From: an uncultured Clostridia bacterium
GTDB lineage: Bacteria > Bacillota > Clostridia > Oscillospirales > Ruminococcaceae
Assembly: GCA_946567425.1 (NCBI GenBank)
Contig: CAMNXF010000002.1
Location: 1-64,000 of the forward strand
DNA: 64,000 nucleotides
Reading direction: 5' to 3'
Shown piece by piece: positions 1 to 64,000 of the stretch; positions within the stretch are counted from its first letter, which is position 1; each line of letters opens with the position of its first letter. The notes beneath the pieces are model-generated. The model made no database searches. It was not told the origin of the DNA and saw nothing but the letters and a program-made list of their open reading frames with translations. The position numbers and the translations under genes were made by a program.

Positions 1-1408
1 GTTCGGGAATACTCTCCGAAATTTTTTCGCTCAATGTTTTGAGTTTTTCGCAATCATCAAAATTAAGGTCGCCGTTGTGCCTTGCGGTAAAATTCACGCA
101 CTTCCGAATATTTTCGAGTTCCTCAACGTCGAACACCTTATTTTTGTCAACAAGCCCCGACCGCACTGCAAAACCCTCTTTCGCCGCCGAATAATCGGAA
201 TAATAATTGCCCTGCGTAACGCCCTTGTTATCAAACGTCCGCTCCCATGTGACAAACTCGAAGCCGTACTCACCGTTCTTTGCCGCAAGCACCGTACCGT
301 TAAATTCCGACAGACAATGATAATTCCCCGACAGCCCCTCCGCTTTTAACAACGGTGATTTCTCGTAAGCACTGCAGTATTCGTTGACATTGCTGACGAT
401 GCCCTTGATTTTCAAATATTCCTCATTGGAGCTGCCGTTTGAGTTGTTGATCATTCTGATATCGTTCACAAACGCAATTACCACGCCATTCAGCGAAACC
501 ATAAGGAAATCTCCGTTTTTAGCAGCATCATAGCCATTATTAAGCAAGCTGCGCTTAACCTCGTTCATGAAAACGCTTTCGGTCTGTTCCATGCGTATTT
601 CTTCGGTTTTCAGCATATTATTCAGTCCGAAGATGTCTTTGGTATGCTTGACCGCGCTGATTTTCTCCCGCCACTCATCGGAGAAATTTTGCGTGTAATC
701 CACATCAAGCTTGCAGTCCTTAATGCTGTCCGCTCCAAGCCTGCAAAGCGCCTTTTTTATTGCGATATCCTCGCACGGCAGTTCGACAAGCTCCGCCAAA
801 TCGCAATAAGAGATCTCAACCGCTGCTGTTGAGTCGGGATCGCAATAATATTCGGGAAACGTGGTTCCGTTAAAAACTTCAGAAAACTCGATTTCCTCGT
901 TCACAAAGAGCAGTCCGTACTCGGTTTGAATACCCTTGCCCGAATCCAACAGCTTCCTGCCTTCCTCGACAAGCCAACTTCTGTTTTCAAGTTCCGAAGA
1001 GGAAATACAGCCTCGAATATTGAACATATGCGTCATTCCGACATTTTCAAGATTGCTTGTGTCCTCGATAAGAGTAAATCTTTCAAGATTGAATGTGAGA
1101 TTGATAATATTTTTCAAACCCCACCCGATATTTACTTCATCACAAGTCAGAACTGCAAAGAATTGATTAACTTCTCGAGCGTCCATACCGTCCATGCGCT
1201 TGGCAAGATAGTTCAGTGCGTCGAGACTGACTTCGCAGTCCTCCAACACCGACAGCTCAGTCGGTTCGATCTGCACAACCGTTGCGGCAGGGCAGGGGTG
1301 TTCGGGGTCCATGCGCAGTTCATCGAGCCACTTTGAAAGCTGTGACTCTTTGCATGGGAATGCCATCTCCGTGACATACGGAGAATTTTGAATTGTTGCT
1401 TTGATCAT
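1..1408 (-). CDS. ArdA-like antirestriction protein of an integrative element, partial (C-terminus beyond window)
   Basis: An open frame of 469 codons has no stop before the left edge. It starts at an ATG preceded by GGAGG. The N-terminus (MIKATIQNSPYVTEMAFPCK, then LNYLAKRMDGMDAREVNQFFAVL around residues 70-92) resembles Firmicutes ArdA proteins, which mimic DNA and block type I restriction enzymes after conjugative entry. The far part of the visible sequence, with GVTQGNYYSDYSAAKEGFAVRSGL, resembles a domain repeatedly seen in proteins carried by clostridial conjugative elements. The chain is longer than a plain ArdA (about 165-200 residues), so it is probably a multidomain element protein. 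The family assignment is by recognition only; the link to the two small ORFs upstream supports a mobile-element origin. Confidence 0.6.
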   Translation of the reverse strand, partial: MIKATIQNSPYVTEMAFPCKESQLSKWLDELRMDPEHPCPAATVVQIEPTELSVLEDCEVSLDALNYLAKRMDGMDAREVNQFFAVLTCDEVNIGWGLKNIINLTFNLERFTLIEDTSNLENVGMTHMFNIRGCISSSELENRSWLVEEGRKLLDSGKGIQTEYGLLFVNEEIEFSEVFNGTTFPEYYCDPDSTAAVEISYCDLAELVELPCEDIAIKKALCRLGADSIKDCKLDVDYTQNFSDEWREKISAVKHTKDIFGLNNMLKTEEIRMEQTESVFMNEVKRSLLNNGYDAAKNGDFLMVSLNGVVIAFVNDIRMINNSNGSSNEEYLKIKGIVSNVNEYCSAYEKSPLLKAEGLSGNYHCLSEFNGTVLAAKNGEYGFEFVTWERTFDNKGVTQGNYYSDYSAAKEGFAVRSGLVDKNKVFDVEELENIRKCVNFTARHNGDLNFDDCEKLKTLSEKISESIPE

Positions 1409-1444
1409 TTTTGTTCCTCCATAAATTCTGAAATTCGGAAAGAG

Positions 1445-1693
1445 TTATCTCATTTCCATACCGAAGCCCTCATCAGGTTCATCGACCGAAGTTATGTTGA
1501 CATAATCGCCGATTATCCCGAGCGCTTCCTCATAGCTGCCGCTTGCGAACACCTTATTCGTCATTTCGGACGCTTCCTCGGACAAGCCGTTTCGCTTTAA
1601 GGTTTTCGACGCTATTCCGACAAGATGGAATATGTTTCCATCCTCCCCAATCAAAGGGCAGTCGGGTTTTGTGTGTTTGTTTTCGTTGTTCAT
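1445..1693 (-). CDS. Small conserved protein of conjugative elements
   Basis: This 82-residue acidic protein begins MNNENKHTKPDCPLIGEDGN and is preceded by GGAGGCAG. It contains no membrane segment or known catalytic motif. Short proteins with the same CPLIGEDGNIFHLVGIA-type opening are common next to ArdA-like genes in clostridial integrative elements, but their function is not known. It lies directly upstream of the ArdA-like gene, probably in the same transcript. Confidence 0.6.
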   Translation of the reverse strand: MNNENKHTKPDCPLIGEDGNIFHLVGIASKTLKRNGLSEEASEMTNKVFASGSYEEALGIIGDYVNITSVDEPDEGFGMEMR

Positions 1694-1747
1694 TTGCTGC
1701 CTCCATAAGTTGTTTTAATGCTCCGAATTTGCTCGGAAAACAAAAAA

Positions 1748-1783
1748 AGCCTGTAAACTGCTTTAAAAAGCAATTTACAGGCT
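1748..1783 (-). terminator. Rho-independent terminator
   Basis: A 14-bp stem with one mismatch (AGCCTGTAAA...TTTACAGGCT) is followed on the minus strand by seven T residues. It lies at the stop codon of the 100-residue ORF at 1783-2085 and separates it from the two downstream element genes. Confidence 0.8.
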
Positions 1784-2085
1784 CAAAAAACGTAATGTCC
1801 TTGTTCTTCAAGTTCGGCTTTCAACCGTGACAAAAGCTGCTCCCCGTCAAGGTCTGTGAGCAGCGAGAACCACTCCGAACGAAAGAATTCCTTTAGCTCA
1901 ACGATTCCTTTTCGCAATTTTCGGTCATCATGACTTCCGGAATATTCTTTCGTCCATTTGCGGTAATCCTCGACCGCCTGAAGAATAACGGCGTTTGCCA
2001 ATTCCTTGTAAGGGTCGGTATCCGTCGGTGACCTGTTTTCAACGACTGCTTGAAGCGTCACACCGTTCACTTTTATATGGTACAT
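1783..2085 (-). CDS. Small hypothetical protein of the integrative element
   Basis: A 100-residue protein (MYHIKVNGVTLQAVVENRSP...) rich in charged residues and without membrane segments or recognisable motifs. A weak AAGGT lies well upstream of the ATG, so the start is uncertain. It is the last gene before the tRNA-3'-end-like site at 2165 and so would be the outermost gene of the element. I do not recognise a function. Confidence 0.5.
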   Translation of the reverse strand: MYHIKVNGVTLQAVVENRSPTDTDPYKELANAVILQAVEDYRKWTKEYSGSHDDRKLRKGIVELKEFFRSEWFSLLTDLDGEQLLSRLKAELEEQGHYVF

Positions 2086-2164
2086 AATCTGCTAATTCAC
2101 TACCTTTCATTTTTCGATTTCGTCATTTTGCCCAAATTCAACCGCAAAAATTTTGTTGCCAAAA

Positions 2165-2196
2165 GGGTTCGAATCCCGTTGATATCTTTTTTGTCA
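2165..2196 (+). other. tRNA-3'-end-like sequence, candidate attachment site (attR) of the left-hand element
   Basis: The sequence GGGTTCGAATCCC matches a tRNA T-arm (G53, TTCGAAT loop, C61) and is followed at normal distance by a T-run (TCTTTTTT), as at the end of a tRNA gene, but there is no tRNA body upstream. The 5' side of the T-stem breaks pairing, as expected if only the 3' part was duplicated by integration. Genes to its left are conjugative-element cargo. Inference: this is the right junction, and the intact tRNA lies left of the window, transcribed rightward. Confidence 0.4.
2182..2196 (+). repeat. 15-bp direct repeat, copy 1
   Basis: ATATCTTTTTTGTCA occurs here and again, identically, at 2412-2426. 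The first copy begins within the tRNA-end-like site. The repeats bracket about 215 bp containing two strong hairpins. Confidence 0.7.
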
Positions 2197-2216
2197 AGAT
2201 TCTGAAAACAAAAAAA

Positions 2217-2262
2217 GCGCCCATGAATAATCTCTCCGATTTGAGAGAACATTCACAGGCGC
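2217..2262 (-). terminator. Long hairpin with U-tract, minus-strand terminator
   Basis: Arms of about 20 bp (GCGCC...GAGAGA) with four mismatches are followed on the minus strand by TTTTTTTG. It would stop transcripts coming from tRNA-Leu before they enter the integrative element. Confidence 0.7.
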
Positions 2263-2372
2263 CCTGTACATATTTACCAAAATTGACCAAAAAATTTTTA
2301 CGCGCGGAGGGTTCAGTCCATTTTCGTGTCGAAAATATCTACGGACGAGAACTTCCTTTTTTCACAAGATTT

Positions 2373-2410
2373 ATGCCCACAAATGGCTTTGTACAGCCGT
2401 TTGTGGGCAT
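2373..2410 (+). terminator. 15-bp hairpin, possible plus-strand terminator
   Basis: ATGCCCACAAATGGC pairs with GCCGTTTGTGGGCAT over its full length if one G-U pair is allowed. A T-run (TCTTTTTT) follows a few bases later on the plus strand; none follows closely on the minus strand. No plus-strand gene to its left is visible, so its role is unclear. Confidence 0.45.
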
Positions 2411-2411
2411 A

Positions 2412-2426
2412 ATATCTTTTTTGTCA
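2412..2426 (+). repeat. 15-bp direct repeat, copy 2
   Basis: Identical to 2182-2196. It lies just downstream of the 15-bp hairpin and next to the 3' end of tRNA-Leu. Confidence 0.7.
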
Positions 2427-2437
2427 GTGTTTCATGG

Positions 2438-2521
2438 TGCTGCTGACCGGACTTGAACCGGTACGGTATTGCTACCGAGGGATTTTAAGTCCCTTGCGTC
2501 TGCCTATTTCGCCACAGCAGC
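2438..2521 (-). tRNA. tRNA-Leu (anticodon TAA)
   Basis: A class II tRNA of 84 nt. The acceptor GCTGCTG pairs with CAGCAGC, the anticodon arm AGGGA-CTTAAAA-TCCCT gives TAA, a variable arm is present, and the T-arm reads CCGGTTCAAGTCCGG. CCA is not encoded. Confidence 0.95.
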
Positions 2522-2534
2522 ATTCAACTCTACT

Positions 2535-2563
2535 ATTATATCACACTTTCTGTGATTTGTCAA
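2535..2563 (-). promoter_or_regulatory. Sigma-A promoter of tRNA-Leu
   Basis: TTGACA, a 17-bp spacer ending in TGTGA, then TATAAT, about 14 bp before the tRNA. The TGTGATATAAT form recurs at the other two tRNA genes of the window. Confidence 0.9.
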
Positions 2564-2663
2564 GAGTTAAGTGCGGTATGACAAACTTAATTTTGTGCAT
2601 TTGTTAATAATATGTTACAAAAAATCACAGAAAAACTTTATTAAGCGGCGTTATAAATAAAGT

Positions 2664-4982
2664 TTACGGTTTCTTAATAAAGCATACCGCCGCCGCGCCC
2701 GCTATGCTCTGTATCGCCAAAACCACCGCCGCAAGAACGCCGAGCGCCGCCCACTGATGTCCGGTAAGCGGAACAACATAGAACAATTCCGGGAAGAGCA
2801 GCACCGCACCAGCGAACGCCGCGATAAGCACTCCGAGCATGACCGCGCGCCACGGCTTAAACGGGCGGCAGACGTTCGCGAGAACCAAAAAGCACGCGAA
2901 ACCCGTAAGCAGCGTCGCCATTGCCGATACCTGCTCGGGAGGATAGCCGAAAATTCCCTCGGCGGCGGTAAGCAGACCAATCCCGACCGCGACCGAAATA
3001 CCGCCGGGCGCGGCTTTCTTCATCACGTTGGCGAGAAATCCGCCGCGCACCAAGCTCTTGTTCGGCTCCAGCGCCAGCAGAAACGACGGCGCGCCGATCG
3101 CCAGTGCGCTTATCAGCGTCATTTGAATGGGCTTGAACGGATATCCGAACGGCAAGAAAAGGAACGCCGCCGCCAAAAGGAACGAAAAGATCGTCTTGAC
3201 GAGAAACAGAGACGCCGAGCGCTGAATATTATTGATACACCGCCGCCCCTCGCCGACGACAAGCGGCATTGACGCGAAATCGGAGTTCAGCAGAACGAGC
3301 TGCGAGACCGACCTTGCCGCGTCGCTGCCCGACTGCATGGCTATCGAGCAGTCGGCTTCCCTGAGCGCCGGAACGTCATTTACGCCGTCGCCCGTCATCG
3401 CGACCTTGTGTCCCGCGGCTTTCAGCGCCTTAACAAGCAGCAGCTTCTGCTCAGGCGTTACTCTGCCGAAAACCGTATATTTCGCGGCGGCTTCGGGAAT
3501 ATCCCCGTCCGCGATCCCGCCCATATCGACGTAATTTTCCGCGTTGTCAAGCCCCGCGCGCTTTGCGACGTTGGAGACGGTCACGGGGTCGTCGCCCGAT
3601 ATTACCTTCAGAACCACGCCCTGTTTCTTGAAATACTCCAGCGTATCGCAAGCAGTGGAGCGTATTTTGTCGGAAAGGATAATAATCGCCTTTGCGGCGA
3701 TCTCGGACGGCAGAGAATTCCCGTCGAGCGGCAGCGGCGAATGCGCCAGAACCAGCACACGGAAACCTTTCGCAGAATATTCTTCACAAATATCAGAAAT
3801 GTGCGCATAATCTTCCCCGAGAACAAACGCGGGCGCTCCGAGAACGACCGTTCCCAGCTCTTTAAACTGCGCCGCGCTCCATTTCCGTGCGGAGGAGAAC
3901 GGCACTGTCTTCACAAGCGCAAGCTCGGACGCTCCCGAATAGCGCTCGCAGACGGCTTTAAGGGTCGCGTTCGGCTCGCGGAACGCCGACGAAAACGCGT
4001 TCAGAGCGCCCTCAACGTCAAAGCGTTCGTCAAGCGCTTTCACCTCGTTCAGCTCCATACAGCCCTCGGTTATCGTGCCTGTCTTGTCAAGGCAGAGCAC
4101 GTCCACGCGCGCGAGGGCTTCAACGCAATACAGATCCTGACAGAGCGTCTGCCGCTGCCCCAGCCGGATTGCGCTTACGGCAAGGGCGATACTTGTGAGC
4201 AGCACCAAGCCCTCGGGTATCATTCCGATAAGCGCGGCGACCGTGCTTGTCACGCCCGTTTCGACAGACAGTTTATTCACGAAGAACGCCTTGAAAAACA
4301 GTACCGCCCCGAACGGGATTATACATACCGAAACCGCACGGATTATCTTGTTTATCGAGTTCATCATCTCGGACGAACGCTTTTTGACATACTTCGCGCC
4401 GCTCGTGATCTTTCCCGAGACGGATTGCGCGCCTACGCGCGTCGCCTGTGCCGCGCAGTCTCCCGAGACGATAAAGCTGCCCGAGAACACCTCGTCGCCC
4501 GGCTTTTTCGGAACGGGATCGCTTTCGCCCGTGATAAGGCCCTCGTCGGCTTCGCACTCGCCGTCGAGGATAACTCCGTCCGCGCAGACCTGCCGTCCGC
4601 CCGCCAGCAGCATAATATCGTCGATAACTATCTCGCTTATCGGGAGAACTTGCTCACTGCCGCCGCGGATAAGGTGCGCTTTCGGCGCTGAAATTATCGA
4701 CAGCCTGTCAATAACGCGCTTTGAACGTATCTCCTGAAAAATGCCGATAGCGGTATTGCTGATGACAACGCCCATAAACAGCATATTGCGCCAGCTCCCG
4801 ACAAGCCCTACTAGCACAGCTAGAATTACGTTAATTAAGTTAAAAAGCGTGAATATATTGTCAAAGAAAATTTTCGGGACGCTTTTGGTTTTAATGTCGA
4901 GGCTTCCGTTGCTTTGACCCTTTTTAACGCGCTCGGCGGCCTCTGCGGCGGTAAGCCCTTTTTTTATATCCGTATTTTGCAT
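2664..4982 (-). CDS. Cation-translocating P-type ATPase, CtpE-like
   Basis: The 772-residue membrane protein would pump a cation across the cytoplasmic membrane using ATP. The actuator motif TGES is at 151-154, the phosphorylated aspartate is D299 in DKTGT, and TM4 carries IPEGL near 255-259. A hinge motif TGDGVND and several C-terminal membrane segments follow. There is no N-terminal heavy-metal-binding domain. Overall form and PEGL motif fit the CtpE-like calcium/cation branch; the substrate is inferred. A promoter at 5181-5209 gives a leader that contains almost the whole palindromic element at 5002-5161. Confidence 0.88.
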   Translation of the reverse strand: MQNTDIKKGLTAAEAAERVKKGQSNGSLDIKTKSVPKIFFDNIFTLFNLINVILAVLVGLVGSWRNMLFMGVVISNTAIGIFQEIRSKRVIDRLSIISAPKAHLIRGGSEQVLPISEIVIDDIMLLAGGRQVCADGVILDGECEADEGLITGESDPVPKKPGDEVFSGSFIVSGDCAAQATRVGAQSVSGKITSGAKYVKKRSSEMMNSINKIIRAVSVCIIPFGAVLFFKAFFVNKLSVETGVTSTVAALIGMIPEGLVLLTSIALAVSAIRLGQRQTLCQDLYCVEALARVDVLCLDKTGTITEGCMELNEVKALDERFDVEGALNAFSSAFREPNATLKAVCERYSGASELALVKTVPFSSARKWSAAQFKELGTVVLGAPAFVLGEDYAHISDICEEYSAKGFRVLVLAHSPLPLDGNSLPSEIAAKAIIILSDKIRSTACDTLEYFKKQGVVLKVISGDDPVTVSNVAKRAGLDNAENYVDMGGIADGDIPEAAAKYTVFGRVTPEQKLLLVKALKAAGHKVAMTGDGVNDVPALREADCSIAMQSGSDAARSVSQLVLLNSDFASMPLVVGEGRRCINNIQRSASLFLVKTIFSFLLAAAFLFLPFGYPFKPIQMTLISALAIGAPSFLLALEPNKSLVRGGFLANVMKKAAPGGISVAVGIGLLTAAEGIFGYPPEQVSAMATLLTGFACFLVLANVCRPFKPWRAVMLGVLIAAFAGAVLLFPELFYVVPLTGHQWAALGVLAAVVLAIQSIAGAAAVCFIKKP

Positions 4983-5001
4983 TTTTCCTCCGATAGTTCA
5001 G

Positions 5002-5161
5002 AACCTGTCCACATAGCCGCTCAACGCCCGTATTGCGGCGAATTTTCCGCATAACTTCGTTAATTTTTCTTGAAATACATACAGTATTCCTACGAAAAAT
5101 TGCCTCGTTCTGAGAAAAATCCGCTTCGCAATCCGAGCATTTCGGGCTATGTGGACAGGTT
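5002..5161. repeat. Palindromic interspersed element, copy 1
   Basis: A 160-bp unit bounded by a perfect 17-bp inverted repeat (AACCTGTCCACATAGCC). The interior CGCTCAACGCCCG...ACATACAGTA...ATTTCGG is shared with copies at 20967-21146 and 22457-22620. It lies in the predicted 5' untranslated leader of the P-type ATPase gene, about 20 bp after the -10 box. Confidence 0.85.
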
Positions 5162-5180
5162 TTTAATTAACCACATCATC

Positions 5181-5209
5181 ATTATAAATAAATTACAGGA
5201 CATTGTCAA
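5181..5209 (-). promoter_or_regulatory. Sigma-A promoter of the P-type ATPase gene
   Basis: Consensus TTGACA and TATAAT with a 17-bp spacer. The palindromic element starts about 20 bp downstream, so it would be transcribed as the 5' end of the mRNA. Confidence 0.85.
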
Positions 5210-5249
5210 GACAAAAGTATGATAGATTTGTGAAAGTTTTTCAGCACGC

Positions 5250-5278
5250 TTGATTTTTTACCTCAAATGTGGTATAAT
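5250..5278 (+). promoter_or_regulatory. Sigma-A promoter of citrate synthase
   Basis: TTGATT, 17-bp spacer ending TGTGG, TATAAT. It predicts a leader of about 250 nt that contains the palindrome at 5309-5482. Confidence 0.8.
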
Positions 5279-5308
5279 TTATTATAAGGGAAACTAACCG
5301 ATAAATAA

Positions 5309-5482
5309 AGGCAACACCGCACAATTATTATCGTTCGATTGCGCAGTCGGATTTTTTGTCAGATTGTGCAAATTGAGCGCAGGAAGGCTGACGCCTTTCA
5401 AGCGAAATTTGTGCAAGATGATGGAAAATATGCAAGCAAGCGGACGGCAAAGGCGTTAGCCGCTAATTGTGCGGCGTTGCCT
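5309..5482. repeat. Large palindrome in the citrate synthase leader
   Basis: A 174-bp unit ends in near-perfect inverted repeats: AGGCAACACCGCACAATTA against TAATTGTGCGGCGTTGCCT, with one mismatch. Internal parts GGCTGACGCCTTT and AAAGGCGTTAGCC are themselves related inversely. It does not share sequence with the 5002-5161 family. It lies wholly between the promoter and start codon of citrate synthase. Confidence 0.8.
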
Positions 5483-5535
5483 AAACCTGCCGTGAAGTTT
5501 TAACAATTTTTCGGCTTCGACAGGAGGAATGTGTT

Positions 5536-6876
5536 ATGAACAATATCATCAAGGAGTATGCGGTAAAAAAACAGGAGCTATGCGTTAAAAACGACGTAAT
5601 TTCGGACGAGCTGTACAGCAAGTACGGCGTAAACAGAGGTCTGCGCGATATAAACGGAAAGGGCGTACTTACGGGACTTACCACGATCTCGCAGATGGTC
5701 TCGTTCAAGAAAGTCGACGGGGTGGAAACTCCCTGCGACGGCGAGCTTTGGTACAGGGGCTACAACGTTAAGGACTTGGTCGCAATGTGCGGCGAAAGCG
5801 GTTTCGGCTTCGAGCGCACCGCTTATCTTCTCATTTTCGGCGAAATGCCGACCGAGGAGGAGACCGAGGAGTTCAGAAGAATACTCGGCGAGTGCCGATG
5901 TCTGCCGACCAACTTCACGCGCGACGTTATCATGAAAGCGCCCAGCAAGGATATTATGAACTCAATGACCAGAAGTATTCTCACGCTCGCGTCCTACGAC
6001 AGCACCGCGCTTTCGGGTGATATCTCCGACAGCCTGTATCAGTGCATTATGCTGATAGCACGTTTCCCCATGCTCGCGGCTTACGCTTACCACGCGTACA
6101 ATCACTACGAGAACGACGAGAGTATGTACATACACCGCCCCGACCCCGAGCTTTCAACGGCTGAAAACCTGCTGTTAATGCTCCGCCCCGACAAGGGCTA
6201 CACGCCGCTCGAGGCTAAAGTTCTCGACGTCGCGCTGCTGCTGCACATGGAGCACGGCGGCGGAAACAACTCCACCTTTACCACGCGCGTCGTAACTTCC
6301 TCGGGCTCGGATACCTACTCGACTATTGCGGCGGCAATGTCCTCGCTGAAAGGTCCCAAGCACGGCGGCGCGAACATCAAGGTAATGGAAATGATGGAGA
6401 ATATCCGCGAAAACGTTAAGGACCTCAAGGATTACTACGAGGTTAGCGACTATCTCGGGAAAATACTGGCGGGAGAGGCGTTCGACCGCAAGGGGCTTAT
6501 CTACGGAATGGGTCACGCGGTCTACTCGCTGTCCGACCCGCGCGAGCGCATTTTCAGGGGTTACGTCGAAAAGCTGGCGGTCGCGAAGCACCGCGAGGAC
6601 GACCTGCTGCTGTATAAGTATATTGAAGAAGCCGCGCCGAAGCTTATCGCGCAGAAACGCAGGATAATGAAAGGCGTAAGCCCGAACGTCGACTTTTACA
6701 GCGGATTTGTATACGATATGCTGGGCATACCGAGCGAGCTGTTCACGGCGATATTCGCTATCGCGAGAATAGTCGGCTGGAGCGCTCACCGTATCGAGGA
6801 GCTTTCCACCGCAAGCAGGATAATCCGTCCCGCGTATATGAGCGTTATGCAGAAACACGAAAGCGTCAACAAGTAA
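5536..6876 (+). CDS. gltA: Citrate synthase (Si-type)
   Basis: The enzyme joins acetyl-CoA and oxaloacetate to citrate. The 446-residue chain has the family motifs: HGGGNNSTFTTRV, KGPKHGGAN with an active-site His, GLIYGMGHAVYSLSDPR with the second His, and NVDFYSGFVYDMLGIP with the Asp. A GGAGG lies 8 bases before the ATG. No other citric-acid-cycle gene is adjacent, and a terminator follows, so it is monocistronic. In anaerobic Clostridia it likely feeds glutamate synthesis. The long leader with a palindrome suggests regulation before translation. Confidence 0.95.
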   Translation: MNNIIKEYAVKKQELCVKNDVISDELYSKYGVNRGLRDINGKGVLTGLTTISQMVSFKKVDGVETPCDGELWYRGYNVKDLVAMCGESGFGFERTAYLLIFGEMPTEEETEEFRRILGECRCLPTNFTRDVIMKAPSKDIMNSMTRSILTLASYDSTALSGDISDSLYQCIMLIARFPMLAAYAYHAYNHYENDESMYIHRPDPELSTAENLLLMLRPDKGYTPLEAKVLDVALLLHMEHGGGNNSTFTTRVVTSSGSDTYSTIAAAMSSLKGPKHGGANIKVMEMMENIRENVKDLKDYYEVSDYLGKILAGEAFDRKGLIYGMGHAVYSLSDPRERIFRGYVEKLAVAKHREDDLLLYKYIEEAAPKLIAQKRRIMKGVSPNVDFYSGFVYDMLGIPSELFTAIFAIARIVGWSAHRIEELSTASRIIRPAYMSVMQKHESVNK

Positions 6877-6886
6877 ACTAATACTT

Positions 6887-6920
6887 AGAGGCAAGGAGCG
6901 CGCTTCCTGCCTCTTTTTTC
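6887..6920 (+). terminator. Terminator of citrate synthase
   Basis: The stem AGAGGCA...TGCCTCT, further extended by G-C pairs around GCGCGC, is followed by TTTTTC. Confidence 0.9.
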
Positions 6921-6940
6921 GTCAAAGCGTAAAATTCCTC

Positions 6941-6969
6941 TTGAAAAAAATATGTAATTGTGGTATTAT
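6941..6969 (+). promoter_or_regulatory. Sigma-A promoter of the dnaD-dnaC-pfk cluster
   Basis: TTGAAA, 17-bp spacer ending TGTGG, TATTAT, about 40 bp before the chosen start of the DnaD-like gene. Confidence 0.75.
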
Positions 6970-7007
6970 TTATATGTAAAGGAATTTTTGAGAAAATCGG
7001 TGATGTG

Positions 7008-8009
7008 ATGAAATATTCATTGAACGCGGGCGACTGGAACAGCGTGTTTGCCGTTCCGTCAAGCGTTGTTGACAAATATATCAAGCTCGCGAACGGAAAC
7101 GCACTGAAGCTGCTGCTGTTCCTGCTGCGGCACGGCGGCAAGGAGTTCACGGAGGAGAGGCTGAACGCGGAGCTGGGCTTCCGCGAACGCGGCGAGCTTG
7201 AGGACGCGGCGCTGTTCTGGATACAGCGCGGAATTATCCGCTATGACGACGGACTTACGACCGCTCCCGAAAGCCGCGCCGACGATACCGTCAAGGCTTC
7301 GGAGACTGCGGTCTCCCCTGCCCCGACGGCTGCCGCGAGCACCATGGCCGCCGTCAAGCCCGCGAGCGTATCGTCGGGCGAGGTCGCGGACAGAATAAAG
7401 ACGGACAAGAATTTGCAGGTGCTGTTCAAGGAGGCGGAGCTGCTGTACGCTCACCCGCTGCGTCAGCGCGAAAATCAGCTCGTCATCTCGCTCGTCGACC
7501 ATTACGGACTGCCCGCGGGCGTGGCGCTTATGCTGCTGAATTACTGCTTTAAAGAAGGAAAAACTTCCCCCGGATACATACAGACCGTCGCCGCCGATTG
7601 GGCTGCCGAGGAGATAGACACCATAGAGCTTGCCAACGCGCGTATTCTGGCGCTCGAAAAGCAGAACGCGGTAGAAACGCGTCTGCGCGACGCAATGGAA
7701 ATGACAACGAAGCTCTCCGTTAAAATGCGCCGCTACATCAAGACGTGGACGGAGGACTGGGGCTTCGGCGAGGATATGGTGCTGCTCGCCTACGAAAAGA
7801 CCGTCGACCAGATAAGCGAATGGAAGCCCGAATACGCAAACAAGATACTGGAGAGCTGGAAAAACGAGGGAATACGCTCCCCCGCCGCCGTTGAGCAGAA
7901 CGCGCAGTCGCGGAAGAAGCCGCTTAAGGTCGCGGCAAGCTCGAGCTCGTCCTTCGATATGAACGACGTTATGTCCAAGATAAAGAACCGTTACAAGACC
8001 GAGGGCTAA
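7008..8009 (+). CDS. DnaD-domain replication protein
   Basis: A DnaD-like protein of the primosome, helping load the replicative helicase. The N-terminal part (LANGNALKLLLFLLRHGG, near residues 25-42) is a winged-helix region. A low-complexity Ala/Pro linker follows, then two DnaD C-terminal modules: GLPAGVALMLLNYCF and a second ending WKPEYANKILESWKNEGI. I chose the ATG at 7008 because the upstream extension lies in promoter DNA. The downstream ATP-binding protein gene starts 17 bp after the stop, which fits a DnaD/DnaI-type loader pair. Confidence 0.85.
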   Translation: MKYSLNAGDWNSVFAVPSSVVDKYIKLANGNALKLLLFLLRHGGKEFTEERLNAELGFRERGELEDAALFWIQRGIIRYDDGLTTAPESRADDTVKASETAVSPAPTAAASTMAAVKPASVSSGEVADRIKTDKNLQVLFKEAELLYAHPLRQRENQLVISLVDHYGLPAGVALMLLNYCFKEGKTSPGYIQTVAADWAAEEIDTIELANARILALEKQNAVETRLRDAMEMTTKLSVKMRRYIKTWTEDWGFGEDMVLLAYEKTVDQISEWKPEYANKILESWKNEGIRSPAAVEQNAQSRKKPLKVAASSSSSFDMNDVMSKIKNRYKTEG

Positions 8010-8026
8010 TGTGAAGAGGTAAACGA

Positions 8027-9001
8027 ATGGCTTTGGATAAAAGATTTTTTGAGACGGCGCAGAAGCGGCTCGCGAGCCGGCGGGCGGCAAACAAACAAAC
8101 CGAGGACAGCCGCCGCATGGAAATTCACGGCAGGATACCGAAGTACTGCGAGCTGGAAATACGGCTCGCCGATACAATGACGGATATAGTCGCCGCCGTC
8201 GCCGCGAAAGCGCCCGATTCGGACGTTCGGGTGCGGGAGGCGGTGAGCAGCAACCTCGAGATACAGCGCGAAATGGAACGGCTGCTTGTCGAGAACGGCT
8301 ATCCCGCAAATTATCTCGCGCCGATATTCACCTGCGAAAAATGCCGCGATACGGGAACCGTCGACGGCAAATGGTGCGAGTGCTTCAACAGGCTGCTGAA
8401 CGTCGCCGCCGCCGAGGACCTCAATTCGCATTCGCCGCTGCGGCTGAGCTCGTTTGAGACATTCAGGCTCGACCTTTACCCTACGGCGGTCGACCCCGAA
8501 TTCGGCGAAACTCCGCGCAGTATCATGATGAAGAATTACGACGAATGCAGACGGTTCGCGAACGATTTTAACGGCAAGGGCTACGGGCTGTTCATGATGG
8601 GGAACACGGGGCTGGGCAAAACACATTTGTCGCTTGCGGTCGCCAACGAGCTTATCCGCAAGGGCTTCTGCGTCATCTACGGCTCGGTGCCCGAGCTGCT
8701 GAGACGGCTCGACAAGGAGCAGTTCAAGAACGCCGAGGGCGACACAATGGAGCTTGTCACGGGCTGCGAGCTGCTTATCCTCGACGACCTCGGCGCAGAA
8801 AACAACACCGACCGCTACACCGCGCTGCTCTACGAGATGATAAACGCGCGGCAGAGCCGTTCGCTGCCCATGATAATCAACACCAACCTCGAAATGGCAC
8901 AGATAAAGGCGCGCTATCAGGACAGGCTGTGGTCGAGATTGTTCAGCATGAGAGTGCTTATCTTCCGCGGCGACGACAACAGGCTGAAAATAAACGGATA
9001 A
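8027..9001 (+). CDS. DnaC/DnaI-type helicase loader ATPase
   Basis: A 324-residue AAA+ protein with Walker A GNTGLGKT at 192-199 and Walker B LLILDDLGAE near 245-254. A Cys cluster (C103, C106, C117, C119) precedes the ATPase domain, as in loaders that bind zinc. It probably loads the replicative helicase together with the DnaD-like protein encoded just upstream. The start has GAGG about 8 bases before the ATG. Confidence 0.85.
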   Translation: MALDKRFFETAQKRLASRRAANKQTEDSRRMEIHGRIPKYCELEIRLADTMTDIVAAVAAKAPDSDVRVREAVSSNLEIQREMERLLVENGYPANYLAPIFTCEKCRDTGTVDGKWCECFNRLLNVAAAEDLNSHSPLRLSSFETFRLDLYPTAVDPEFGETPRSIMMKNYDECRRFANDFNGKGYGLFMMGNTGLGKTHLSLAVANELIRKGFCVIYGSVPELLRRLDKEQFKNAEGDTMELVTGCELLILDDLGAENNTDRYTALLYEMINARQSRSLPMIINTNLEMAQIKARYQDRLWSRLFSMRVLIFRGDDNRLKING

Positions 9002-9036
9002 TTTTGCCGCTACGGCATTTAATTTGGAGGTAAACT

Positions 9037-10122
9037 ATGGGAAAACTTAAAATCGGTATCCTTACAAGCGGCGGCGACTGCCCCGGACTTAACGCGACCA
9101 TTCGCGGCGTCGCAAAGGCGACCTACGAGACCTTCGGCGACGACAAGGTGGAGATAATCGGCATTCACGACGGGTATCACGGGCTTATCCACGGCGATTA
9201 CAAGATAATGTCTCCGTCCGATTTCTCGGGAATTCTGACGACGGGCGGTACTATCCTCGGCACGAAGCGCACGCCCTACAAGATGATGCAGATAATCGAG
9301 GACGACAACGTTGACAAGGTCAAGGAGATGAAGCAGACCTACAAGGAGCTTAAGCTCGACTGTCTGTTCACGCTCGGCGGCAACGGCACTCACAAGACCG
9401 CGAATATGCTCTCCGAGGAGGGCTTGAACGTTATCGGACTGCCCAAGACTATCGACAACGACATTTACGGCACGGACGTTACGTTCGGGTTTCACACCGC
9501 CGTCGACATAGGAACGGAGGTCATCGACCGCATACACACCACCGCAAACTCCCACAGCCGCATTATGGTCATCGAGATAATGGGCAACAAGGCGGGCTGG
9601 CTTACGCTGTACAGCGGCGTTGCGGGCGGCGCGGACATTATCCTTATCCCCGAGATACCGTTCGACATTGACAAGGTGGCAAAGGCTTGCCAGAGACGCG
9701 CGGACGCGGGCAAGGAGTTCTCTATCCTCGCGGTCGCGGAGGGAGCGTTCGACGTCGAGGAGGCTAAGCTCAAGAAAAAGGAGCGGGCAAAGGCGCGTGC
9801 GGAGCGCGGCGAGGTCACGGCGACAACGCGTATCGCAAAGACTATCGAGGAAAAAACGGGGCTTGAGACCAGAACGGTCGTTCCCGGGCATATTTTGCGC
9901 GGCGGCTCGCCCTCGGCTTACGACAGACTGCTCGCAACGCAGTTCGGCGCTCACGCGGCGCGGCTGCTCAAGCAGGAGAAGTTCGGCTTTACCGTTGCCA
10001 TGGTCGACGGCAAGATAACCGAAAATCCCCTCGGCGACGTCGCCATGAAAACCAAGTTCGTCACCGACGACAGCCAGATAGTTAAGACCGCGCGGGATAT
10101 CGGTATTTCCTTCGGCGATTAA
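9037..10122 (+). CDS. pfkA: 6-phosphofructokinase (predicted ATP-dependent)
   Basis: The 361-residue enzyme phosphorylates fructose 6-phosphate in glycolysis. It has the nucleotide loop TSGGDCPGLNA (10-20), GGNGT at 114-118 and PKTIDNDIYG at 136-145, and HILRGGSPSAYDR for sugar binding. The residue after N116 is Gly (G117), which in this family favours ATP; pyrophosphate enzymes have Asp there. K137 is the residue usually seen in pyrophosphate enzymes, so the pair Gly/Lys is mixed. It is preceded by GGAGG and sits 35 bp after the helicase-loader gene. Confidence 0.93.
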   Translation: MGKLKIGILTSGGDCPGLNATIRGVAKATYETFGDDKVEIIGIHDGYHGLIHGDYKIMSPSDFSGILTTGGTILGTKRTPYKMMQIIEDDNVDKVKEMKQTYKELKLDCLFTLGGNGTHKTANMLSEEGLNVIGLPKTIDNDIYGTDVTFGFHTAVDIGTEVIDRIHTTANSHSRIMVIEIMGNKAGWLTLYSGVAGGADIILIPEIPFDIDKVAKACQRRADAGKEFSILAVAEGAFDVEEAKLKKKERAKARAERGEVTATTRIAKTIEEKTGLETRTVVPGHILRGGSPSAYDRLLATQFGAHAARLLKQEKFGFTVAMVDGKITENPLGDVAMKTKFVTDDSQIVKTARDIGISFGD

Positions 10123-10125
10123 GCG

Positions 10126-10965
10126 TCACGCGCGGACGGGAGCGTGCTTCTCCCTAGCGACCGCCGCTCTTATCGAGCCGCCGTTGAGAATTACGGGCGA
10201 ACGCTCGCAGGAGCACATCGCGATAACGCGGTCGTAGACGCGCGCGAGAGCGAGATTGTCGGGCTGCTTCATCATTTCGGGGGAGAGGTTGGTGGTGACG
10301 ATAAGCGGCTTGCCCGAACGCGCTCTGGTGTCGATAATTTCAAACAGCAGCTCGTTGCTGCGCTCGGTGGATTTGGTCGTGCCGAAGTCGTCGAGGACAA
10401 GCAGGTCGACCTTGGCGACGCGTTCAAAAACGCTGTCCGCCTTGGCGAAATCCCCCGCGCTCCGCAGCAGCGGCAGCATAATCGTGAGCCACACGTCGTA
10501 ACCCCGCTCCACAAGCTCGTTGGCGATACAGCACGCCGCGAACGTCTTGCCCGTGCCGACTGTTCCCATAAACAGCAAGCCCTTGTTTTCCGACAGCATT
10601 GCGGCGAAATTCCCGCAATACCATTTCGCGGTATCAACCGCTTTAGGACAGGAGCCGTTATCCGCCGCGAAATTCAGCCTGCGGTACGCCGCGTCGCCGA
10701 TACATTTCTCGCGGCGATACTCAATTATCTGCCGCCGCCGAGCTTCCTCCTCGGCGGCTTTTTCGGCGTTTAAACGCGCCGCTTCGCATTCGCAGGTCTG
10801 CCCGAAAAGCACCTGCCTGCCGCCTATCTCGCGGTAGCTCTGCTTGGGAGTTCGGCATTTTCCGCAGTACAGCAGACCGTTTTCCTCGTAGTCGCCGTCG
10901 CTGCGGACGGTGTTTATCAGCGACGTCTGCGCCAAATTCAACATAATTTCATCGTAAATATTCAT
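10126..10965 (-). CDS. Phage/element-type DnaC-like ATPase
   Basis: A second helicase-loader type AAA+ protein of 279 residues. C34, C37, C58 and C60 form a zinc-like cluster; a charged helix follows, then Walker A GTVGTGKT at 134-141 and Walker B LLVLDDFGTT. It differs clearly from the plus-strand loader at 8027. The gene for a replication initiator lies upstream on the same strand, so the two form a replication module of a phage or integrative element. It converges on pfkA with 3 bp between the stops. Confidence 0.8.
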   Translation of the reverse strand: MNIYDEIMLNLAQTSLINTVRSDGDYEENGLLYCGKCRTPKQSYREIGGRQVLFGQTCECEAARLNAEKAAEEEARRRQIIEYRREKCIGDAAYRRLNFAADNGSCPKAVDTAKWYCGNFAAMLSENKGLLFMGTVGTGKTFAACCIANELVERGYDVWLTIMLPLLRSAGDFAKADSVFERVAKVDLLVLDDFGTTKSTERSNELLFEIIDTRARSGKPLIVTTNLSPEMMKQPDNLALARVYDRVIAMCSCERSPVILNGGSIRAAVAREKHAPVRA

Positions 10966-11000
10966 CTCAATACCTCACAATTTCACTATTGCAGCCGCGC

Positions 11001-11031
11001 GGAATTGCCGCTGCTTTTCGCCGGCAATTCC
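11001..11031 (-). repeat. 10-bp hairpin between the replication genes
   Basis: GGAATTGCCG and CGGCAATTCC form a perfect stem with an 11-base loop. No T-run follows, so it may be an mRNA stability or processing signal between the initiator and the DnaC-like gene. Confidence 0.5.
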
Positions 11032-11062
11032 ATAAGCCGAATCAGGTGCGGCGGCTCTCCGC

Positions 11063-11848
11063 TTAATCATACAGCGAAACCTCGTAGTCCGCCGCAGTCG
11101 GAACGGCTTTTGCTTTTGCGGCGCCGTAGTTCTCCGAGTATGCTCCCGAAACGATTTTCGCAAGATTATCGGGCTTCATTATCCACTCGAAGTTCGCTTT
11201 GAACCTGCCGCTTCTGCCGCTTAAAAAGTCGCTTTGCTCTACAAGCGAAAACAACTCCTCAAAAGTCATACCGCCCATAATTGCGGTCGCTTTGCTTATA
11301 AGCTCCGCTTTGTGCTGAACGGCGATATTCGGCTTGATACTTGGTAAGCTCTTGCAGATCCCGTTGTATTTGCCGACAACAAAAGCAACATTATTTTCCG
11401 CGAAAGCCACCGCTTCTTCGGCTTCTTCTTTTCTTGTATTATTATTTAATAATGTAGGGCGGTTAATATCTTGTGCGTTATCGGGTTGATAACTGTTTAA
11501 TGTATCGGTGAAAATCTCGTTGTTGTTGAAGTTGCCGTCAAGCAGATTATCGTAATTATTCACGGTAATAACGCTGATTTTCGACTGCACCGAAACAGTT
11601 ATGTCACCGGTTGATTTGAGGTGAGCGAGCGCGGTCTTGACCTGTTGTATCGTAAGTTGATTTTCTGCTGCTAACTCGGGAATTGTCGTGACGAACTGCC
11701 CGCGATGTATTTTGAAACCGCGCACCGTTTCATCTTCCCAAGAAGCTCCCAACAGAATATGCAGAAAAACCGCGCGTGTGTTCAGCTTGCCGTACCAAGT
11801 CCATTCGCGGATTTTCCGCGGCAGCTGTATAAAGCCCGTATTGTTCAT
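11063..11848 (-). CDS. Phage-type replication initiator (DnaD-like organisation)
   Basis: The 261-residue protein opens MNNTGFIQLPRKIREWTWYG, a pattern of phage and element replisome-organiser proteins with an N-terminal winged helix (residues about 10-95: RGQFVTTIPELAAENQLTIQ). A polar linker follows and then a C-terminal segment with FLSGRSGRFKANFEWIMKPDN, typical of phage replication proteins. The start at 11848 has GAAAGGAAGTG before it; an upstream in-frame start is possible but lacks this site. With the downstream DnaC-like gene it is a replication module left from a mobile element. Confidence 0.75.
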   Translation of the reverse strand: MNNTGFIQLPRKIREWTWYGKLNTRAVFLHILLGASWEDETVRGFKIHRGQFVTTIPELAAENQLTIQQVKTALAHLKSTGDITVSVQSKISVITVNNYDNLLDGNFNNNEIFTDTLNSYQPDNAQDINRPTLLNNNTRKEEAEEAVAFAENNVAFVVGKYNGICKSLPSIKPNIAVQHKAELISKATAIMGGMTFEELFSLVEQSDFLSGRSGRFKANFEWIMKPDNLAKIVSGAYSENYGAAKAKAVPTAADYEVSLYD

Positions 11849-11876
11849 AAAAGCACTTCCTTTCTGCACCTATTAT

Positions 11877-11929
11877 ATAATAGCCGTTACTGCAAAAAGC
11901 TGCAAATTTTTTCCTGCAGATATTTGCAG
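11877..11929 (-). promoter_or_regulatory. Promoter with four TGCA boxes before the element replication genes
   Basis: TTGCAG (11900-11905), a 17-bp spacer and TATTAT (11877-11882) form a minus-strand promoter. TGCA occurs at 11891, 11901, 11915 and 11925, that is at spacings 10, 14 and 10, and CTGCAAAT/ATTTGCAG form a dyad. This looks like an operator or initiator-binding site. From here to tRNA-fMet (11930-12110) I see only a 22-codon ORF at 11977 with a GGAG site and no clear gene. Confidence 0.5.
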
Positions 11930-12124
11930 AACAGTATGTGGTATTATTTATCAAAGAGGACGACGGAGCATAGGAAATGGAAACTGATTTGCCGCGGCTG
12001 CATTACCGCGCGGTTTCACGGCAAAACAATTGCTGCAAAGAGTAAGTTTCAACTTTTGAAAATCGTGATTATTAGAAATGTGTTAGAAAAAGCGGCGGTG
12101 TCAGAGGTTTAAAGGCAAAAAAAA

Positions 12125-12149
12125 CCGCTCAAACTCCTTGTTCAAGCGG
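12125..12149 (-). terminator. Terminator of the initiator tRNA
   Basis: CCGCT...AGCGG with further AAC/GTT pairs, followed on the minus strand by eight T residues. Confidence 0.8.
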
Positions 12150-12158
12150 CTTAAACTA

Positions 12159-12235
<77 letters not shown>

Positions 12236-12273
12236 ATATTTGCGTCGTAACACTACGTCACTCAACAAAAGAT

Positions 12274-12302
12274 ATTATATCACATTTGAGTAGATTTGTC
12301 AA
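12274..12302 (-). promoter_or_regulatory. Sigma-A promoter of tRNA-fMet
   Basis: TTGACA, 17-bp spacer ending TGTGA, TATAAT. Confidence 0.9.
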
Positions 12303-12424
12303 GGGTTTTTTCAAAAAAAATCAAAAAATTTTAAAATATTGAAATGCAAAGGCAGCACAGAACAAAAAGCAAGTGTCTTATTCCTTTTTATGCGGAATTT
12401 GGCGAGGTTTCGACCGACATTCCC

Positions 12425-12631
12425 TTAAAAGTAAAACAGCTCCTCAAACTTTTTATCGAGCGCTATGCACAGTATAAGCGCCAGCTTTGCGGTCGGGTTG
12501 AACTGCCCTGTTTCGATCGAGCTTATTGTGTTGCGCGAAACCCCGACCGCAGCCGCAAGCTCGCTTTGCGACATTCCCTTTTCGGCTCGTGCCTGCTTGA
12601 GGTTGTTTTTCAGTATCAGCTTATCTCCCAT
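12425..12631 (-). CDS. Xre-family HTH regulator
   Basis: A 68-residue protein that is almost only a helix-turn-helix domain: LKQARAEKGMSQSELAAAVG then VSRNTISSIETGQFNPTA, as in the YgzD-like group. It is the last gene of a three-gene minus-strand operon behind two small membrane proteins. Three repeated CCAAGTTTACTTGG sites at the operon promoter are its likely target, implying autoregulation; this is inferred from layout. Confidence 0.88.
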   Translation of the reverse strand: MGDKLILKNNLKQARAEKGMSQSELAAAVGVSRNTISSIETGQFNPTAKLALILCIALDKKFEELFYF

Positions 12632-12632
12632 A

Positions 12633-12947
12633 TTACACCCCGAAGTATTTGCAGAAATACATTACCGCCCAAAGCACTCCCGCTGCGCCGAAAATGATAC
12701 CCAAAATAATATAGCGGCGGTGCTTTATCTTAATAAAGCGGTAAATGTTTCCGACCGCCGCGGCTATCGCCAGCGTTGCGGAATAGTCCTCGACAGGCAT
12801 ATTCCTTTCGAGCCGCGTATACGAGAACACAACCAGACAAACAAACATTGCCAGAATTATCCAGAACATCGACCTGTCCTGAATAAAGGTCTCCATTTCA
12901 TCGGAGCGTTCCGCTCTTGCCTTTTCGAGTATTTCTTCCTTTTTCAT
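12633..12947 (-). CDS. Small membrane protein (DUF6442-like), paralog 1
   Basis: A 104-residue protein beginning KKEEILEKARAERSDEMETF, then three hydrophobic segments (about residues 28-46, 58-72 and 80-98), ending CKYFGV. The topology and the partner Xre gene match the DUF6442-like group, whose function is unknown. It is about half identical to the next gene upstream (13039-13353), so the pair arose by tandem duplication. Stop and next start are one base apart, indicating co-transcription with the regulator. Confidence 0.75.
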   Translation of the reverse strand: MKKEEILEKARAERSDEMETFIQDRSMFWIILAMFVCLVVFSYTRLERNMPVEDYSATLAIAAAVGNIYRFIKIKHRRYIILGIIFGAAGVLWAVMYFCKYFGV

Positions 12948-13038
12948 ATTGCCCTCCTTAATGCTCCAAAAAACCTTGCCGCAGCAAAATCCGTAACCGC
13001 CACGGGTACTGTTCCCATTATTCGGTCTCGGTTTATTG

Positions 13039-13353
13039 TCACACTCCGAAAAAATTACAGAAAAATATCACAGCGAATATTACTCCGCCTATACCGAAAG
13101 CGATCCCTTGAAAAAAATAACGGTAACTCCTGACCTTTGAGCAGCGGTAAAAGCTCCCTGCAGAGATAGCGAGATTTACAGTCGCAAGGTAGTCCTCGAT
13201 ATGCTGACCGTTTATGAGACGGGTCAACGCGAACACAAGACAGCACACGATCAGTATCACAATAATCCACAGCATCGACTTGTCGTTAAAATGCTGCTCC
13301 ATTTCGTCGGACTGCTCCGCTCTTGCCCTTTCGAGTATTTCTTCCTTTTTCAC
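13039..13353 (-). CDS. Small membrane protein (DUF6442-like), paralog 2
   Basis: Starting at GTG 13353, six bases after GGAGGTG, the protein is 104 residues, exactly the length of paralog 1, and opens with the same KKEEILERARAEQSDEME segment. An upstream ATG in frame would add nine residues but overlaps the ribosome site and an operator. Three membrane segments and the ending CNFFGV match paralog 1. It is the first gene of the Xre operon. Confidence 0.75.
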   Translation of the reverse strand: MKKEEILERARAEQSDEMEQHFNDKSMLWIIVILIVCCLVFALTRLINGQHIEDYLATVNLAISAGSFYRCSKVRSYRYFFQGIAFGIGGVIFAVIFFCNFFGV

Positions 13354-13376
13354 AGTAACACCTCCAAAATTGTTTG

Positions 13377-13448
13377 CCAAGTTTACTTGGTAATTTTATT
13401 ATAGCACTGCCAAGTTTACTTGTCAAGAGCTTTGCCAAGTTTTCTTGG
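13377..13448 (-). promoter_or_regulatory. Xre-operon promoter with three operator copies
   Basis: A perfect promoter (TTGACA at 13421-13426, 17-bp spacer, TATAAT at 13398-13403) is overlaid by three copies of the dyad CCAAGTTTACTTGG: 13377-13390 (downstream of -10), 13410-13423 (spacer and -35 edge) and 13435-13448 (upstream, with one change in the centre). Occupied sites would block polymerase directly. Confidence 0.88.
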
Positions 13449-13473
13449 AATATTGTGAAACATTCACAATATT
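13449..13473 (+). promoter_or_regulatory. Second operator-like dyad in the divergent region
   Basis: AATATTGTGAA and TTCACAATATT form a perfect 11-bp inverted repeat with a 3-bp centre. It abuts the third CCAAG operator and lies 60 bp upstream of the methylase promoter -35 box. Confidence 0.65.
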
Positions 13474-13534
13474 GCAAAACGAAAAATATGCACCGTGCAC
13501 AACTCCTTTTAAGCAAATGATGTCACAAAAGCGC

Positions 13535-13563
13535 TTGACAATGAGGAATAAATATGTTACTAT
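13535..13563 (+). promoter_or_regulatory. Sigma-A promoter of the HsdM-HsdS fusion gene
   Basis: TTGACA, 17-bp spacer, TACTAT, about 65 bp before the start codon. Confidence 0.75.
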
Positions 13564-13627
13564 TGTATTAAAAGGTTCATGTGGAAACAGCGGATACGCA
13601 TAATAAACGGAGATCAGAGGACATACA

Positions 13628-16384
13628 ATGAGAAAACACGACAGCAGCTACACTGTAAATTACATTGTCAGAACCGCTGAGGAATGCCTTAATGGCAAAT
13701 TCCGGCGCAGTCAATACAGCAAGGTTATTCTTCCGCTTACGTTTATCGCACGGCTTGACGCGGTGCTTGAAAGTACAAAGCCCGACGTCCTCGCCGCACT
13801 TGAACAAATGACCGTGCCCGACCCGAACATTCTTTGCAAGGTTGCCCGTCAGCCGTTCTTCAACACTTCCCCGCTTGATCTTAACGACGTTATCCGCTGC
13901 GGCAAAAAGAATGTCGCCGAGCGCTTTTACTCATATCTCAACGGATTTTCGGCGAACGTAACGGAGATACTCGAGCTGTTCGGGTTCAAAGCGGTGGTCG
14001 GGCAGCTCGCCGAAGCGGGAGTCCTCGGCGAGCTGCTGGAGAGGTTCACCTCGAAATGGATAGGATTAAGCCCCGAACCCACCTACAAAAACCTCGAGCG
14101 TACCGACGTGCTCCTGCCCGGCTCGGACAGCCGCGAAATGGGCGCGCTGCTCATTGCTGTGGCGGAACAGCTCGACGAGCGCTTCATCGAGGGACAGACC
14201 CCCAAGGATGTCGCGCGGCTTATGACGGAGCTTGTTTTCACGCCCGCCGCCGATGATATAACGGACGGCGAATACTCGGTATACGACGGAACGTGCGGTC
14301 TGGGAGAACTTATCTCCGCGTCCGACAAAAAGCTGCGCGAGCTTGCCGAAACGTCGGGAAAGACGATATCCGCGCATATCTACGGTCAGGAGCCTAACCC
14401 CGAATTTTACGCGTTGTGCAAGGCGGCGTTCCTTTTGAACGAGGAAAACACCGCCGCGAATATCTCTTTCGGCTCTTCCCTTTCCGCGGACAACAACACC
14501 GAAGGCAAGTTCGATTTTATGATATCCTGTCCGCCCTACGGGAAAAGCTGGAAAGCCGACTTTGATAAAATGAGCACGCACGGACGCGTCGACGACAAGC
14601 GTTTCACCGACGATATAAAGATCGCAGCTCCGCAGAATATGGTGCCCGGAACACGCGACGGTCAGCTTCTTTATCTGCTGAACAACGTTTCCAAAATGAA
14701 GGACACTCCGCTCGGCAGCCGTATCGTCGAGATACACAGCGGTTCGCTGCTGTTCTCGGGTATGGCGGGCAGCGCGGAGAGCAACGCGCGGCGATACCTT
14801 ATCGAGCGCGATCTTATAGAAGCGATCATAGCGCTGCCGAAAAATTTTTTCTTCGGCACTGCCAACCAATCGTTTATATTGGTGCTCTCCAACCGCAAGG
14901 AAGAACGCCGCAAGGGCAAGGTTCAGCTTATCAACGCGTCCGCAATGAAACTGCCGCTGCAAAAAAATACCGGCAGAAAAAACTGCGAAATGAGCGAAAA
15001 TATCCGCGCGGAAATAATGCGGATATTCACCCGCATGGAGGAGAGCGAGGTAAGCCATATTATCGATGGACGCGAGTTCGGGTATTGGTCTGTGACGGTC
15101 GACAGCCCGCTGCGTCAGCGCGTCGACGTAAACACCGAAACCATTAAGGACACGCTCTCTATGTTTAAAACGCTGTATGGCGTGGATACCGACCACAGGG
15201 ACGACGATATTCCCGAGGTGGGTGCTGTCGACCTGTTTTCATTTGCCAAAGACAACCCCGAAGCGCGCACAATAAAAACCCCGAAAACATGGGGCGAGGT
15301 GCAATTTGAACAGATCTACAACATTTATATGAAGATACTTATCGACCTGATGAGGGAAGAGCCGTATTCGGACTATAATGACTTTCTGGAACGCTTTAAC
15401 GCCCACCCGCTGCACAAGAAAAACTCCACGGGCTTTTCTGAATTCGAGGATTTTATGTTCCCGCTGCTTACGAAGGATCCCTCCGCTGCCGTCGTCATGA
15501 GAAACGGCATGCCCGTTCCCGATGAGGATATGCGCGTTGTAAAGACCGTGCCGTTTACGTATGACGGCGGTCTTGACGGATATATCAGAAACGAGATACT
15601 TCCACAGGAGCCCGACGCCATAGCTTACCCCGAGAGCGCGAGGAAAGGCTGCGAGATCAATTTCTCGAAATACTTTTACAAGCCGCGGAAGCTGCGCGGA
15701 GCGTCGGAGATCATAAAGGAGCTTCAGCAGCTTGAACGAGAGATCGATGAGCTTAAAAAAAGCAGCGCCGCAGCCGCTGTTCTGCGGCAAGCCGAGAAAA
15801 CGCCTGCCGCAGAAAAAAACGTCGTCCGCAGCGTCACCCTTGAGAGCGTCGCAAGCGAGCAGCTTATCAGAAACACGGACTTTGCGGAAAGAAATGTGCT
15901 GTCGCTAGTCGACGGGAGAATCGTCAAAAAGAACGTCGACCTTTCGAGCGGCAAAATGCCCGCCGCATACAAGAACTACCGCATAGTTTTCCCGGGAAAT
16001 ATTATCCTGCGGCTTACCGAGTTCCGCAGCGGACAAACCGAACCGCGCACGGCGCTCGCCGCCGAACAGGGCATAATCTCCTCGTCCTGTCTCTGCCTTA
16101 AAGCAGCGGATAATATTCTTCCCGAATATCTGTATCTGCAGCTTCACATCGCCGATATTTCGGGTATGTTTCTGGAGCTTGGCGGAGGACTTCGGCGTAA
16201 TCTCGGCTTTAAGGATATCGCGAAGCTGCCGATACGTATAGTTCCGCTTGAAGAGCAAAAAGCGGTTATCGAGAGCGTCCGCGAAACCGACGTTCCGATA
16301 ACCGCCGTGATAGACAAGCTCAACAAAGCCGTAACTGCTTTACATGAGCTTGAAAATTCACTTATTCTGAATCATTTGCGCTGA
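13628..16384 (+). CDS. HsdM-type adenine methylase fused to an HsdS-like specificity domain
   Basis: The 918-residue chain has an HsdM N-terminal helical domain (1-150), a gamma-type N6-adenine methylase domain, the methylase C-terminal region with CEINFSKYFYKPRKLR, a coiled coil (about 700-725), and a single HsdS-like target-recognition half ending VPLEEQKAVIESV. SAM motif I reads YDGTCGLGE. The catalytic motif IV, normally NPPY/F, reads CPPYG, so the key Asn is Cys; activity is doubtful. No hsdR or separate hsdS is next to it. It is transcribed away from the Xre operon. It could be a solitary methylase, or a DNA-binding protein derived from one. Confidence 0.85.
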   Translation: MRKHDSSYTVNYIVRTAEECLNGKFRRSQYSKVILPLTFIARLDAVLESTKPDVLAALEQMTVPDPNILCKVARQPFFNTSPLDLNDVIRCGKKNVAERFYSYLNGFSANVTEILELFGFKAVVGQLAEAGVLGELLERFTSKWIGLSPEPTYKNLERTDVLLPGSDSREMGALLIAVAEQLDERFIEGQTPKDVARLMTELVFTPAADDITDGEYSVYDGTCGLGELISASDKKLRELAETSGKTISAHIYGQEPNPEFYALCKAAFLLNEENTAANISFGSSLSADNNTEGKFDFMISCPPYGKSWKADFDKMSTHGRVDDKRFTDDIKIAAPQNMVPGTRDGQLLYLLNNVSKMKDTPLGSRIVEIHSGSLLFSGMAGSAESNARRYLIERDLIEAIIALPKNFFFGTANQSFILVLSNRKEERRKGKVQLINASAMKLPLQKNTGRKNCEMSENIRAEIMRIFTRMEESEVSHIIDGREFGYWSVTVDSPLRQRVDVNTETIKDTLSMFKTLYGVDTDHRDDDIPEVGAVDLFSFAKDNPEARTIKTPKTWGEVQFEQIYNIYMKILIDLMREEPYSDYNDFLERFNAHPLHKKNSTGFSEFEDFMFPLLTKDPSAAVVMRNGMPVPDEDMRVVKTVPFTYDGGLDGYIRNEILPQEPDAIAYPESARKGCEINFSKYFYKPRKLRGASEIIKELQQLEREIDELKKSSAAAAVLRQAEKTPAAEKNVVRSVTLESVASEQLIRNTDFAERNVLSLVDGRIVKKNVDLSSGKMPAAYKNYRIVFPGNIILRLTEFRSGQTEPRTALAAEQGIISSSCLCLKAADNILPEYLYLQLHIADISGMFLELGGGLRRNLGFKDIAKLPIRIVPLEEQKAVIESVRETDVPITAVIDKLNKAVTALHELENSLILNHLR

Positions 16385-16547
16385 TAATGTCGATTTGTGG
16401 AATGTATCCGCAATCGACCGACCCGATACAATATCCAAGACCCGAAACTCCGCTGAGACTACTGCCCGATATGTGACCGATAACCTGTCCGCGCTCGAGC
16501 TTTTCTCCCTCGCTAACGGTCAGATTGCTGTCAAGGTGATAATGCAT
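16362..16547 (-). pseudogene. Remnant of an M23 (LytM) peptidase
   Basis: Sixty-one codons read HYHLDSNLTVSEGEKLERGQ then VIGHISGSS, the core beta-strands of M23 metallopeptidases. The N-terminal zinc ligand region and the C-terminal HxH motif are missing, a stop codon precedes the first ATG, and the 3' end overlaps the methylase gene. It is therefore a fragment, probably left when neighbouring genes were inserted or rearranged. Confidence 0.55.
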
Positions 16548-16567
16548 TTACAGAAAGGAAAAACAGT

Positions 16568-18652
16568 ATGGAAAAATATCTTGATGAAACGTTAAGTATA
16601 CAGGAGCGCGCAGAAGCGCTCACCGACGCTATGACAACAGACGAGCAGGCAAGCCAGCTGCGGTACGACGCGCCCGCGGTAAAGCGGCTCGGCATACCCG
16701 CGTACAACTGGTGGAACGAGGGGCTGCACGGACTGGCGCGTTCGGGAGTGGCGACTATGTTCCCGCAGGCGATAGGGCTTGCGGCGATGTTTTCGCCTGA
16801 GCTTGTCAAAAGAGCCGGAGAGATCGTCGCTGAGGAAACGCGCGCGAAATACAACGCGTACCAAAAGCACGGCGACCGCGACATTTATAAAGGCTTGACG
16901 ATCTGGTCACCGAACATAAACATTTTCCGCGACCCGCGCTGGGGCAGAGGTCACGAGACCTACGGCGAGGATCCGTTCCTCACGGCGGAAAACGGAAAAG
17001 CCTATGTCAAGGGGCTTCAGGGAGACGGCAAGGTCCTCAAAACAGCGGCGTGCGCTAAGCATCTTGCCGCGCACAGCGGTCCCGAGGCTATACGTCACGA
17101 ATTTAACTCCGAGGTCTCGCCGAAAGATATGGAGGAAACCTATCTCCCCGCGTTTGAGGAGCTTGTGAAAAACGCGCGCGTCGAGGGCGTTATGGGCGCG
17201 TACAACTGCGTCAACGGAGAGCCTGCCTGCGCGAGCGGTTTCTTAATGGGAAAACTCCGCGATTGGGGCTTTGACGGCTATTTCGTTTCGGATTGCTGGG
17301 CAATCAACGATTTTCACGCACATCACGGAATTACGGGCAATGCCGTGGAATCGGCGGCGCTCGCGCTTACGGCGGGCTGCGACGTTAATTGCGGGTGCAC
17401 TTATGTGAACGTTCTCGCGGCGCTTGAAAAAGGCTTAGTCACCAAAGACCATATCCGAAACGCTTGCGTTCATCTTATGCGCACGAGGATAAGGCTCGGA
17501 ATGTTTAACGCGAAAACGGAGTTCGACAATATCCCGTACAGCGTCGTATCCTGCCGTGAGCATAAGAACGTTTCTCTCGAATGCGCCGAAAGATCCATGG
17601 TTCTGCTGCGTAACAACGGTATTCTTCCGCTGGACGAAAACAAAATCAAAACCCTCGCGGTGATAGGTCCGAACAGCATGAGCCGCGCGGCTCTGGAGGG
17701 CAATTACTGCGGCACTGCGGACAGATACGTTACGTTCCTCGAGGGCATTCAGAACAGATTTAACGGACGCGTCATCTTCGCCGAGGGCTGCCACCTGTAC
17801 AAGGACAGAAGCTCCACTCTGGCAATGGCGGGCGACAGATACGCCGAAGCGGAAGCCGCCGCCGAAAACTCCGACGCGGTCATTCTCTGCGTTGGTCTTG
17901 ACGCGACTATAGAGGGCGAGGAGGGCGACGTCGGCAACGAGTTCTCGTCGGGAGATAAAAACGACCTCCGTCTCCCCGAAAGCCAGCGGATACTCGTCGA
18001 CAAAATAATGAAGCTCGGCAAGCCCGTTGTTATCGTATGCGCCGCGGGGAGCGCGATAAACGTCGAATGCGAACCCGACGCGCTGCTCCACGTCTGGTAT
18101 CCCGGCTCGGAGGGCGGCACCGCGCTCGCGGAGATACTGTTCGGCGACGTTTCGCCCTCGGGAAAGCTGCCCGTTACATTTTACGAGAGCGCGGAACTGC
18201 TCCCCGAGTTCACCGACTATTCGATGAAAAACCGCACCTACCGTTACGCGAAAAACAACGTGCTGTTCCCGTTCGGTTTCGGACTGACTTACTCCGATAT
18301 CGTCTGCACAGATATCCGTTACGAGGACTGCAGGGCTGTGGTCTCCGTCGAAAATAAAGGCGGAAGAGCGACAGAGGACGTTATCGAGCTGTATATCAAG
18401 GACTACGGTGAAAACGCCGTTCCCAACGTAAGCCTTTGCGGATTTAAACGGATAAAACTCGCCGCAGGAGAAAAGAAGTCAATTGAGATACCCGTCTCCG
18501 AGAGAGCGTTCACCGCAGTTGATAAGAACGGCACAAGACAGCGTTTCGGCAGCAGATTTACGCTGTACGCGGGAACGCACCAACCCGACTCGATAAGCGA
18601 ACGTCTCAGCGGACGCGGGTGCGTAAGCGTTGAGGTCGTTTTCCCCGACTGA
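16568..18652 (+). CDS. Glycoside hydrolase family 3 (beta-glucosidase/beta-xylosidase type)
   Basis: A 694-residue cytoplasmic enzyme, without signal peptide, that would release terminal beta-linked sugars from oligosaccharides. The (beta/alpha)8 domain has YNWWNEGLHG, SPNINIFRDPRWGRGHETYG and KHLAAHSG; the nucleophile is D242 in VSDCW. The alpha/beta sandwich domain has IEGEEGDVGNEF, and a fibronectin III-like domain closes the chain (about 600-690). AGAAAGG lies before the ATG. It converges with the alpha-galactosidase gene. Substrate choice between glucosides and xylosides cannot be read with certainty; the NWWNEGLHG form is common in xylosidases. Confidence 0.9.
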   Translation: MEKYLDETLSIQERAEALTDAMTTDEQASQLRYDAPAVKRLGIPAYNWWNEGLHGLARSGVATMFPQAIGLAAMFSPELVKRAGEIVAEETRAKYNAYQKHGDRDIYKGLTIWSPNINIFRDPRWGRGHETYGEDPFLTAENGKAYVKGLQGDGKVLKTAACAKHLAAHSGPEAIRHEFNSEVSPKDMEETYLPAFEELVKNARVEGVMGAYNCVNGEPACASGFLMGKLRDWGFDGYFVSDCWAINDFHAHHGITGNAVESAALALTAGCDVNCGCTYVNVLAALEKGLVTKDHIRNACVHLMRTRIRLGMFNAKTEFDNIPYSVVSCREHKNVSLECAERSMVLLRNNGILPLDENKIKTLAVIGPNSMSRAALEGNYCGTADRYVTFLEGIQNRFNGRVIFAEGCHLYKDRSSTLAMAGDRYAEAEAAAENSDAVILCVGLDATIEGEEGDVGNEFSSGDKNDLRLPESQRILVDKIMKLGKPVVIVCAAGSAINVECEPDALLHVWYPGSEGGTALAEILFGDVSPSGKLPVTFYESAELLPEFTDYSMKNRTYRYAKNNVLFPFGFGLTYSDIVCTDIRYEDCRAVVSVENKGGRATEDVIELYIKDYGENAVPNVSLCGFKRIKLAAGEKKSIEIPVSERAFTAVDKNGTRQRFGSRFTLYAGTHQPDSISERLSGRGCVSVEVVFPD

Positions 18653-18657
18653 TAATT

Positions 18658-18695
18658 CAAAAAAAACCGCAGGCATTGCTTGCGGTTTTTTGAAT
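18658..18695. terminator. Bidirectional terminator between GH3 and alpha-galactosidase genes
   Basis: TTCAAAAAA-AACCGCA...TGCGGTT-TTTTGAA forms a stem flanked by A and T runs on both sides, serving both convergent genes. Confidence 0.88.
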
Positions 18696-18696
18696 A

Positions 18697-20940
18697 TTAC
18701 TGCCTTACAAAATGAACGACCTTGGACGTGAAATCCCCGTCGAGCTTTACAAAAATTCCCGCGTTCATAAGCGCGCTTCCGCTGAGCATCTCCCCCGTTT
18801 CCGAATTTTTGTAACAGGCGTCGGGGTCGAGACCCTTCAGCCTGATACGTCTGCTTCGGTAGTTGGGTCTGCCAAGCACCTGTACAAACGTGAAAACCGC
18901 CTCAGACTTATCCTTTGCAACGAATATCCATGCGTCCCACATATTGTCCTCGAAAACGTTGCCTATGCGGTATTGGTCTCCCGTGCGGATAATCGGGTTG
19001 TACTTGTTGAACTCCGCGATCTGCGCGGGGATAGCGTCTCTGTCCGCCTGCGGTATTCTCGTCACGTCAAGCTCGTAGCCGAACGTTCCCACCATTGCGA
19101 CGTTCCCTCTTGTGGAAAACGGAGTTGTACGCCCTACCGTGTGATTGGGGCAGTCGGAAACGTGCGCTCCCATTGCGGAGACGGGGTAGCATATCGACGT
19201 GCCGTGCTGTATCTTCAGCCGCTCAATTGCGTCGGTGTCGTCGGAGCACCATATCTGCGGCGAGTAGTAGAGCATTCCCGGGTCAAAGCGCGCGCCGCCG
19301 CCCGAGCAGTTCTCCAGAAGAATGTGCGGATAGTCGGTCGTAAGCCTGTTCATCAGATCGTAAACGCCGAGCACGTACCTGTGCCAAAGCTCGCGCTGAC
19401 GCTCCTTAGGCAGCGAGGTCGAGCCGACCTCGGTAAGCTGTCGGTTCATATCCCACTTGATATACTCGATATTCGCGCTGTCGAGAACGTTCTTCATCAT
19501 ACCGTAAACACAGTCGCGGACTTCCTTGTTTGAGTAGTCGAGAACGTACTGCTCGCGCGACATCGTCATATCTCTGCCGCAAACCTGTATCGCCCAGTCG
19601 GGGTGCTTTTTGTACAGCTCGCTGTCGGGCGAGATCATCTCGGGCTCAAACCATATACCGAACTTCATACCCAGCTTGTTCACCTCGTCGACAAGGTGCT
19701 TCAAGCCGCCCTTGAGCTTCTTTTCATAGACGAACCAGTCGCCGAGCGAGCTGTTGTCCGCGCCTCTGTGACCAAACCAGCCGTCGTCCATAACAAGCAT
19801 TTCAATGCCGAGCTTTGATGCTTCACGCGCGATGTCAATGAGCTTGTCGGTGTCAAATCCGAAATAGGTAGCCTCCCAGTTGTTTATGAGTATCGGACGG
19901 CGCTTGTCCTTGTACTCGCCGCGGATAAGGTGTTCTCTGTACAGGTCGTGGAACGTGCGCGACATCTTGCCTATTCCCCCGTCCGAGTAGACCATGACCA
20001 CCTCGGGCGCGGTAAATTCCTCGCCCTCCTCCAGCAGCCAGTTAAAGTCAAAATGGTTTATGCCCATGACCGCCCTTGTGCACTTGTTCTGCGTCACCTC
20101 CGCCTGCGCGAAAAAGTTTCCGCTATACACGAAATTAAAGCCGTAAGCCTCGCCCTTATCCTCGTCCGCGTTATGCGAAACAAGCGCCATAAACGGATTG
20201 TTCTGGTGCGAGGATTCGCCCCTTACGGAATCTATCCCCTGTTTGCCGTGGTGGAGCTTGGAGCGCTCCAAAACACGCTCTCTCGCCCAGCTGCCGTTAA
20301 GAGTTATCAAATCGTAGCAGTCGTTGTCAAAGTCCACGCACGCCGACAACACCCGCTTTACGTTAAGCGGCGCTTTGCCCGTGTTTTTCAGGCGAACGCT
20401 CCTCGTAATAACGTTCAGCCCGTTGAATACCGTATAAAGCAGAACCGCCTCGAGCCCCGTGTGCTTATCTGTACAAGTGATCTCGAGAGTTTCCGCCTCG
20501 TCCTCGTTTGCGAACGTCGCGGGCAGCCCCTCCAAAGCGGGCTTTCCCTTGTAAACCTTATGAGAAACGTACCGCAGATCGCATGTAGTCATACCCTCGC
20601 CGTCCATTACCATAAGGCACGGTTCGCGGTAGTCGCCCGTTCCGTGGCAAGGGTATTCAAACGCGGTCTGATCCATAAACGTTCCCATGTCACGCATATT
20701 GGTCTTAGGAACCCACGGATTTTCCTCCAGACGCAGAAGATAAGTGAGATCGTCACCGCTTAACCTCTTCCCGAAATAACCATGTATAAGATACCCCTCG
20801 TCGATAACGCCGAAAACGTAGCTTGTGTCCTTTGCGTCAAGCTGAAACATTTTAATATCCTCGGCAAAACCAACGTTGTCGTTTATTTGCCATGCCCACC
20901 TTTTGTATTCCTTGTGATAATCGCGAACAATTATACCCAT
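18697..20940 (-). CDS. Alpha-galactosidase, glycoside hydrolase family 36
   Basis: The 747-residue cytoplasmic enzyme removes alpha-galactose from raffinose-type sugars and galactomannan fragments. After the N-terminal beta-supersandwich domain the barrel contains LVMDDGWFGHRGADNSSLGD and KFGIWFEPEMI; the nucleophile is D497 in IKWDMNR, and the acid/base is D567 in WCSDDTDA. LENCSGGGARFDPGMLYYSP is the GH36 hallmark between them. No signal peptide is present. An aldose epimerase gene lies upstream on the same strand, separated by palindromic element copy 2. Confidence 0.95.
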   Translation of the reverse strand: MGIIVRDYHKEYKRWAWQINDNVGFAEDIKMFQLDAKDTSYVFGVIDEGYLIHGYFGKRLSGDDLTYLLRLEENPWVPKTNMRDMGTFMDQTAFEYPCHGTGDYREPCLMVMDGEGMTTCDLRYVSHKVYKGKPALEGLPATFANEDEAETLEITCTDKHTGLEAVLLYTVFNGLNVITRSVRLKNTGKAPLNVKRVLSACVDFDNDCYDLITLNGSWARERVLERSKLHHGKQGIDSVRGESSHQNNPFMALVSHNADEDKGEAYGFNFVYSGNFFAQAEVTQNKCTRAVMGINHFDFNWLLEEGEEFTAPEVVMVYSDGGIGKMSRTFHDLYREHLIRGEYKDKRRPILINNWEATYFGFDTDKLIDIAREASKLGIEMLVMDDGWFGHRGADNSSLGDWFVYEKKLKGGLKHLVDEVNKLGMKFGIWFEPEMISPDSELYKKHPDWAIQVCGRDMTMSREQYVLDYSNKEVRDCVYGMMKNVLDSANIEYIKWDMNRQLTEVGSTSLPKERQRELWHRYVLGVYDLMNRLTTDYPHILLENCSGGGARFDPGMLYYSPQIWCSDDTDAIERLKIQHGTSICYPVSAMGAHVSDCPNHTVGRTTPFSTRGNVAMVGTFGYELDVTRIPQADRDAIPAQIAEFNKYNPIIRTGDQYRIGNVFEDNMWDAWIFVAKDKSEAVFTFVQVLGRPNYRSRRIRLKGLDPDACYKNSETGEMLSGSALMNAGIFVKLDGDFTSKVVHFVRQ

Positions 20941-20966
20941 ATAATATCATTCCTTTCGTTTGTAAA

Positions 20967-21146
20967 AACCCGGACCAATAACCGCTCAACGCTCGTCTTG
21001 CGGCAAATTTTGCCGCTTTCAGCGTCAAAGCTCCTTAAGCGTTTTGCCGAAAGCATAATGCGTACATACAGTACGTCGGCGTCGCATTTCCTTGAGAGCG
21101 GCAAAATTTGCTCGCAATCCAAGCATTTCGGGTTTTGGTACGGGTT
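20967..21146. repeat. Palindromic interspersed element, copy 2
   Basis: A 180-bp unit with imperfect terminal arms AACCCGGACCAATAACC against GGTTTTGGTACGGGTT. The interior shares CGCTCAACGCTCG, ACATACAGTA and GCAATCCAAGCATTTCGG with copy 1. It fills the gap between the epimerase stop and the alpha-galactosidase start, 26 bp before the latter. I see no strong promoter in front of it. Confidence 0.8.
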
Positions 21147-21154
21147 CTGAATTT

Positions 21155-22018
21155 CTACTTGCCGACCGCGGATATCGAGTAGGTGAACGCTCTCTCCTCG
21201 CCGCTTTGCAGCGTTACTGCACCGCGCTTTTCGGCGAACACGCCCGTGCAGTCGTCAAAATCCGCCGAGCCGCACCACGGCTCAATACACAAGAACGGCG
21301 CGTCCTTTGCCTGCCATACGCCAAGACTTGTAAAGTCGGGATAGTCCACACGAACGCCCTTGTTGTCCTTGTCGAGCAGCATAACCGAGCGCGAGACTAT
21401 TTTATCGAAATAGCACACGTCCTTATAGAACAGCTCGTGCTTCAACGGCAGGACTGTTTCGCCGTTAAGCAGCGGACGGCGGTTGTTCTCCTCGTGCAGA
21501 CCCGTTTCAAGGTTGTAATTCGGCACTGCGGCGGTCTCGGGCTTGGCGAATTCGAGACGGTAGTCCGTGAACTCGCCGCCGCACATGAACGCGGGGTGTG
21601 CTCCGATACAGAACGGCATAGGCTCGCCGGAGTTATTCTTAACACGGTAGGTCACCGCGATTCCGTCCGATTTGAGCGTGTACGTCACCGTAAAACGGAA
21701 ATCAAACGGGAACATTCCGCGCGTGTAGTCGTTCTGCTCGAGCGCGAACGTAACGGACGTTCCGCTTACGGTCACGGGAGTAAGCTCCAGATCGCGCGCG
21801 AAACCGTGCTTTGTTATCGCGTACTCCTTGCCGTTGATAAGCGTTTTTCCGCCGCGCAGAGTGCCGATCATCGGGAACAGCAGCGGAGAGGTCTTTCCCC
21901 AGAACGCGGGGTCGGCACTCCACATGAGCTCCCGTCTGTTAACGGTGAGCGATTTAAGCTCCGCGCCCTTTGAGATTATCTTCGCGGCGCAGTTGTCATT
22001 TTTAAGCTGAATTTCCAC
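21155..22018 (-). CDS. Aldose 1-epimerase family protein (LacX-like)
   Basis: A 287-residue galactose-mutarotase-fold protein. It carries WSADPAFWGKTSPLLFPMIG near residues 33-52, KHGFARDLE with a probable catalytic His, and FCIGAHPAF with the second. These match the LacX/YeaD branch more than GalM itself. It would interconvert alpha and beta anomers of sugars released by the neighbouring glycosidases. A GGAGG site precedes the ATG. It lies 13 bp after the hemerythrin gene stop and so is co-transcribed with it. Confidence 0.85.
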   Translation of the reverse strand: MEIQLKNDNCAAKIISKGAELKSLTVNRRELMWSADPAFWGKTSPLLFPMIGTLRGGKTLINGKEYAITKHGFARDLELTPVTVSGTSVTFALEQNDYTRGMFPFDFRFTVTYTLKSDGIAVTYRVKNNSGEPMPFCIGAHPAFMCGGEFTDYRLEFAKPETAAVPNYNLETGLHEENNRRPLLNGETVLPLKHELFYKDVCYFDKIVSRSVMLLDKDNKGVRVDYPDFTSLGVWQAKDAPFLCIEPWCGSADFDDCTGVFAEKRGAVTLQSGEERAFTYSISAVGK

Positions 22019-22031
22019 AATTATCCTCCGA

Positions 22032-22430
22032 TCACTTGTTTAAAAACGCGCCGAGCTTTTTATCCTCGGTGCGGATATGCGAGATCAGTACGCCGATATG
22101 GTTATTCAGCTTCATCAGCGAGCCGATCGAAGCGTCCGACGAGGAGACCTCAGCCGTTATTTCCTTCAGCGTTTTCTTGAAATTCTCATGGAACGCCTTG
22201 TGAGCGGTATAGTTCAGATATCCGCTTTTCTGCTGAAGCTGCTCCTCGTGCGCGAAATGACGGTCGACATAGTTGTTCAGAAACGTAATCGTTTGATTGA
22301 CGTTCTCCCGTCCTTTGCCCGCGCTGCAAGCGTCCAGCAACTTGTTTACCGCGTCTATCAGCTCGCGGTGCTCCTTGTCGATAATTGCGCTGCCCGTTTC
22401 CAGATTCGGGGTAAATTCATATCTTGCCAT
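22032..22430 (-). CDS. Bacteriohemerythrin
   Basis: A 132-residue four-helix protein binding a di-iron centre that holds oxygen. Iron ligands follow the family pattern: DKEHRELI (first His), HFAHEEQ (His and Glu), HKAFHENF (two His) and HIRTED (His and Asp). In anaerobes such proteins sense or scavenge oxygen or store iron. It is preceded by GGAGG and by palindromic element copy 3 with a promoter just beyond, so that element would form nearly all of its mRNA leader. Confidence 0.93.
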   Translation of the reverse strand: MARYEFTPNLETGSAIIDKEHRELIDAVNKLLDACSAGKGRENVNQTITFLNNYVDRHFAHEEQLQQKSGYLNYTAHKAFHENFKKTLKEITAEVSSSDASIGSLMKLNNHIGVLISHIRTEDKKLGAFLNK

Positions 22431-22456
22431 ATTTTTTTCCTCCCAAAAATATTACC

Positions 22457-22620
22457 AGAGCGTGTTCACATTAACCGAAATGTCCGGATTTCGAAGCGAA
22501 TTTTGCGCATTTCGAGGCGAAAATTCGCAGACGTACTGTATGTACTTCAAGAATTTTTAACGAAGAAAGGCGCAAAATTCGCCGAAAGACGGGCGTTGAG
22601 CGTTAATGTGAACACGCTCT
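22457..22620. repeat. Palindromic interspersed element, copy 3
   Basis: A 164-bp unit bounded by a perfect 19-bp inverted repeat (AGAGCGTGTTCACATTAAC). On the minus strand its interior reads CGCTCAACGCCCG...GTACATACAGTACG...ATTTCGG, matching copies 1 and 2 in the opposite orientation. The -10 box of the hemerythrin promoter ends four bases before it. Confidence 0.85.
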
Positions 22621-22623
22621 AAT

Positions 22624-22652
22624 ATTATAAATGATTATCCGACCGAAGTCAA
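22624..22652 (-). promoter_or_regulatory. Sigma-A promoter before element copy 3 and hemerythrin
   Basis: TTGACT, 17-bp spacer, TATAAT; transcription would begin at the first bases of the palindromic element. Confidence 0.75.
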
Positions 22653-22660
22653 TATGTTTC

Positions 22661-23926
22661 TCAATATTGCGGCGGCTTTTTTTCGCCGCGCTTTTTGCTC
22701 CACGCGCGGAGAATAAGCATAAGCATAACGACTATTGCCAGCATAAGAACGATCTTGAGGATAATGGTGAACAGGTCGTTCTCGCGCTCGGCGATCGCCC
22801 AGACCTGACCGCTCGAATTGCGGAAAAACATCACGCCGCCCGCCGAAACATCTGATCTGCCGTCCGCCGTGTAGCCGATTATTTTCGCGATCTCCGAAAC
22901 AGTCTGTTCGTCGTCGTTGTCGAGAACCGCATAGAGATACCAGCGTTCGCCGTCCTTGTCGGCGTGCGGAGCGGCGGTGTAAGCGCGCTGCGCGTTTCCG
23001 TAAACGATAAACGGCGCGGAAGAGTTCTTCATCTCGGGGAACGCCCTGACAACGTCCATATTCAATCCGTCCACCACAAAAAATCCCTCTGTCGAGCCGA
23101 CATAAACGCGGTTGTTAAGCTCCGCGGGCGCGGTGAGCGTTCCGCCGAGTTCAAGGCTCGTGAGCGTTTCGGGTTCGGTCTTGCCGTCCTCGGTAAGGCG
23201 CAGCTTGTACAGCCGACCGTCCGCACACGACATAAACACCGCGTATTTCCCCGCGAATACCGAGGTTATCTCCGCGCCGACGGGATTTTCGACATAATCA
23301 TCGTTGCCGGCACTGTGTGCGACAAGCGTATCCCCCGCGCCGAAAAGAACGTAACCGCCGAACAGCGACGGCGAGGTCGGCTGCGCGCTCAACGCGTACT
23401 CCCAAACGGTTTTCAAGCCGTCGTCAATGTCCGCGCAGACGAATTTGAAGCCGCCGTCGGTTTTCACGCCGAAATACGCCGCTCCGTCGAGAATTGCGGC
23501 GTCGGTGACGATCTCGCCGAACTCCGCCGAGCAGATAACACTCATATCCTCAACGTTAATAACGTAAACGGAAGTGCGCGCCGGCTGCACAAGAACACCG
23601 TTCAGCACTGCTCCGCCGCAGTTTTCCGAGACCTTTTCGGAAAGCTCCGCCGAGCCGACGAGCCTGCCGTCTCTTTCGGCGAACCTGTTCACCTTGTTCA
23701 AAGCGGGAATAAGAACAAACTCCCCGTCCGATATCGGAACTCCCACCGTTTCCGTTTCGGAGGTGTTCCAGAGTATCTGCACATAGTCCTTGGCAATGGG
23801 GACTTTTGCGGAGATCGCCGCCTCGTCCTCGACGGCAAAGCCCGCGTTGTCCGCATAAGCGGTTATACCCGCAAGCATAAGCGCCGAAGCTGCAATACAC
23901 ATAATAATTTTCAAAAATTTTCTCAT
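22661..23926 (-). CDS. Secreted, membrane-anchored beta-propeller-like protein of unknown function
   Basis: A 421-residue protein with a signal peptide (residues 1-25, IIMCIAASALMLAGITAYA), a long extracytoplasmic part and one C-terminal membrane helix (about 388-410) followed by a basic tail. The central part has repeated strand patterns such as YVINVEDMSVICSAEFG, AAYFGVKTD and RVYVGSTEGFFVVDG, resembling PQQ-type propeller blades. The ATG overlaps the addA stop (ATGA), so it is translated from the same mRNA. Its role is not known. Confidence 0.75.
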   Translation of the reverse strand: MRKFLKIIMCIAASALMLAGITAYADNAGFAVEDEAAISAKVPIAKDYVQILWNTSETETVGVPISDGEFVLIPALNKVNRFAERDGRLVGSAELSEKVSENCGGAVLNGVLVQPARTSVYVINVEDMSVICSAEFGEIVTDAAILDGAAYFGVKTDGGFKFVCADIDDGLKTVWEYALSAQPTSPSLFGGYVLFGAGDTLVAHSAGNDDYVENPVGAEITSVFAGKYAVFMSCADGRLYKLRLTEDGKTEPETLTSLELGGTLTAPAELNNRVYVGSTEGFFVVDGLNMDVVRAFPEMKNSSAPFIVYGNAQRAYTAAPHADKDGERWYLYAVLDNDDEQTVSEIAKIIGYTADGRSDVSAGGVMFFRNSSGQVWAIAERENDLFTIILKIVLMLAIVVMLMLILRAWSKKRGEKKPPQY

Positions 23927-26900
23927 ATCTCAATCGCCTTATCCGCGAGGAACGCGTAAAGGTACATCTCCTTAATTGGTTTTCCCGTGCGCTCGGGGAG
24001 CAGACGGCTGTATATCTTCACCTGCTGTGCGTAGTTTTCGCGCTCCTCCTCGAGATTGGCGGCGGTGTCGCTCTTGTAGTCGACCACGACAATGCCGTCG
24101 TCCTCGACGAAATACAAGTCTATCTGCCCCTGAACGCTTATTTTGCCGCCGTATTCCTGACCGATCTCCGTGCCCGCGATCTCGGAGTAAAACGCTCTTT
24201 CGCGGACGATCTCGGAGCTTTTCAGCATACGTTGTCCTATACCGCTTTGAAAGAACTTGGCAATATGCTCCGCTTCGACGATCTCCGCTTCGCGGCGGGT
24301 TATCTTTCCACTTTCCGCAAGCTCGGCGATCGCGGACTTGACTGTTTCAAGAATATCGCCGTCACCCAGCCGTTCGAGCGGAAAAAACTGCATCGTATGA
24401 TGATAAGCGTTGCCCTTTTCCGCGCCCGTAGGCTTGCCGTTGTTTGCGAAATCGGGCTTTATCAGATTGACGGGGCGCACGGATTTTTTGTGCGCAAGCT
24501 CGGTCACGGTGAATTTCGCTTGCTGCCGCGCTTCCTCGGCGTAGGGATAACGCTCGTTCATAAGCGAAATGAGCTCTGCCGTTTCCTCGTCAGTAATATC
24601 GCCGTAAGCGTCGGTTTCTTTATTATTTAGCTCGGGAGCCTTGCCGTCCGCAAGCGTCTCGTAAATGCGGCAGTCAACGCCATCAAGATACGTGTTGACG
24701 GGAGCTTTCCCCGAAAACGCGTCGTCGGGAGCGAGCGTCGACAGCTTGCCTAGTATCCACTTGAACGGTATCGACTTCTCGAAAAGCGCGTCGGACATAC
24801 TCGGGTCGAATTGCTCGTCCTTTAGTTTGCCGCCCGAAATATTCCCCACCATTATCAGCTTCTCCTGCGCGCGCGTCATTGCGACGTACAGCAGCCGCAG
24901 TTCCTCGCCTATCAGCTTGCGGCGGTTCAGTCCGCTCAGCGCGGAATATGCGAACGACGCGGTTTTCAGGCGGTTTTTGATATCGACGTGCTTCATTGCC
25001 AGAAAATGCTCGCGGCTGACCAGCAGTGTTCCCGTGTAGTCGGATTTGTTAAGCTGCGTCTGAAGCTCCGCCAGAATGCACACGGGCACTTCAAGCCCCT
25101 TGCTGCCGTGGAACGTCATTATCTGCACCGCGTCCTCAGAGCTTTCGGCGCGGGACGCCTCCTCTATTCCCTTTTCGGCGTTCTCCCTCGCTCTGTCGAG
25201 AAAACGCAGGAAATCACTCAGATCGCCGCCGTCTCTTGCCGAAAAATCGGACGCGAGCCTTTGCAGCGCACGGACGTTGGAAACGCGCTGAGCGCTATCC
25301 TCGAACGCCGCGACCACCGCCGTTATGTCCGTGTCCTCGTATATCCTGCGTATGAGATCGTCCGTCGAGCAGGAGCTCATGCGGTAGCGGAACGACGCGA
25401 GATCGCCGCTGAACCGCGCGAGCTTTTTGTTTACCGCGCGCGGAACGCTGCCAGTTTCGTCCTCTGTCAGTTCGCCGAGCTCCAACGGTTTTGCACACAG
25501 GCGCAGACAATTATACAGCGAGTAGCCCTTACACGTCTTTGCGATCTTGCGAAGCTGCTGTTCCATGAGCGCGTTCTCGTCGACGCCGAGCGTTCCGAGC
25601 CGCAGCTGCGCAATTTCCTCCGCGGTAAAACGGTAGATAGGCGACATCAGCACGCGCAGCATTTCCTCGTCTTTTAAAGGATCGTCGACTATCTTCAGAT
25701 AATCGATAACAAGCGCGATCTCCTCCGTTTCCAAGAAATTCCTGCCCTTGGGTGCAACCGAGGAGATGCCCAGTTCCTCCAGCGCGGTGCGGTAGCTGCT
25801 TATCTTGCCCCTGTTGCGCAGAAGGACCGCAAAATCGGAATATCTGCATCTTCTGCGCTCCCCGTTCTCGGTTATCAGGAAATTTTCGTCGTCATGAAGT
25901 TCCTTTATTTTTTTCGCGGCAAATCTGGTGCCCGTCATATCCTTGTCGTCGTCGGAGCATTCCTTGGCGTTCAGCAAAATTACCTCGGAGCTGTACTTTT
26001 TGCGGTGTTCCTCGGGAATATCGGGATATTTCGCGCCGAGCCTTAACTCGTGCCCATTCGCGTAGTCCACGCCGCCGTATTCGGGGGTCATAAGTCCCGA
26101 GAACGCCGCGTTCACCGTGTCGATAACGGAGCTTCTGCTGCGGTAGTTTGTGTTCAGCGGCAGCTCCTCAAAGCCCTCCTTTGCCGCGAGATTTGCCATA
26201 ATGGAGGGGTTTCCTCCGCGAAATGCGTAGATCGACTGCTTGACGTCTCCGACATAAAACAGTCTCCCGCAGCCGAGCAGCCTGAATATCTCCGCCTGTA
26301 TGTCGTTGGAATCCTGAAACTCATCGACGATAATACAGCAAAAACGCTCGGAAAGCTGCCTGCGAAAGCTCTCGTCCTCGCGGAGCTTTTCAAGCAGAAA
26401 AAGCTCGCAGTCCGAAAAATCCACGCAGCCCGAATTTTTCTTCACCTGCTCCAGATATTCGCGGTAGATACGCAGCAGTTTAATAAACGAAAGCGCAGCG
26501 GTCTGCTGCCCCGAAAATGTTTCCTCCTCGGCGGCTCTGTCGGCAATACTCTCGGCAATGCTGTCGATAATTCCCTGAAACGCCTTTTTCGCTGTGTTGA
26601 ACGCGGTTTTGTAAGGGTTTTTCGCGCCGCCCGAGGTTTCCGCGGCAGCGCCGTTAATCTGAACAGCTTTAACGGCATTAACAAATTTCTCCGCCGACTC
26701 AAGATCAAGCCTTAACTCCGCGAAGCTCTTTTCAAGCACCTCAAGCCGACGCTTGTCCCCGTCGATATACGCGAATATCTGCGGCGCGGTTTTCTCAATA
26801 AGCGCGTTGTGATTGTCTATCGTGGACTTTGTTTTGGTGTTCGCGATAATTCTCCGCGATTCGGGAATGAGGTTTTCGCGGACGTCCTCGTACACGTCAA

Positions 26901-27648
26901 CAATGCTCCTCGCGTTTTCTATCAGAGCGCCGACCTTTTCCGCCGCGAACGGCAGATACTTCAGCATAAGGCTGTCAACGCTGCCGTAAACGCTCTCCGC
27001 GCCGCTGAGCCACTTCTCCGCGTCCGCGTATGACGAAAGCTCCTCGGCGGTATCGACAATCCCTTTTTCAAGCGCGTTGTCGTCCTCAAAGCCAAACGTG
27101 TAAAACAGCGTTCGGCGCTCGTCCTCGGAGAACGCGCGCTCTCCCAAAAGCCCGTCGTTGTAGAAATCCTGCATGGCGAGCTTAAGCGCCCGCGACTGAA
27201 GCGCGGTTTTCTTCGCGGGGTCGGATATCGTGAAATTTATCGGCAGATCGAACGCCTCGGGATTTTCGCGGATAATTTTAAGGCAGAACGCATCGATAGT
27301 CGAAATGGACGCTTGCCGCAGTGCGAAAATCTGCTCGTTCAGATAGGCGCGTTCTTCGACGGTCTCCGCGGAGTTTTCACTGGAAAGCTCCTCTACCCTC
27401 TCCGCGAGCTTGCGGTTGAGTTTTTCACGTAGACTTTTCGTAGCGTTTCTCGTGAACGTCATAATACCCAGCCTGTCCGCTCTTATCCCGAGCGCTCTGT
27501 CCGAAAGCAGACGGACGACGCGGTCAACCAGAAGCGTGGTCTTTCCGCTGCCCGCCGCCGCCGTAACGACAGCGGGTCTGTCGTGTGGAAAATCAACAGC
27601 CCTTTGTTGCTCGGGATTTAATTTGATCTCACTCACTGCCGCCTTCAT
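23923..27648 (-). CDS. addA: ATP-dependent helicase/nuclease subunit A
   Basis: AddA is the 3'-5' helicase and nuclease subunit of the AddAB complex that resects double-strand breaks for RecA. The 1241-residue chain has Walker A AAGSGKTT (31-38), helicase motifs CCIIVDEFQDSNDIQ and VGDVKQSIYAFRGG, LRLLYVAMTRAQEKL, and the C-terminal RecB-like nuclease motif IVVVDYKSD. Length fits the family. The ATG at 27648 sits immediately after AAGGAG, which is too close; a GTG four codons on may be the true start. It overlaps addB by 20 bp. Confidence 0.95.
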   Translation of the reverse strand: MKAAVSEIKLNPEQQRAVDFPHDRPAVVTAAAGSGKTTLLVDRVVRLLSDRALGIRADRLGIMTFTRNATKSLREKLNRKLAERVEELSSENSAETVEERAYLNEQIFALRQASISTIDAFCLKIIRENPEAFDLPINFTISDPAKKTALQSRALKLAMQDFYNDGLLGERAFSEDERRTLFYTFGFEDDNALEKGIVDTAEELSSYADAEKWLSGAESVYGSVDSLMLKYLPFAAEKVGALIENARSIVDVYEDVRENLIPESRRIIANTKTKSTIDNHNALIEKTAPQIFAYIDGDKRRLEVLEKSFAELRLDLESAEKFVNAVKAVQINGAAAETSGGAKNPYKTAFNTAKKAFQGIIDSIAESIADRAAEEETFSGQQTAALSFIKLLRIYREYLEQVKKNSGCVDFSDCELFLLEKLREDESFRRQLSERFCCIIVDEFQDSNDIQAEIFRLLGCGRLFYVGDVKQSIYAFRGGNPSIMANLAAKEGFEELPLNTNYRSRSSVIDTVNAAFSGLMTPEYGGVDYANGHELRLGAKYPDIPEEHRKKYSSEVILLNAKECSDDDKDMTGTRFAAKKIKELHDDENFLITENGERRRCRYSDFAVLLRNRGKISSYRTALEELGISSVAPKGRNFLETEEIALVIDYLKIVDDPLKDEEMLRVLMSPIYRFTAEEIAQLRLGTLGVDENALMEQQLRKIAKTCKGYSLYNCLRLCAKPLELGELTEDETGSVPRAVNKKLARFSGDLASFRYRMSSCSTDDLIRRIYEDTDITAVVAAFEDSAQRVSNVRALQRLASDFSARDGGDLSDFLRFLDRARENAEKGIEEASRAESSEDAVQIMTFHGSKGLEVPVCILAELQTQLNKSDYTGTLLVSREHFLAMKHVDIKNRLKTASFAYSALSGLNRRKLIGEELRLLYVAMTRAQEKLIMVGNISGGKLKDEQFDPSMSDALFEKSIPFKWILGKLSTLAPDDAFSGKAPVNTYLDGVDCRIYETLADGKAPELNNKETDAYGDITDEETAELISLMNERYPYAEEARQQAKFTVTELAHKKSVRPVNLIKPDFANNGKPTGAEKGNAYHHTMQFFPLERLGDGDILETVKSAIAELAESGKITRREAEIVEAEHIAKFFQSGIGQRMLKSSEIVRERAFYSEIAGTEIGQEYGGKISVQGQIDLYFVEDDGIVVVDYKSDTAANLEEERENYAQQVKIYSRLLPERTGKPIKEMYLYAFLADKAIEI

Positions 27649-30600
27649 CTCCTTTCAGGTACGGATTATCCCACTCGGGAGCGCTTTTCGTCGCTTTCGC
27701 GCGCGCCTTTTCCACCTTAATGGGATTGTTCCCCGCGTTTCCGCAGATATTTTTTAAGTTACAGTATTCACACGGATCCTTGACCTTGCTCTCGCTGCCG
27801 CCGTCCACCTTGCGGTGAGTTTCCGTGCAGACGAGCGGAAGAGCGCTCACATTGCCGTCGAACAGCGCGGAAAGATATCCCCCGACCGTATTCAGCAGAT
27901 CGCCGCGAAGCCGTTCAAAGCTGTCCGCGTCCGCTTGGTTAAGCACGGTCGGCTCGAACGCCTGCCGCAGCTTCTCGGCGGTCTTATCGTCGAGTTCTCC
28001 CTCCGACGCGATCTTTTCCATTACCGTATCGACGTATTTCCGAAGATCGCCGCTCGTGACTTCGTCCTTGATAAGCAGCTCGTTCGGGTGATAGTTCATC
28101 GCCAGCATACGGTACGGCGACATCTCGTCCTCGACCGCGCCCGTATTCCTCGACGGCGCATAGCTCACGCCGCCCGGGCAAAGCTTGATAGTAGGATTGT
28201 CCGCGTTTGCGCCGCACAGCGCGAACAGATACAGCAGCATCTGAAGATTTGAGCCGTTGAGCGCGTTGTTGAGGTCAAATTCGCGGACGGAGCTTTTGTA
28301 GTCCACCACGCGGACGTAAACCTTTTCCCTGCCGTCCCCACCGCTCCCCGCCGAAAACGTGTCGACGCGGTCGATACGTCCGACCACCGTCACCTCAAGA
28401 CCGTCCTCAAGCCGTATCACAAGCGGCTTGACTTCAAGGTACTTTTCGCTTGTCTCGGGAGCTTTCGGTTCGGCGGCGTTTTCGCAGTCGTTCTCGGAAT
28501 AAAGCTGCGCGGGAGGTATCTCGGCGGCGCAAGGCTGTTCGTTGTCGATAAATGGCAGCGGCTCGGCGCATTCGGAAATATCCAGCTCGAAAAATTTCGG
28601 GCGGTACTTCCGCGCAAAAAATTCCGCTTGCATTGTGATAAGCACGTCGGCAGCCGAGTTGGCAATATTGTTGAATAAAAATTCGGTGCGCTTGTCGTCG
28701 GCGAACTCGTTGGTAGTCTCGCGGCGGCAGTATTCCTCCAGATAACCGCGCGACAGACGGTAAAGCTCCGCGCGTGTAAGTCTGAAAAAGCTGTCCATAT
28801 CGCCGCTGTATTTGCCCACAACGTTCTCCAGAACGAAATGGATAGCGTCGCCGCGCTTACTGTTGTTAAAGCTGCGCCGGCTGCGTTCGTTCACTCCCAG
28901 ACCGTAACGGCAGAAGTAGCTGAACTTGCACTCGCTCAGCTTCTCGACGGCGGTCGCGCCGATATAGCTCGAAAACAGCCGCCGCGCAGTCTTGGGGTGA
29001 ATGTGATGTCTGCCAGAGAAATTCTCGTCGCCGAGCGTCCTTACGGCGCGCGAGCCGCGTATCTCATCCAGCATTTCGGTGAAATCCGCGCTGCCGTTTT
29101 CAATAAGCGCGCGTTTCAGCACGGCGTTTTCGCGCCCGCCGCGGTTAAGCCCGAGCGCGTAGCGGTTCTTCGCCGCCTTTTCGGTGCGGCAGTAGAATTT
29201 GTTGCCGAGCCTTGCAGCGTCAACGATCTCCGTTTCGGGGAACGCCGCGCGGATATTGTCCATAATTTCCGAACGTTGGAGCGGTTCGCCCGAAATATTG
29301 CATTCGGGGCAGCTTACGCAAAGGAACTCGGTCGACAGCGAGAGCGCTCTGTACGCGCGGTAAATCGACAAACAATACTGCTCCTTAACGTCCTTAAGAC
29401 ACTTCTCGCCGAGATGAGTTATCCTGTCGCACAGTATCTCCGTTTCATACTGCGAGAATATCCCGCTTTTCGGCGCGGGTGTGGGAAAGCTCTCGTAAGA
29501 CGCGCCGACTATGAACGCCGCGCGAATGTTTTCCGCGCGCGTTCTGTCGATATCGCCGACCAGCACGCAGTCCACGAATTGCGGCGGCTTAGCGAGCGAG
29601 GTCGTCGAGCAAATATCGCGGAACAGCCGATAATAGTCGTCAAGCGTTATCGAAACATCGACAAGCTCATTGTGCAGCGAGTTGAATATCCCGATAAGCG
29701 AGTTCCACAACCGCTGATAGAGCGCCACCATTTCACTGCTGAGCTCTGTTCCCTCCTCGTTCATGCAGCTCGAGAACAGCGCCCTGTGCACGCCGACATC
29801 ATCCGTCAGAAATTTGTACAGCAGTTCGGTCAATTCCGCGCCGTTCATCATTCCCTTGCCCGAGGGCAGCTTCCTCCGCAGCTTTAGCAGCGGCTCGACA
29901 ACGCCCCTTCGCACCTCCTCCGCCTGCTCCATATCAAGGTCCTTTTCAAGGCGGCGGTTCACGAAAGTAAACGGCTTTTTGATGTGTGAGGTCTCCAGCG
30001 CCCATTCGTAAACGTAATTCTCGAACACGTCAATATCCTTTGCCGACAAGCCGACGCGTTCATTCTTCTGCTCGTCGAATTTGCTGAAAAATCCCGTTTT
30101 CACGCAGCCCAGAACCGTATCGACGCTGAAATCGCGCAGAGCGTTCAGCGACGCAATGACCGCGTTTATAAGCGGCTGATAAAGTATCGGCTCGGGAACG
30201 TCGGTGAATATCGGTATATCGTATCTCGCAAACGCGCTTTCAATATATTTCGAGTACGCGCCCGCGTCGGTGCACAGCACGGCAATCTCGCGGCAGCGCA
30301 TACCCTTTTCGCTTATAAGCTGCCGAATTTTCGCCGCAACATAGTCCAGCTCCCCGTAAACGTCCGGCGCGCTTACAAGCTCCGCGCTTGCGTCAAGCGG
30401 AACAGAGCTTCTCCCGCCGCCGAAGATAAGCTCGGGCAGCTCGCGCAGAGGGCAGTCCTCCGCCATTCGCTCGGGGATATTTTCGCTTATGAACCGAACC
30501 TCGCAGCCGTCCTCCTCGGCTTGCCGTTTAAGGCGCTCGATCTGCGTTTTCGGCGTTCTGAAAACGTCCGAGCCGCTTTCATAGTCGACCGCGAACCCGA

Positions 30601-31303
30601 ACGTGACGTTCTCCGCCTTGCCGATAGCCCGCCGCAAAAACAACAGCTGATCACTCGTGAAATCGTTGAAGCAGTCCACGAAAATATTCGCGCCGTCGTA
30701 GTCCGTATAGTCAGCTCTCGCGGTTATCTCCGCCGCGAGCTTCGTCACGTCAAGCCTGTCGATATATTCCGACATCAGCACGTCGTACTGTCCGTACAGA
30801 ACGCTGACCTCGGCGAGCTTTTTCACAACAGGCATATCCGCGCCGAGCCTTTCGTCAAGCTCGAACGCGGGTAAACTCTCCTCCAGATCGCGCGCGTTAA
30901 GCCCCGCCGTCTTGAACATTGAGACGGTCTGCACCATTTTCTCGCAGAAGCCCGACCTCGACGCGATCTTCCCGAGCACCGAGAGCGAGGACTTATTGTC
31001 GTTAACGACCTTATGCATAACGATATTCTTGACGATATCATCCGCGGGCTGACGGTTCTCGCCGCTCTTTTCGAGAATTTCCCGCGAGAACGCCGAAAAC
31101 GTTGTTATCTTCACCTCGTCGAACCGCCGCATCAGACGCTTTTCGTCAAGTATTCTGTAGATCGCTTTTTCGGTCTCGTATTCAAACTGCTCGGGAACTA
31201 TATAGATTATTTTGCAGCCGCCGCTCTCGAGCAGCGAAACAAGCTCACTCCTTACCCGCCCCGAAACGTCATACTTCGCTTTTGCGGCAATGAACTTTAC
31301 CAA
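27629..31303 (-). CDS. addB: ATP-dependent helicase/nuclease subunit B
   Basis: AddB is the Chi-scanning and nuclease partner of AddA. The 1224-residue chain has the N-terminal IVPEQFEYETEKAIYR segment, nuclease motif VRVVDYKSS near the C-terminus, and the iron-sulfur cysteines C-x2-C-x5-C in CEYCNLKNIC with an earlier Cys in SECKFSYFC. The usual N-terminal Walker A (GxxGxGKS) is missing: the matching stretch reads FIAAKAKYDVSGRV. The start is TTG with AAGGAG eight bases before it, overlapping the upstream gene. Confidence 0.93.
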   Translation of the reverse strand: MVKFIAAKAKYDVSGRVRSELVSLLESGGCKIIYIVPEQFEYETEKAIYRILDEKRLMRRFDEVKITTFSAFSREILEKSGENRQPADDIVKNIVMHKVVNDNKSSLSVLGKIASRSGFCEKMVQTVSMFKTAGLNARDLEESLPAFELDERLGADMPVVKKLAEVSVLYGQYDVLMSEYIDRLDVTKLAAEITARADYTDYDGANIFVDCFNDFTSDQLLFLRRAIGKAENVTFGFAVDYESGSDVFRTPKTQIERLKRQAEEDGCEVRFISENIPERMAEDCPLRELPELIFGGGRSSVPLDASAELVSAPDVYGELDYVAAKIRQLISEKGMRCREIAVLCTDAGAYSKYIESAFARYDIPIFTDVPEPILYQPLINAVIASLNALRDFSVDTVLGCVKTGFFSKFDEQKNERVGLSAKDIDVFENYVYEWALETSHIKKPFTFVNRRLEKDLDMEQAEEVRRGVVEPLLKLRRKLPSGKGMMNGAELTELLYKFLTDDVGVHRALFSSCMNEEGTELSSEMVALYQRLWNSLIGIFNSLHNELVDVSITLDDYYRLFRDICSTTSLAKPPQFVDCVLVGDIDRTRAENIRAAFIVGASYESFPTPAPKSGIFSQYETEILCDRITHLGEKCLKDVKEQYCLSIYRAYRALSLSTEFLCVSCPECNISGEPLQRSEIMDNIRAAFPETEIVDAARLGNKFYCRTEKAAKNRYALGLNRGGRENAVLKRALIENGSADFTEMLDEIRGSRAVRTLGDENFSGRHHIHPKTARRLFSSYIGATAVEKLSECKFSYFCRYGLGVNERSRRSFNNSKRGDAIHFVLENVVGKYSGDMDSFFRLTRAELYRLSRGYLEEYCRRETTNEFADDKRTEFLFNNIANSAADVLITMQAEFFARKYRPKFFELDISECAEPLPFIDNEQPCAAEIPPAQLYSENDCENAAEPKAPETSEKYLEVKPLVIRLEDGLEVTVVGRIDRVDTFSAGSGGDGREKVYVRVVDYKSSVREFDLNNALNGSNLQMLLYLFALCGANADNPTIKLCPGGVSYAPSRNTGAVEDEMSPYRMLAMNYHPNELLIKDEVTSGDLRKYVDTVMEKIASEGELDDKTAEKLRQAFEPTVLNQADADSFERLRGDLLNTVGGYLSALFDGNVSALPLVCTETHRKVDGGSESKVKDPCEYCNLKNICGNAGNNPIKVEKARAKATKSAPEWDNPYLKGDEGGSE

Positions 31304-32028
31304 TTCGCACGCTCCTTTTCGCTGACCTCATATAAAAACTCCCTGCCGACCTCGCCGACCTTTTCGATTATCCCCGCCGTCCGCAAGACCTCCGTCCGCA
31401 GCGACGAACGGCTTTCCCTTGCAGCTTTGCAAAGCTGCTTTTTCGTGAATTTCCCGGACAGACCGTCCGGCAGAAAAACCGCGTAGTCGCGCGGAATATC
31501 CAACCGCAGCTCCTCGGTTATCTCAAGCGGCACCGTCTTTATCAGACACTGTTTCCGAGCCGCCTTGCTGCGCATATCGGGAACCTTTTCCCCGTGAAAA
31601 TACACGCGCTTTTCGGCTTTCAGCCGTACCAGTATTACCGACAAATTCTCGTCGTTCAAAAACTCGCGTATCGAGTACAGCTCATCAAAAATTTTCAGCT
31701 TCGAGTATTGCTTTCGCGGCGGTGTTTCGTCAACTATCTCCCCCGAATCCTCGTTTATGAACAGCGTGCGGTACTCGCCGACAACGGGGTGCACGACCGT
31801 TACCCGCGAGTACTCCAGAAACGTCCGCAGCTTTTCTTTAAGCCGATAAAGCGCCCTCGTCTGTATCTCGAATATTCCGTCCTCGCTCACCGCGTCCGCA
31901 AAAAAGCTGCCGATCTTTATCTCCTGCTCGTCGGAGAACGGCGCATAGTAGTTCTTCAGCGACGCGTGTATCAGCTTTTCATTCTGCGTTCCGACCGAAC
32001 CGTGAAAGCCTTTGTTGTCGTTCATCAT
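31297..32028 (-). CDS. Conserved protein of unknown function, upstream of addB
   Basis: From ATG 32028 (GGGAG before it) the protein has 243 residues: MMNDNKGFHGSVGTQNEKLI... The segment KIGSFFADAVSEDGIFEIQT has an Asp followed by Glu-x-Gln in the spacing seen in some PD-(D/E)xK nuclease folds, which is suggestive only. A winged-helix-like C-terminus (GKFTKKQLCKAARESRSSLR) follows. An upstream TTG could add 17 residues and overlap the HAD gene. Its stop overlaps the addB start by 7 bp, so a link with recombination is possible. Confidence 0.7.
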   Translation of the reverse strand: MMNDNKGFHGSVGTQNEKLIHASLKNYYAPFSDEQEIKIGSFFADAVSEDGIFEIQTRALYRLKEKLRTFLEYSRVTVVHPVVGEYRTLFINEDSGEIVDETPPRKQYSKLKIFDELYSIREFLNDENLSVILVRLKAEKRVYFHGEKVPDMRSKAARKQCLIKTVPLEITEELRLDIPRDYAVFLPDGLSGKFTKKQLCKAARESRSSLRTEVLRTAGIIEKVGEVGREFLYEVSEKERANW

Positions 32029-32059
32029 CGCCGCTCCCAGAGCAGCCGAAAATCTTTCC

Positions 32060-32869
32060 TTATCGCCCGCGCTTTTCAATAAACCTCGCCACCCCGTCGT
32101 TATTATTGCTTCCGATAATTATATCGGCGGCGTTTTTGAGTGCGTCCGCCGCGTTCTCCACGGCGACCCCGATATCCGCCGCCTCTATCATCGAAATATC
32201 GTTGAAATTATCCCCGAAGCAGACCAACTCATCCGCGCCGATAAGCTCCGCGAGCTGCCGAACGGCGTTCGCCTTTGACGCGCTCCTGTCGTAGATCTCG
32301 TACCATATCATATCGTCGTAGGTGTCCTTCTGGACGTTCCTCGAAAAGCCGTTCTCCGCCGTGAACGTCTTGTCCAGCAGCACGGCATCACGCGGGTCGA
32401 TCACCGTAAAATAAAAAATTTCCCCCTCGAAAAGCTCCTTATAGCCGCTTACAGGGCGCAGACGCTTGTCGCCGCGCCGCGAATGAACGTAGCTTTTCAC
32501 TTCGTCAAGACGGCTTTCTATGTAGGAGACCCTTTCCCTGCCGTCGATATACGAATATACCAGCGGCGCGATATTTTCGCTTATGAACAGCTCCCGCGCC
32601 ATTCGCTGACATTCCTCGGAATAAATGTTCTCTATCAGATGTTTTCCCGTTTTCGGGTCAATAACAAAAACCCCGTTGAAGATAACAGCGGGGCACGATA
32701 TCCGCAATTTTTCCACAAGCGGCGACGCGCTCGCGAACGAACGCGCCGTGGCATAAGTGAACGTAACGCCGCGTTCGATAAGCGAATTCAGCGCGTTCAC
32801 CGAGTATTCGGAGATCGAGGTGTCCGAACGCAGAAGCGTTCCGTCAAGGTCGGTAACATACAAAGTCAT
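32060..32869 (-). CDS. HAD-superfamily phosphatase, Cof type
   Basis: A 269-residue Cof-like hydrolase with motif I YVTDLDGTLL (two Asp), motif II TYATARS, and motif IV GDNFNDISMIEAADIGVAVENA. Members remove phosphate from sugar phosphates or cofactors in the cytoplasm; the substrate is not readable. The ATG at 32869 has AAGGAG before it, inside the end of the PfkB-like gene, with one base between stop and start. It lies in the hisS-addBA operon. Confidence 0.9.
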   Translation of the reverse strand: MTLYVTDLDGTLLRSDTSISEYSVNALNSLIERGVTFTYATARSFASASPLVEKLRISCPAVIFNGVFVIDPKTGKHLIENIYSEECQRMARELFISENIAPLVYSYIDGRERVSYIESRLDEVKSYVHSRRGDKRLRPVSGYKELFEGEIFYFTVIDPRDAVLLDKTFTAENGFSRNVQKDTYDDMIWYEIYDRSASKANAVRQLAELIGADELVCFGDNFNDISMIEAADIGVAVENAADALKNAADIIIGSNNNDGVARFIEKRGR

Positions 32870-32870
32870 A

Positions 32871-33548
32871 TCAATACTCCTTACACCCGTCCACAGCAAA
32901 TCTGTGGTTCAGCATATACTCGCGCAGCTCCGCCTCGTCGGGAAAATAGCCGCCCTTTTTCTGTATCGACATACAGCCGCACGCGTTCGCGCGTATCACA
33001 GCCTCACCGAGCGGCAGCTCGTTTAGAACGCCGCTTATCAGTCCCGCCGCGAATGCCTTGCCCGCGCCGTGCGTATCGACGACCTTGTCCGCACGGAACG
33101 TCGGCGTTATGCCGCTTTCCTTTGCGCTGCGGTAGTACGCGCCTTTCTTGTCGAGAGTTATCACGATTTTCGGCACTCCGAGCGCAAGATAATGCTCGGC
33201 GATCTTTTCGGGATCGTCAAGACCACACAGCGCCTTTGCGTCCTCATCGCTCGGAACAAAGATCTCGCACAGCGCCGCAAGCTCGTTTATCAGCGCATAC
33301 TTATCCGCTCTCACGCCGCTCAGATCGGGGTCGAACACCACGGGTATCTCCGACGCCCTAAACCGTCCGCATACCTCGCGCGAGACAGCCGCGTTTTCCT
33401 CCGAACGCGCCGCAAATTCTCCCGTAATAAACACCGCCGCTATATCGGCGCTGTCCGAGGGTGCGGCAGCGGCGGCGATACCGAGCCGCTCCAAGCCCTG
33501 TAAAATGCTGTATTCCCGCGAACCCGCATACTCCAGAACCAAACCCAT
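32871..33548 (-). CDS. Degenerate PfkB-family carbohydrate-kinase-like protein
   Basis: At 225 residues it lacks roughly the first third of a ribokinase-type enzyme. The central EIFVPSDEDAKALCGL and KIVITLDKKGAYY segments are family-typical. The catalytic GAGD motif reads DTHGAGKAFAAG, so the Asp base is replaced by Lys. Sugar phosphorylation is therefore unlikely. It lies 17 bp after hisS with GGGGTGA before the ATG and is still an intact reading frame, so it may act as a binding or regulatory protein. Confidence 0.8.
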   Translation of the reverse strand: MGLVLEYAGSREYSILQGLERLGIAAAAAPSDSADIAAVFITGEFAARSEENAAVSREVCGRFRASEIPVVFDPDLSGVRADKYALINELAALCEIFVPSDEDAKALCGLDDPEKIAEHYLALGVPKIVITLDKKGAYYRSAKESGITPTFRADKVVDTHGAGKAFAAGLISGVLNELPLGEAVIRANACGCMSIQKKGGYFPDEAELREYMLNHRFAVDGCKEY

Positions 33549-33565
33549 AAAACGGTCACCCCTTA

Positions 33566-34786
33566 TCAGTCAAACATCTTCACATTCCCGTCGGGATACG
33601 CAAATCCGACAAAACCGCCCGCCTGTAATTTGTTCAGGAACGCGCCGAGCTTTTTCGGCTTTTTGTAAATCGAAACATCGTACTCCCTGCGCAGCTCCTC
33701 CGCTCTCGCGTAGACCTCCATAAAATTGTCCTCGTAAAACGCCGCCAGCTTTTGCTTCGCCGAAGCGGCGCGGTTCTGCTCCGCAAGTATGCTGAAAATA
33801 CGCTCAAAGCCTATTGAGAAGCCGCACGCGGGGATATCCTCGCCGATAAACTTGCCGATAAGCCTGTCGTAGCGTCCGCCGCCCGCGACCGAGCTGCCGA
33901 AGTTCTCTGAGCGCACCTCGAACACCGTACCTGTGTAATAGCCCTGTCCGCGCACCAGCGAAACGTCGAGTTCCACGCCGTAGCCGCCGTCCGCGATCTC
34001 CTTGCTGTCCGTGATTATTTTCGAGAGCCGCGCGGTCTTTCCCCCCCCGACTATCTCCGTCACCTTTTCCAACGTCAACGGGAGCTGTGAGAGCACGTCC
34101 GAAAGCTTGTCCACCGCGGACTTGTCAAAGCCCTTTTCGGTAAGCTCGGCGGCAACGCCCTCCGCGCCTATTTTGTCGAGCTTATCAAAGCTCACGCAAA
34201 CCGTGGCAAGCTCCTCCTCGGGAAAACCCAGCACCTCCAGCATACCGTTCAGCACAGTGCGGTCGTTCACACGAACGGTAAAGCCGCCGATATCGAGTGC
34301 CTTCAGTGCTTTCGCGGTAACGGCGATAAGCTCGATCTCGCATTCGGGCTCACTGTCGCCGATAACGTCAATGTCACACTGCATAAACTCGCGCAAACGC
34401 CCCTTTTGAGGGTTCTCGGCGCGGTACGCCTTATCCATTTGTATAGCCTTGAACGGCATCGGCAGGCTTTGCCTGTTCGCCGCGAAATACCTTGTCAGCG
34501 GCAGGGTGAGATCGTACCGTAAGCCCATATCGCACAGCGCATTTTCGTCGCCGTCCGCCAGAGCCTTTTGCAGCTTGTCGCCGCGCTTAAGTATCTTGAA
34601 TATCAGGTTGAGATTATCGCCGCCGTCGCTCTTGTCGAGGTTCTCGATATCCTCGATCGCGGGTGTGTTCACGCGCGAGAAGCCGTTCTCGCGGTAGACG
34701 TCGGCGATGGTGCGCTGTATGCTTTCGCGCAGCTCCGCCTCATGCGGAAGATAGTCGCGCGTGCCCTTTACACTTTTTATTTTCAT
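33566..34786 (-). CDS. hisS: Histidine--tRNA ligase (divergent form)
   Basis: A class II synthetase charging tRNA-His. It has KGTRDYLPHEAELR at the N-terminus, LRYDLTLPLTRYFA (motif 2 region), RAENPQKGRLREFMQCDIDV, and the histidine motifs LVRGQGYYTGTVFEV and VAGGGRYDRLIGKF. The RYDLT form is like eukaryote-type HisRS and differs from the common bacterial one. The C-terminal anticodon-binding part is only about 60 residues. HisZ is an alternative, but no other his gene is in this operon. First gene of a seven-gene operon. Confidence 0.82.
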   Translation of the reverse strand: MKIKSVKGTRDYLPHEAELRESIQRTIADVYRENGFSRVNTPAIEDIENLDKSDGGDNLNLIFKILKRGDKLQKALADGDENALCDMGLRYDLTLPLTRYFAANRQSLPMPFKAIQMDKAYRAENPQKGRLREFMQCDIDVIGDSEPECEIELIAVTAKALKALDIGGFTVRVNDRTVLNGMLEVLGFPEEELATVCVSFDKLDKIGAEGVAAELTEKGFDKSAVDKLSDVLSQLPLTLEKVTEIVGGGKTARLSKIITDSKEIADGGYGVELDVSLVRGQGYYTGTVFEVRSENFGSSVAGGGRYDRLIGKFIGEDIPACGFSIGFERIFSILAEQNRAASAKQKLAAFYEDNFMEVYARAEELRREYDVSIYKKPKKLGAFLNKLQAGGFVGFAYPDGNVKMFD

Positions 34787-34824
34787 TGAATTTGTTGTCC
34801 TTTCAGGTTCTTATTTCCATTTAA

Positions 34825-34853
34825 ATTATAGCATTTTGCCGACGCTTTGTCAA
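34825..34853 (-). promoter_or_regulatory. Sigma-A promoter of the hisS-addBA operon
   Basis: TTGACA, 17-bp spacer, TATAAT. The leader is only about 30 nt, so there is no room for a T-box. Confidence 0.9.
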
Positions 34854-34865
34854 GGCGATTTTGTA

Positions 34866-35300
34866 TTATTCTCCATTCAGCGGTTCAACCGAACAATCGT
34901 CAAGCTCAACGACGTACGCGCTTATTTCATAATCGTCATCGCGCCGCCCCCAGCCTACCGCCGAATGTAAAAACTCGTTTCTCGGATTGACCGCAAACAG
35001 CTCGGAGAGTACGCCGTCGCTCCCCTCCGACGTAAGTGTTCCGTTGGGGAGCCTGTACGGAGGCGTGAATTTCTCGTACAGCCCTTGTATTTTAACAACA
35101 CGCCCTTTCAGGCGGAACAGCTCTGCCTCCGAGTCGTGGGCTTCATAGCGATAGTCGATATGCCCTACGTCAACGGACATTTTCATTTTCATCGGCATAC
35201 GAACGAGCCACTCCACGCAGCCGCCGACCTTAAACGGATCACCGCAGCACTGCAATTGCCAATCGTCGTAAAAAACACGATAATTACCTGTTACAGCCAT
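34866..35300 (-). CDS. Hypothetical protein (DUF6578-like)
   Basis: A 144-residue soluble protein with WQLQCCGDPFKVGGCVEWLV near the N-terminus, a pattern I associate loosely with DUF6578. No catalytic motif is evident. Its start overlaps the preceding GNAT gene by 10 bp, so they are co-transcribed; function unknown. Confidence 0.65.
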   Translation of the reverse strand: MAVTGNYRVFYDDWQLQCCGDPFKVGGCVEWLVRMPMKMKMSVDVGHIDYRYEAHDSEAELFRLKGRVVKIQGLYEKFTPPYRLPNGTLTSEGSDGVLSELFAVNPRNEFLHSAVGWGRRDDDYEISAYVVELDDCSVEPLNGE

Positions 35301-35722
35301 TGGATGAACCCCGTCTTCTCGCCGCGCTTATAACCCGCGTTTTCATAGAATTTGAGCGTGCTCTCCGATTTTGAGCCTGTCAGCAACGCGATATTGTAGC
35401 AGCCCGCCTCGGCGGCGATCTCCCTTGCGCGGTCCAGGCAGGCGGTCGCAAGCCCTCTGCCGCGGTAATCCGCGTGCGTGACGACGTTCTCAACGCGCGC
35501 GTAAGGGCGCACTCCGCGAGTCAGATTAGGAACGACGACAACCGTGCACGAGGACACGATTTTTCCGTCCTCCTCGGCAACGATAATGTGATAGTTCCCA
35601 TCCGAGAGTATCTTCTCCCACGTTTCCGCCGCTGCTTTGTATTCGGGGATATCCGTTTCGTGCAGATGAAGATACAGCTCCATAAGCTGCCGATAATCTT
35701 CGTTGTTTATTTCGCGTATCAT
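35291..35722 (-). CDS. GNAT-family N-acetyltransferase
   Basis: The 143-residue protein starts at ATG 35722 after GGGAGG (an upstream ATG would reach into the mscL terminator). The acetyl-CoA-binding motif reads VVTHADYRGRGLATACLDRA, followed by ALLTGSKSESTLKFYENAGY. The acceptor substrate is unknown. Confidence 0.88.
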   Translation of the reverse strand: MIREINNEDYRQLMELYLHLHETDIPEYKAAAETWEKILSDGNYHIIVAEEDGKIVSSCTVVVVPNLTRGVRPYARVENVVTHADYRGRGLATACLDRAREIAAEAGCYNIALLTGSKSESTLKFYENAGYKRGEKTGFIQWL

Positions 35723-35741
35723 AATTTCCTCCCAAGAAAAT

Positions 35742-35763
35742 CTGCCCGACATAAGCCGGGCAG
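35742..35763 (-). terminator. Terminator of mscL
   Basis: CTGCCCG and CGGGCAG form a perfect 7-bp stem with an 8-base loop, followed by ATTTTCTT on the minus strand. Confidence 0.7.
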
Positions 35764-35769
35764 CATATA

Positions 35770-36276
35770 TTATTCCTCCGAGTTTTCGGTTTCTTCCGCA
35801 GCGTCAAGCCCTGCCTGAGCCTTGAGCAGATCGCGTATCTCGGTGAGCAGTACGAGCTGAGGATCGGGAGCGGGCGGCGCAGAGGGAGCCTCCTCCTTTT
35901 TCTTCTTGCTTGCCTTTTCCTTGATAACGTTCATTATCTTAACGATAGCGAACACGCATATAGCCGTCAGCAGGAACGTAAGTATCGCCTGGAAAAAACT
36001 GCCGACAGGAATATGTACCGGCGGCTGGTTAAAGAACGACCACGGCAGTACGATCTGGAGTGCCTGAAGATTGATACCCGCCATTATTATGCCGATAATG
36101 GGCATAATGATATCATTTACAAGCGAGTTAACTATCGCGGTGAACGCGCCGCCTATGATAACGCCGACCGCCATATCCAACACGTTGCCTCTGGAAATAA
36201 AGGTCTGAAATTCCTTAAGTATCTTCGTGAATGCGTTGGGCTTTTTTTCAGCCTGAGGTTTCTGTTCTTCTGCCAT
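35770..36276 (-). CDS. mscL: Large-conductance mechanosensitive channel
   Basis: A membrane pore that opens under turgor stress. The 168-residue chain has the MscL core FISRGNVLDMAVGVIIGGAF with TM1, NSLVNDIIMPIIG, TM2 near 95-118, and a charged C-terminal helix (EIRDLLKAQAG). A Lys/Glu/Pro-rich linker makes it somewhat longer than the 136-residue E. coli protein. AAAGGAAG precedes the ATG. Confidence 0.96.
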   Translation of the reverse strand: MAEEQKPQAEKKPNAFTKILKEFQTFISRGNVLDMAVGVIIGGAFTAIVNSLVNDIIMPIIGIIMAGINLQALQIVLPWSFFNQPPVHIPVGSFFQAILTFLLTAICVFAIVKIMNVIKEKASKKKKEEAPSAPPAPDPQLVLLTEIRDLLKAQAGLDAAEETENSEE

Positions 36277-36312
36277 TTGAGCATCTTCCTTTCAAAAAGT
36301 ATTACAATACAG

Positions 36313-36341
36313 ATTTTACCATAAATTTCGGTATTTGTCAA
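36313..36341 (-). promoter_or_regulatory. Sigma-A promoter of mscL
   Basis: TTGACA, 17-bp spacer ending TGG, TAAAAT. It begins just after the uvrA stop. Confidence 0.8.
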
Positions 36342-36347
36342 CCTCTT

Positions 36348-39170
36348 TTATAACATTCTTTTGAGATATTCGCCTGTATAGGATTTTTTGTTTTTGGCGA
36401 TCTCCTCGGGAGTGCCCTTTGCTATCACCGTGCCGCCCTTGTCGCCGCCCTCGGGACCCATATCAATAATATAGTCGGCGGTTTTGATAACGTCCAGATT
36501 ATGCTCGATAACAAGCACGGTGTTCCCCGAATCGGTGAGCCGCTGCAAAATGTCGATCAGCTTTTTCACATCTGCGGAATGCAGTCCCGTCGTCGGCTCG
36601 TCGAGAATGTAGATCGTTTTTCCCGTAGAGCGCTTTGACAGCTCAGTCGCGAGCTTAATGCGCTGCGCTTCACCGCCCGAAAGTGTTGTTGAAGACTGTC
36701 CGATTTTGATATACCCGAGCCCTACCTCATCTAAGGTTTTCAGCTTATTGTAAATTCTGGGAATGTTAGCAAAAAATTCCACACCCTCGGAAACCGTCAT
36801 CTCCAGAACATCATAGATATTCTTGCCCTTGTACTTGACCTCCAGTGTCTCACGGTTGTAGCGGTGACCCTTGCAGACCTCGCACGGCACAAAGATATCG
36901 GGCAGAAAGTGCATTTCGATTTTGAGTATTCCGTCGCCCTCGCAGGCCTCGCAGCGACCGCCCTTAACGTTGAACGAAAACCGCCCCGCCGTGTAGCCGC
37001 GCGTTTTCGCGTCGTTGGTCTTGGCAAACAGATCGCGTATATCCGTAAACACACCCGTATACGTCGCGGGATTGGAGCGCGGCGTTCTTCCAATAGGTGA
37101 CTGATCGATCATAATGACCTTGTCGAGGTACTCCAGACCTTTCATATTCTTGAATTTACCCGCGCGGACGCGTCCCCTGTTCAGCTTTCCGAACAGGTGC
37201 TTGTATACTATTTCGTTGACGAGCGAGCTTTTTCCGCTGCCAGAAACGCCCGTAACGCAAGTGAACACGCCGATAGGGATATCAACGTTTATCTTTTTGA
37301 GGTTGTTCTCCTCCGCACCGATTACCTGCAGCCGCCTGTCGTCGGGAGCGCGCCGCTTTTTCGGCACGGGAATTTTCTTCTTGCCGCTGAGATACTGCCC
37401 CGTAATGGATTTTCTGCACTTCAGAATGCCGTCCACATTGCCGCTGTACACAACGTTTCCGCCATGCACGCCCGCCTCGGGACCGATATCGACTATCCAG
37501 TCTGCCGCGCGCATTGTGTCCTCGTCATGCTCGACAACGATCAGCGTATTTCCGAGGTCGCGGAGGTTTTTCAGCGTCGCTATCAGCTTGTCGTTGTCAC
37601 GCTGATGAAGCCCGATAGACGGCTCGTCCAGAATATACAGCACGCCCGTCAGCGCGCTGCCGATCTGTGTTGCCAGACGGATACGCTGACTCTCGCCGCC
37701 CGAGAGCGTTCCCGCCGACCGCGACAGTGTCAGATATTCCAGTCCCACGCTCCGCAAGAACCCGAGCCGCGACTTTATCTCTTTAAGAAGCTGCTCCGCG
37801 ATCATCTTGTCGCGCTCCGAAAGCTGCAAATTCTCGATAAACTCCAGAGCGTTCACCACGGACATCTTGCAGAAGTCGCTGATATTCAAGCCGCCCACCG
37901 TGACCGCCAAAGCCGCGTCGTTCAGACGTTCGCCGTGACATTTCGGGCAGACCGCGTCGCTCATAAAGTCCTCGAGCGCGTCATGCGCGTACATTGCGGC
38001 GTTGCTTTCGTTGTAGCGGCGCTGCAAATTGTTGGCAACTCCCTCAAATTCAGTGTAGTACTGCCCGCCGCCCTGCGTTCTCGGGCGCTTTACAAGAATT
38101 TTCTCACCCTTTGTGCCGTAGAGTATCTCGTCGACAGCTTTTTTCGGCAGCTCGGAAAGCGGCTGCTCTACCGAGAAATTATGCCGCTCGGCAAGCGCGT
38201 CAAAGTACATTGCCGCGATAGTACCCTCGTTGTACGTCCACCCGTAAGCCTTGATACCGCCGTCCTTTATCGATAAGTCCATATTCGGCAGAATAAGGTC
38301 GGGGTCGATGCGCCGATAGCTGCCGAGACCAGTACACTCGGGGCAAGCTCCGAACGGGTTGTTGAACGAGAACATACGCGGCACCAGCTCGTCCACCGAA
38401 ACGCCGTGCTCGGGGCAGGAGTAGCTCTGCGAGAAATGTAATTCGTCGCCGTCCGTTACATCAATGTATATAAGTCCGCCTGTCAAAGAACCCGCTGTTT
38501 CAATACTTTCGGAAAGACGCGTTTTCAGTCCGTCCTTGATAACGAGACGGTCAACGATTATCTCAATGTTGTGCTTGATATTCTTTTCGAGCGAGATTTT
38601 CTCGGCGAGGTCGTAGGTTATGCCGTCAACGCGCACGCGCGAAAAACCCGACTTCCGCGCCGCCTCAAACTCCTTCTTGTGCTCGCCCTTGCGACCGCGT
38701 ACAACGGGCGCGAGCACCTGAAATTTCGTCTTTTCGGGCAGCTCAAGCACCCTGTCAACTATCTCGTCAACGGTCTGCTGCTTTATCTCGCGACCGCAGA
38801 CGGGGCAGTGGGGAATGCCGATACGCGCGTACATAAGTCGCAGATAGTCGTAGATTTCCGTGACCGTTCCGACAGTGGATCGCGGATTCTTCGAGGTGGT
38901 TTTCTGGTCTATTGAGATAGCGGGGGAAAGTCCGTCAATGCTGTCAACATCGGGCTTTTCCATTTGCCCGAGGAACATTCTCGCATACGAGGACAGGCTT
39001 TCCATATAACGCCGTTGTCCGTCCGCGAAGATCGTGTCGAACGCAAGCGAGGACTTGCCCGAACCCGAAACTCCCGTCAGCACGACCAGCTTGTCGCGCG
39101 GTATTGTCACGTCGATATTGTTGAGGTTGTGTTCCCTCGCGCCTTTTATGATTATTTTATCGTTAGCCAT
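36348..39170 (-). CDS. uvrA: Excinuclease ABC subunit A
   Basis: The damage-recognition ATPase of nucleotide excision repair. The 940-residue chain has Walker A GVSGSGKS (33-40), zinc module [10 protein letters not shown], the second zinc site [19 protein letters not shown], two ABC signatures ([15 protein letters not shown] and [15 protein letters not shown]) and a second Walker A in [14 protein letters not shown]. Length is normal. CAGGAG precedes the ATG. It lies downstream of uvrB, with two degenerate reading frames between them. Confidence 0.97.
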
Positions 39171-39266
39171 TTGTTTTTATCTCCTGTTTTTCAACACAAA
39201 TAATTATCGTATACTTTATTATGCGCTCCGGCGAGCTTTTAAAACGACAGTGCGAAGCCGTGATTT

Positions 39267-39404
39267 TCAAGCGCACATATTCTCTCCCCCTGCTTCGGGA
39301 ATTACTTTCATTGCTATCATATTACAGTCAAACCACTCGAAGACGGGATCGATTATCAGCGAAAGAATTTCGTCTGATATAACCCTTACTATCCAACTTT
39401 TCAC
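39267..39404 (-). other. Short unidentified reading frame between uvrB and uvrA
   Basis: A 45-codon frame begins with GTG ([20 protein letters not shown]...) and ends shortly before uvrA. The putative ribosome site GAGG is only one base from the start, so expression is doubtful. It directly follows a pseudogene and may be another fragment of foreign or decayed DNA. The remaining bases to 39170 hold no gene I can support. Confidence 0.3.
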
Positions 39405-39419
39405 GCCTCGGACATTGCG

Positions 39420-39603
39420 TTAAAGCTGAAACTCAAAATACTTCTCGACCTCAGAAACAGTCTGTTCAATAGTTGTACTATCATCCCACATAATATTATT
39501 AATGCCGTTTTTGACGACCCATTCGGGAATTATTCCTTCACCGTCCCCAGATAAGGTACACTTTCTTCAGCCTGTTTCTGATTATGTTGTCGGCTATATA
39601 CAT
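39420..39603 (-). pseudogene. Frameshifted remnant of a P-loop nucleoside/shikimate-kinase-like protein
   Basis: The frame opens [20 protein letters not shown], the N-terminus of a small P-loop kinase-like family that normally continues with GSGKTT. It then stops; a shifted frame resumes with PEWVVKNGINNIMWDDSTTI and EQTVSEVEKYFEFQL, which resembles the C-terminus of the same family. The whole middle, including the P-loop, is missing. The ATG overlaps the uvrB stop (TAATG). The gene is dead by internal deletion plus frameshift. Confidence 0.6.
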
Positions 39604-41582
39604 TATTCCTGCAACTCCTTTATCCTGTCGCGCAAATAAGCCGCGTGCTCGAAATCAAGCAGCTTCGCCGCCTTTTTCATTTCGACGGTATACTGCACTA
39701 TCAGCTTTTCGCGCTCGCGGCGCGGAAGCTTCTTAAGGTCAGACTTTTTGCCCTTATGCCTCTTGTCGTCCCTCTTGGTTATCTCCAGAACATCGCGAAC
39801 GTCCTTGATGATGGTTTTCGGGATAATTCCGTTTTCGGTATTATAGCGCTTTTGTATCTCGCGGCGGCGCTGCGTTTCGGTTATAGCCAACTCCATTGAC
39901 CGCGTGACCTCGTCCGCGTACATTATGACCGTGCCCTCCGCATTTCGCGCGGCGCGTCCTATCGTCTGCACGAGCGACGTTTCCGAGCGCAGAAAGCCCT
40001 CCTTGTCCGCGTCTAGAATTGCGACCAGCGACACCTCGGGAATATCAAGCCCCTCGCGGAGCAGATTTATCCCGACCAGCACGTCGAACTCGCCCGAGCG
40101 TAGGTCGCGGATTATCTCCATACGCTCGATAGTGTCGATGTCGTGGTGCATATATCGTACTTGTATGCCCGCCTTGTCGAGATATTCCGTCAAGTCCTCC
40201 GCCATTTTCTTGGTTAGCGTAGTTACGAGAACGCGCTGCTTTTTCTCAACTCGCGTGTTTATTTCCGAGATAAGATCCTCTATCTGCCCCTCGGTCGGCT
40301 TGACAATAATTTCGGGGTCAAGCAGTCCCGTCGGGCGGATTATCTGCTCGACTATCTGCGTCGAGCGGTCGCGCTCGAAATCGCCGGGGGTCGCCGAAAC
40401 GAAAACCGCCTGTGGTATCTTCTCGTAAAACTCGTCGAAATTGAGCGGTCTGTTATCGTATGCGCACGGCAGCCTGAACCCGTAGTCGACGAGATTTTTC
40501 TTTCGCGCGACATCGCCGCCGTACATTCCGCGAACCTGCGGCAGCGTGACGTGGCTCTCGTCCACCATAAGCAGAAAATCCTCGGGAAAGTGGTCGATAA
40601 GCGTAATCGGCGTGCTCCCGGGCGGTCTGCGCGCAAGCACGCGCGAGTAGTTTTCAACACCCTTGCAGGTGCCGATCTCGCGCAGCATTTCCATATCGTA
40701 GCGCGTGCGCTGCTCTATCCTCTGCGCCTCAACAAGTTTGTTGCTGTCCTTGAAGAACTTGACGCGCTCCTCCATTTCGGCTTCAAGCTCCGCAAGCGCT
40801 TCTTCCATTTTCTCCCTACCGATAATGTAGTGAGACGCGGGGAATATCATCGTATGCAGAATAGTCGCGCGCGTATTGCCCGTAACAACCTCAAACTCGC
40901 TGAGCCTGTCTATCTCGTCGCCAAAGAACTCCACGCGCACCGCCGTTTCGTTGGTGCTGCCCGCGGGGAAAATTTCGAGCGTATCTCCCTTGACGCGGAA
41001 CTTGTTGCGTATAAAATTCAACTCGTTGCGCTCATACTGCATATCGACAAGCCGCGCGATGACCTCCTCGCGCGAGATCTCCTGCCCCTGCCGCAGCGAG
41101 AGCGTATTCGAGCGGTAGTCCTCGGGGCTGCCGAGCGAGTAAATGCACGACACCGACGACACGATAATAACATCACGGCGCTCCGCAAGCGAGGCAGTCG
41201 CCGAGTGACGCAGACGGTCTATCTCGTCGTTGATAGCGCTGTCCTTTTCGATGTAAGCGTCGGTGGAGGGAATATAGGCTTCGGGCTGGTAATAATCGTA
41301 ATAGCTTACAAAAAATTCCACAGCGTTATTCGGGAAGAACTCGCGGAACTCCGAGCAGAGCTGCGCCGCGAGGGTTTTGTTGTGCGCGAGGACGAGCGTT
41401 GGCTTATTCACGTTCGCGATAATATTCGCCATGGTAAACGTCTTACCCGACCCCGTAACGCCGAGCAGCGTCTGCTCCTTATCGCCGCGCAGAACACCCT
41501 CGGACAGCATAGCAATAGCATCGGGCTGGTCTCCCGTAGGCTTGTATTCGGAATGAAGCTCAAATTTCTTTTCCGTATCCAT
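39603..41582 (-). CDS. uvrB: Excinuclease ABC subunit B
   Basis: UvrB verifies damage and brings in UvrC. The 659-residue chain has Walker [17 protein letters not shown], the beta-hairpin region [16 protein letters not shown], helicase motifs [10 protein letters not shown] and [20 protein letters not shown], and a C-terminal UVR domain ([20 protein letters not shown]). I chose ATG 41582 because AAGGAG lies five bases before it; the further upstream in-frame ATG overlaps the promoter leader. Confidence 0.97.
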
Positions 41583-41615
41583 AATGCTCCTTATATAAAA
41601 CATATTCACAAATAT

Positions 41616-41644
41616 ATTATACACGTGAACAATATATTTGTCAA
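41616..41644 (-). promoter_or_regulatory. Sigma-A promoter of uvrB
   Basis: TTGACA, 17-bp spacer, TATAAT. I see no clear LexA box (GAAC-N4-GTTC) over it. Confidence 0.88.
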
Positions 41645-41658
41645 GAGGATTTTAAAAT

Positions 41659-42354
41659 TTAACTCCAGATATCCCTGAGAATTTCCGAACTCCTCATAGA
41701 ATACCCCTCGCCGCCGAAACCGATAATAATATGATCCACCAAGGTAATGCCCGCCGTTCGCAGCGCGTTGTACATATCTCTTGTCGCGTTGATATCGGCA
41801 ACCGACGGCGACGGAGAGCCCGTTGTATGGTTATGTACCAGAACGACATTGGAGCTGTTTGCGATAACGGCGTTTCTGATTATATCCTTTGCGCGTACCG
41901 TCGTCGAATCGGGACCGCCGAGGTTCAGACGCGTCCGGCTTATCATATTCTGGCGCGAATCGAGTATCAATATGTACGTCATTTCCTTTGTGGAATGCGC
42001 AAATATGGGCGAACAATATTCAATGATCTTTTGTGGTGTGTTGAGTTGAATTCTCTTTTCCTCACGCTCGGGCAGCCATCTGAAAAAATCACCTATAAAG
42101 CTGAGATATGTTGACGCGGTTTCGCCTATATTATCGACCTCCATAAGCTCGTTTCGGTCTGCCGAAAGCACTCCGTTTACAGAACCGAACCGCTCTATCA
42201 GCGCGTGGCTGATATTGTTGGTGTTGCACCGCGAAAACACCAGAAACAGCAGCATCTCCAAGACCTCGTGCTCCTCAAAGCACTCAATGCCGTGTTCGCG
42301 GTATTTCTTCAGCATACGCTGTCTGTGTCCCGCATGAAGATTTTTATCACTCAT
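41659..42354 (-). CDS. radC: RadC-family JAB-domain protein
   Basis: A 231-residue RadC-like protein of uncertain biochemical role. The N-terminal helix-hairpin-helix region (residues about 30-85) precedes a JAB1/MPN domain with the metal motif HNHTTGSPSPSVAD, which keeps the HxH-x7-S-x2-D pattern although common RadC reads HNHPSGDPTPS. GAGGTGA precedes the ATG. It stands upstream of uvrB, which has its own promoter. Confidence 0.92.
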   Translation of the reverse strand: MSDKNLHAGHRQRMLKKYREHGIECFEEHEVLEMLLFLVFSRCNTNNISHALIERFGSVNGVLSADRNELMEVDNIGETASTYLSFIGDFFRWLPEREEKRIQLNTPQKIIEYCSPIFAHSTKEMTYILILDSRQNMISRTRLNLGGPDSTTVRAKDIIRNAVIANSSNVVLVHNHTTGSPSPSVADINATRDMYNALRTAGITLVDHIIIGFGGEGYSMRSSEILRDIWS

Positions 42355-42506
42355 ATACTCACCTCAATAAACAGCGCGGACTTGAGCACTATCCGCGCTT
42401 GCGAAATGCCGAATATCCCCTAAATCAAAAAACCTTTACAGACCGCGAAAATGCGTTGTAAAGGCAATATGTAACAACAAAAAGATTTCCTTTGTTTCGA
42501 GAAAAA

Positions 42507-42532
42507 CGGGAGAAGCCGAACGACCTCTCCCG
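42507..42532 (-). terminator. Terminator of tRNA-Arg
   Basis: CGGGAGA and TCTCCCG form an extended stem with GG/CC inside, followed by TTTTTC on the minus strand. Confidence 0.85.
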
Positions 42533-42553
42533 ATATAAGCAGCGGCTTGCCGC

Positions 42554-42630
42554 TGGTACGCCCGATGCGATTCGAACGCATGACACATAGCGTCGGAGGC
42601 TATTGCTCTATCCAGCTGAGCTACGGGCGC
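42554..42630 (-). tRNA. tRNA-Arg (anticodon CCG)
   Basis: 77 nt with encoded CCA. Acceptor GCGCCCG pairs with CGGGCGT (last pair G-U), anticodon stem ATAGC/GCTAT holds loop CTCCGAC giving CCG, and the T-arm is TGCGTTCGAATCGCA. Confidence 0.93.
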
Positions 42631-42729
42631 ATATAAACAGTTTTGATCGAGTATTCGTCATATTGATGATTTGCGGGAACGAACCCGAAATGTCACAGGC
42701 AAAAGCAAGCGATACCCATCAACTTTTTA

Positions 42730-42758
42730 ATTATATCACATCTTTTGCTTTTTGTCAA
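42730..42758 (-). promoter_or_regulatory. Sigma-A promoter of tRNA-Arg
   Basis: TTGACA, 17-bp spacer ending TGTGA, TATAAT. It lies 100 bp before the tRNA, so the precursor has a long 5' part that includes a small hairpin CGGGTTCGTTCCCG. Confidence 0.85.
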
Positions 42759-42798
42759 GGGGAATTAACAAAATGAGCGGAAAAATGCTGTTGTAAAA

Positions 42799-42826
42799 CG
42801 GCTGCACAGTCTCCCGCGCAGCCGTC
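42799..42826 (-). terminator. Terminator of rpsB-tsf
   Basis: ACGGCTGC(A/G)C arms form a 10-bp stem with an 8-base loop, followed by TTTTA on the minus strand, 25 bp after the tsf stop. Confidence 0.8.
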
Positions 42827-42851
42827 TGAACAGCTTTGAATACCTTACAAA

Positions 42852-43757
42852 TTACTTGATCATTGACGCAACCTCGTCAGCGAAGTTGTCCTCTTTCTTC
42901 TCAATACCCTCGCCACGCTCATAGCGAACGAACTGCTCAATGGTGATCGTGCAGCCCTGTGCCTTTGCAACGGACTCGATATACTTGCCGATCTTCATTG
43001 AAGTGTCCTTGAAGTACTCCTGATCGAGCAGGCACTTCTCCTCGTAGAACTTTCTGATACGACCCTCAACGATTTTCTCTGCAACGTTCGCGGGTTTTCC
43101 CTCCTGCTCAACGAGCTTGGTCTGAACCTCTTTCTCGTTTGCGAGAACGTCAGCGGGAACGTCCTCTCTGCTGATATACTCCGCGCCCATAGCGGTAGCC
43201 TGGAGCGCTACGTTCTTGCCGCAAGCGATAACCTCCGCATTGTCGGGCTTATCGGACGCGATTTTTACGATTGTACCGAGTCTGCCGCCGTCATGCATAT
43301 AGTGGATAAGAGTACCCTCGAGCATCTGGAAACGGCGGATCTGGATATTCTCGCCGATAGTCGCAATCTTATCGGTAAGGTACTCGGAAACAGGCATCGA
43401 AGTACCCGCAGCGGTAACGCTCTTGAGCGCCTCAACGTCTGCAACATCGTTGTTCAGCAGAGTGTCGGCGATAACCTCAACAAGCTCCAGAAATCTGTCA
43501 GACTTAGCCGCGAAGTCTGTCTCGCAGTTGATCTCAACGATAACGCCCTTATTGCCGTTTACCTTGGTCTTGACAACGCCCTCGGCAGCAATTCTGCCCG
43601 CCTTCTTTACAGCCTTTGCCTGTCCCTTTTCACGAAGTATCTTGACAGCCTCATCTCGGTTGCCGTCAGCCTCCTCGAGCGCTCTCTTGCAGTCCATCAT
43701 GCCGCAGCCTGTCATATCGCGCAACTCTTTAACGTCCTGTGCAGTTATATTAGCCAT
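42852..43757 (-). CDS. tsf: Elongation factor Ts
   Basis: EF-Ts recycles GDP from EF-Tu during translation. The 301-residue chain has the N-terminal UBA-like part and TDVF-type signature here as VKELRDMTGCGMMDCKRALE, then INCETDFAAKSDRFLELVE and VNEVALQ-equivalent ISREDVPADVLANEKE. The length is usual. GGAG precedes the ATG. It follows rpsB by 126 bp, the standard order. Confidence 0.97.
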   Translation of the reverse strand: MANITAQDVKELRDMTGCGMMDCKRALEEADGNRDEAVKILREKGQAKAVKKAGRIAAEGVVKTKVNGNKGVIVEINCETDFAAKSDRFLELVEVIADTLLNNDVADVEALKSVTAAGTSMPVSEYLTDKIATIGENIQIRRFQMLEGTLIHYMHDGGRLGTIVKIASDKPDNAEVIACGKNVALQATAMGAEYISREDVPADVLANEKEVQTKLVEQEGKPANVAEKIVEGRIRKFYEEKCLLDQEYFKDTSMKIGKYIESVAKAQGCTITIEQFVRYERGEGIEKKEDNFADEVASMIK

Positions 43758-43883
43758 TGTTTTATCTCCTTATCTGAATTTACATGATCCGCACCCGGCA
43801 AACCTCATTTGCCCTGCGGCGGTAATTCCTACGCTTTGCTCCGTCATTCCCGCCTGCTACGGATCTTGCCTTGTATATTTTAA

Positions 43884-44612
43884 TTACTCGGCGTCCTCTG
43901 CGGGAGTTTCGTCCGCTGCCGCCTCTGCGGTTCCCTGATTAGCGGAAATAACGGCGTCTGCCATTGCGCCCGCGATCAGCTTAACAGCGCGAATAGCGTC
44001 ATCGTTTCCGGGGATAACGTAGTCAATCTCGTCGGGATCACAGTTGGTGTCAACAATAGCGACAACAGGGATACCGAGCTTCTTAGCCTCGGCAACCGCG
44101 ATCTTCTCCTTGCGAGGGTCAACAACAAACAGCGCGCCAGGGAGCTTCTTCATATTTTTGATACCGCCGAGGAACTTTTCGAGCTTCTCAATTTCGAGGT
44201 TGAGCTTGATAACTTCCTTTTTAGGGAGCAGATCGAACGTGCCGTCCGTCTCCATGGTGTGAAGCTGCTCCAGACGGGCAATTCTTCTTTGAATGGTCTT
44301 GAAGTTGGTCATCATACCGCCGAGCCAGCGAGCGTTTACAAAGTGAGCGCCTGCGCGGGTCGCTTCCTCCTTAATGGAATCCGCCGCCTGCTTCTTTGTG
44401 CCGACGAACAGAATCTCGCCGCCGTTTGCCGCGGTCTCGTGAATGAAATTGTACGCCTCGTCCAACTTCTTTACGGTCTTCTGAAGATCGATGATGTAGA
44501 TTCCGTTTCTCTCGGTGAAGATGTAGGGAGCCATTTTAGGGTTCCAACGTCTTGTCTGGTGTCCAAAGTGAACGCCCGCCTCCAAAAGTTGCTTCATAGA
44601 TACTACTGCCAT
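43884..44612 (-). CDS. rpsB: 30S ribosomal protein S2
   Basis: S2 binds the small subunit near S1. The 242-residue chain begins [20 protein letters not shown] and continues with [38 protein letters not shown] and [21 protein letters not shown] short Ala/Glu-rich tail ends it. AGGAGG precedes the ATG. The leader of about 160 nt is long enough for autogenous control, but I recognise no specific fold in it. Confidence 0.98.
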
Positions 44613-44778
44613 AATTGTTTCCTCCTGATTTTGGTTATTTTACGGCGTAATTGCCGCGTTCCGCCACGCCGAACCGCTCATCAAACGCGTTGCCGCGCAC
44701 CTTAACGAGTTGTCGCCGTGTGTGTATTTGCGCATCAGACGTGCCTATACACGCTCTATTCTGCACATTTACCCTAAT

Positions 44779-44807
44779 ATTATACCATATTCAGCCATTA
44801 TTTTCAA
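44779..44807 (-). promoter_or_regulatory. Sigma-A promoter of rpsB-tsf
   Basis: TTGAAA, 17-bp spacer ending TGG, TATAAT. Confidence 0.85.
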
Positions 44808-44822
44808 GTACATTATGTTTGA

Positions 44823-45113
44823 CTATTTAAACAAACTTCCAAAACCTTTGCCGCGTCGATTTGTGCAGCTTGACGGAACATCACAGGAAACAAGTATAGT
44901 ATCCTCGCCGATAACCTCAATGTCGCACCACTTGATGAACAAATCGTCCTCGCGCCCGAACAGCCCGAAAAATTTCGCGCGGCCAAAAACGATCAGACGG
45001 CATATTTTCGCGGTGCAGTTGTCGAACTCAATATCGTCGGGATAGCCCAGTCTTGCGCCCGTTTTGACGTTGATTATCTCTTTGCACTTCAAGTCGTTAA
45101 AGCTGTAAACCAT
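44823..45113 (-). CDS. YlmC/YmxH-family sporulation-associated protein (PRC-barrel)
   Basis: A 96-residue protein: MVYSFNDLKCKEIINVKTGA, RLGYPDDIEFD, then IKWCDIEVIGEDTILV. This layout is that of the YlmC/YmxH family of endospore formers, small PRC-barrel proteins of poorly known role. A Cys/Lys/Arg-rich tail closes it. Its presence supports a sporulating lineage. Confidence 0.85.
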   Translation of the reverse strand: MVYSFNDLKCKEIINVKTGARLGYPDDIEFDNCTAKICRLIVFGRAKFFGLFGREDDLFIKWCDIEVIGEDTILVSCDVPSSCTNRRGKGFGSLFK

Positions 45114-45195
45114 AATGCAACCTCACATTCTTGTCTTGATGAATTTTATGTGAAGTTTTTTGCGTTTATTCGGCATTTGACCGCATAAATACCGT

Positions 45196-45618
45196 TTAAA
45201 GTATCTTCTGATATATTCTCTGACCGTGAATTTCGTTAATTAAAATGTAGCCGCACTTTTCGTAAAAGCCCCAAGCGCTGTCATCGCTGCCGAGCGTGAT
45301 GTACTTATATCCGTTATTGGCGGCGCTGCGCTCGAGTGCGGTAAGCAGTGCGCGGGTAATTCCCTGTCGGCAGTATTCACCGCGGCAGCAACAGTATCCG
45401 AGAACCGCGCTTTCACCGTTCTCCGCTCTCGCCAATGCCGCGGCAACAGGGTTTCCGCCGATCTCCGCGTAAAGCAAAAGGCAACCGTTGTCAAGCCGCG
45501 ACTGCCACGCCTCCTCGGAATAGATATCCGTATTCGGTTGTCCGAGGATTTCCCAACACATCTCCAATACTGCTTTCAGCTCCGACTTGTCGGATATCCG
45601 CTTTATTGTATAGTCCAT
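45196..45618 (-). CDS. GNAT-family N-acetyltransferase, tandem copy A
   Basis: A 140-residue acetyltransferase with the CoA-binding motif CCCRGEYCRQGITRALLTAL and the ending SAWGFYEKCGYILINE. It is clearly homologous to the gene immediately upstream (45631-46056), sharing length, the MDY(T/S)IK(R/Q)I opening and the WGFYEKCGY end. AGGAG precedes the ATG. Substrate unknown. Confidence 0.85.
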   Translation of the reverse strand: MDYTIKRISDKSELKAVLEMCWEILGQPNTDIYSEEAWQSRLDNGCLLLYAEIGGNPVAAALARAENGESAVLGYCCCRGEYCRQGITRALLTALERSAANNGYKYITLGSDDSAWGFYEKCGYILINEIHGQRIYQKIL

Positions 45619-45630
45619 TTAAGACCGCTC

Positions 45631-46056
45631 CTAACCCAGATATTTGCAGTATATGCGTTTCCCGAATTTCTCCTCTATGACCTCATAGCCGCACTTCTCG
45701 TAGAACCCCCACGCGCCATTGAAGCTCGAAAGCGTTATCTTGCAGTAATCGTGCATTCGTGCGCTGCGCTCGAACGACCGCATAAGCGACCTTGTAATTC
45801 CCTGCCCCCGATACTCCTCAACACATGCGGCAAAGCCTATCACAACGCTGTCCGGGCTTTCCGCTCTGCCGAGCACTGCCGCTATCGGTTCGCCGACGCG
45901 TTCCGCATACAGCATAAGATAGCCCCTGTCAAGCCGCCTTGCCCACGCCTCGTAGGAGTACAAGCCCTCGTAATGCTCGCCAAGTATCGAATAGCATATT
46001 TTCAGCACCGCGCGGAGCGTGCGCTCGTCGTTTATCTGTTTTATTGAGTAGTCCAC
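45631..46056 (-). CDS. GNAT-family N-acetyltransferase, tandem copy B
   Basis: A 141-residue paralog of copy A, opening MDYSIKQINDERTLRAVLKI and with CoA-binding motif CVEEYRGQGITRSLMRSFER. The two copies are 12 bp apart, pointing to a local duplication. It follows the HAD gene by 2 bp and so belongs to its operon. Confidence 0.85.
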   Translation of the reverse strand: MDYSIKQINDERTLRAVLKICYSILGEHYEGLYSYEAWARRLDRGYLMLYAERVGEPIAAVLGRAESPDSVVIGFAACVEEYRGQGITRSLMRSFERSARMHDYCKITLSSFNGAWGFYEKCGYEVIEEKFGKRIYCKYLG

Positions 46057-46058
46057 AA

Positions 46059-46772
46059 TTATCTCAAGCGCTCGGCGGCGAATTTTTCCGCGTCTTCTAT
46101 CGTTCCGCAGTTAAACGCGGAAATATCGACGTTTTCGGGGTTCTCAATGAAATCCGTCACCAGAAAGCTCTCAATGCCGAGCGATTTGGTCGGCAATATA
46201 TCCTCTTCCACACTGTTGCCGATCATCAAGCATTCTAAAGGCTGTCTGCCGAGTTGTTTCAGCAGCTCGGAAAAATACTTCGGGTTAGGCTTGCAGCAGC
46301 CGCTGTTGTCGTAGTGGGTTATGTACGCAAAATCGCTCGGTGACAATCCCACCCATGCGAGCCTTGTCGCGACCGCGCATTCGGGGAAAATCGGGTTTGT
46401 GGCGAGCACAAGCTCCGCTCCCGCGTTTTTCAGCCGCTCAATCATCGGCTTATGGTCGGGAACGCGTTTCAGGCACTGCTTCACCGCATCGAACTCCTTG
46501 GTGTAAAAGTCGTCGCAGAACTCGCGGGCATCGGGCTTATCGGGAAACGCGCCGTGAAAGACCTCCCAGAAAGCCTCGCTGTTCGGACGCGAGCCGTCGT
46601 TCTTGATCATTTCACCGGTGCCCTTCCAGACGTTTTTTACAACGCTGTCGGGGTCGTCGTAGCCATGCGGCGCGAGCTTTTTGCACAAGCCGCCGAAATA
46701 GTATTTTATGAACTCATCCTGAACGAACGGCAGCAGCGTGCCATCCAGATCAAACATTACCGTTTTTATCAT
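46059..46772 (-). CDS. HAD-family hydrolase
   Basis: A 237-residue phosphatase-like protein beginning MIKTVMFDLDGTLLPF (motif I with both Asp), motif II in LVLATNPIFP, and motif III/IV in CKPNPKYFSELLKQL and MIGNSVEEDI. The ATG at 46772 has GGAGGG before it and lies inside the end of the exonuclease gene (23-bp overlap). The substrate is unknown. Confidence 0.88.
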   Translation of the reverse strand: MIKTVMFDLDGTLLPFVQDEFIKYYFGGLCKKLAPHGYDDPDSVVKNVWKGTGEMIKNDGSRPNSEAFWEVFHGAFPDKPDAREFCDDFYTKEFDAVKQCLKRVPDHKPMIERLKNAGAELVLATNPIFPECAVATRLAWVGLSPSDFAYITHYDNSGCCKPNPKYFSELLKQLGRQPLECLMIGNSVEEDILPTKSLGIESFLVTDFIENPENVDISAFNCGTIEDAEKFAAERLR

Positions 46773-47703
46773 CTTTTCCCTCCGACTTCTTTTTCTCTGC
46801 ATTCAGCTTTCGGCGCTCCTCGCGCTTTTTGAGCTTGGTCTCGTATGACGTTATTTCCTCGCTGCCTGCCGCAAAGACCGTCCGCAGCACGGTGTAATTA
46901 TGCTCGGTTATCGCACAGGCTTTCAGCTTAACAAGAAACGTCTCTTTGCAGCCCGTGCAGTCGGCGATCGTTCTGCAGGACTTGGCGTTGCTGAAAAGCC
47001 ACTGACGTAGCGCGAGCATTTCACCGCACTTCGGACATTTCAGCTCCACAATACGCTTGTCGGACACCATTTTCTTCAAGTCATTAACGTCGTTCACGGC
47101 ATCCTTAAAAAGCGGCTGAGGTACCGCGGCGGTATATCCGGAGTATTCCGCGATCCCCAGAACCATATCAAGCTTACGGCAGACCTCATAGGTGAGAAAC
47201 GCGTCGTTAAACGCATCGTGCACCTGAACGTCAAGCGGTATCTTAAGGCTCTCAGCAGCAGTCGAGAGAGCGCACTGCAAATGCTCGCTTTTAACCTGAC
47301 GGTTATAGATGAGCTGCAGATTTATGTAGTCGCTGCCGAAGCTCGGATCAAGTCCGTGCAGCGTGAGGTTGTCGGCGAGCATACTCAAGTCGTCGAAGCC
47401 CCATGTGATAAAGCGAAACTCTCCGCCGCACCACTCCTTAAAACGCCTGAATGCCTGCGGGAACATCTCCCCCGCCGTGAGCTGCATATCGGTGATACCC
47501 GTGATCTGGGCGACGTGGGGGTTCATCTTTTTGTAGTACTTCGGGCGGACGTTTATCTTTATTTTGTCGATAAGGTTGAATTTATCGTCCGTCTTTATCG
47601 CACCGATCTGTATGATCTCGCCGTGCAGCAGCAGCGGCGTGCGCACCAGCTTCGACGAGTTAAGCGCTTGGTTCCATTCCAAGTCCATTATAATGTAGTT
47701 CAT
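46750..47703 (-). CDS. DnaQ-like 3'-5' exonuclease with C-terminal zinc ribbon
   Basis: A 317-residue protein with a DEDDh exonuclease domain: MDLEWNQ (Asp and Glu), ITWGFDDLSMLADNL (Asp), and VHDAFNDAFLTYEVCRKL (His and Asp). A zinc-ribbon-like part with CPKCGEML and later CTGC follows, then a Lys/Glu-rich tail. The group resembles inhibitor-of-KinA-pathway-like exonucleases (KapD type). I chose ATG 47703, directly before the conserved YIIMDLEW, because upstream codons overlap the preceding gene. Confidence 0.82.
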   Translation of the reverse strand: MNYIIMDLEWNQALNSSKLVRTPLLLHGEIIQIGAIKTDDKFNLIDKIKINVRPKYYKKMNPHVAQITGITDMQLTAGEMFPQAFRRFKEWCGGEFRFITWGFDDLSMLADNLTLHGLDPSFGSDYINLQLIYNRQVKSEHLQCALSTAAESLKIPLDVQVHDAFNDAFLTYEVCRKLDMVLGIAEYSGYTAAVPQPLFKDAVNDVNDLKKMVSDKRIVELKCPKCGEMLALRQWLFSNAKSCRTIADCTGCKETFLVKLKACAITEHNYTVLRTVFAAGSEEITSYETKLKKREERRKLNAEKKKSEGKDDKNGNV

Positions 47704-47720
47704 AAAATCATTCTTTCTTT

Positions 47721-48146
47721 TTACGGTTTTCGGCAATCCAAAGACCGTTCCCTAATCATCCGTTCATCGTATTCATCTACCGAAAAATCTTTGCCGAAAA
47801 GCTCGCTCATTCGTTTTATAACATAGTCACAAGCGTCGAAAAACTCGGCTTTCTCCTGTTCGTCCTCAAAGCCGATATACGGCTCTCCGGCGGGAAACTC
47901 GTTTATATCCCAAATACGGCAATATATATCGTAAATCAATTGAACCTTTTGTTCAAGCTCCGTTTCACCATTTAACCGCTCGTCAAACTCTTTACAATCA
48001 AGCTTTTTTCCGTCAAGGCTGTATACATCTCCGTCAAAATATCCGCCGCTGTTTACGAGCCAAGGTCCGCTGCAATTATCGTCATAAAGCCATAAGGGCG
48101 AGCAATTATAATCGAACATAAACTTTATTGTTCCGTCAAACCGCAT
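47721..48146 (-). CDS. Hypothetical acidic protein
   Basis: A 141-residue soluble, acidic and aromatic-rich protein (MRFDGTIKFMFDYNCSPLWL...), with GGGAGG before the ATG. The composition and the lack of catalytic motifs are like small immunity-type proteins, but no toxin gene is near and I do not recognise the family. Confidence 0.6.
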   Translation of the reverse strand: MRFDGTIKFMFDYNCSPLWLYDDNCSGPWLVNSGGYFDGDVYSLDGKKLDCKEFDERLNGETELEQKVQLIYDIYCRIWDINEFPAGEPYIGFEDEQEKAEFFDACDYVIKRMSELFGKDFSVDEYDERMIRERSLDCRKP

Positions 48147-48167
48147 TTCGGAAACCTCCCTAGCCTG

Positions 48168-49781
48168 TCAAATGGAAAGCGAACCGCCAACGTTCTCCCT
48201 GCGCCACTCAACGTACTCTTCGTAGTTGCCTTGACGGTCGTAGCAGCCGTTCTCGGTTATCTCGATTATACGGTTTGGCACGGTATCAAGTATCTCGTGG
48301 TCGTGCGACGCGAACAGCACATTCCCCTTGAACTCGGAAAGTCCGTTGTTGACCGCCGTAATGCTCTCCAGATCGAGGTGGTTTGTCGGTCGGTCGAGTA
48401 TCAGGCAGTTTGAGTGGAACAGCATCATACGCGAAAACATACACCGCACCTTTTCGCCGCCGGACAGCACCTTAACGGGCTTGTACACGTCGTCGCCGCT
48501 GAACAGCATACGCCCGAGAAATCCGCGCAAAAAGCTCTCGGTCTCGTCGGTCGAATACTGCCGCATCCAGTCGATTATAGACAGCTCGCAATCGTTGAAA
48601 AACGCGCTGTTGTCGTTCGGAAAGTAGCTTGTCGTGATCGTGCCGCCCCACTTAAACGCGCCCTCGTCGGGCTCGAGCTCCTCGGTGAGTATGCGGAAAA
48701 GCGTCGTCACGGCGATCTCATTCGCGCCGACAAACGCTATCTTGTCGCCCTTTGCGACGGTAAAGCCTACGTTGTTCAGCACCTTAATACCGTCCACCGT
48801 TTTCGATAGCCCCGTAACCTGAAGAATATCCTTGCCCGCCTCGCGCTCCATATCGAAGCCGATGTACGGGTATTTGCGCGAGCTTGCGGGCATTTCTTCG
48901 ACGGTCAACTTGTCGAGCAGCTTGCGGCGCGAAGTCGCCTGCTTGGACTTGGACTTGTTCGCGGAAAAGCGAGCGATAAAGCTTTGCAGCTCTTTTATCT
49001 TCTCCTCGGCTTTCTTGTTCTGGTTCTTTATCATGCGCTGAATGAGCTGCGAGCTCTCGTACCAGAACTCGTAGTTGCCGACGTACATTTTTATCTTGCC
49101 ATAGTCGATATCGACGATATGAGTGCAGACGTTATTCAGAAAGTGGCGGTCGTGCGAAACCACGATAACCGTGCCGAAATAGTCCGCGAGGAAGTCCTCC
49201 AGCCAGCTCACTGCCTCAACGTCAAGGTGGTTGGTCGGCTCGTCCATAAGGATAATTTCGGGGTTGCCGAACAGGCACTGCGCGAGCAGCACCTTTACCT
49301 TTTCGTTACCCGTAAGGCTCGACATCTGATTATACAAGAGCTCCTCGGGCAATCCTAAGCCCTGTATCAGCTTGGACGCGTCGCTTTCCGCCTCCCAGCC
49401 GTTCAGCTCGGCAAATTCCGCTTCGAGAACGCTTGCGCGCTCGCCGTCCTCGTCCGAAAAGTCCTCTTTTGCGTAAAGCGCGTCTTTCTCTTGCATAATG
49501 TCATAAAGCTTTTTGTTACCCATTATTACCGTGTCCTGCACGGTGAACTCATCGAACGCGTAGTGATCCTGACGAAGCACGCTCATACGCATTTCGGGCG
49601 GGCGCGTTACCGTGCCCTTTGTCGGCTCAAGCTCGCCGCACAGCACCTTTAAAAATGTCGATTTCCCCGCGCCGTTCGCGCCGATAACGCCGTAGCAGTT
49701 GCCGCTGGTGAACTTTAAATCAACGTCCTTGAACAAAACCTGTCCGCCGAAGCTGACGTTTACATCGCTTACTGTAATCAT
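48168..49781 (-). CDS. ABC-F family ATPase (YkpA/YbiT-like)
   Basis: A soluble ribosome-associated type ATPase of 537 residues with two nucleotide-binding domains and no membrane part. Domain 1: Walker A GANGAGKS, signature LTGNEKVKVLL, Walker B ILMDEPTNHLD. The linker (about residues 240-300) is Lys-rich. Domain 2: Walker A reads GANEIAVTT, with Val for the usual Lys, and Walker B reads LILDRPTNHLD, with Arg for the catalytic Glu, while the signature VLSGGEKVRCMF is kept. Loss in domain 2 is partly a feature of this subfamily. GGAG precedes the ATG. Confidence 0.88.
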   Translation of the reverse strand: MITVSDVNVSFGGQVLFKDVDLKFTSGNCYGVIGANGAGKSTFLKVLCGELEPTKGTVTRPPEMRMSVLRQDHYAFDEFTVQDTVIMGNKKLYDIMQEKDALYAKEDFSDEDGERASVLEAEFAELNGWEAESDASKLIQGLGLPEELLYNQMSSLTGNEKVKVLLAQCLFGNPEIILMDEPTNHLDVEAVSWLEDFLADYFGTVIVVSHDRHFLNNVCTHIVDIDYGKIKMYVGNYEFWYESSQLIQRMIKNQNKKAEEKIKELQSFIARFSANKSKSKQATSRRKLLDKLTVEEMPASSRKYPYIGFDMEREAGKDILQVTGLSKTVDGIKVLNNVGFTVAKGDKIAFVGANEIAVTTLFRILTEELEPDEGAFKWGGTITTSYFPNDNSAFFNDCELSIIDWMRQYSTDETESFLRGFLGRMLFSGDDVYKPVKVLSGGEKVRCMFSRMMLFHSNCLILDRPTNHLDLESITAVNNGLSEFKGNVLFASHDHEILDTVPNRIIEITENGCYDRQGNYEEYVEWRRENVGGSLSI

Positions 49782-49824
49782 TTAGTCTCCTATCTTTTTT
49801 TCTGTTATTATGCCGCAAACGGCT

Positions 49825-50154
49825 TTATTCTTTTATGAACGCCTTATCCGATTCGGGGATCCCGCCGTCGGACACATACCGCTCGACCCTCATGTGCAGA
49901 TCGTATTTCTCCCGCAGCTCGGCTATGCGTTTCATCATATCCGAAGCATGATGAATGTCTATTGAGTGCTGGTCTTTCCAGCTGTCGATCAAAAGCACGG
50001 TTTCCCCGTCCGACATCGGAAAGAAGTATTCGTACCCGAGGTTGCCGTCCTCCGCGCGAATTTCGTCAACGATACCGCTTGAAACCATTTCCTCCGCGAA
50101 TTTCCTCGCGCTGCCGTTCACGCCGCTGTAATAAATGTTTATCGTAACAGCCAT
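49825..50154 (-). CDS. Putative antibiotic-biosynthesis-monooxygenase-fold protein
   Basis: A 109-residue ferredoxin-like-fold protein: MAVTINIYYSGVNGSARKFA, YEYFFPMSDGETVLLIDSWK, HHASDMMKRIAELREKYDLH. The W-x-D/N-x3-H pattern is that of YgiN-type putative quinol monooxygenases. The ATG at 50154 lies six bases after GGAGGTG. Biological role unknown. Confidence 0.8.
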   Translation of the reverse strand: MAVTINIYYSGVNGSARKFAEEMVSSGIVDEIRAEDGNLGYEYFFPMSDGETVLLIDSWKDQHSIDIHHASDMMKRIAELREKYDLHMRVERYVSDGGIPESDKAFIKE

Positions 50155-50214
50155 GTTCTTCACCTCCGCAATCAGGTCACGCTTTCATATTTTCTGTCAA
50201 AGCTGACGTTTTCG

Positions 50215-50733
50215 TCACTTAATGTTATCCAAATGCAGCGAATAAAACGCCGCATCAAACGTTTCACTTCCGTCAAACCGTGAATACTGCCCGTAATTCT
50301 CAAATTTGAAACCGCACTTTTGTATTACTCTGCCCGAAGCGGGATTAGCGAGCGCATGACACGCGGTAAAGCAGCACGCTCCGAGCGTTTCATGCGCCCA
50401 TTGTATCATCGCTCTTGAGGCTTCGGTCGCGTAACCCTCTCCCCAGAACGCACGGTTGAGATTATATCCGAGCCCGTAAGCGCCACGTTCCGGATCAAAA
50501 CCAACATCTCCCGAGCCGATCACCTTTCCCGACGTTCTCAGCTGAAATCCGAAATGATTATATTCTTCCTTGATCGTGCTTATCCAGTCTTTTACCTGCT
50601 CCGCATTATCATACAGCTTATACGGCATATAGCGGTTGACAACGGGATCGCCGACCCATTCAAATACGTCGTCCGCGTCATCTGCTGTCAGCGGTCGAAG
50701 AATAAGGCGCTCCGTTTCAATTTTTCTTTCCAT
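50215..50733 (-). CDS. GNAT-family N-acetyltransferase (RimJ-like)
   Basis: A 172-residue protein opening MERKIETERLILRPLTADDA, with GLGYNLNRAFWGEGYATEAS and a FTACHALANPASGRVIQKCG segment. This is the RimJ/RimL type that acetylates amino groups of proteins or small molecules. I chose ATG 50733 (AAGGTG before it); longer versions would overlap metY. It follows metY by 16 bp. Confidence 0.87.
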   Translation of the reverse strand: MERKIETERLILRPLTADDADDVFEWVGDPVVNRYMPYKLYDNAEQVKDWISTIKEEYNHFGFQLRTSGKVIGSGDVGFDPERGAYGLGYNLNRAFWGEGYATEASRAMIQWAHETLGACCFTACHALANPASGRVIQKCGFKFENYGQYSRFDGSETFDAAFYSLHLDNIK

Positions 50734-50749
50734 GCTATAACACCTTACA

Positions 50750-52015
50750 TCAGATATTCGCGAACGCGCTCTCCAAATCGGCAATGATGTCCTCGACGTT
50801 CTCCAGTCCAACCGACAAACGGATAAGACCGCCGTCAATACCCGCCGCGACAAGCTGTTCGTCCGTGAGCTGGCGGTGCGTCGCGCTTGCGGGGTGGAGC
50901 ACACACGTTCTGATATCCGCGACGTGAACCTCGTTGCTCGCGAGCTTAAGGCTATCCATAAACTTGACCGCGACACTTCTGCCGCCCTTTATCGAAAACG
51001 AAATAACGCCGCTCGTGCCGTTCGGAAGATACTTCTTCGCAAGCTCATGACCCTTGCTGCCTTCAAGCGCGGGATAGGTCACAAACTCCGCCTTGCCCGT
51101 GCTTTGAATATATTTGGCGACCGTGAGCGCATTTTCGCAGTACTGCTTCATTCTCACGGGGAGCGTTTCAAGTCCGAGATTGAGCAGGAACGACGAATTA
51201 GCCGCGGGATAGCAGCCGAAATCGCGCATAAGCTGCATTCTCGCCTTGACGATATACGGCGCGAACGCGTATTTCTCGGTGTAGACGATACCGTGATAGC
51301 TCTCGTCGGGCTCGGTCATGCACGGGAATTTACCGTTAGTCCAATCGAATTTGCCGCTGTCAACGATAACGCCGCCGACTTGTACCGCGTGACCATCCAT
51401 ATACTTCGAGGTCGAGTGTATCACTATATCCGCACCCCACTCTATCGGGCGGCAGAGTATCGGCGTCGCGAACGTGTTGTCGATTATCAGTGGAATGCCG
51501 TGCTCATGAGCCGCCTTTGCCCACATCTCGATATCCAGCACGGTGAGCGCGGGGTTCGCGAGTGTTTCCCCAAAAACCGCCTTGGTATTCGGCTTGAACG
51601 CCGCGTTGAGCTGCTCCTCGGTCGCGTCGTGGTCGACCCAGATACACTCTATGCCCATTCTTTTCAGCGTCACGCCGAACAGGTTGATAGTGCCGCCGTA
51701 GATCGACGAGCTTGCGATAAAGCTGTCGCCCGCCTCGCAGATATTCAGTATCGACAGCAGTGAAGCCGCCTGTCCGCTCGACGTACACATAGCCGCCACA
51801 CCGCCCTCAAGAGCCGCTATCTTCTTTTCAACGCAGTCGGTGGTCGGGTTCTCAAAGCGCGAGTAGATAAGACTCTTGGTCGGGTCGTCGAACACCGCCG
51901 CAACGTCGTCAGTGCTGTCGTAAACGTAGGTCGTGCTCTGAACTATCGGCATAACGCGCGGTTCACCGTTTTTGGGCGTGTAGCCCTCGTGTAAGCATTT
52001 AGTTTCGATTTTCAT
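50750..52015 (-). CDS. metY: O-acetylhomoserine sulfhydrylase
   Basis: A PLP enzyme turning O-acetylhomoserine and sulfide into homocysteine for methionine. The 421-residue chain has MKIETKCLHEGYTPKNGEPR, YSRFENPTTDCVEKKIAALE, the PLP lysine in IHSTSKYMDGHA, and AMCTSSGQAASLL. AGGAGG lies nine bases before ATG 52015. It is preceded with one intervening base by a lipoprotein gene; no SAM riboswitch is seen in front of it. Confidence 0.93.
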   Translation of the reverse strand: MKIETKCLHEGYTPKNGEPRVMPIVQSTTYVYDSTDDVAAVFDDPTKSLIYSRFENPTTDCVEKKIAALEGGVAAMCTSSGQAASLLSILNICEAGDSFIASSSIYGGTINLFGVTLKRMGIECIWVDHDATEEQLNAAFKPNTKAVFGETLANPALTVLDIEMWAKAAHEHGIPLIIDNTFATPILCRPIEWGADIVIHSTSKYMDGHAVQVGGVIVDSGKFDWTNGKFPCMTEPDESYHGIVYTEKYAFAPYIVKARMQLMRDFGCYPAANSSFLLNLGLETLPVRMKQYCENALTVAKYIQSTGKAEFVTYPALEGSKGHELAKKYLPNGTSGVISFSIKGGRSVAVKFMDSLKLASNEVHVADIRTCVLHPASATHRQLTDEQLVAAGIDGGLIRLSVGLENVEDIIADLESAFANI

Positions 52016-52016
52016 A

Positions 52017-52577
52017 TCATTTATCCTCCTGTGTCTTTGCCGCGCCCGAATACCATTCGTAAACCTCGTTCGCGCGGTCGTCATTCGTTTTTATTTCCGT
52101 CATACGCTCGTTTGCGTGTATGGGGAACTGACAAATTTTCCCTTCCTTGTCACAATACATTCCGTACCAAGTCGTGGAATCCGCTTCAACGTCGGGCATA
52201 GCTTCGGGATAATCAAGCGCGCACTTTTCATTTTCAGCCGCCCTGAGCAGCTTTTTGTAAATTTCCTGCAGCTCGTCGGCATCGCAGCTTTGCAAAAGCT
52301 TTTTTAAGCGCTCGTCATTCGCTTTCAGCCTTTCGGTAAGCTCCTCATTCGTCAAAGAGCATAATTCGCTGTCATAGGAGAAGTAATAATTACCGTTTTT
52401 ATCAAGAAACGTTACAATCTGCCCGGGCATATCGTAATTATGCACATACAAATTATAAACGGTACACTCCTTAAACACTATATCCAGCATATCCAATTCC
52501 ATCTCAGAGCCGACATTTGAACAGCCGCACATAACCAAAGCAATTGCCATAATCAAAATGCCGATTTGTTTTTTCAT
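52017..52577 (-). CDS. Putative lipoprotein of unknown function
   Basis: A 186-residue protein with a Lys-rich start, a hydrophobic stretch GILIMAIALVMCGC and Cys at the expected lipobox place (C19 after Gly), so it is likely lipid-anchored outside the cell membrane. The mature part is acidic with a helical NDERLKKLLQSCDADELQEI region. No known domain is recognised. It ends one base before metY. Confidence 0.65.
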   Translation of the reverse strand: MKKQIGILIMAIALVMCGCSNVGSEMELDMLDIVFKECTVYNLYVHNYDMPGQIVTFLDKNGNYYFSYDSELCSLTNEELTERLKANDERLKKLLQSCDADELQEIYKKLLRAAENEKCALDYPEAMPDVEADSTTWYGMYCDKEGKICQFPIHANERMTEIKTNDDRANEVYEWYSGAAKTQEDK

Positions 52578-52592
52578 AATTATTATCCCAAT

Positions 52593-53720
52593 TTATTTTT
52601 TAACGGTTACGCCCCAAACGGGCTGTCCGCAGAATTTGCACACATAGCCCTCGTTTACCTCTCCTGTTATCGCGCCGCCGCAATTCGGACAGCAGTCGCG
52701 GACGATCCGCCTCGCAAGCGCGATTTTCACCTTGCCGTCCGCCGCTCCGAAAGCACAGTGGTCAAAAACGCTCATACGAAATAGCTTTTTCAGAAAGCCG
52801 CGCCCCGCGGGAAGCTCGTCAAATTCGCACATATATGTTTCCTTTTGCGAAAAATACTTCGCGCACCTTTTCGCTGCGGAAAACCGATAAAGGTTATACA
52901 AATTCTTAAAAATCAAAGCCGCGAAAAATACCGCGAAAATCAAAAATGCCATATTGATTTCAGGATAATAATCTTCCTCATCAACAATAACATCCGCAAA
53001 GAAGAACACAAAGAGATTAAAAGCAGCCGCCACTAGACACGCCGCCGCGCCTATCATACTCGACGCGGTCTTTAAGCCGAAAGGCTGTTTTAAGTAGAAA
53101 TCGGACGATGAAGATTTTTCGCCCTGCTCCGTTTGAAGTCTGTAAAATCCGCCCTCCGTGAGCACGTCCGCGAAAATATCCGAGCCGCCGCAGTAAGGGC
53201 AGGTTCCGACGAAATATTGACTTTTCTCGATAACGGCACCGCAATTTCTGCATTGACACTTTACTTTCTTAGAGCCTAAAACGATTTCGTCCGCGTTTTT
53301 ATCATAGCCGCAGTTTATTAAATACTTGTTCTGAAAGCTTATTATCTGTCTGCGAACAGCGTCGCGCGATTTTCCCGTAACCGCCGCAAGATCATCTAAA
53401 TTTATATGCCCGTCAAGGTCGTTTTCAAAAAAGCCCGAGTAAAAATTCGCCGAGCCGATGTTGGATTTGATTACCGATGACGCAATCAGCGGCGCTAAAC
53501 ACAAGCCCGCGAACATACCCGCCATTAGGCAAACCGTCACAGTTAATTCCAAAACCGCCACGGTTACCTCCAAACCGGTAATTTCGGCGGATTTTGCCAA
53601 TATTTCCTTTGTAAGCATAATATACGCCGCGGGGAGTATTGCCAGATGAAAATATCCGACAAACGACAGCAAACTTTTTGCAACGTCTTGCTTTCCCCAA
53701 TATGCCCGATTAAGATACAT
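52593..53720 (-). CDS. Membrane protein with two zinc ribbons
   Basis: A 375-residue protein with two N-terminal membrane helices (about 17-37 and 50-80), a winged-helix-like part (LDDLAAVTGKSRDAVRRQII), a zinc ribbon with CRNC and CPYC, two more membrane helices (about 220-270), and a C-terminal zinc ribbon with CPNC and CKFC. Such a layout suggests a sensor or scaffold, but I know no function for it. GGGGGA precedes the ATG. Confidence 0.7.
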   Translation of the reverse strand: MYLNRAYWGKQDVAKSLLSFVGYFHLAILPAAYIMLTKEILAKSAEITGLEVTVAVLELTVTVCLMAGMFAGLCLAPLIASSVIKSNIGSANFYSGFFENDLDGHINLDDLAAVTGKSRDAVRRQIISFQNKYLINCGYDKNADEIVLGSKKVKCQCRNCGAVIEKSQYFVGTCPYCGGSDIFADVLTEGGFYRLQTEQGEKSSSSDFYLKQPFGLKTASSMIGAAACLVAAAFNLFVFFFADVIVDEEDYYPEINMAFLIFAVFFAALIFKNLYNLYRFSAAKRCAKYFSQKETYMCEFDELPAGRGFLKKLFRMSVFDHCAFGAADGKVKIALARRIVRDCCPNCGGAITGEVNEGYVCKFCGQPVWGVTVKK

Positions 53721-53735
53721 AAATTCTGTCCCCCT

Positions 53736-54788
53736 TTAACGCTTTACAAACTCGGACAATGCCGAAATAAGAGCGTTGGTTTCCTCGTCCGTACCAATCG
53801 TTATTCTTAAATAGTTGTCAATTTTCGGCTTGTTGAACCACCGCACATAGATGTCGCGCATTTTCAGATACTCGAATATCTCCTTTGCGGAGAACTTCGG
53901 GTGTGTCGCGAACAGGAAATTCGTTTGACTGTCGGGGAGAGCAAAGCCCATTCCGCGCAGCTCTGCCGCGAGCCTTTCGCGCGTCGCGATAACCTTTTTC
54001 AGCGTCGCTTGGAAGTACTCCTCGTCCTTGATAGCCGCGACGCCCGCTGCCTGTGCTATGCTGTCGACGGGATAGCTGTTCATGCTGTCCTTTGCCGCGT
54101 AGATCGCCGCGACCGCCTCCTTGCTGCCCATTGCCCAGCCGAGCCGCATTCCCGCCATGCTCCGCGACTTCGAGAATGTCCGCGTTATCACCAGATTGTC
54201 GAACTCTCTAAGCAGCGGCACTGCGGTCGTTCCGCCGAAATCCACATACGCCTCGTCGATTATAACAACACTTTCGCGGTTATTGCGCACTATCTCGCGG
54301 ATAAAGTCAAGTCCGCGCCCGATAGAGGTCGGCGCGTTAGGGTTCGCGATGACCACGCCGCCGTTCGGACGCGCGTAATCTGCGGGATTTATGTTGAAAT
54401 TATCGTCAACGGGAACAGTCTCGTAGGGGATATTCAGAATATCGCACCACACCGTGTTGAACGAGTACGTAATATCGGGAAAAATTATCGGCTTGTCCGA
54501 GTTGAAGAACGCGCGGAAACAAAGCGACAGCACGTCGTCCGTGCCGTTGCCCGCAAAAACGTTTTCGGGGAGCAGACCCTCGCGCTCGGCGATAGCGTTC
54601 ACAAGCGGCACGGCGTTCGAGCTCGGGTACTTTTTAAGAGTTTCCGCGTTAAAATCACGAATTGCGGCCGCCGCTTTCGGCGACGGCGGATATGGATTTT
54701 CATTCGCGTTCAGCTTAATAAAATCCGTTTTCTTCGGCTGCTCCCCCGCAACGTACGGCTCAATTTTTATCAGATTATCCTGCCACAT
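53736..54788 (-). CDS. hisC: Histidinol-phosphate aminotransferase
   Basis: A class I/II PLP aminotransferase of 350 residues acting in histidine synthesis. It has KLNANENPYPPSPKAAAAIR, FAGNGTDDVLSLCFRAF, VIANPNAPTS, VIIDEAYVDFGG, and the PLP lysine in RTFSKSRSMAGMRLGW. The ATG at 54788 has GGAGG five bases before it. It stands alone without other his genes, so a broader aromatic or histidinol-phosphate role is possible. Confidence 0.92.
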   Translation of the reverse strand: MWQDNLIKIEPYVAGEQPKKTDFIKLNANENPYPPSPKAAAAIRDFNAETLKKYPSSNAVPLVNAIAEREGLLPENVFAGNGTDDVLSLCFRAFFNSDKPIIFPDITYSFNTVWCDILNIPYETVPVDDNFNINPADYARPNGGVVIANPNAPTSIGRGLDFIREIVRNNRESVVIIDEAYVDFGGTTAVPLLREFDNLVITRTFSKSRSMAGMRLGWAMGSKEAVAAIYAAKDSMNSYPVDSIAQAAGVAAIKDEEYFQATLKKVIATRERLAAELRGMGFALPDSQTNFLFATHPKFSAKEIFEYLKMRDIYVRWFNKPKIDNYLRITIGTDEETNALISALSEFVKR

Positions 54789-54805
54789 TATGTCCTCCAA
54801 AAAAT

Positions 54806-54834
54806 AAAACCTGTTCTACGCAAGAGCAGGTTTT
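54806..54834 (-). terminator. Terminator after the CD1247-like gene
   Basis: AAAACCTG(C)TCT and AGAACAGGTTTT form a stem with a T-run (TATTTTTT) downstream on the minus strand. It lies just before the hisC ribosome site. Confidence 0.75.
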
Positions 54835-54873
54835 ATGTCAATTTCCGCGCAGCAATGCCGCGCCATCAACCAA

Positions 54874-55269
54874 TTACAGCTCTTCCGACTCGTCCTCGTC
54901 GAGCTCGAAAACAAGGTGTTTTCCGCAGTTGGGGCAGTCCATGCCGCCCGCGTTCGCCTGCTCGTAATCAAAGCGGATAGCGTTTCCACAGTTCGGGCAG
55001 ACGGTCTCGTACATATCTGCAAGCTCGTCGTCGATATCGTCGTAATAATCGTCGTCATCGTCCTCGCCGTAAACCTCGTCCTCGAGATCCGCAAGGCTCT
55101 CCTCGACGTCGGTCATTACCGAAGCGACGTCGTCAAGCTCCTCGTCAACCTCCGCGAGGTTCTCCGCGATGTCCGCGAGAACGTCCAGAATGCCGTTCAC
55201 TATCTTGTCGTCGGTATTCAGACCCTCCGCGAGCCCTTTCAAATAAGATACCTTTTCACCAATAGTCAT
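54874..55269 (-). CDS. CD1247-like zinc-ribbon protein
   Basis: A 131-residue acidic protein: MTIGEKVSYLKGLAEGLNTD, a helical repeat region of Glu/Asp-rich segments (30-85), and a C-terminal zinc ribbon with CPNC at two places (VCPNCGNAI and DCPNCGKHL). The N-terminal helix pair matches the CD1247 domain of clostridial proteins, of unknown function. It follows efp by 10 bp and shares its transcript. Confidence 0.82.
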   Translation of the reverse strand: MTIGEKVSYLKGLAEGLNTDDKIVNGILDVLADIAENLAEVDEELDDVASVMTDVEESLADLEDEVYGEDDDDDYYDDIDDELADMYETVCPNCGNAIRFDYEQANAGGMDCPNCGKHLVFELDEDESEEL

Positions 55270-55279
55270 ATTTAAGACC

Positions 55280-55840
55280 TCACTTTACTCTTTCCATGTA
55301 CTCGCCCGTGCGCGTATCAATTCTGATGATCTCGCCCTCGTTGATGAACAGCGGAACGCGAATTTCCGCGCCCGTCTCGAGAGTAGCGGGCTTTGTAGCG
55401 TTTGTAGCGGTATTTCCCGCGAAACCGGGATCGGTCTGCGTAACCTGAAGCTCTACAAAGTTGGGCGGCTCAACGCCGAAAACCTTACCCTTGTAGGACA
55501 GCACCTTGCACATCATTTCTTCCTTAACGAACTTAAAATTGTCGCCGACCTCGCTAGCGTTTACGGGAACGTCCTCGTAGGTCTCCTGATCCATAAAGTG
55601 ATACAACTCACCGTCGGAGTAGGAATACTGCATATCCTTTCTCTCAACAAAAGCCGTGGGGAACTTTGCGGACGGGTTGTAGGTCTTTTCAACCACCGAA
55701 CCGGTAATTACGTTCTTGACCTTTGTACGGACGAACGCCGCGCCCTTGCCCGGCTTAACGTGCTGGAACTCGATTATCTGCATTACGTTTCCGTCCTCTT
55801 CAAATGTCATTCCGTTTCTGAAATCTCCCGCTGTAATCAT
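55280..55840 (-). CDS. efp: Elongation factor P
   Basis: EF-P relieves ribosomes stalled at proline runs. The 186-residue chain has [20 protein letters not shown], the loop [12 protein letters not shown] with K32 at the modification site, and the C-terminal [20 protein letters not shown]. The start at 55840 has GGAGG before it; the longer frame would begin inside the promoter. A promoter lies at 55918-55946. Confidence 0.96.
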
Positions 55841-55917
55841 AGCGAACCTCCAAATAGTTTTTAATAATAATTCATTAACCCGAAAACAAAACTCGGGAAA
55901 TACAAATCTCAATCTAT

Positions 55918-55946
55918 ATTGTACCAAATTTCCAACAATATTTCAA
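55918..55946 (-). promoter_or_regulatory. Sigma-A promoter of efp
   Basis: TTGAAA, 17-bp spacer ending TTTGG, TACAAT; leader about 70 nt. Confidence 0.78.
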
Positions 55947-56019
55947 CCACTTTTTTAAAAAAATATTTAATTTCTTTAATTTTCGGGGAATTATCGGTCG
56001 GATACAATAATTCGGCATA

Positions 56020-57081
56020 CTAAATGTGTACCAGATTTTTCGTCGCGGCGGTGAGGTCGGCGCAGCCCTCGTCGGTCAGCACCGCAATATCGCCCGTCTT
56101 TACGCCGAATTTGCCCATACTCACACCGCACACGGTCGAAAGCGCGGTCTTGGCTTTAAGCGTCGCGCCGCTGCCTTGACGCAGAAACGGCGGCTCTACA
56201 GCCTCAAGACCTATCCCGTGCGCGAAATTCACCGAGCAGTACTTATCCACGCCCCACGCGTTCAGCGTTGCCTTTGCGACGCTGTCAGCGACCTTGCCGC
56301 CTATTCCTGCGCGCAGCGTCCTCAAGCCGTCCTGTAACGCGCACGAGACAGCGTTGTAAGCGTTCTCGCGAGTGGAGTCAACCGAGCCTACCGCGACCGT
56401 TCTGCACATTGAAGAGCAGTAGCCGCCCCACCTCGCGCCGAATTCCAGAATAAGCATATCCCCGTCGCGTATCTGCCTTTCAGACGGTTTTGCGCGCTGG
56501 TCGGCTGTATTCTCTCCCGAGAGCGTCCTTGTCGGGAACGCTGTCTCCTCCGCGCCGAAATCCATAATATAAAAACTCAGCAGCGCCGCTATCTGCCGCT
56601 CGGTCATTCCCTTGCGGACAGTGCCGAGAATACGCTCATACGCCTTGTCGCATATCTTCTGCGCGTTGTAAATGGCGGCGATCTCCCCGTCGGACTTCAC
56701 TGTGCGCATCTGCACCAGCTTTTCGGAAAGCTCCTCCGAGGCGAGCACCTCGGCGTAATGAAGCTGCTCCTTGTAGGTGTTGAACTCGGCGACCGTGATC
56801 TTGTCTGCCTCGGTGTAGATGTGCTTGATGCCGTACTTTATCAGCAGATCGAGCATTTGCCGTCCGGAGCTGAGCACCTGCACCGCAAAGCCCTCCGCCA
56901 TTTCGTTCGCGTACTCAAAATCCCTGCCCGTCACGAACAGTATGCTGTGTTCGCCGCATATCAGCAGAATGCCGTTCTCCACGGGAAACCCGCACATATA
57001 CCGCAGCGACAGCGGCGAGGTTATCAGCGCCGCGCCATTATAATCCGGCAGCCATTCCGCGATCCTGTCTACGTTGTTCAT
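56020..57081 (-). CDS. M24 (aminopeptidase P-like) family protein with lost metal ligands
   Basis: The 353-residue chain has the creatinase-type N-terminal domain and an M24 fold with MRTVKSDGEIAAIYNAQKIC. In active enzymes the metal ligands are two Asp, one His and two Glu. Here the first Asp region reads LILEFGARWGGYCSSMCRT (Glu and Ser in the Asp positions), the His is kept in AHGIGLE, and the two Glu motifs read STVCGVSMG and VKTGDIAVL. Four of five ligands are changed, so peptidase activity is doubtful. It keeps the standard place between aroQ and efp. Confidence 0.85.
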   Translation of the reverse strand: MNNVDRIAEWLPDYNGAALITSPLSLRYMCGFPVENGILLICGEHSILFVTGRDFEYANEMAEGFAVQVLSSGRQMLDLLIKYGIKHIYTEADKITVAEFNTYKEQLHYAEVLASEELSEKLVQMRTVKSDGEIAAIYNAQKICDKAYERILGTVRKGMTERQIAALLSFYIMDFGAEETAFPTRTLSGENTADQRAKPSERQIRDGDMLILEFGARWGGYCSSMCRTVAVGSVDSTRENAYNAVSCALQDGLRTLRAGIGGKVADSVAKATLNAWGVDKYCSVNFAHGIGLEAVEPPFLRQGSGATLKAKTALSTVCGVSMGKFGVKTGDIAVLTDEGCADLTAATKNLVHI

Positions 57082-57518
57082 TTTTGTTCACCGAGAAGAT
57101 AATCCAGTGCATGGAGCGCAATAAGATAGCTCACCTTGCCCAAGCCCGCGATACTCCCGCGGCAAACGGGCGCGATAACGCTGGTCTTGCGGAACTCGTC
57201 GCGGTTGTTGATGTTGCTGAGGTGAACCTCAATAACGGGAATTTTTATTGCCGCGATAGCGTCTCGGATAGCGTAGCTGTAATGAGTATACGCGCCCGCG
57301 TTGAGAATAACGCCGACACAGTCCAGTCGCGCGTCGTGCAGACGGTCGATAATGCTGCCCTCGTTGCTGCTCTGGAAAAAGGACATATCGTAGCCCATGC
57401 CTTTAGCCTTTGTGAAAAGCTCGTCGTTTATCGCCTGCAGCGAATCCCCCCCGTAAACGGCAGGCTCGCGCTCGCCCAGAAGATTTAAGTTCGGACCGTT
57501 GATCACCAGAATTTTCAT
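57078..57518 (-). CDS. aroQ: 3-dehydroquinate dehydratase, type II
   Basis: A 146-residue shikimate-pathway enzyme. It has the opening ILVINGPNLNLLGEREPAVY with the active-site Tyr, the loop, NAGAYTHYSYAIRDAI, and VIEVHLSNINNRDEF with the catalytic His. Length matches the type II family. GGAGG precedes the ATG; it overlaps the M24 gene by 4 bp (ATGA). Confidence 0.95.
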   Translation of the reverse strand: MKILVINGPNLNLLGEREPAVYGGDSLQAINDELFTKAKGMGYDMSFFQSSNEGSIIDRLHDARLDCVGVILNAGAYTHYSYAIRDAIAAIKIPVIEVHLSNINNRDEFRKTSVIAPVCRGSIAGLGKVSYLIALHALDYLLGEQK

Positions 57519-57537
57519 AATTTCCTCCGTTTTTTAT

Positions 57538-58377
57538 CTATAAGCTCTCGTAATACTTTTTCATCTCGGCGGCGTCCTCGGCTTGAGTGCCGGCGCTCTC
57601 GCAGATTATCGAGGGCTGTAATTTACGCTTGTGAATTTCCTCCATAAGCGGCTCATACGCGGGACCGTACTGCTCGTCCGCAAATGTTAAATGCCGTTTC
57701 TCGCCGCCGGCGGTGTACTCGATCTTGCTGAAATGAACGTGCATATCCGACAGTCGCTCATGCCCAAGCTCGTTTTCAATGAGATCGAGCATTTTCGCGT
57801 AATCCTCCCGCGTTTTTATACCGCCGAGAGTCCGCGCGTTCAGATGTCCGAAATCCACTGTCGGCAAAAATCTTTCATCCACGCCGCACAACTCCAGAAC
57901 CTCCTCGAGAGTGCCGAGCTGATTTATCTTGCCCATTGTCTCGGGACATATTATAATGTCCGAAAGCCCGTTCTCGTCCAGCGTTTTCTGCGCGAGCGTC
58001 AGCGTCTTCTTTGCGAGATAGACTGCCTCGGCTCTCGTCATTTTCGAGCACGAACCGGAGTGAACTACGATCTTCCTCGCGCCGACGGACTTCGCCGCCC
58101 TTGCCGACTCGAGTATGTAGTTCACGCTGTTCAGGCGCTTATCCTCCTCAACGGACGACAGCGAAATAAAATACGGCGCGTGGAACGTAACATTAATGCT
58201 GTTTTCCTCAGCGAGTTTCGGAAGATCGCGCACCGCCGCCTCGCTTATTCGGACGCCCCGCCCGCACTCGATCTCGTAGCCGTTAAGCCCGTGTTCCTTT
58301 AAATATTGCGGCAGATCCGCGGGGAATTTCCGCTTTCCCCAACTGACGGAATTTCCGCCCGGTCCGAATGTAATCAT
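57538..58377 (-). CDS. Sugar-phosphate isomerase/endonuclease IV-like TIM-barrel protein
   Basis: The 279-residue protein has the metal-site strands of the AP endonuclease family 2 fold: VTFHAPYF, KIVVHSGSC, IICPETMG, TVDFGHLNA, MHVHFSKIEY and IICESAG. It may be an endonuclease IV relative or a sugar isomerase; the short length and the HVHFSK form fit endonuclease IV-like proteins. The ATG overlaps the yqeG stop by one base (TAATG), a sign of coupled translation. Confidence 0.82.
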   Translation of the reverse strand: MITFGPGGNSVSWGKRKFPADLPQYLKEHGLNGYEIECGRGVRISEAAVRDLPKLAEENSINVTFHAPYFISLSSVEEDKRLNSVNYILESARAAKSVGARKIVVHSGSCSKMTRAEAVYLAKKTLTLAQKTLDENGLSDIIICPETMGKINQLGTLEEVLELCGVDERFLPTVDFGHLNARTLGGIKTREDYAKMLDLIENELGHERLSDMHVHFSKIEYTAGGEKRHLTFADEQYGPAYEPLMEEIHKRKLQPSIICESAGTQAEDAAEMKKYYESL

Positions 58378-58877
58378 TATTTCAACTCCAGATCATCGTA
58401 ATTTCTGTGGAACACAAGGCTCTCTATCCGCCTTTTCAGACGGAACGTCCATGTTTTTTCCAGATGAAACGGCTCAACAAGAACCGTCCGTATGCCCGCC
58501 AGATTGCCCGCCATAACGTCGGTGAATATCTGGTCGCCCACCACCAGCGTCTCGGACTTCTTCGCGCCCATTGCCTTTATTGCGCGGTTCACGCCGAACG
58601 TCAAGGGCTTTGCGCCGTTCGCGGTATATTCCAGTCCGAGAACAGCGGCGAGCGGTTCTACACGCTTGTTGGTATTATTTGACACAACGCGCATTTTAAT
58701 TCCCAGACCGCGCATTTTCTCCAGCCACTCTATAACGCCGTCCTCGGCGGCAGAGTTCCCATGCATGGAAAGCGTGTTGTCCATATCGAGAACCATTGCC
58801 GAAACGTTGTTCTCGTAAAGAAAGTTCTCGTCTATCTGCAGAACGTTTTTCAGCCAGAACGTCGGTTTAAAAAGCAT
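58377..58877 (-). CDS. yqeG: YqeG-family HAD phosphatase
   Basis: A 166-residue HAD-IIIA phosphatase: AMVLDMDNTLSMHG (motif I), RVVSNNTNK (motif II), KPLTFGVNRAI (motif III) and VVGDQIFTDVMAGNLAGI (motif IV). The opening FKPTFWLKNVLQIDENFLYE is typical of YqeG. AGGAGG lies just before the ATG, inside the end of the previous gene (11-bp overlap). Confidence 0.92.
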   Translation of the reverse strand: MLFKPTFWLKNVLQIDENFLYENNVSAMVLDMDNTLSMHGNSAAEDGVIEWLEKMRGLGIKMRVVSNNTNKRVEPLAAVLGLEYTANGAKPLTFGVNRAIKAMGAKKSETLVVGDQIFTDVMAGNLAGIRTVLVEPFHLEKTWTFRLKRRIESLVFHRNYDDLELK

Positions 58878-59295
58878 TTTTCCTCCTGCGGGTAAACTTT
58901 ATCTGCGAGAAACCCGAAACCGCCTCGCGGGCTTTTTCCTCTTCCTTTGCGTATACATTAAGCGACAAAAGCTCTCCGCTGGTGAAAAAACCCGCGCCGA
59001 TACGGTAGACCCCGTCCGCACCCAGCAAGGAAAACGCCTTGCAGTGTACTTCTGTGATAACGTTTACCTCCTGCGCGTTTTCGGGAATGCTCTTCTCGAA
59101 TGTCTCCTTCATTATGCGCTCGGGCGTAAGCTCCAAATCGGTCTCAGAATGGAACACGGACGCGTACAGCGTAGTTTCGTCCTCGGGATCCTCCGGATAA
59201 AAAATGTAGCTTCCGGTTTCTCTCTTTTCCATTATCCAGTTCTCCGGCACGGCAATCTCCCAACCGAAGTCAAGCGTAAAGTTTTTTAAAGCCAT
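58867..59295 (-). CDS. Hypothetical protein
   Basis: From ATG 59295 (GAGGGAGG before it) the protein has 142 residues: MALKNFTLDFGWEIAVPENW, IFYPEDPEDETTLYASVFHS, and a Arg/Lys-rich end. The pattern of strands and a Trp-rich start is like small stress or envelope proteins with a PsbP/Mog1-type fold, but that is only an impression. No signal peptide is visible. Confidence 0.65.
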   Translation of the reverse strand: MALKNFTLDFGWEIAVPENWIMEKRETGSYIFYPEDPEDETTLYASVFHSETDLELTPERIMKETFEKSIPENAQEVNVITEVHCKAFSLLGADGVYRIGAGFFTSGELLSLNVYAKEEEKAREAVSGFSQIKFTRRRKNAF

Positions 59296-59354
59296 ACTTC
59301 CTCCCTCAGGCAGCTCTGTAAAATTGGTGATGAAAAGGGGCTTAACAGCAATTA

Positions 59355-59377
59355 AAGCGGACAAAAACTGCCCGCTT
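59355..59377 (-). terminator. Probable terminator of rpsU
   Basis: AAGCGG(G)CA and TG(T)CCGCTT form a stem 28 bp after the rpsU stop; the following TTTAATTG is only weakly U-rich. Confidence 0.5.
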
Positions 59378-59405
59378 CAACCGTTTTTCTGTTAATAAGC
59401 GCAAA

Positions 59406-59579
59406 TCAGAACTTGCGCTTGCGAGCAGCTTCGGACTTCTTTTTACGTTTTACCGAAGGCTTTTCGTAATGCTCTCTTTTACGAACTTCAGCAAGAACGC
59501 CGTCCCTTGCGCATGAACGCTTGAAACGCTTAAGAGCAGTATCAAGAGATTCATTTTTACCAAGACGAATTTCTGCCAT
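59406..59579 (-). CDS. rpsU: 30S ribosomal protein S21
   Basis: Fifty-seven residues beginning [20 protein letters not shown], then [20 protein letters not shown] and a very basic end ([14 protein letters not shown]). This is the normal length and sequence type of S21. GGGAGGG lies before the ATG. It has its own promoter and is probably monocistronic. Confidence 0.97.
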
Positions 59580-59652
59580 TTATATTTCCCTCCCTTTGCC
59601 ATCGGGCATAGGTTTCCTACAAATTAGTAGATATACATAGAGTATATGAATT

Positions 59653-59681
59653 ATTATACAACATTCCCCTCAATTTGTCAA
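59653..59681 (-). promoter_or_regulatory. Sigma-A promoter of rpsU
   Basis: TTGACA, 17-bp spacer, TATAAT; leader about 70 nt. Confidence 0.88.
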
Positions 59682-59746
59682 GTGCTTATCGTGGGAAAAT
59701 TATACGCTTTTATTTTTTTGGCAATTATAGCCAAAAACTATCAACA

Positions 59747-60103
59747 TTACTCGGCGATTATCCCCGAAATATCAACAGGTTCGCCGTCTGCCCAAAGGTG
59801 CTCAAGCTGATAAAACTCACGCGTTTCCTCTAAGAAAACGTGTACGATAACGTCTATATAATCCAGCACTATCCAATTACGGCTTTGTACGCCCTCAACG
59901 CTCTTGGGAGTAATTCCCGCCTGCTCCATTCGGTATTCCACCTCGTCGGCGAGCGCCTTGACCTGCGTGGTCGAAGACGCGGACGCTATCACGAAATAGT
60001 TGCCGAGTATCGTCAGATCGCCCACTTTAAGCGCGGTGATCTTCGTTGCTTTCTTGCTGTCAAGCGCCTTTACGGCTATTTCAAGTTCTTCTCTGTCGGT
60101 CAT
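59747..60103 (-). CDS. rsfS: Ribosomal silencing factor RsfS
   Basis: RsfS binds L14 and keeps subunits apart when nutrients fall. The 118-residue chain has LEIAVKALDSKKATKITALK, NYFVIASASSTTQVKALADE, VQSRNWIVLDYIDVIVHVF and REFYQLEHLWADGEPV, all typical. It overlaps yqeK by 4 bp (ATGA) and is the last gene of the rdgB operon. Confidence 0.96.
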   Translation of the reverse strand: MTDREELEIAVKALDSKKATKITALKVGDLTILGNYFVIASASSTTQVKALADEVEYRMEQAGITPKSVEGVQSRNWIVLDYIDVIVHVFLEETREFYQLEHLWADGEPVDISGIIAE

Positions 60104-60693
60104 AAACTCTCCTTATTTTTATTGAATTGTAGATAATAGTTATACGCTTCAAATGTTGAAAGCGGCAGCATACCGCATTTATTGCACACGCAGCTTATCT
60201 GATAGATGAGCGCCACGGACATCGCCAGATCAAGATCCTTGTAGCAGTACTCGCGCATTTTTTCAACGCCCTTGTAGCTGCGCTCCTCCGAGATCATATC
60301 TCCAAGATAGACGATCTTCTCAAGCGTGCTCATTCTCGCGCAGCCGACCGTGTGATAACGTATCGCGCGAATGACCTCCGCGTCGTCGATCTTAAGCTCC
60401 TCGCGGACATAATACCCGCCCGCAACACCGTGCCAGAGCGCCTTTGCGGCAAGCTCGGCGGGGTCGGGCGAAAGACCGCTGTCAACCGTATACTGCTTCT
60501 GCCGCTCGGGCAGATCCTCCTTCATTATGTCATGTAGCATTCCCGCAAGGTAGCAGCGCTGCTTGTCCGCGCCGAACCTCTCCGCGAGCTTGAAGCACTC
60601 CTCCGCGACGTTCATGCTGTGCTGGAAACGCTTTTTCGACAGGCGCTCCCTTAACAGATCCTCGTAACGGTCGTAATCCACATACTTACTCAA
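60100..60693 (-). CDS. yqeK: YqeK-family HD-domain hydrolase
   Basis: An HD-domain metal enzyme; family members split diadenosine tetraphosphate. From a TTG at 60693 (GAGG eight bases before it) the protein has 197 residues. Motifs are KRFQHSMNVAEECFKLAERF, AGMLHDIMKEDLP (HD), ALWHGVAGGYY and AIRYHTVG. The gene lies between nadD and rsfS, its usual neighbours. An upstream start at 60753 would overlap nadD by 56 bp and is less likely. Confidence 0.92.
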   Translation of the reverse strand: MSKYVDYDRYEDLLRERLSKKRFQHSMNVAEECFKLAERFGADKQRCYLAGMLHDIMKEDLPERQKQYTVDSGLSPDPAELAAKALWHGVAGGYYVREELKIDDAEVIRAIRYHTVGCARMSTLEKIVYLGDMISEERSYKGVEKMREYCYKDLDLAMSVALIYQISCVCNKCGMLPLSTFEAYNYYLQFNKNKESL

Positions 60694-60697
60694 CTTC

Positions 60698-61294
60698 TCA
60701 ACCTCTGTACAAATCGTTTGCCGCGATGTATTCCGCGACCTTGCGCGGAACAAGCTCCGAAATATCCCCGCCGTCCGCTATTCTTCGGCGTATTTCCGTT
60801 GACGAAACGTCCACAATGCTCGTCGGCAGAACCTTTATCCTGCCAATTTCCGCCGCGAACTCAAGCATATCCGTGAAATTATCGCCGCCGCGCGCGACCG
60901 CGCAGACCTTGCTCTCCTTTAGTATGCTCTCGTACTTGAACCACGCCTTGAACGAAAACAGCATATCACCGCCGATAAGCAGATAAAACTGCTCCCCGGG
61001 GAACTGCCGCGCAAGCTCGCGTATCGTGTTTATTGTGTAGCTCACGCCGCCCATTTTCCGCTCTATATCGCTTATCGTGACCTCGCACTTGTCCGAGATG
61101 CCATTGAACGCCTGTACGCACATATCCATGCGAGTATCGAACGACAGCAGCTTTGCAGCCTTATGCGGCGGCTCAAACGTCGGGATAACCAGCAGCTTTC
61201 GCAATTTGAGCTGCTCTATCGCTTCCTTGGCGAGATGAACGTGCCCGTTATGCACGGGATTGAACGCTCCGCCGAAAATTCCCGTCTTAATCAA
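60698..61294 (-). CDS. nadD: Nicotinate-nucleotide adenylyltransferase
   Basis: NadD joins nicotinate mononucleotide and ATP in NAD synthesis. The 198-residue chain has MIKTGIFGGAFNPVHNGHVH with the nucleotidyltransferase HxGH motif, FYLLIGGDMLFSFKAWFKYE and VDVSSTEIRRRIADG (ISSTxxR motif). The start is a TTG overlapping the yhbY stop by 8 bp. Confidence 0.95.
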   Translation of the reverse strand: MIKTGIFGGAFNPVHNGHVHLAKEAIEQLKLRKLLVIPTFEPPHKAAKLLSFDTRMDMCVQAFNGISDKCEVTISDIERKMGGVSYTINTIRELARQFPGEQFYLLIGGDMLFSFKAWFKYESILKESKVCAVARGGDNFTDMLEFAAEIGRIKVLPTSIVDVSSTEIRRRIADGGDISELVPRKVAEYIAANDLYRG

Positions 61295-61583
61295 GCTCGA
61301 TCACCCGTTTCTTGGGGTCGCGGCTTCTGCGCCAGAGCACGAACTTCCGCCCGATGACCGCGACTGTATCCGCACCGAGCTGCGGCGCAATAATATCCGC
61401 CGCCTCGCGCGCGTTGTACTCGCAGCTCTCCTGAACCCCTATTTTGATAAGCTCACGCGCGTTTATCGCGTGTTCGAGCTGATTTATTATCTCGTCGGTA
61501 ATGCCGAGCTTTCCGATATAGAATATCGGATTATAGTTCTGCGCGATCGAGCGCAAATGCGCCCGTTGTTTACTTGTAAGCAT
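61287..61583 (-). CDS. yhbY: YhbY-family RNA-binding protein
   Basis: A 98-residue CRM-domain protein for ribosome assembly: MLTSKQRAHLRSIAQNYNPI, FYIGKLGITDEIINQLEHAI, and KIGVQESCEYNAREAADIIA with the GxxG-like loop, ending GADTVAVIGRKFVLWRRSRD. It starts one base after the rdgB stop. Confidence 0.95.
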   Translation of the reverse strand: MLTSKQRAHLRSIAQNYNPIFYIGKLGITDEIINQLEHAINARELIKIGVQESCEYNAREAADIIAPQLGADTVAVIGRKFVLWRRSRDPKKRVIELD

Positions 61584-62222
61584 TTATGAAAATTTCTCCT
61601 CCAGTATCTTGGAAAGCTGTCCAAACGCGTTTGCGCGGTGGGATATCTTGTTCTTTTCCTCCTCGCCGATAGTCGCCATGCTCTCGTCGTCGTTCAGCAT
61701 AAAGATCGGATCGTAGCCGAAACCGTTCTTGCCCTTAGGCTTTTCGCCTATGTAGCCGCCGACCTCACCCCTTACGGAGTACTCGTCGTCCTCTGCGTAT
61801 ATGAAATAAATCGAGCATACAAATCTCGCGTCGCGCAGTTCTCTTGCAACGCCGTGCATCTCGTCCAGGACCTTTTGGCAGCGCTCCCTGTCGCTTGCGC
61901 CCTCGCCCGCGTAACGCGCCGAGTACACTCCCGGAGCGCCGTCCAGAAAGTCTATCTCCAGACCGCTGTCGTCCGCGATAGTCGGCGTTTTTGTCGCCTC
62001 CCAGACCGCGCGCGCCTTGATGTGCGCGTTCTCCTCGAACGTATCGCCGTCCTCGACGATATCACCGTCAAAGCCCGCGTCGCGCATAGACACGACCTCG
62101 AACCCGAACGGCGACAGAAACTCCTTGAATTCGCGTATTTTCCCCGCGTTGTTGGACGCGATTATCAGCCGTTTTCGTTCGGGAACAGTACCTTGCTCTT
62201 CACTCGATCGTTGATGTTCCAT
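61584..62222 (-). CDS. rdgB: XTP/dITP diphosphatase (RdgB/HAM1)
   Basis: This enzyme removes deaminated purine nucleotides such as dITP and XTP from the pool. The 212-residue chain has IIASNNAGKIREFKEFLSPF, TIADDSGLEIDFLDGAPGVY, SARYAGEGASDRERCQKVL, FGYDPIFMLND and ISHRANAFGQL. I chose ATG 62222 with AAGGA before it; a longer frame begins in the promoter. First gene of the operon to rsfS. Confidence 0.95.
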   Translation of the reverse strand: MEHQRSSEEQGTVPERKRLIIASNNAGKIREFKEFLSPFGFEVVSMRDAGFDGDIVEDGDTFEENAHIKARAVWEATKTPTIADDSGLEIDFLDGAPGVYSARYAGEGASDRERCQKVLDEMHGVARELRDARFVCSIYFIYAEDDEYSVRGEVGGYIGEKPKGKNGFGYDPIFMLNDDESMATIGEEEKNKISHRANAFGQLSKILEEKFS

Positions 62223-62256
62223 AAAAATGATCCTTTCGCAAAAATTGTTATCTTTT

Positions 62257-62285
62257 ATTATAGCACAAAAGTTTCGTGATGTCAA
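62257..62285 (-). promoter_or_regulatory. Sigma-A promoter of the rdgB-yhbY-nadD-yqeK-rsfS operon
   Basis: TTGACA, 17-bp spacer, TATAAT, just after the stop of the preceding membrane protein gene. Confidence 0.88.
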
Positions 62286-62290
62286 GACCT

Positions 62291-63607
62291 TCAGGCGCTT
62301 TCCGCGCCGTCAGTGCCGCCCGTGTCGACGATCGTAAATTCTTCGACATAATACGGCATAACGAACACCGCGTAGTCTCCGATAACCTCCGCTTTTTGAG
62401 TGCCAAAAGCGTTATTGCTGCCCGCGCTGTCGCTTATCCAAGCCGCCTCGATATTCTCCACAGAAATGCCGCCAAGCGTTTCAAGCGGATAGTAAATTAA
62501 AAACGAACTGCTGCCGCCATTCTCCCGTTTATATACTTTGGTGACAGGCTTGCCGAGCGCGGTATCAGAGTATTTCGCAAATCTTTGTTCCATTTTCTCC
62601 GCGCCCTTTTCGTTCTCAGCAATATCCCTCAATGCGTAGTCAAAATTGCCGTTGGACTGAATGTTATAGCTTTTGCGGATAATCTCGCCCTTGTTGCTTT
62701 CTTTGTTATAATCATATTCCACGCAGTCGGTTATGTGGAGCGCGTATCTCGCGTATTGTTCGTCCCGTGCATAAGCGGATAGGGGTTCCTCTTTCCCGAC
62801 AAACTCCTCAAGGTGCGCCGCCGTGTCAAACGAGGTGAAGTACGGTTGTACACCCCACTTGTTCAGCTTTTCAAACAGCGGGTTCTCCAAATCGAATTTC
62901 GTGTCGGCATAGTCTACTGTAATACCGCCCCTTTGACCGTCCAAAACCTCGTCAAGGTTCGTTCCGTCAAAATACTTTTCGACAACCCCGATGCCGAGAA
63001 AATCATCTCTGTAAATCCCAACACTGCGCAATATTCCGCCCGGGTAGACGCGGCTCACTTCGTCGAAAACCGCCTGCTCTATCTCGTCAATCTGATAATC
63101 GTCGGCAAATTTCGTGAGGTCGTTGATATCCTTGAAACAGCCCACGATAAAATCTTTGCCGTCCGCCGTCATTTTAACGATAGTCAACTTATCACCGTCG
63201 CTAAATGTATTAGTTTTTTGGTATTCCGCCTCCGCGTCTATCCCGTACTTGTCCTTGACGAAAAGAACCGCGCTGTTTTCGGCGTTCCGTCTGTCGTTCA
63301 AATCCTTGACGGCTGATACGCACATCCAAATCTCTGCGACGCAAAGCAGTAAAGTCAGCACAACGCTTATAACGCTGCGTTTCTTTTCGTCCAGCTTCCT
63401 ATAGTTTCTAATAATCGAAATCAAGGCGATCACCGCAAAAACTACAGTAATTCCACACAAAGCAATCGACAGCGGCATAATGTTTGAAAACTTCTCTTGC
63501 CTTGTAAAAACAAACGAGGCGTTAGTAAGAAACAGCGCCGATAACGCAATATACAAAAACAGAGAAGTCCGCTTTTGCTCTTTTGAAAACGTTTTCTTTT
63601 CGTCCAT
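62291..63607 (-). CDS. Membrane protein with a large extracytoplasmic domain, unknown function
   Basis: A 438-residue protein with three membrane helices in the first 110 residues (about 16-35, 43-65, 80-100) and then a long soluble part, probably outside the cell: YGIDAEAEYQKTNTFSDGDK, FAVFVMPYY-like end. No signal peptide or catalytic motif is seen. It follows ftsY by 12 bp and so is likely co-transcribed with it. The family is not recognised. Confidence 0.7.
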   Translation of the reverse strand: MDEKKTFSKEQKRTSLFLYIALSALFLTNASFVFTRQEKFSNIMPLSIALCGITVVFAVIALISIIRNYRKLDEKKRSVISVVLTLLLCVAEIWMCVSAVKDLNDRRNAENSAVLFVKDKYGIDAEAEYQKTNTFSDGDKLTIVKMTADGKDFIVGCFKDINDLTKFADDYQIDEIEQAVFDEVSRVYPGGILRSVGIYRDDFLGIGVVEKYFDGTNLDEVLDGQRGGITVDYADTKFDLENPLFEKLNKWGVQPYFTSFDTAAHLEEFVGKEEPLSAYARDEQYARYALHITDCVEYDYNKESNKGEIIRKSYNIQSNGNFDYALRDIAENEKGAEKMEQRFAKYSDTALGKPVTKVYKRENGGSSSFLIYYPLETLGGISVENIEAAWISDSAGSNNAFGTQKAEVIGDYAVFVMPYYVEEFTIVDTGGTDGAESA

Positions 63608-63619
63608 TCCGACCTCCCG

Positions 63620-64000
63620 TCAGTCAAACAGCGCGTTTACGTAATCTTCGGGGATAAACTCCTGCAAATCCTCTATCTTCTCGCCCACGCCGACCAGCTT
63701 TACGGGCAAGCCCAGCTCGTTCTTTATGGGAATGATTATGCCACCCTTTGCCGTGCCGTCCAGCTTCGTAAGGACTATTCCCGTAATGTCGGCGGTCTCG
63801 TTGAACAGCCGCGCCTGATTTACCGCGTTCTGACCCGTCGTCGCGTCAAGGACGAGGAGCGTTTCCACGCTCGCCTCGGGGAGCTCGCGCGAAATTATCC
63901 TCGCGATCTTTTTCAGTTCCTCCATGAGGTTTTTCTTGTTATGCAGACGTCCTGCGGTATCGCACAACACGATATCCGCGCCGCGCGCCTTTGCCGCCGA
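63620..64000 (-). CDS. ftsY: Signal recognition particle receptor FtsY, partial (N-terminus beyond window)
   Basis: The visible 126 C-terminal residues carry the SRP-GTPase motifs: [18 protein letters not shown] (G3), [11 protein letters not shown] (G4) and [20 protein letters not shown] (G5 and closing loop). FtsY brings ribosome-SRP complexes to the membrane. The 5' part lies right of the window. Confidence 0.96.

Follow-up and report, generated by a model that had tools for sequence, protein, structure and literature searches.

The window, by which we mean the whole stretch of 64,000 nucleotides that was analysed, carries three palindromes at the places where an earlier note had put them (5002-5161, 20967-21146 and 22457-22620), and all three were confirmed by sequence. 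A covariance model built from 28 copies was used to place the elements in the window. It agreed with the note on position and extended the ends by up to 2 bases outward. The features are as follows, with class names assigned in this analysis.

2438-2521, minus strand: tRNA gene
5000-5163, plus strand: copy 1, class A ends, covariance-model match 183.4 bits
5000-5018 and 5145-5163: arms of copy 1, class A
5310-5481, minus strand: fourth element, class H, 172 bp, covariance-model match 5311-5480, 27.6 bits
12162-12235, minus strand: tRNA gene
20965-21148, plus strand: copy 2, decayed class E ends, about 184 bp, covariance-model match 104.6 bits
22457-22620, minus strand: copy 3, class B ends, covariance-model match 187.4 bits
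42557-42630, minus strand: tRNA gene

The arms pair within each copy, as the note had reported: at 19 of 19 positions in copy 3, at 17 of 17 in copy 1 (18 of 19 if counted from 5000) and, in copy 2, whose arms it had called nearly paired, at 15 of 19 by count on the sequence. The common interior that it had described is present in copies 1 to 3, and copy 3 has it in reverse orientation. The flanking triplets of copy 1 (TCA and TTA) are of the TNA type and non-identical, those of copy 2 are TAA and TGA, and the flanking dinucleotides of copy 3 also differ (TA versus TG in element orientation). The better-folding family strand of copy 1 is the minus strand of the window, and that of copy 3, by family orientation, is the plus strand. 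Folded as single-stranded DNA, copy 1 had a z-score of -5.9 and was equalled by none of 200 shuffles, indicating that its fold is not due to chance. The GC content of copies 1 to 3 is 0.44 to 0.49, so these copies are not AT-rich; AT-richness is usual for MITEs but does not define them. Rfam 15 gave no match at gathering score in the window except the three tRNAs, and in five member loci its one match, MIR8007, scored far too low, at 30.8 bits against a cut-off of 195.

The element at 5310-5481 has the ends GGCAACACCGCACAATTA and GGCAACGCCGCACAATTA and is flanked by the 4-bp duplication TAAA/TAAA. The E value of its covariance-model match was 8.3e-5 in the window and 3.9e-7 in a short stretch. 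It folds better on the plus strand of the window (-79.4 versus -60.3 kcal/mol). Judged by this match, the element is a distant relative of the family interior.

The palindromes are members of a multi-copy family of one genus of gut bacteria, found when the genome and its relatives were searched with the covariance model, as the note had proposed. With copy 1 as a DNA query, 22 matches were obtained in its own genome, one of them the reverse strand of the query itself, and the covariance model gave at least 39; since a palindrome can match on both strands, matches are not necessarily copies. A covariance-model match was found in at least 34 of the 43 genus genomes. When one copy was used as a DNA query, 10 of 41 genomes matched, all from the same genus, to which 25 of the 41 belong. 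Of 345 genomes of the order, one, the own genome, showed the class B end pattern, and only 3 of the 345 are from this genus. A GTDB scan returned 59 stretches, most of them from MAGs of Oscillospiraceae or Clostridia; Weissella, Fibrella, Terracidiphilus and a Synergistaceae MAG gave one match each. In relatives, contigs L019, L021, L027 and L389 terminate inside these elements, indicating that copy numbers from draft genomes are probably too low. From the matches listed, a set of 141 non-redundant copies was assembled.

The arms fall into classes A to E, G and H, each common to many copies. They form terminal inverted repeats of 18 to 19 bp that are identical or nearly identical in many copies.

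Class A end: AGAACCTGTCCACATAGCC
Class B end: AGAGCGTGTTCACATTAAC
Class C end: AGAGCCTGTTTAGTATCTC
Class D end: AGAACTTGTTCTCATAGCC
Class E end: AGAACCTGTACCAATAGCC
Class G group: around GAGCTTGTGTTCATAGGA
Class H end, unrelated to the others: GGCAACACCGCACAA followed by TTA or AGA

Target duplications were counted among the 141 non-redundant copies, restricted to those whose arms had two mismatches or fewer. Identical 3-bp TNA duplications flanked 33 of 36 class C copies (re-paired flanks gave a mean of 18.1 and a maximum of 28 in 5,000) and 12 of 21 class A copies (mean 3.2, maximum 9), as well as 8 of 9 in class E (P 0.013) and 6 of 7 in class G (P 0.017). Class D had an identical 3-bp duplication in 1 of 7 copies, which is no excess over re-paired flanks. 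Class B had 3-bp TNA duplications in 0 of 36 copies and 2-bp duplications, mostly TA, in 27 of 36, the latter being a raw count without a null. In class H, 15 of 21 copies had 4-bp duplications, 10 of them TTAA. Among the 87 copies in which both arms were classed, a single one had two classes, the similar D and G. These sequence patterns indicate that the classes behave as transposon terminal inverted repeats and that the elements are MITE-like non-autonomous transposons, a known kind. The earlier note had seen the arms as diverging copy by copy and as unlike ordinary transposon ends. Instead, the differences run between classes, the ends and the duplications are specific to each class, and the ends match IS5-family elements. 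Many copies with identical arms, which the note had named as evidence against its reading, were found. Class H ends are also very common in relatives, with at least 77 end matches in genome G054; they occur as two end subtypes, which were matched within the copy in most pairs compared. Hairpins of 46 to 57 bp with little but two ends were seen at eight loci (L156, L163, L162, L094, L077, L078, L111 and L138) and are possibly deletion derivatives.

The DUF4096 domain of the IS5 family was found at seven places in 4 of the 43 genus genomes. An 842-bp element in genome G051 has class E-like ends and the flanks TAA/TAA. An 825-bp element in the own genome, which carries DUF4096 and DDE pieces, has class G-like ends (15 of 18 positions at each end) between the non-identical triplets TAA and TTA. 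The own genome also contains a remnant, about 800 bp long, whose left end agrees with class A at 17 of 18 positions and whose right end is degenerate, and a remnant in G020 has a class C-like sequence at one end. In G023, a class B-like end adjoins the C-terminus of an IS5 transposase at a contig end; the best match of this C-terminus was NF033580 (1.7e-23, 83.5 bits, below the whole-protein cut-off of 110). Partners were thus seen at both ends for E and G, with a degenerate second end for A and at one end each for B and C; none was found for class D or H among the 43 genus genomes. All partners are decayed by stops, frame breaks or contig ends, and none is intact. The TNA target is also that of the IS1031 group.

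Two of the seven DUF4096 places (L275 and L277) had no end of any class, and a third (L278) had ends related to the classes but different from them. The IS5-family element at L109/L278, on contig C5 of the own genome, has the ends TTAGAACCTATCCAACAATA and lies beside an 84-bp class C hairpin; no miniature element with these ends was recognised. At L106, contig C1 of the own genome encodes a 407-aa DDE transposase flanked by long inverted repeats; this 1578-bp element is unrelated to the classes. PF01609 was examined in three genomes, with four places in the own genome, one in G018 and none in G014, and one of these places was rejected as a partner, being an unrelated larger element. IS630 was considered as the class B partner on account of the 2-bp TA duplications. 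DDE_3 was present in 5 of 43 genomes, the G054 element had unrelated ends, and a class B end was later seen beside the IS5 transposase fragment; IS630 was set aside.

Insertion was confirmed by empty sites. In two species, differently-ended elements lie about 13 to 15 bp apart in the same intergenic region, and in each species the other's site is unoccupied. For a third insertion the empty site was seen in a relative, and a fourth comparison yielded no clean empty site. In one genome, seven class B copies of 190 bp, nearly identical to each other, occupy different sites, and four of the seven are identical; some copies are thus recent.

The end classes cluster on the tree of the interiors, with 22 changes among seven labels against a mean of 62.9 when the labels were shuffled. 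In the 66 of 106 copies with agreeing arms, 17 class changes were counted on the interior tree where 5 would suffice. Tests of each class as a single clade in these copies rejected A (p 3e-6) and B (p 0.009) and did not reject C (p 0.38) or E (p 0.06), each of which could form one clade. A first AU test with strict signatures had rejected class C as a clade (p 1e-52); this was not upheld in the rerun, and the first test was set aside because near variants outside a class break such a test. Copies L032 and L047 have interiors within the class B clade, A-like ends and 3-bp duplications, indicating that the duplication type follows the ends and not the interior. The class H elements lie in 23 loci, some of them overlapping. 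Eight matched the covariance model at E values of 8e-10 to 9e-5 and one at 0.004; others, such as those in L369 and L376, were unmatched by it. This unrelated H end on a related interior is the strongest sign of end replacement. Since interior and arm class do not have one common history, ends have probably been exchanged, and we infer that they were exchanged rather than re-evolved. A paraphyletic ancestral class, or recombination between copies, could account for part of the class pattern.

The interior alignment comprised 106 copies; the other 35 of the 141, with longer or shorter interiors, were left out. A five-base helix block is perfectly paired in 95 of the 106 copies across at least 13 different sequences, and a recurrent mismatch is retained in another interior helix. 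A 67-pair consensus was voted from individual folds of the better-folding strand, and the null for covariation consisted of 60 sets of columns, each column simulated independently on the interior tree. At E<0.05, 25 of the 67 pairs covaried (18 of the 48 in the interior and 7 of the 19 in the arms), as against 0 of 12,813 other column pairs under the same null. The structure came from the same copies as the test, a bias in its favour, for which the zero among other pairs is the control. Covariation therefore rises above the phylogenetic background, as the note had anticipated.

In 104 of the 106 copies the better fold is that of the strand opposite to the model orientation, by a mean of 17.8 kcal/mol, because part of the mismatches of one strand are G.U on the other. 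By parsimony, 91 changes in interior pairs created G.U and 39 created A.C (P 6e-6). In the outer 12 arm pairs the numbers were 25 and 25 (Fisher P 0.015 versus the interior). Mutation bias was rejected as the cause of the G.U excess, since unpaired interior sites gave 60 to 56, no such bias, against 87:37 for single-sided interior changes (Fisher P 0.004). Relative to the unpaired rates, about 0.4 to 0.5 of G.U-creating and about 0.2 of A.C-creating changes were retained. A main-family profile built on sequence alone could orient 9 of 20 class H elements (7 at E below 0.01), and the better-folding strand agreed with the profile orientation in all 9 placed. Together, the covariation and the asymmetry indicate an interior probably under selection for a strand-specific fold, most simply RNA. 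The note had proposed that the folded form is selected; this appears to hold for the interior, with its covariation and RNA-like asymmetry, and is not supported for the end arms.

The same asymmetry could arise if the fold were selected as strand-specific single-stranded DNA or as a cruciform, for example bound by a protein or as a transposition intermediate. DNA, too, tolerates G.T more readily than A.C, so that the excess of G.U over A.C does not separate DNA from RNA, and the absence of an orientation bias to genes (below) would also suit a DNA form. However, the duplications and the IS5-family partners point to a DDE transposase, which acts on double-stranded ends, and the ends themselves lack strand asymmetry. 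We consider the DNA reading quite unlikely and infer that the fold acts as RNA.

Changes were then assigned to branches of the interior tree, using three random resolutions. In the core stems, inner branches had 84 double changes against 18-19 G.U, 3 A.C and 28-29 other single changes, and terminal branches had 45 double, 47 G.U, 22 A.C and 57 other changes. This pattern fits selection on the fold among spreading copies, with decay probably coming later. If the interior were under no selection, pairing and G.U would have been inherited from a few recently amplified ancestors and would now be decaying, as the clustering of classes on the tree and the presence of recent copies might suggest. This is highly improbable, because independently simulated columns on the same tree fail to reproduce the covariation, the helix block remains perfect across its many sequences, and the strand bias is present in the inferred changes on terminal branches too.

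Of the 84 inner-branch double changes, 39 were of the transversion type, impassable via G.U, so that hairpin template-switching may have supplied some of the variants. In this process, also called quasipalindrome correction, folded replication copies one arm onto the other without selection. Template switching is described as creating and mending RNA hairpins in RNA genes (PMC8794818). Copy L047 may be an instance, since its left arm equals its right arm while the near-identical L032 has a differing left arm. However, the process does not distinguish between the strands and would remove G.U pairs and mismatches, whereas G.U is kept and favoured on one strand and the recurrent mismatch persists inside a covarying helix. 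Nor does it predict arm classes that are common to copies and tied to duplication length. Template switching, which the note had offered as the alternative to selection, may thus be a source of double changes; on its own it leaves the retained mismatches and the strand bias unexplained, and as the whole explanation it is unlikely.

The arms require a different account from the interior. Of the 81 single-sided changes in the outer arm pairs, 69 fell on terminal branches and 12 on inner ones; matched double changes numbered 27 on terminal and 32 on inner branches. Copies with unlike ends therefore look like dead ends. The arms of a copy would pair because a single transposase has to accept both ends.

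The reading that we prefer, and regard as probable, is a two-part MITE with transposase-matched ends of several classes, a strand-specifically selected hairpin interior and ends that are swapped. The outer 18 to 19 bp would be the terminal inverted repeats of one of the classes, each recognised by its own transposase, which belongs to the IS5 family in those classes with an identified partner. If its two ends did not match, a copy would not move on, and the arms would in this way stay complementary. The interior of about 125 bp would be a hairpin maintained by purifying selection on one of its strands, in the simplest case as an RNA fold produced by read-through of the element. The same interior would be joined to different end classes, giving at least three insertion modes, with 2-, 3- and 4-bp duplications.

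Copies lie mostly between genes, and no promoter for the element was found by eye. Gene contexts were obtained for 81 copies with a simple ORF caller, 11 of them at locus edges and 4 inside an ORF. The 66 that were classified showed no orientation bias (21 with both neighbours, 23 against both and 22 mixed), and a role as an untranslated region of neighbouring genes was rejected on this ground. The lack of bias suggests that the fold serves the element more than the neighbouring gene, and selection would act on the element's own spread. A bolder reading, which we hold tentatively and think rather doubtful, is that the conserved RNA hairpin is the persisting mobile unit, which repeatedly changes ends and transposase, with the RNA needed for spread or for host survival. 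Integron attC-like sites were also considered, since their stems vary while pairing is kept; the duplications and DDE partners point elsewhere.

The descriptions of ERIC, Correia/NEMIS, RUP and BOX are of small intergenic multi-copy palindromes with terminal inverted repeats, target duplications and stable folded transcripts, and RUP is mobilised in trans by an IS with like ends, IS630-Spn1 (PMC2229807, PMC3049150, PMC10969869). By description, the present family resembles them in ends, duplications, size and copy number. It differs from those descriptions in combining one interior with a number of end classes and with duplications of three lengths, and in that the interior is apparently under strand-specific purifying selection. 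Like REPINs as described (PMC3116915), the elements are miniature mobile bacterial palindromes; unlike them, they have target duplications and DDE-type ends. IS427-group elements of Paracoccus are reported as 832-865 bp long with mostly 2-bp duplications (PMC3281130), and likewise the partners found here measure 825-842 bp with DUF4096/DDE pieces and class B has 2-bp duplications. Unlike IS5-family insertion sequences, the elements carry no transposase, and their interior was absent from the partners examined. The compensatory double changes resemble the one-step ones in the account of template switching in RNA genes (PMC8794818); in contrast to those genes, the hairpin here is a mobile element whose end arms would be explained by transposase matching.

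Although the kind of element is known, the open-access literature searched gave no named family with this behaviour, of which the note had known none either, and no case that combines exchangeable ends with an interior selected on one strand. Two questions can now be tested: by what route non-autonomous elements pass from one transposase to another, and whether selection acts on a MITE's transcript as such. MITEs are usually read as shortened insertion sequences with a dispensable middle; in this family it is the middle that is retained, whereas the ends differ and the length of the duplication goes with them.
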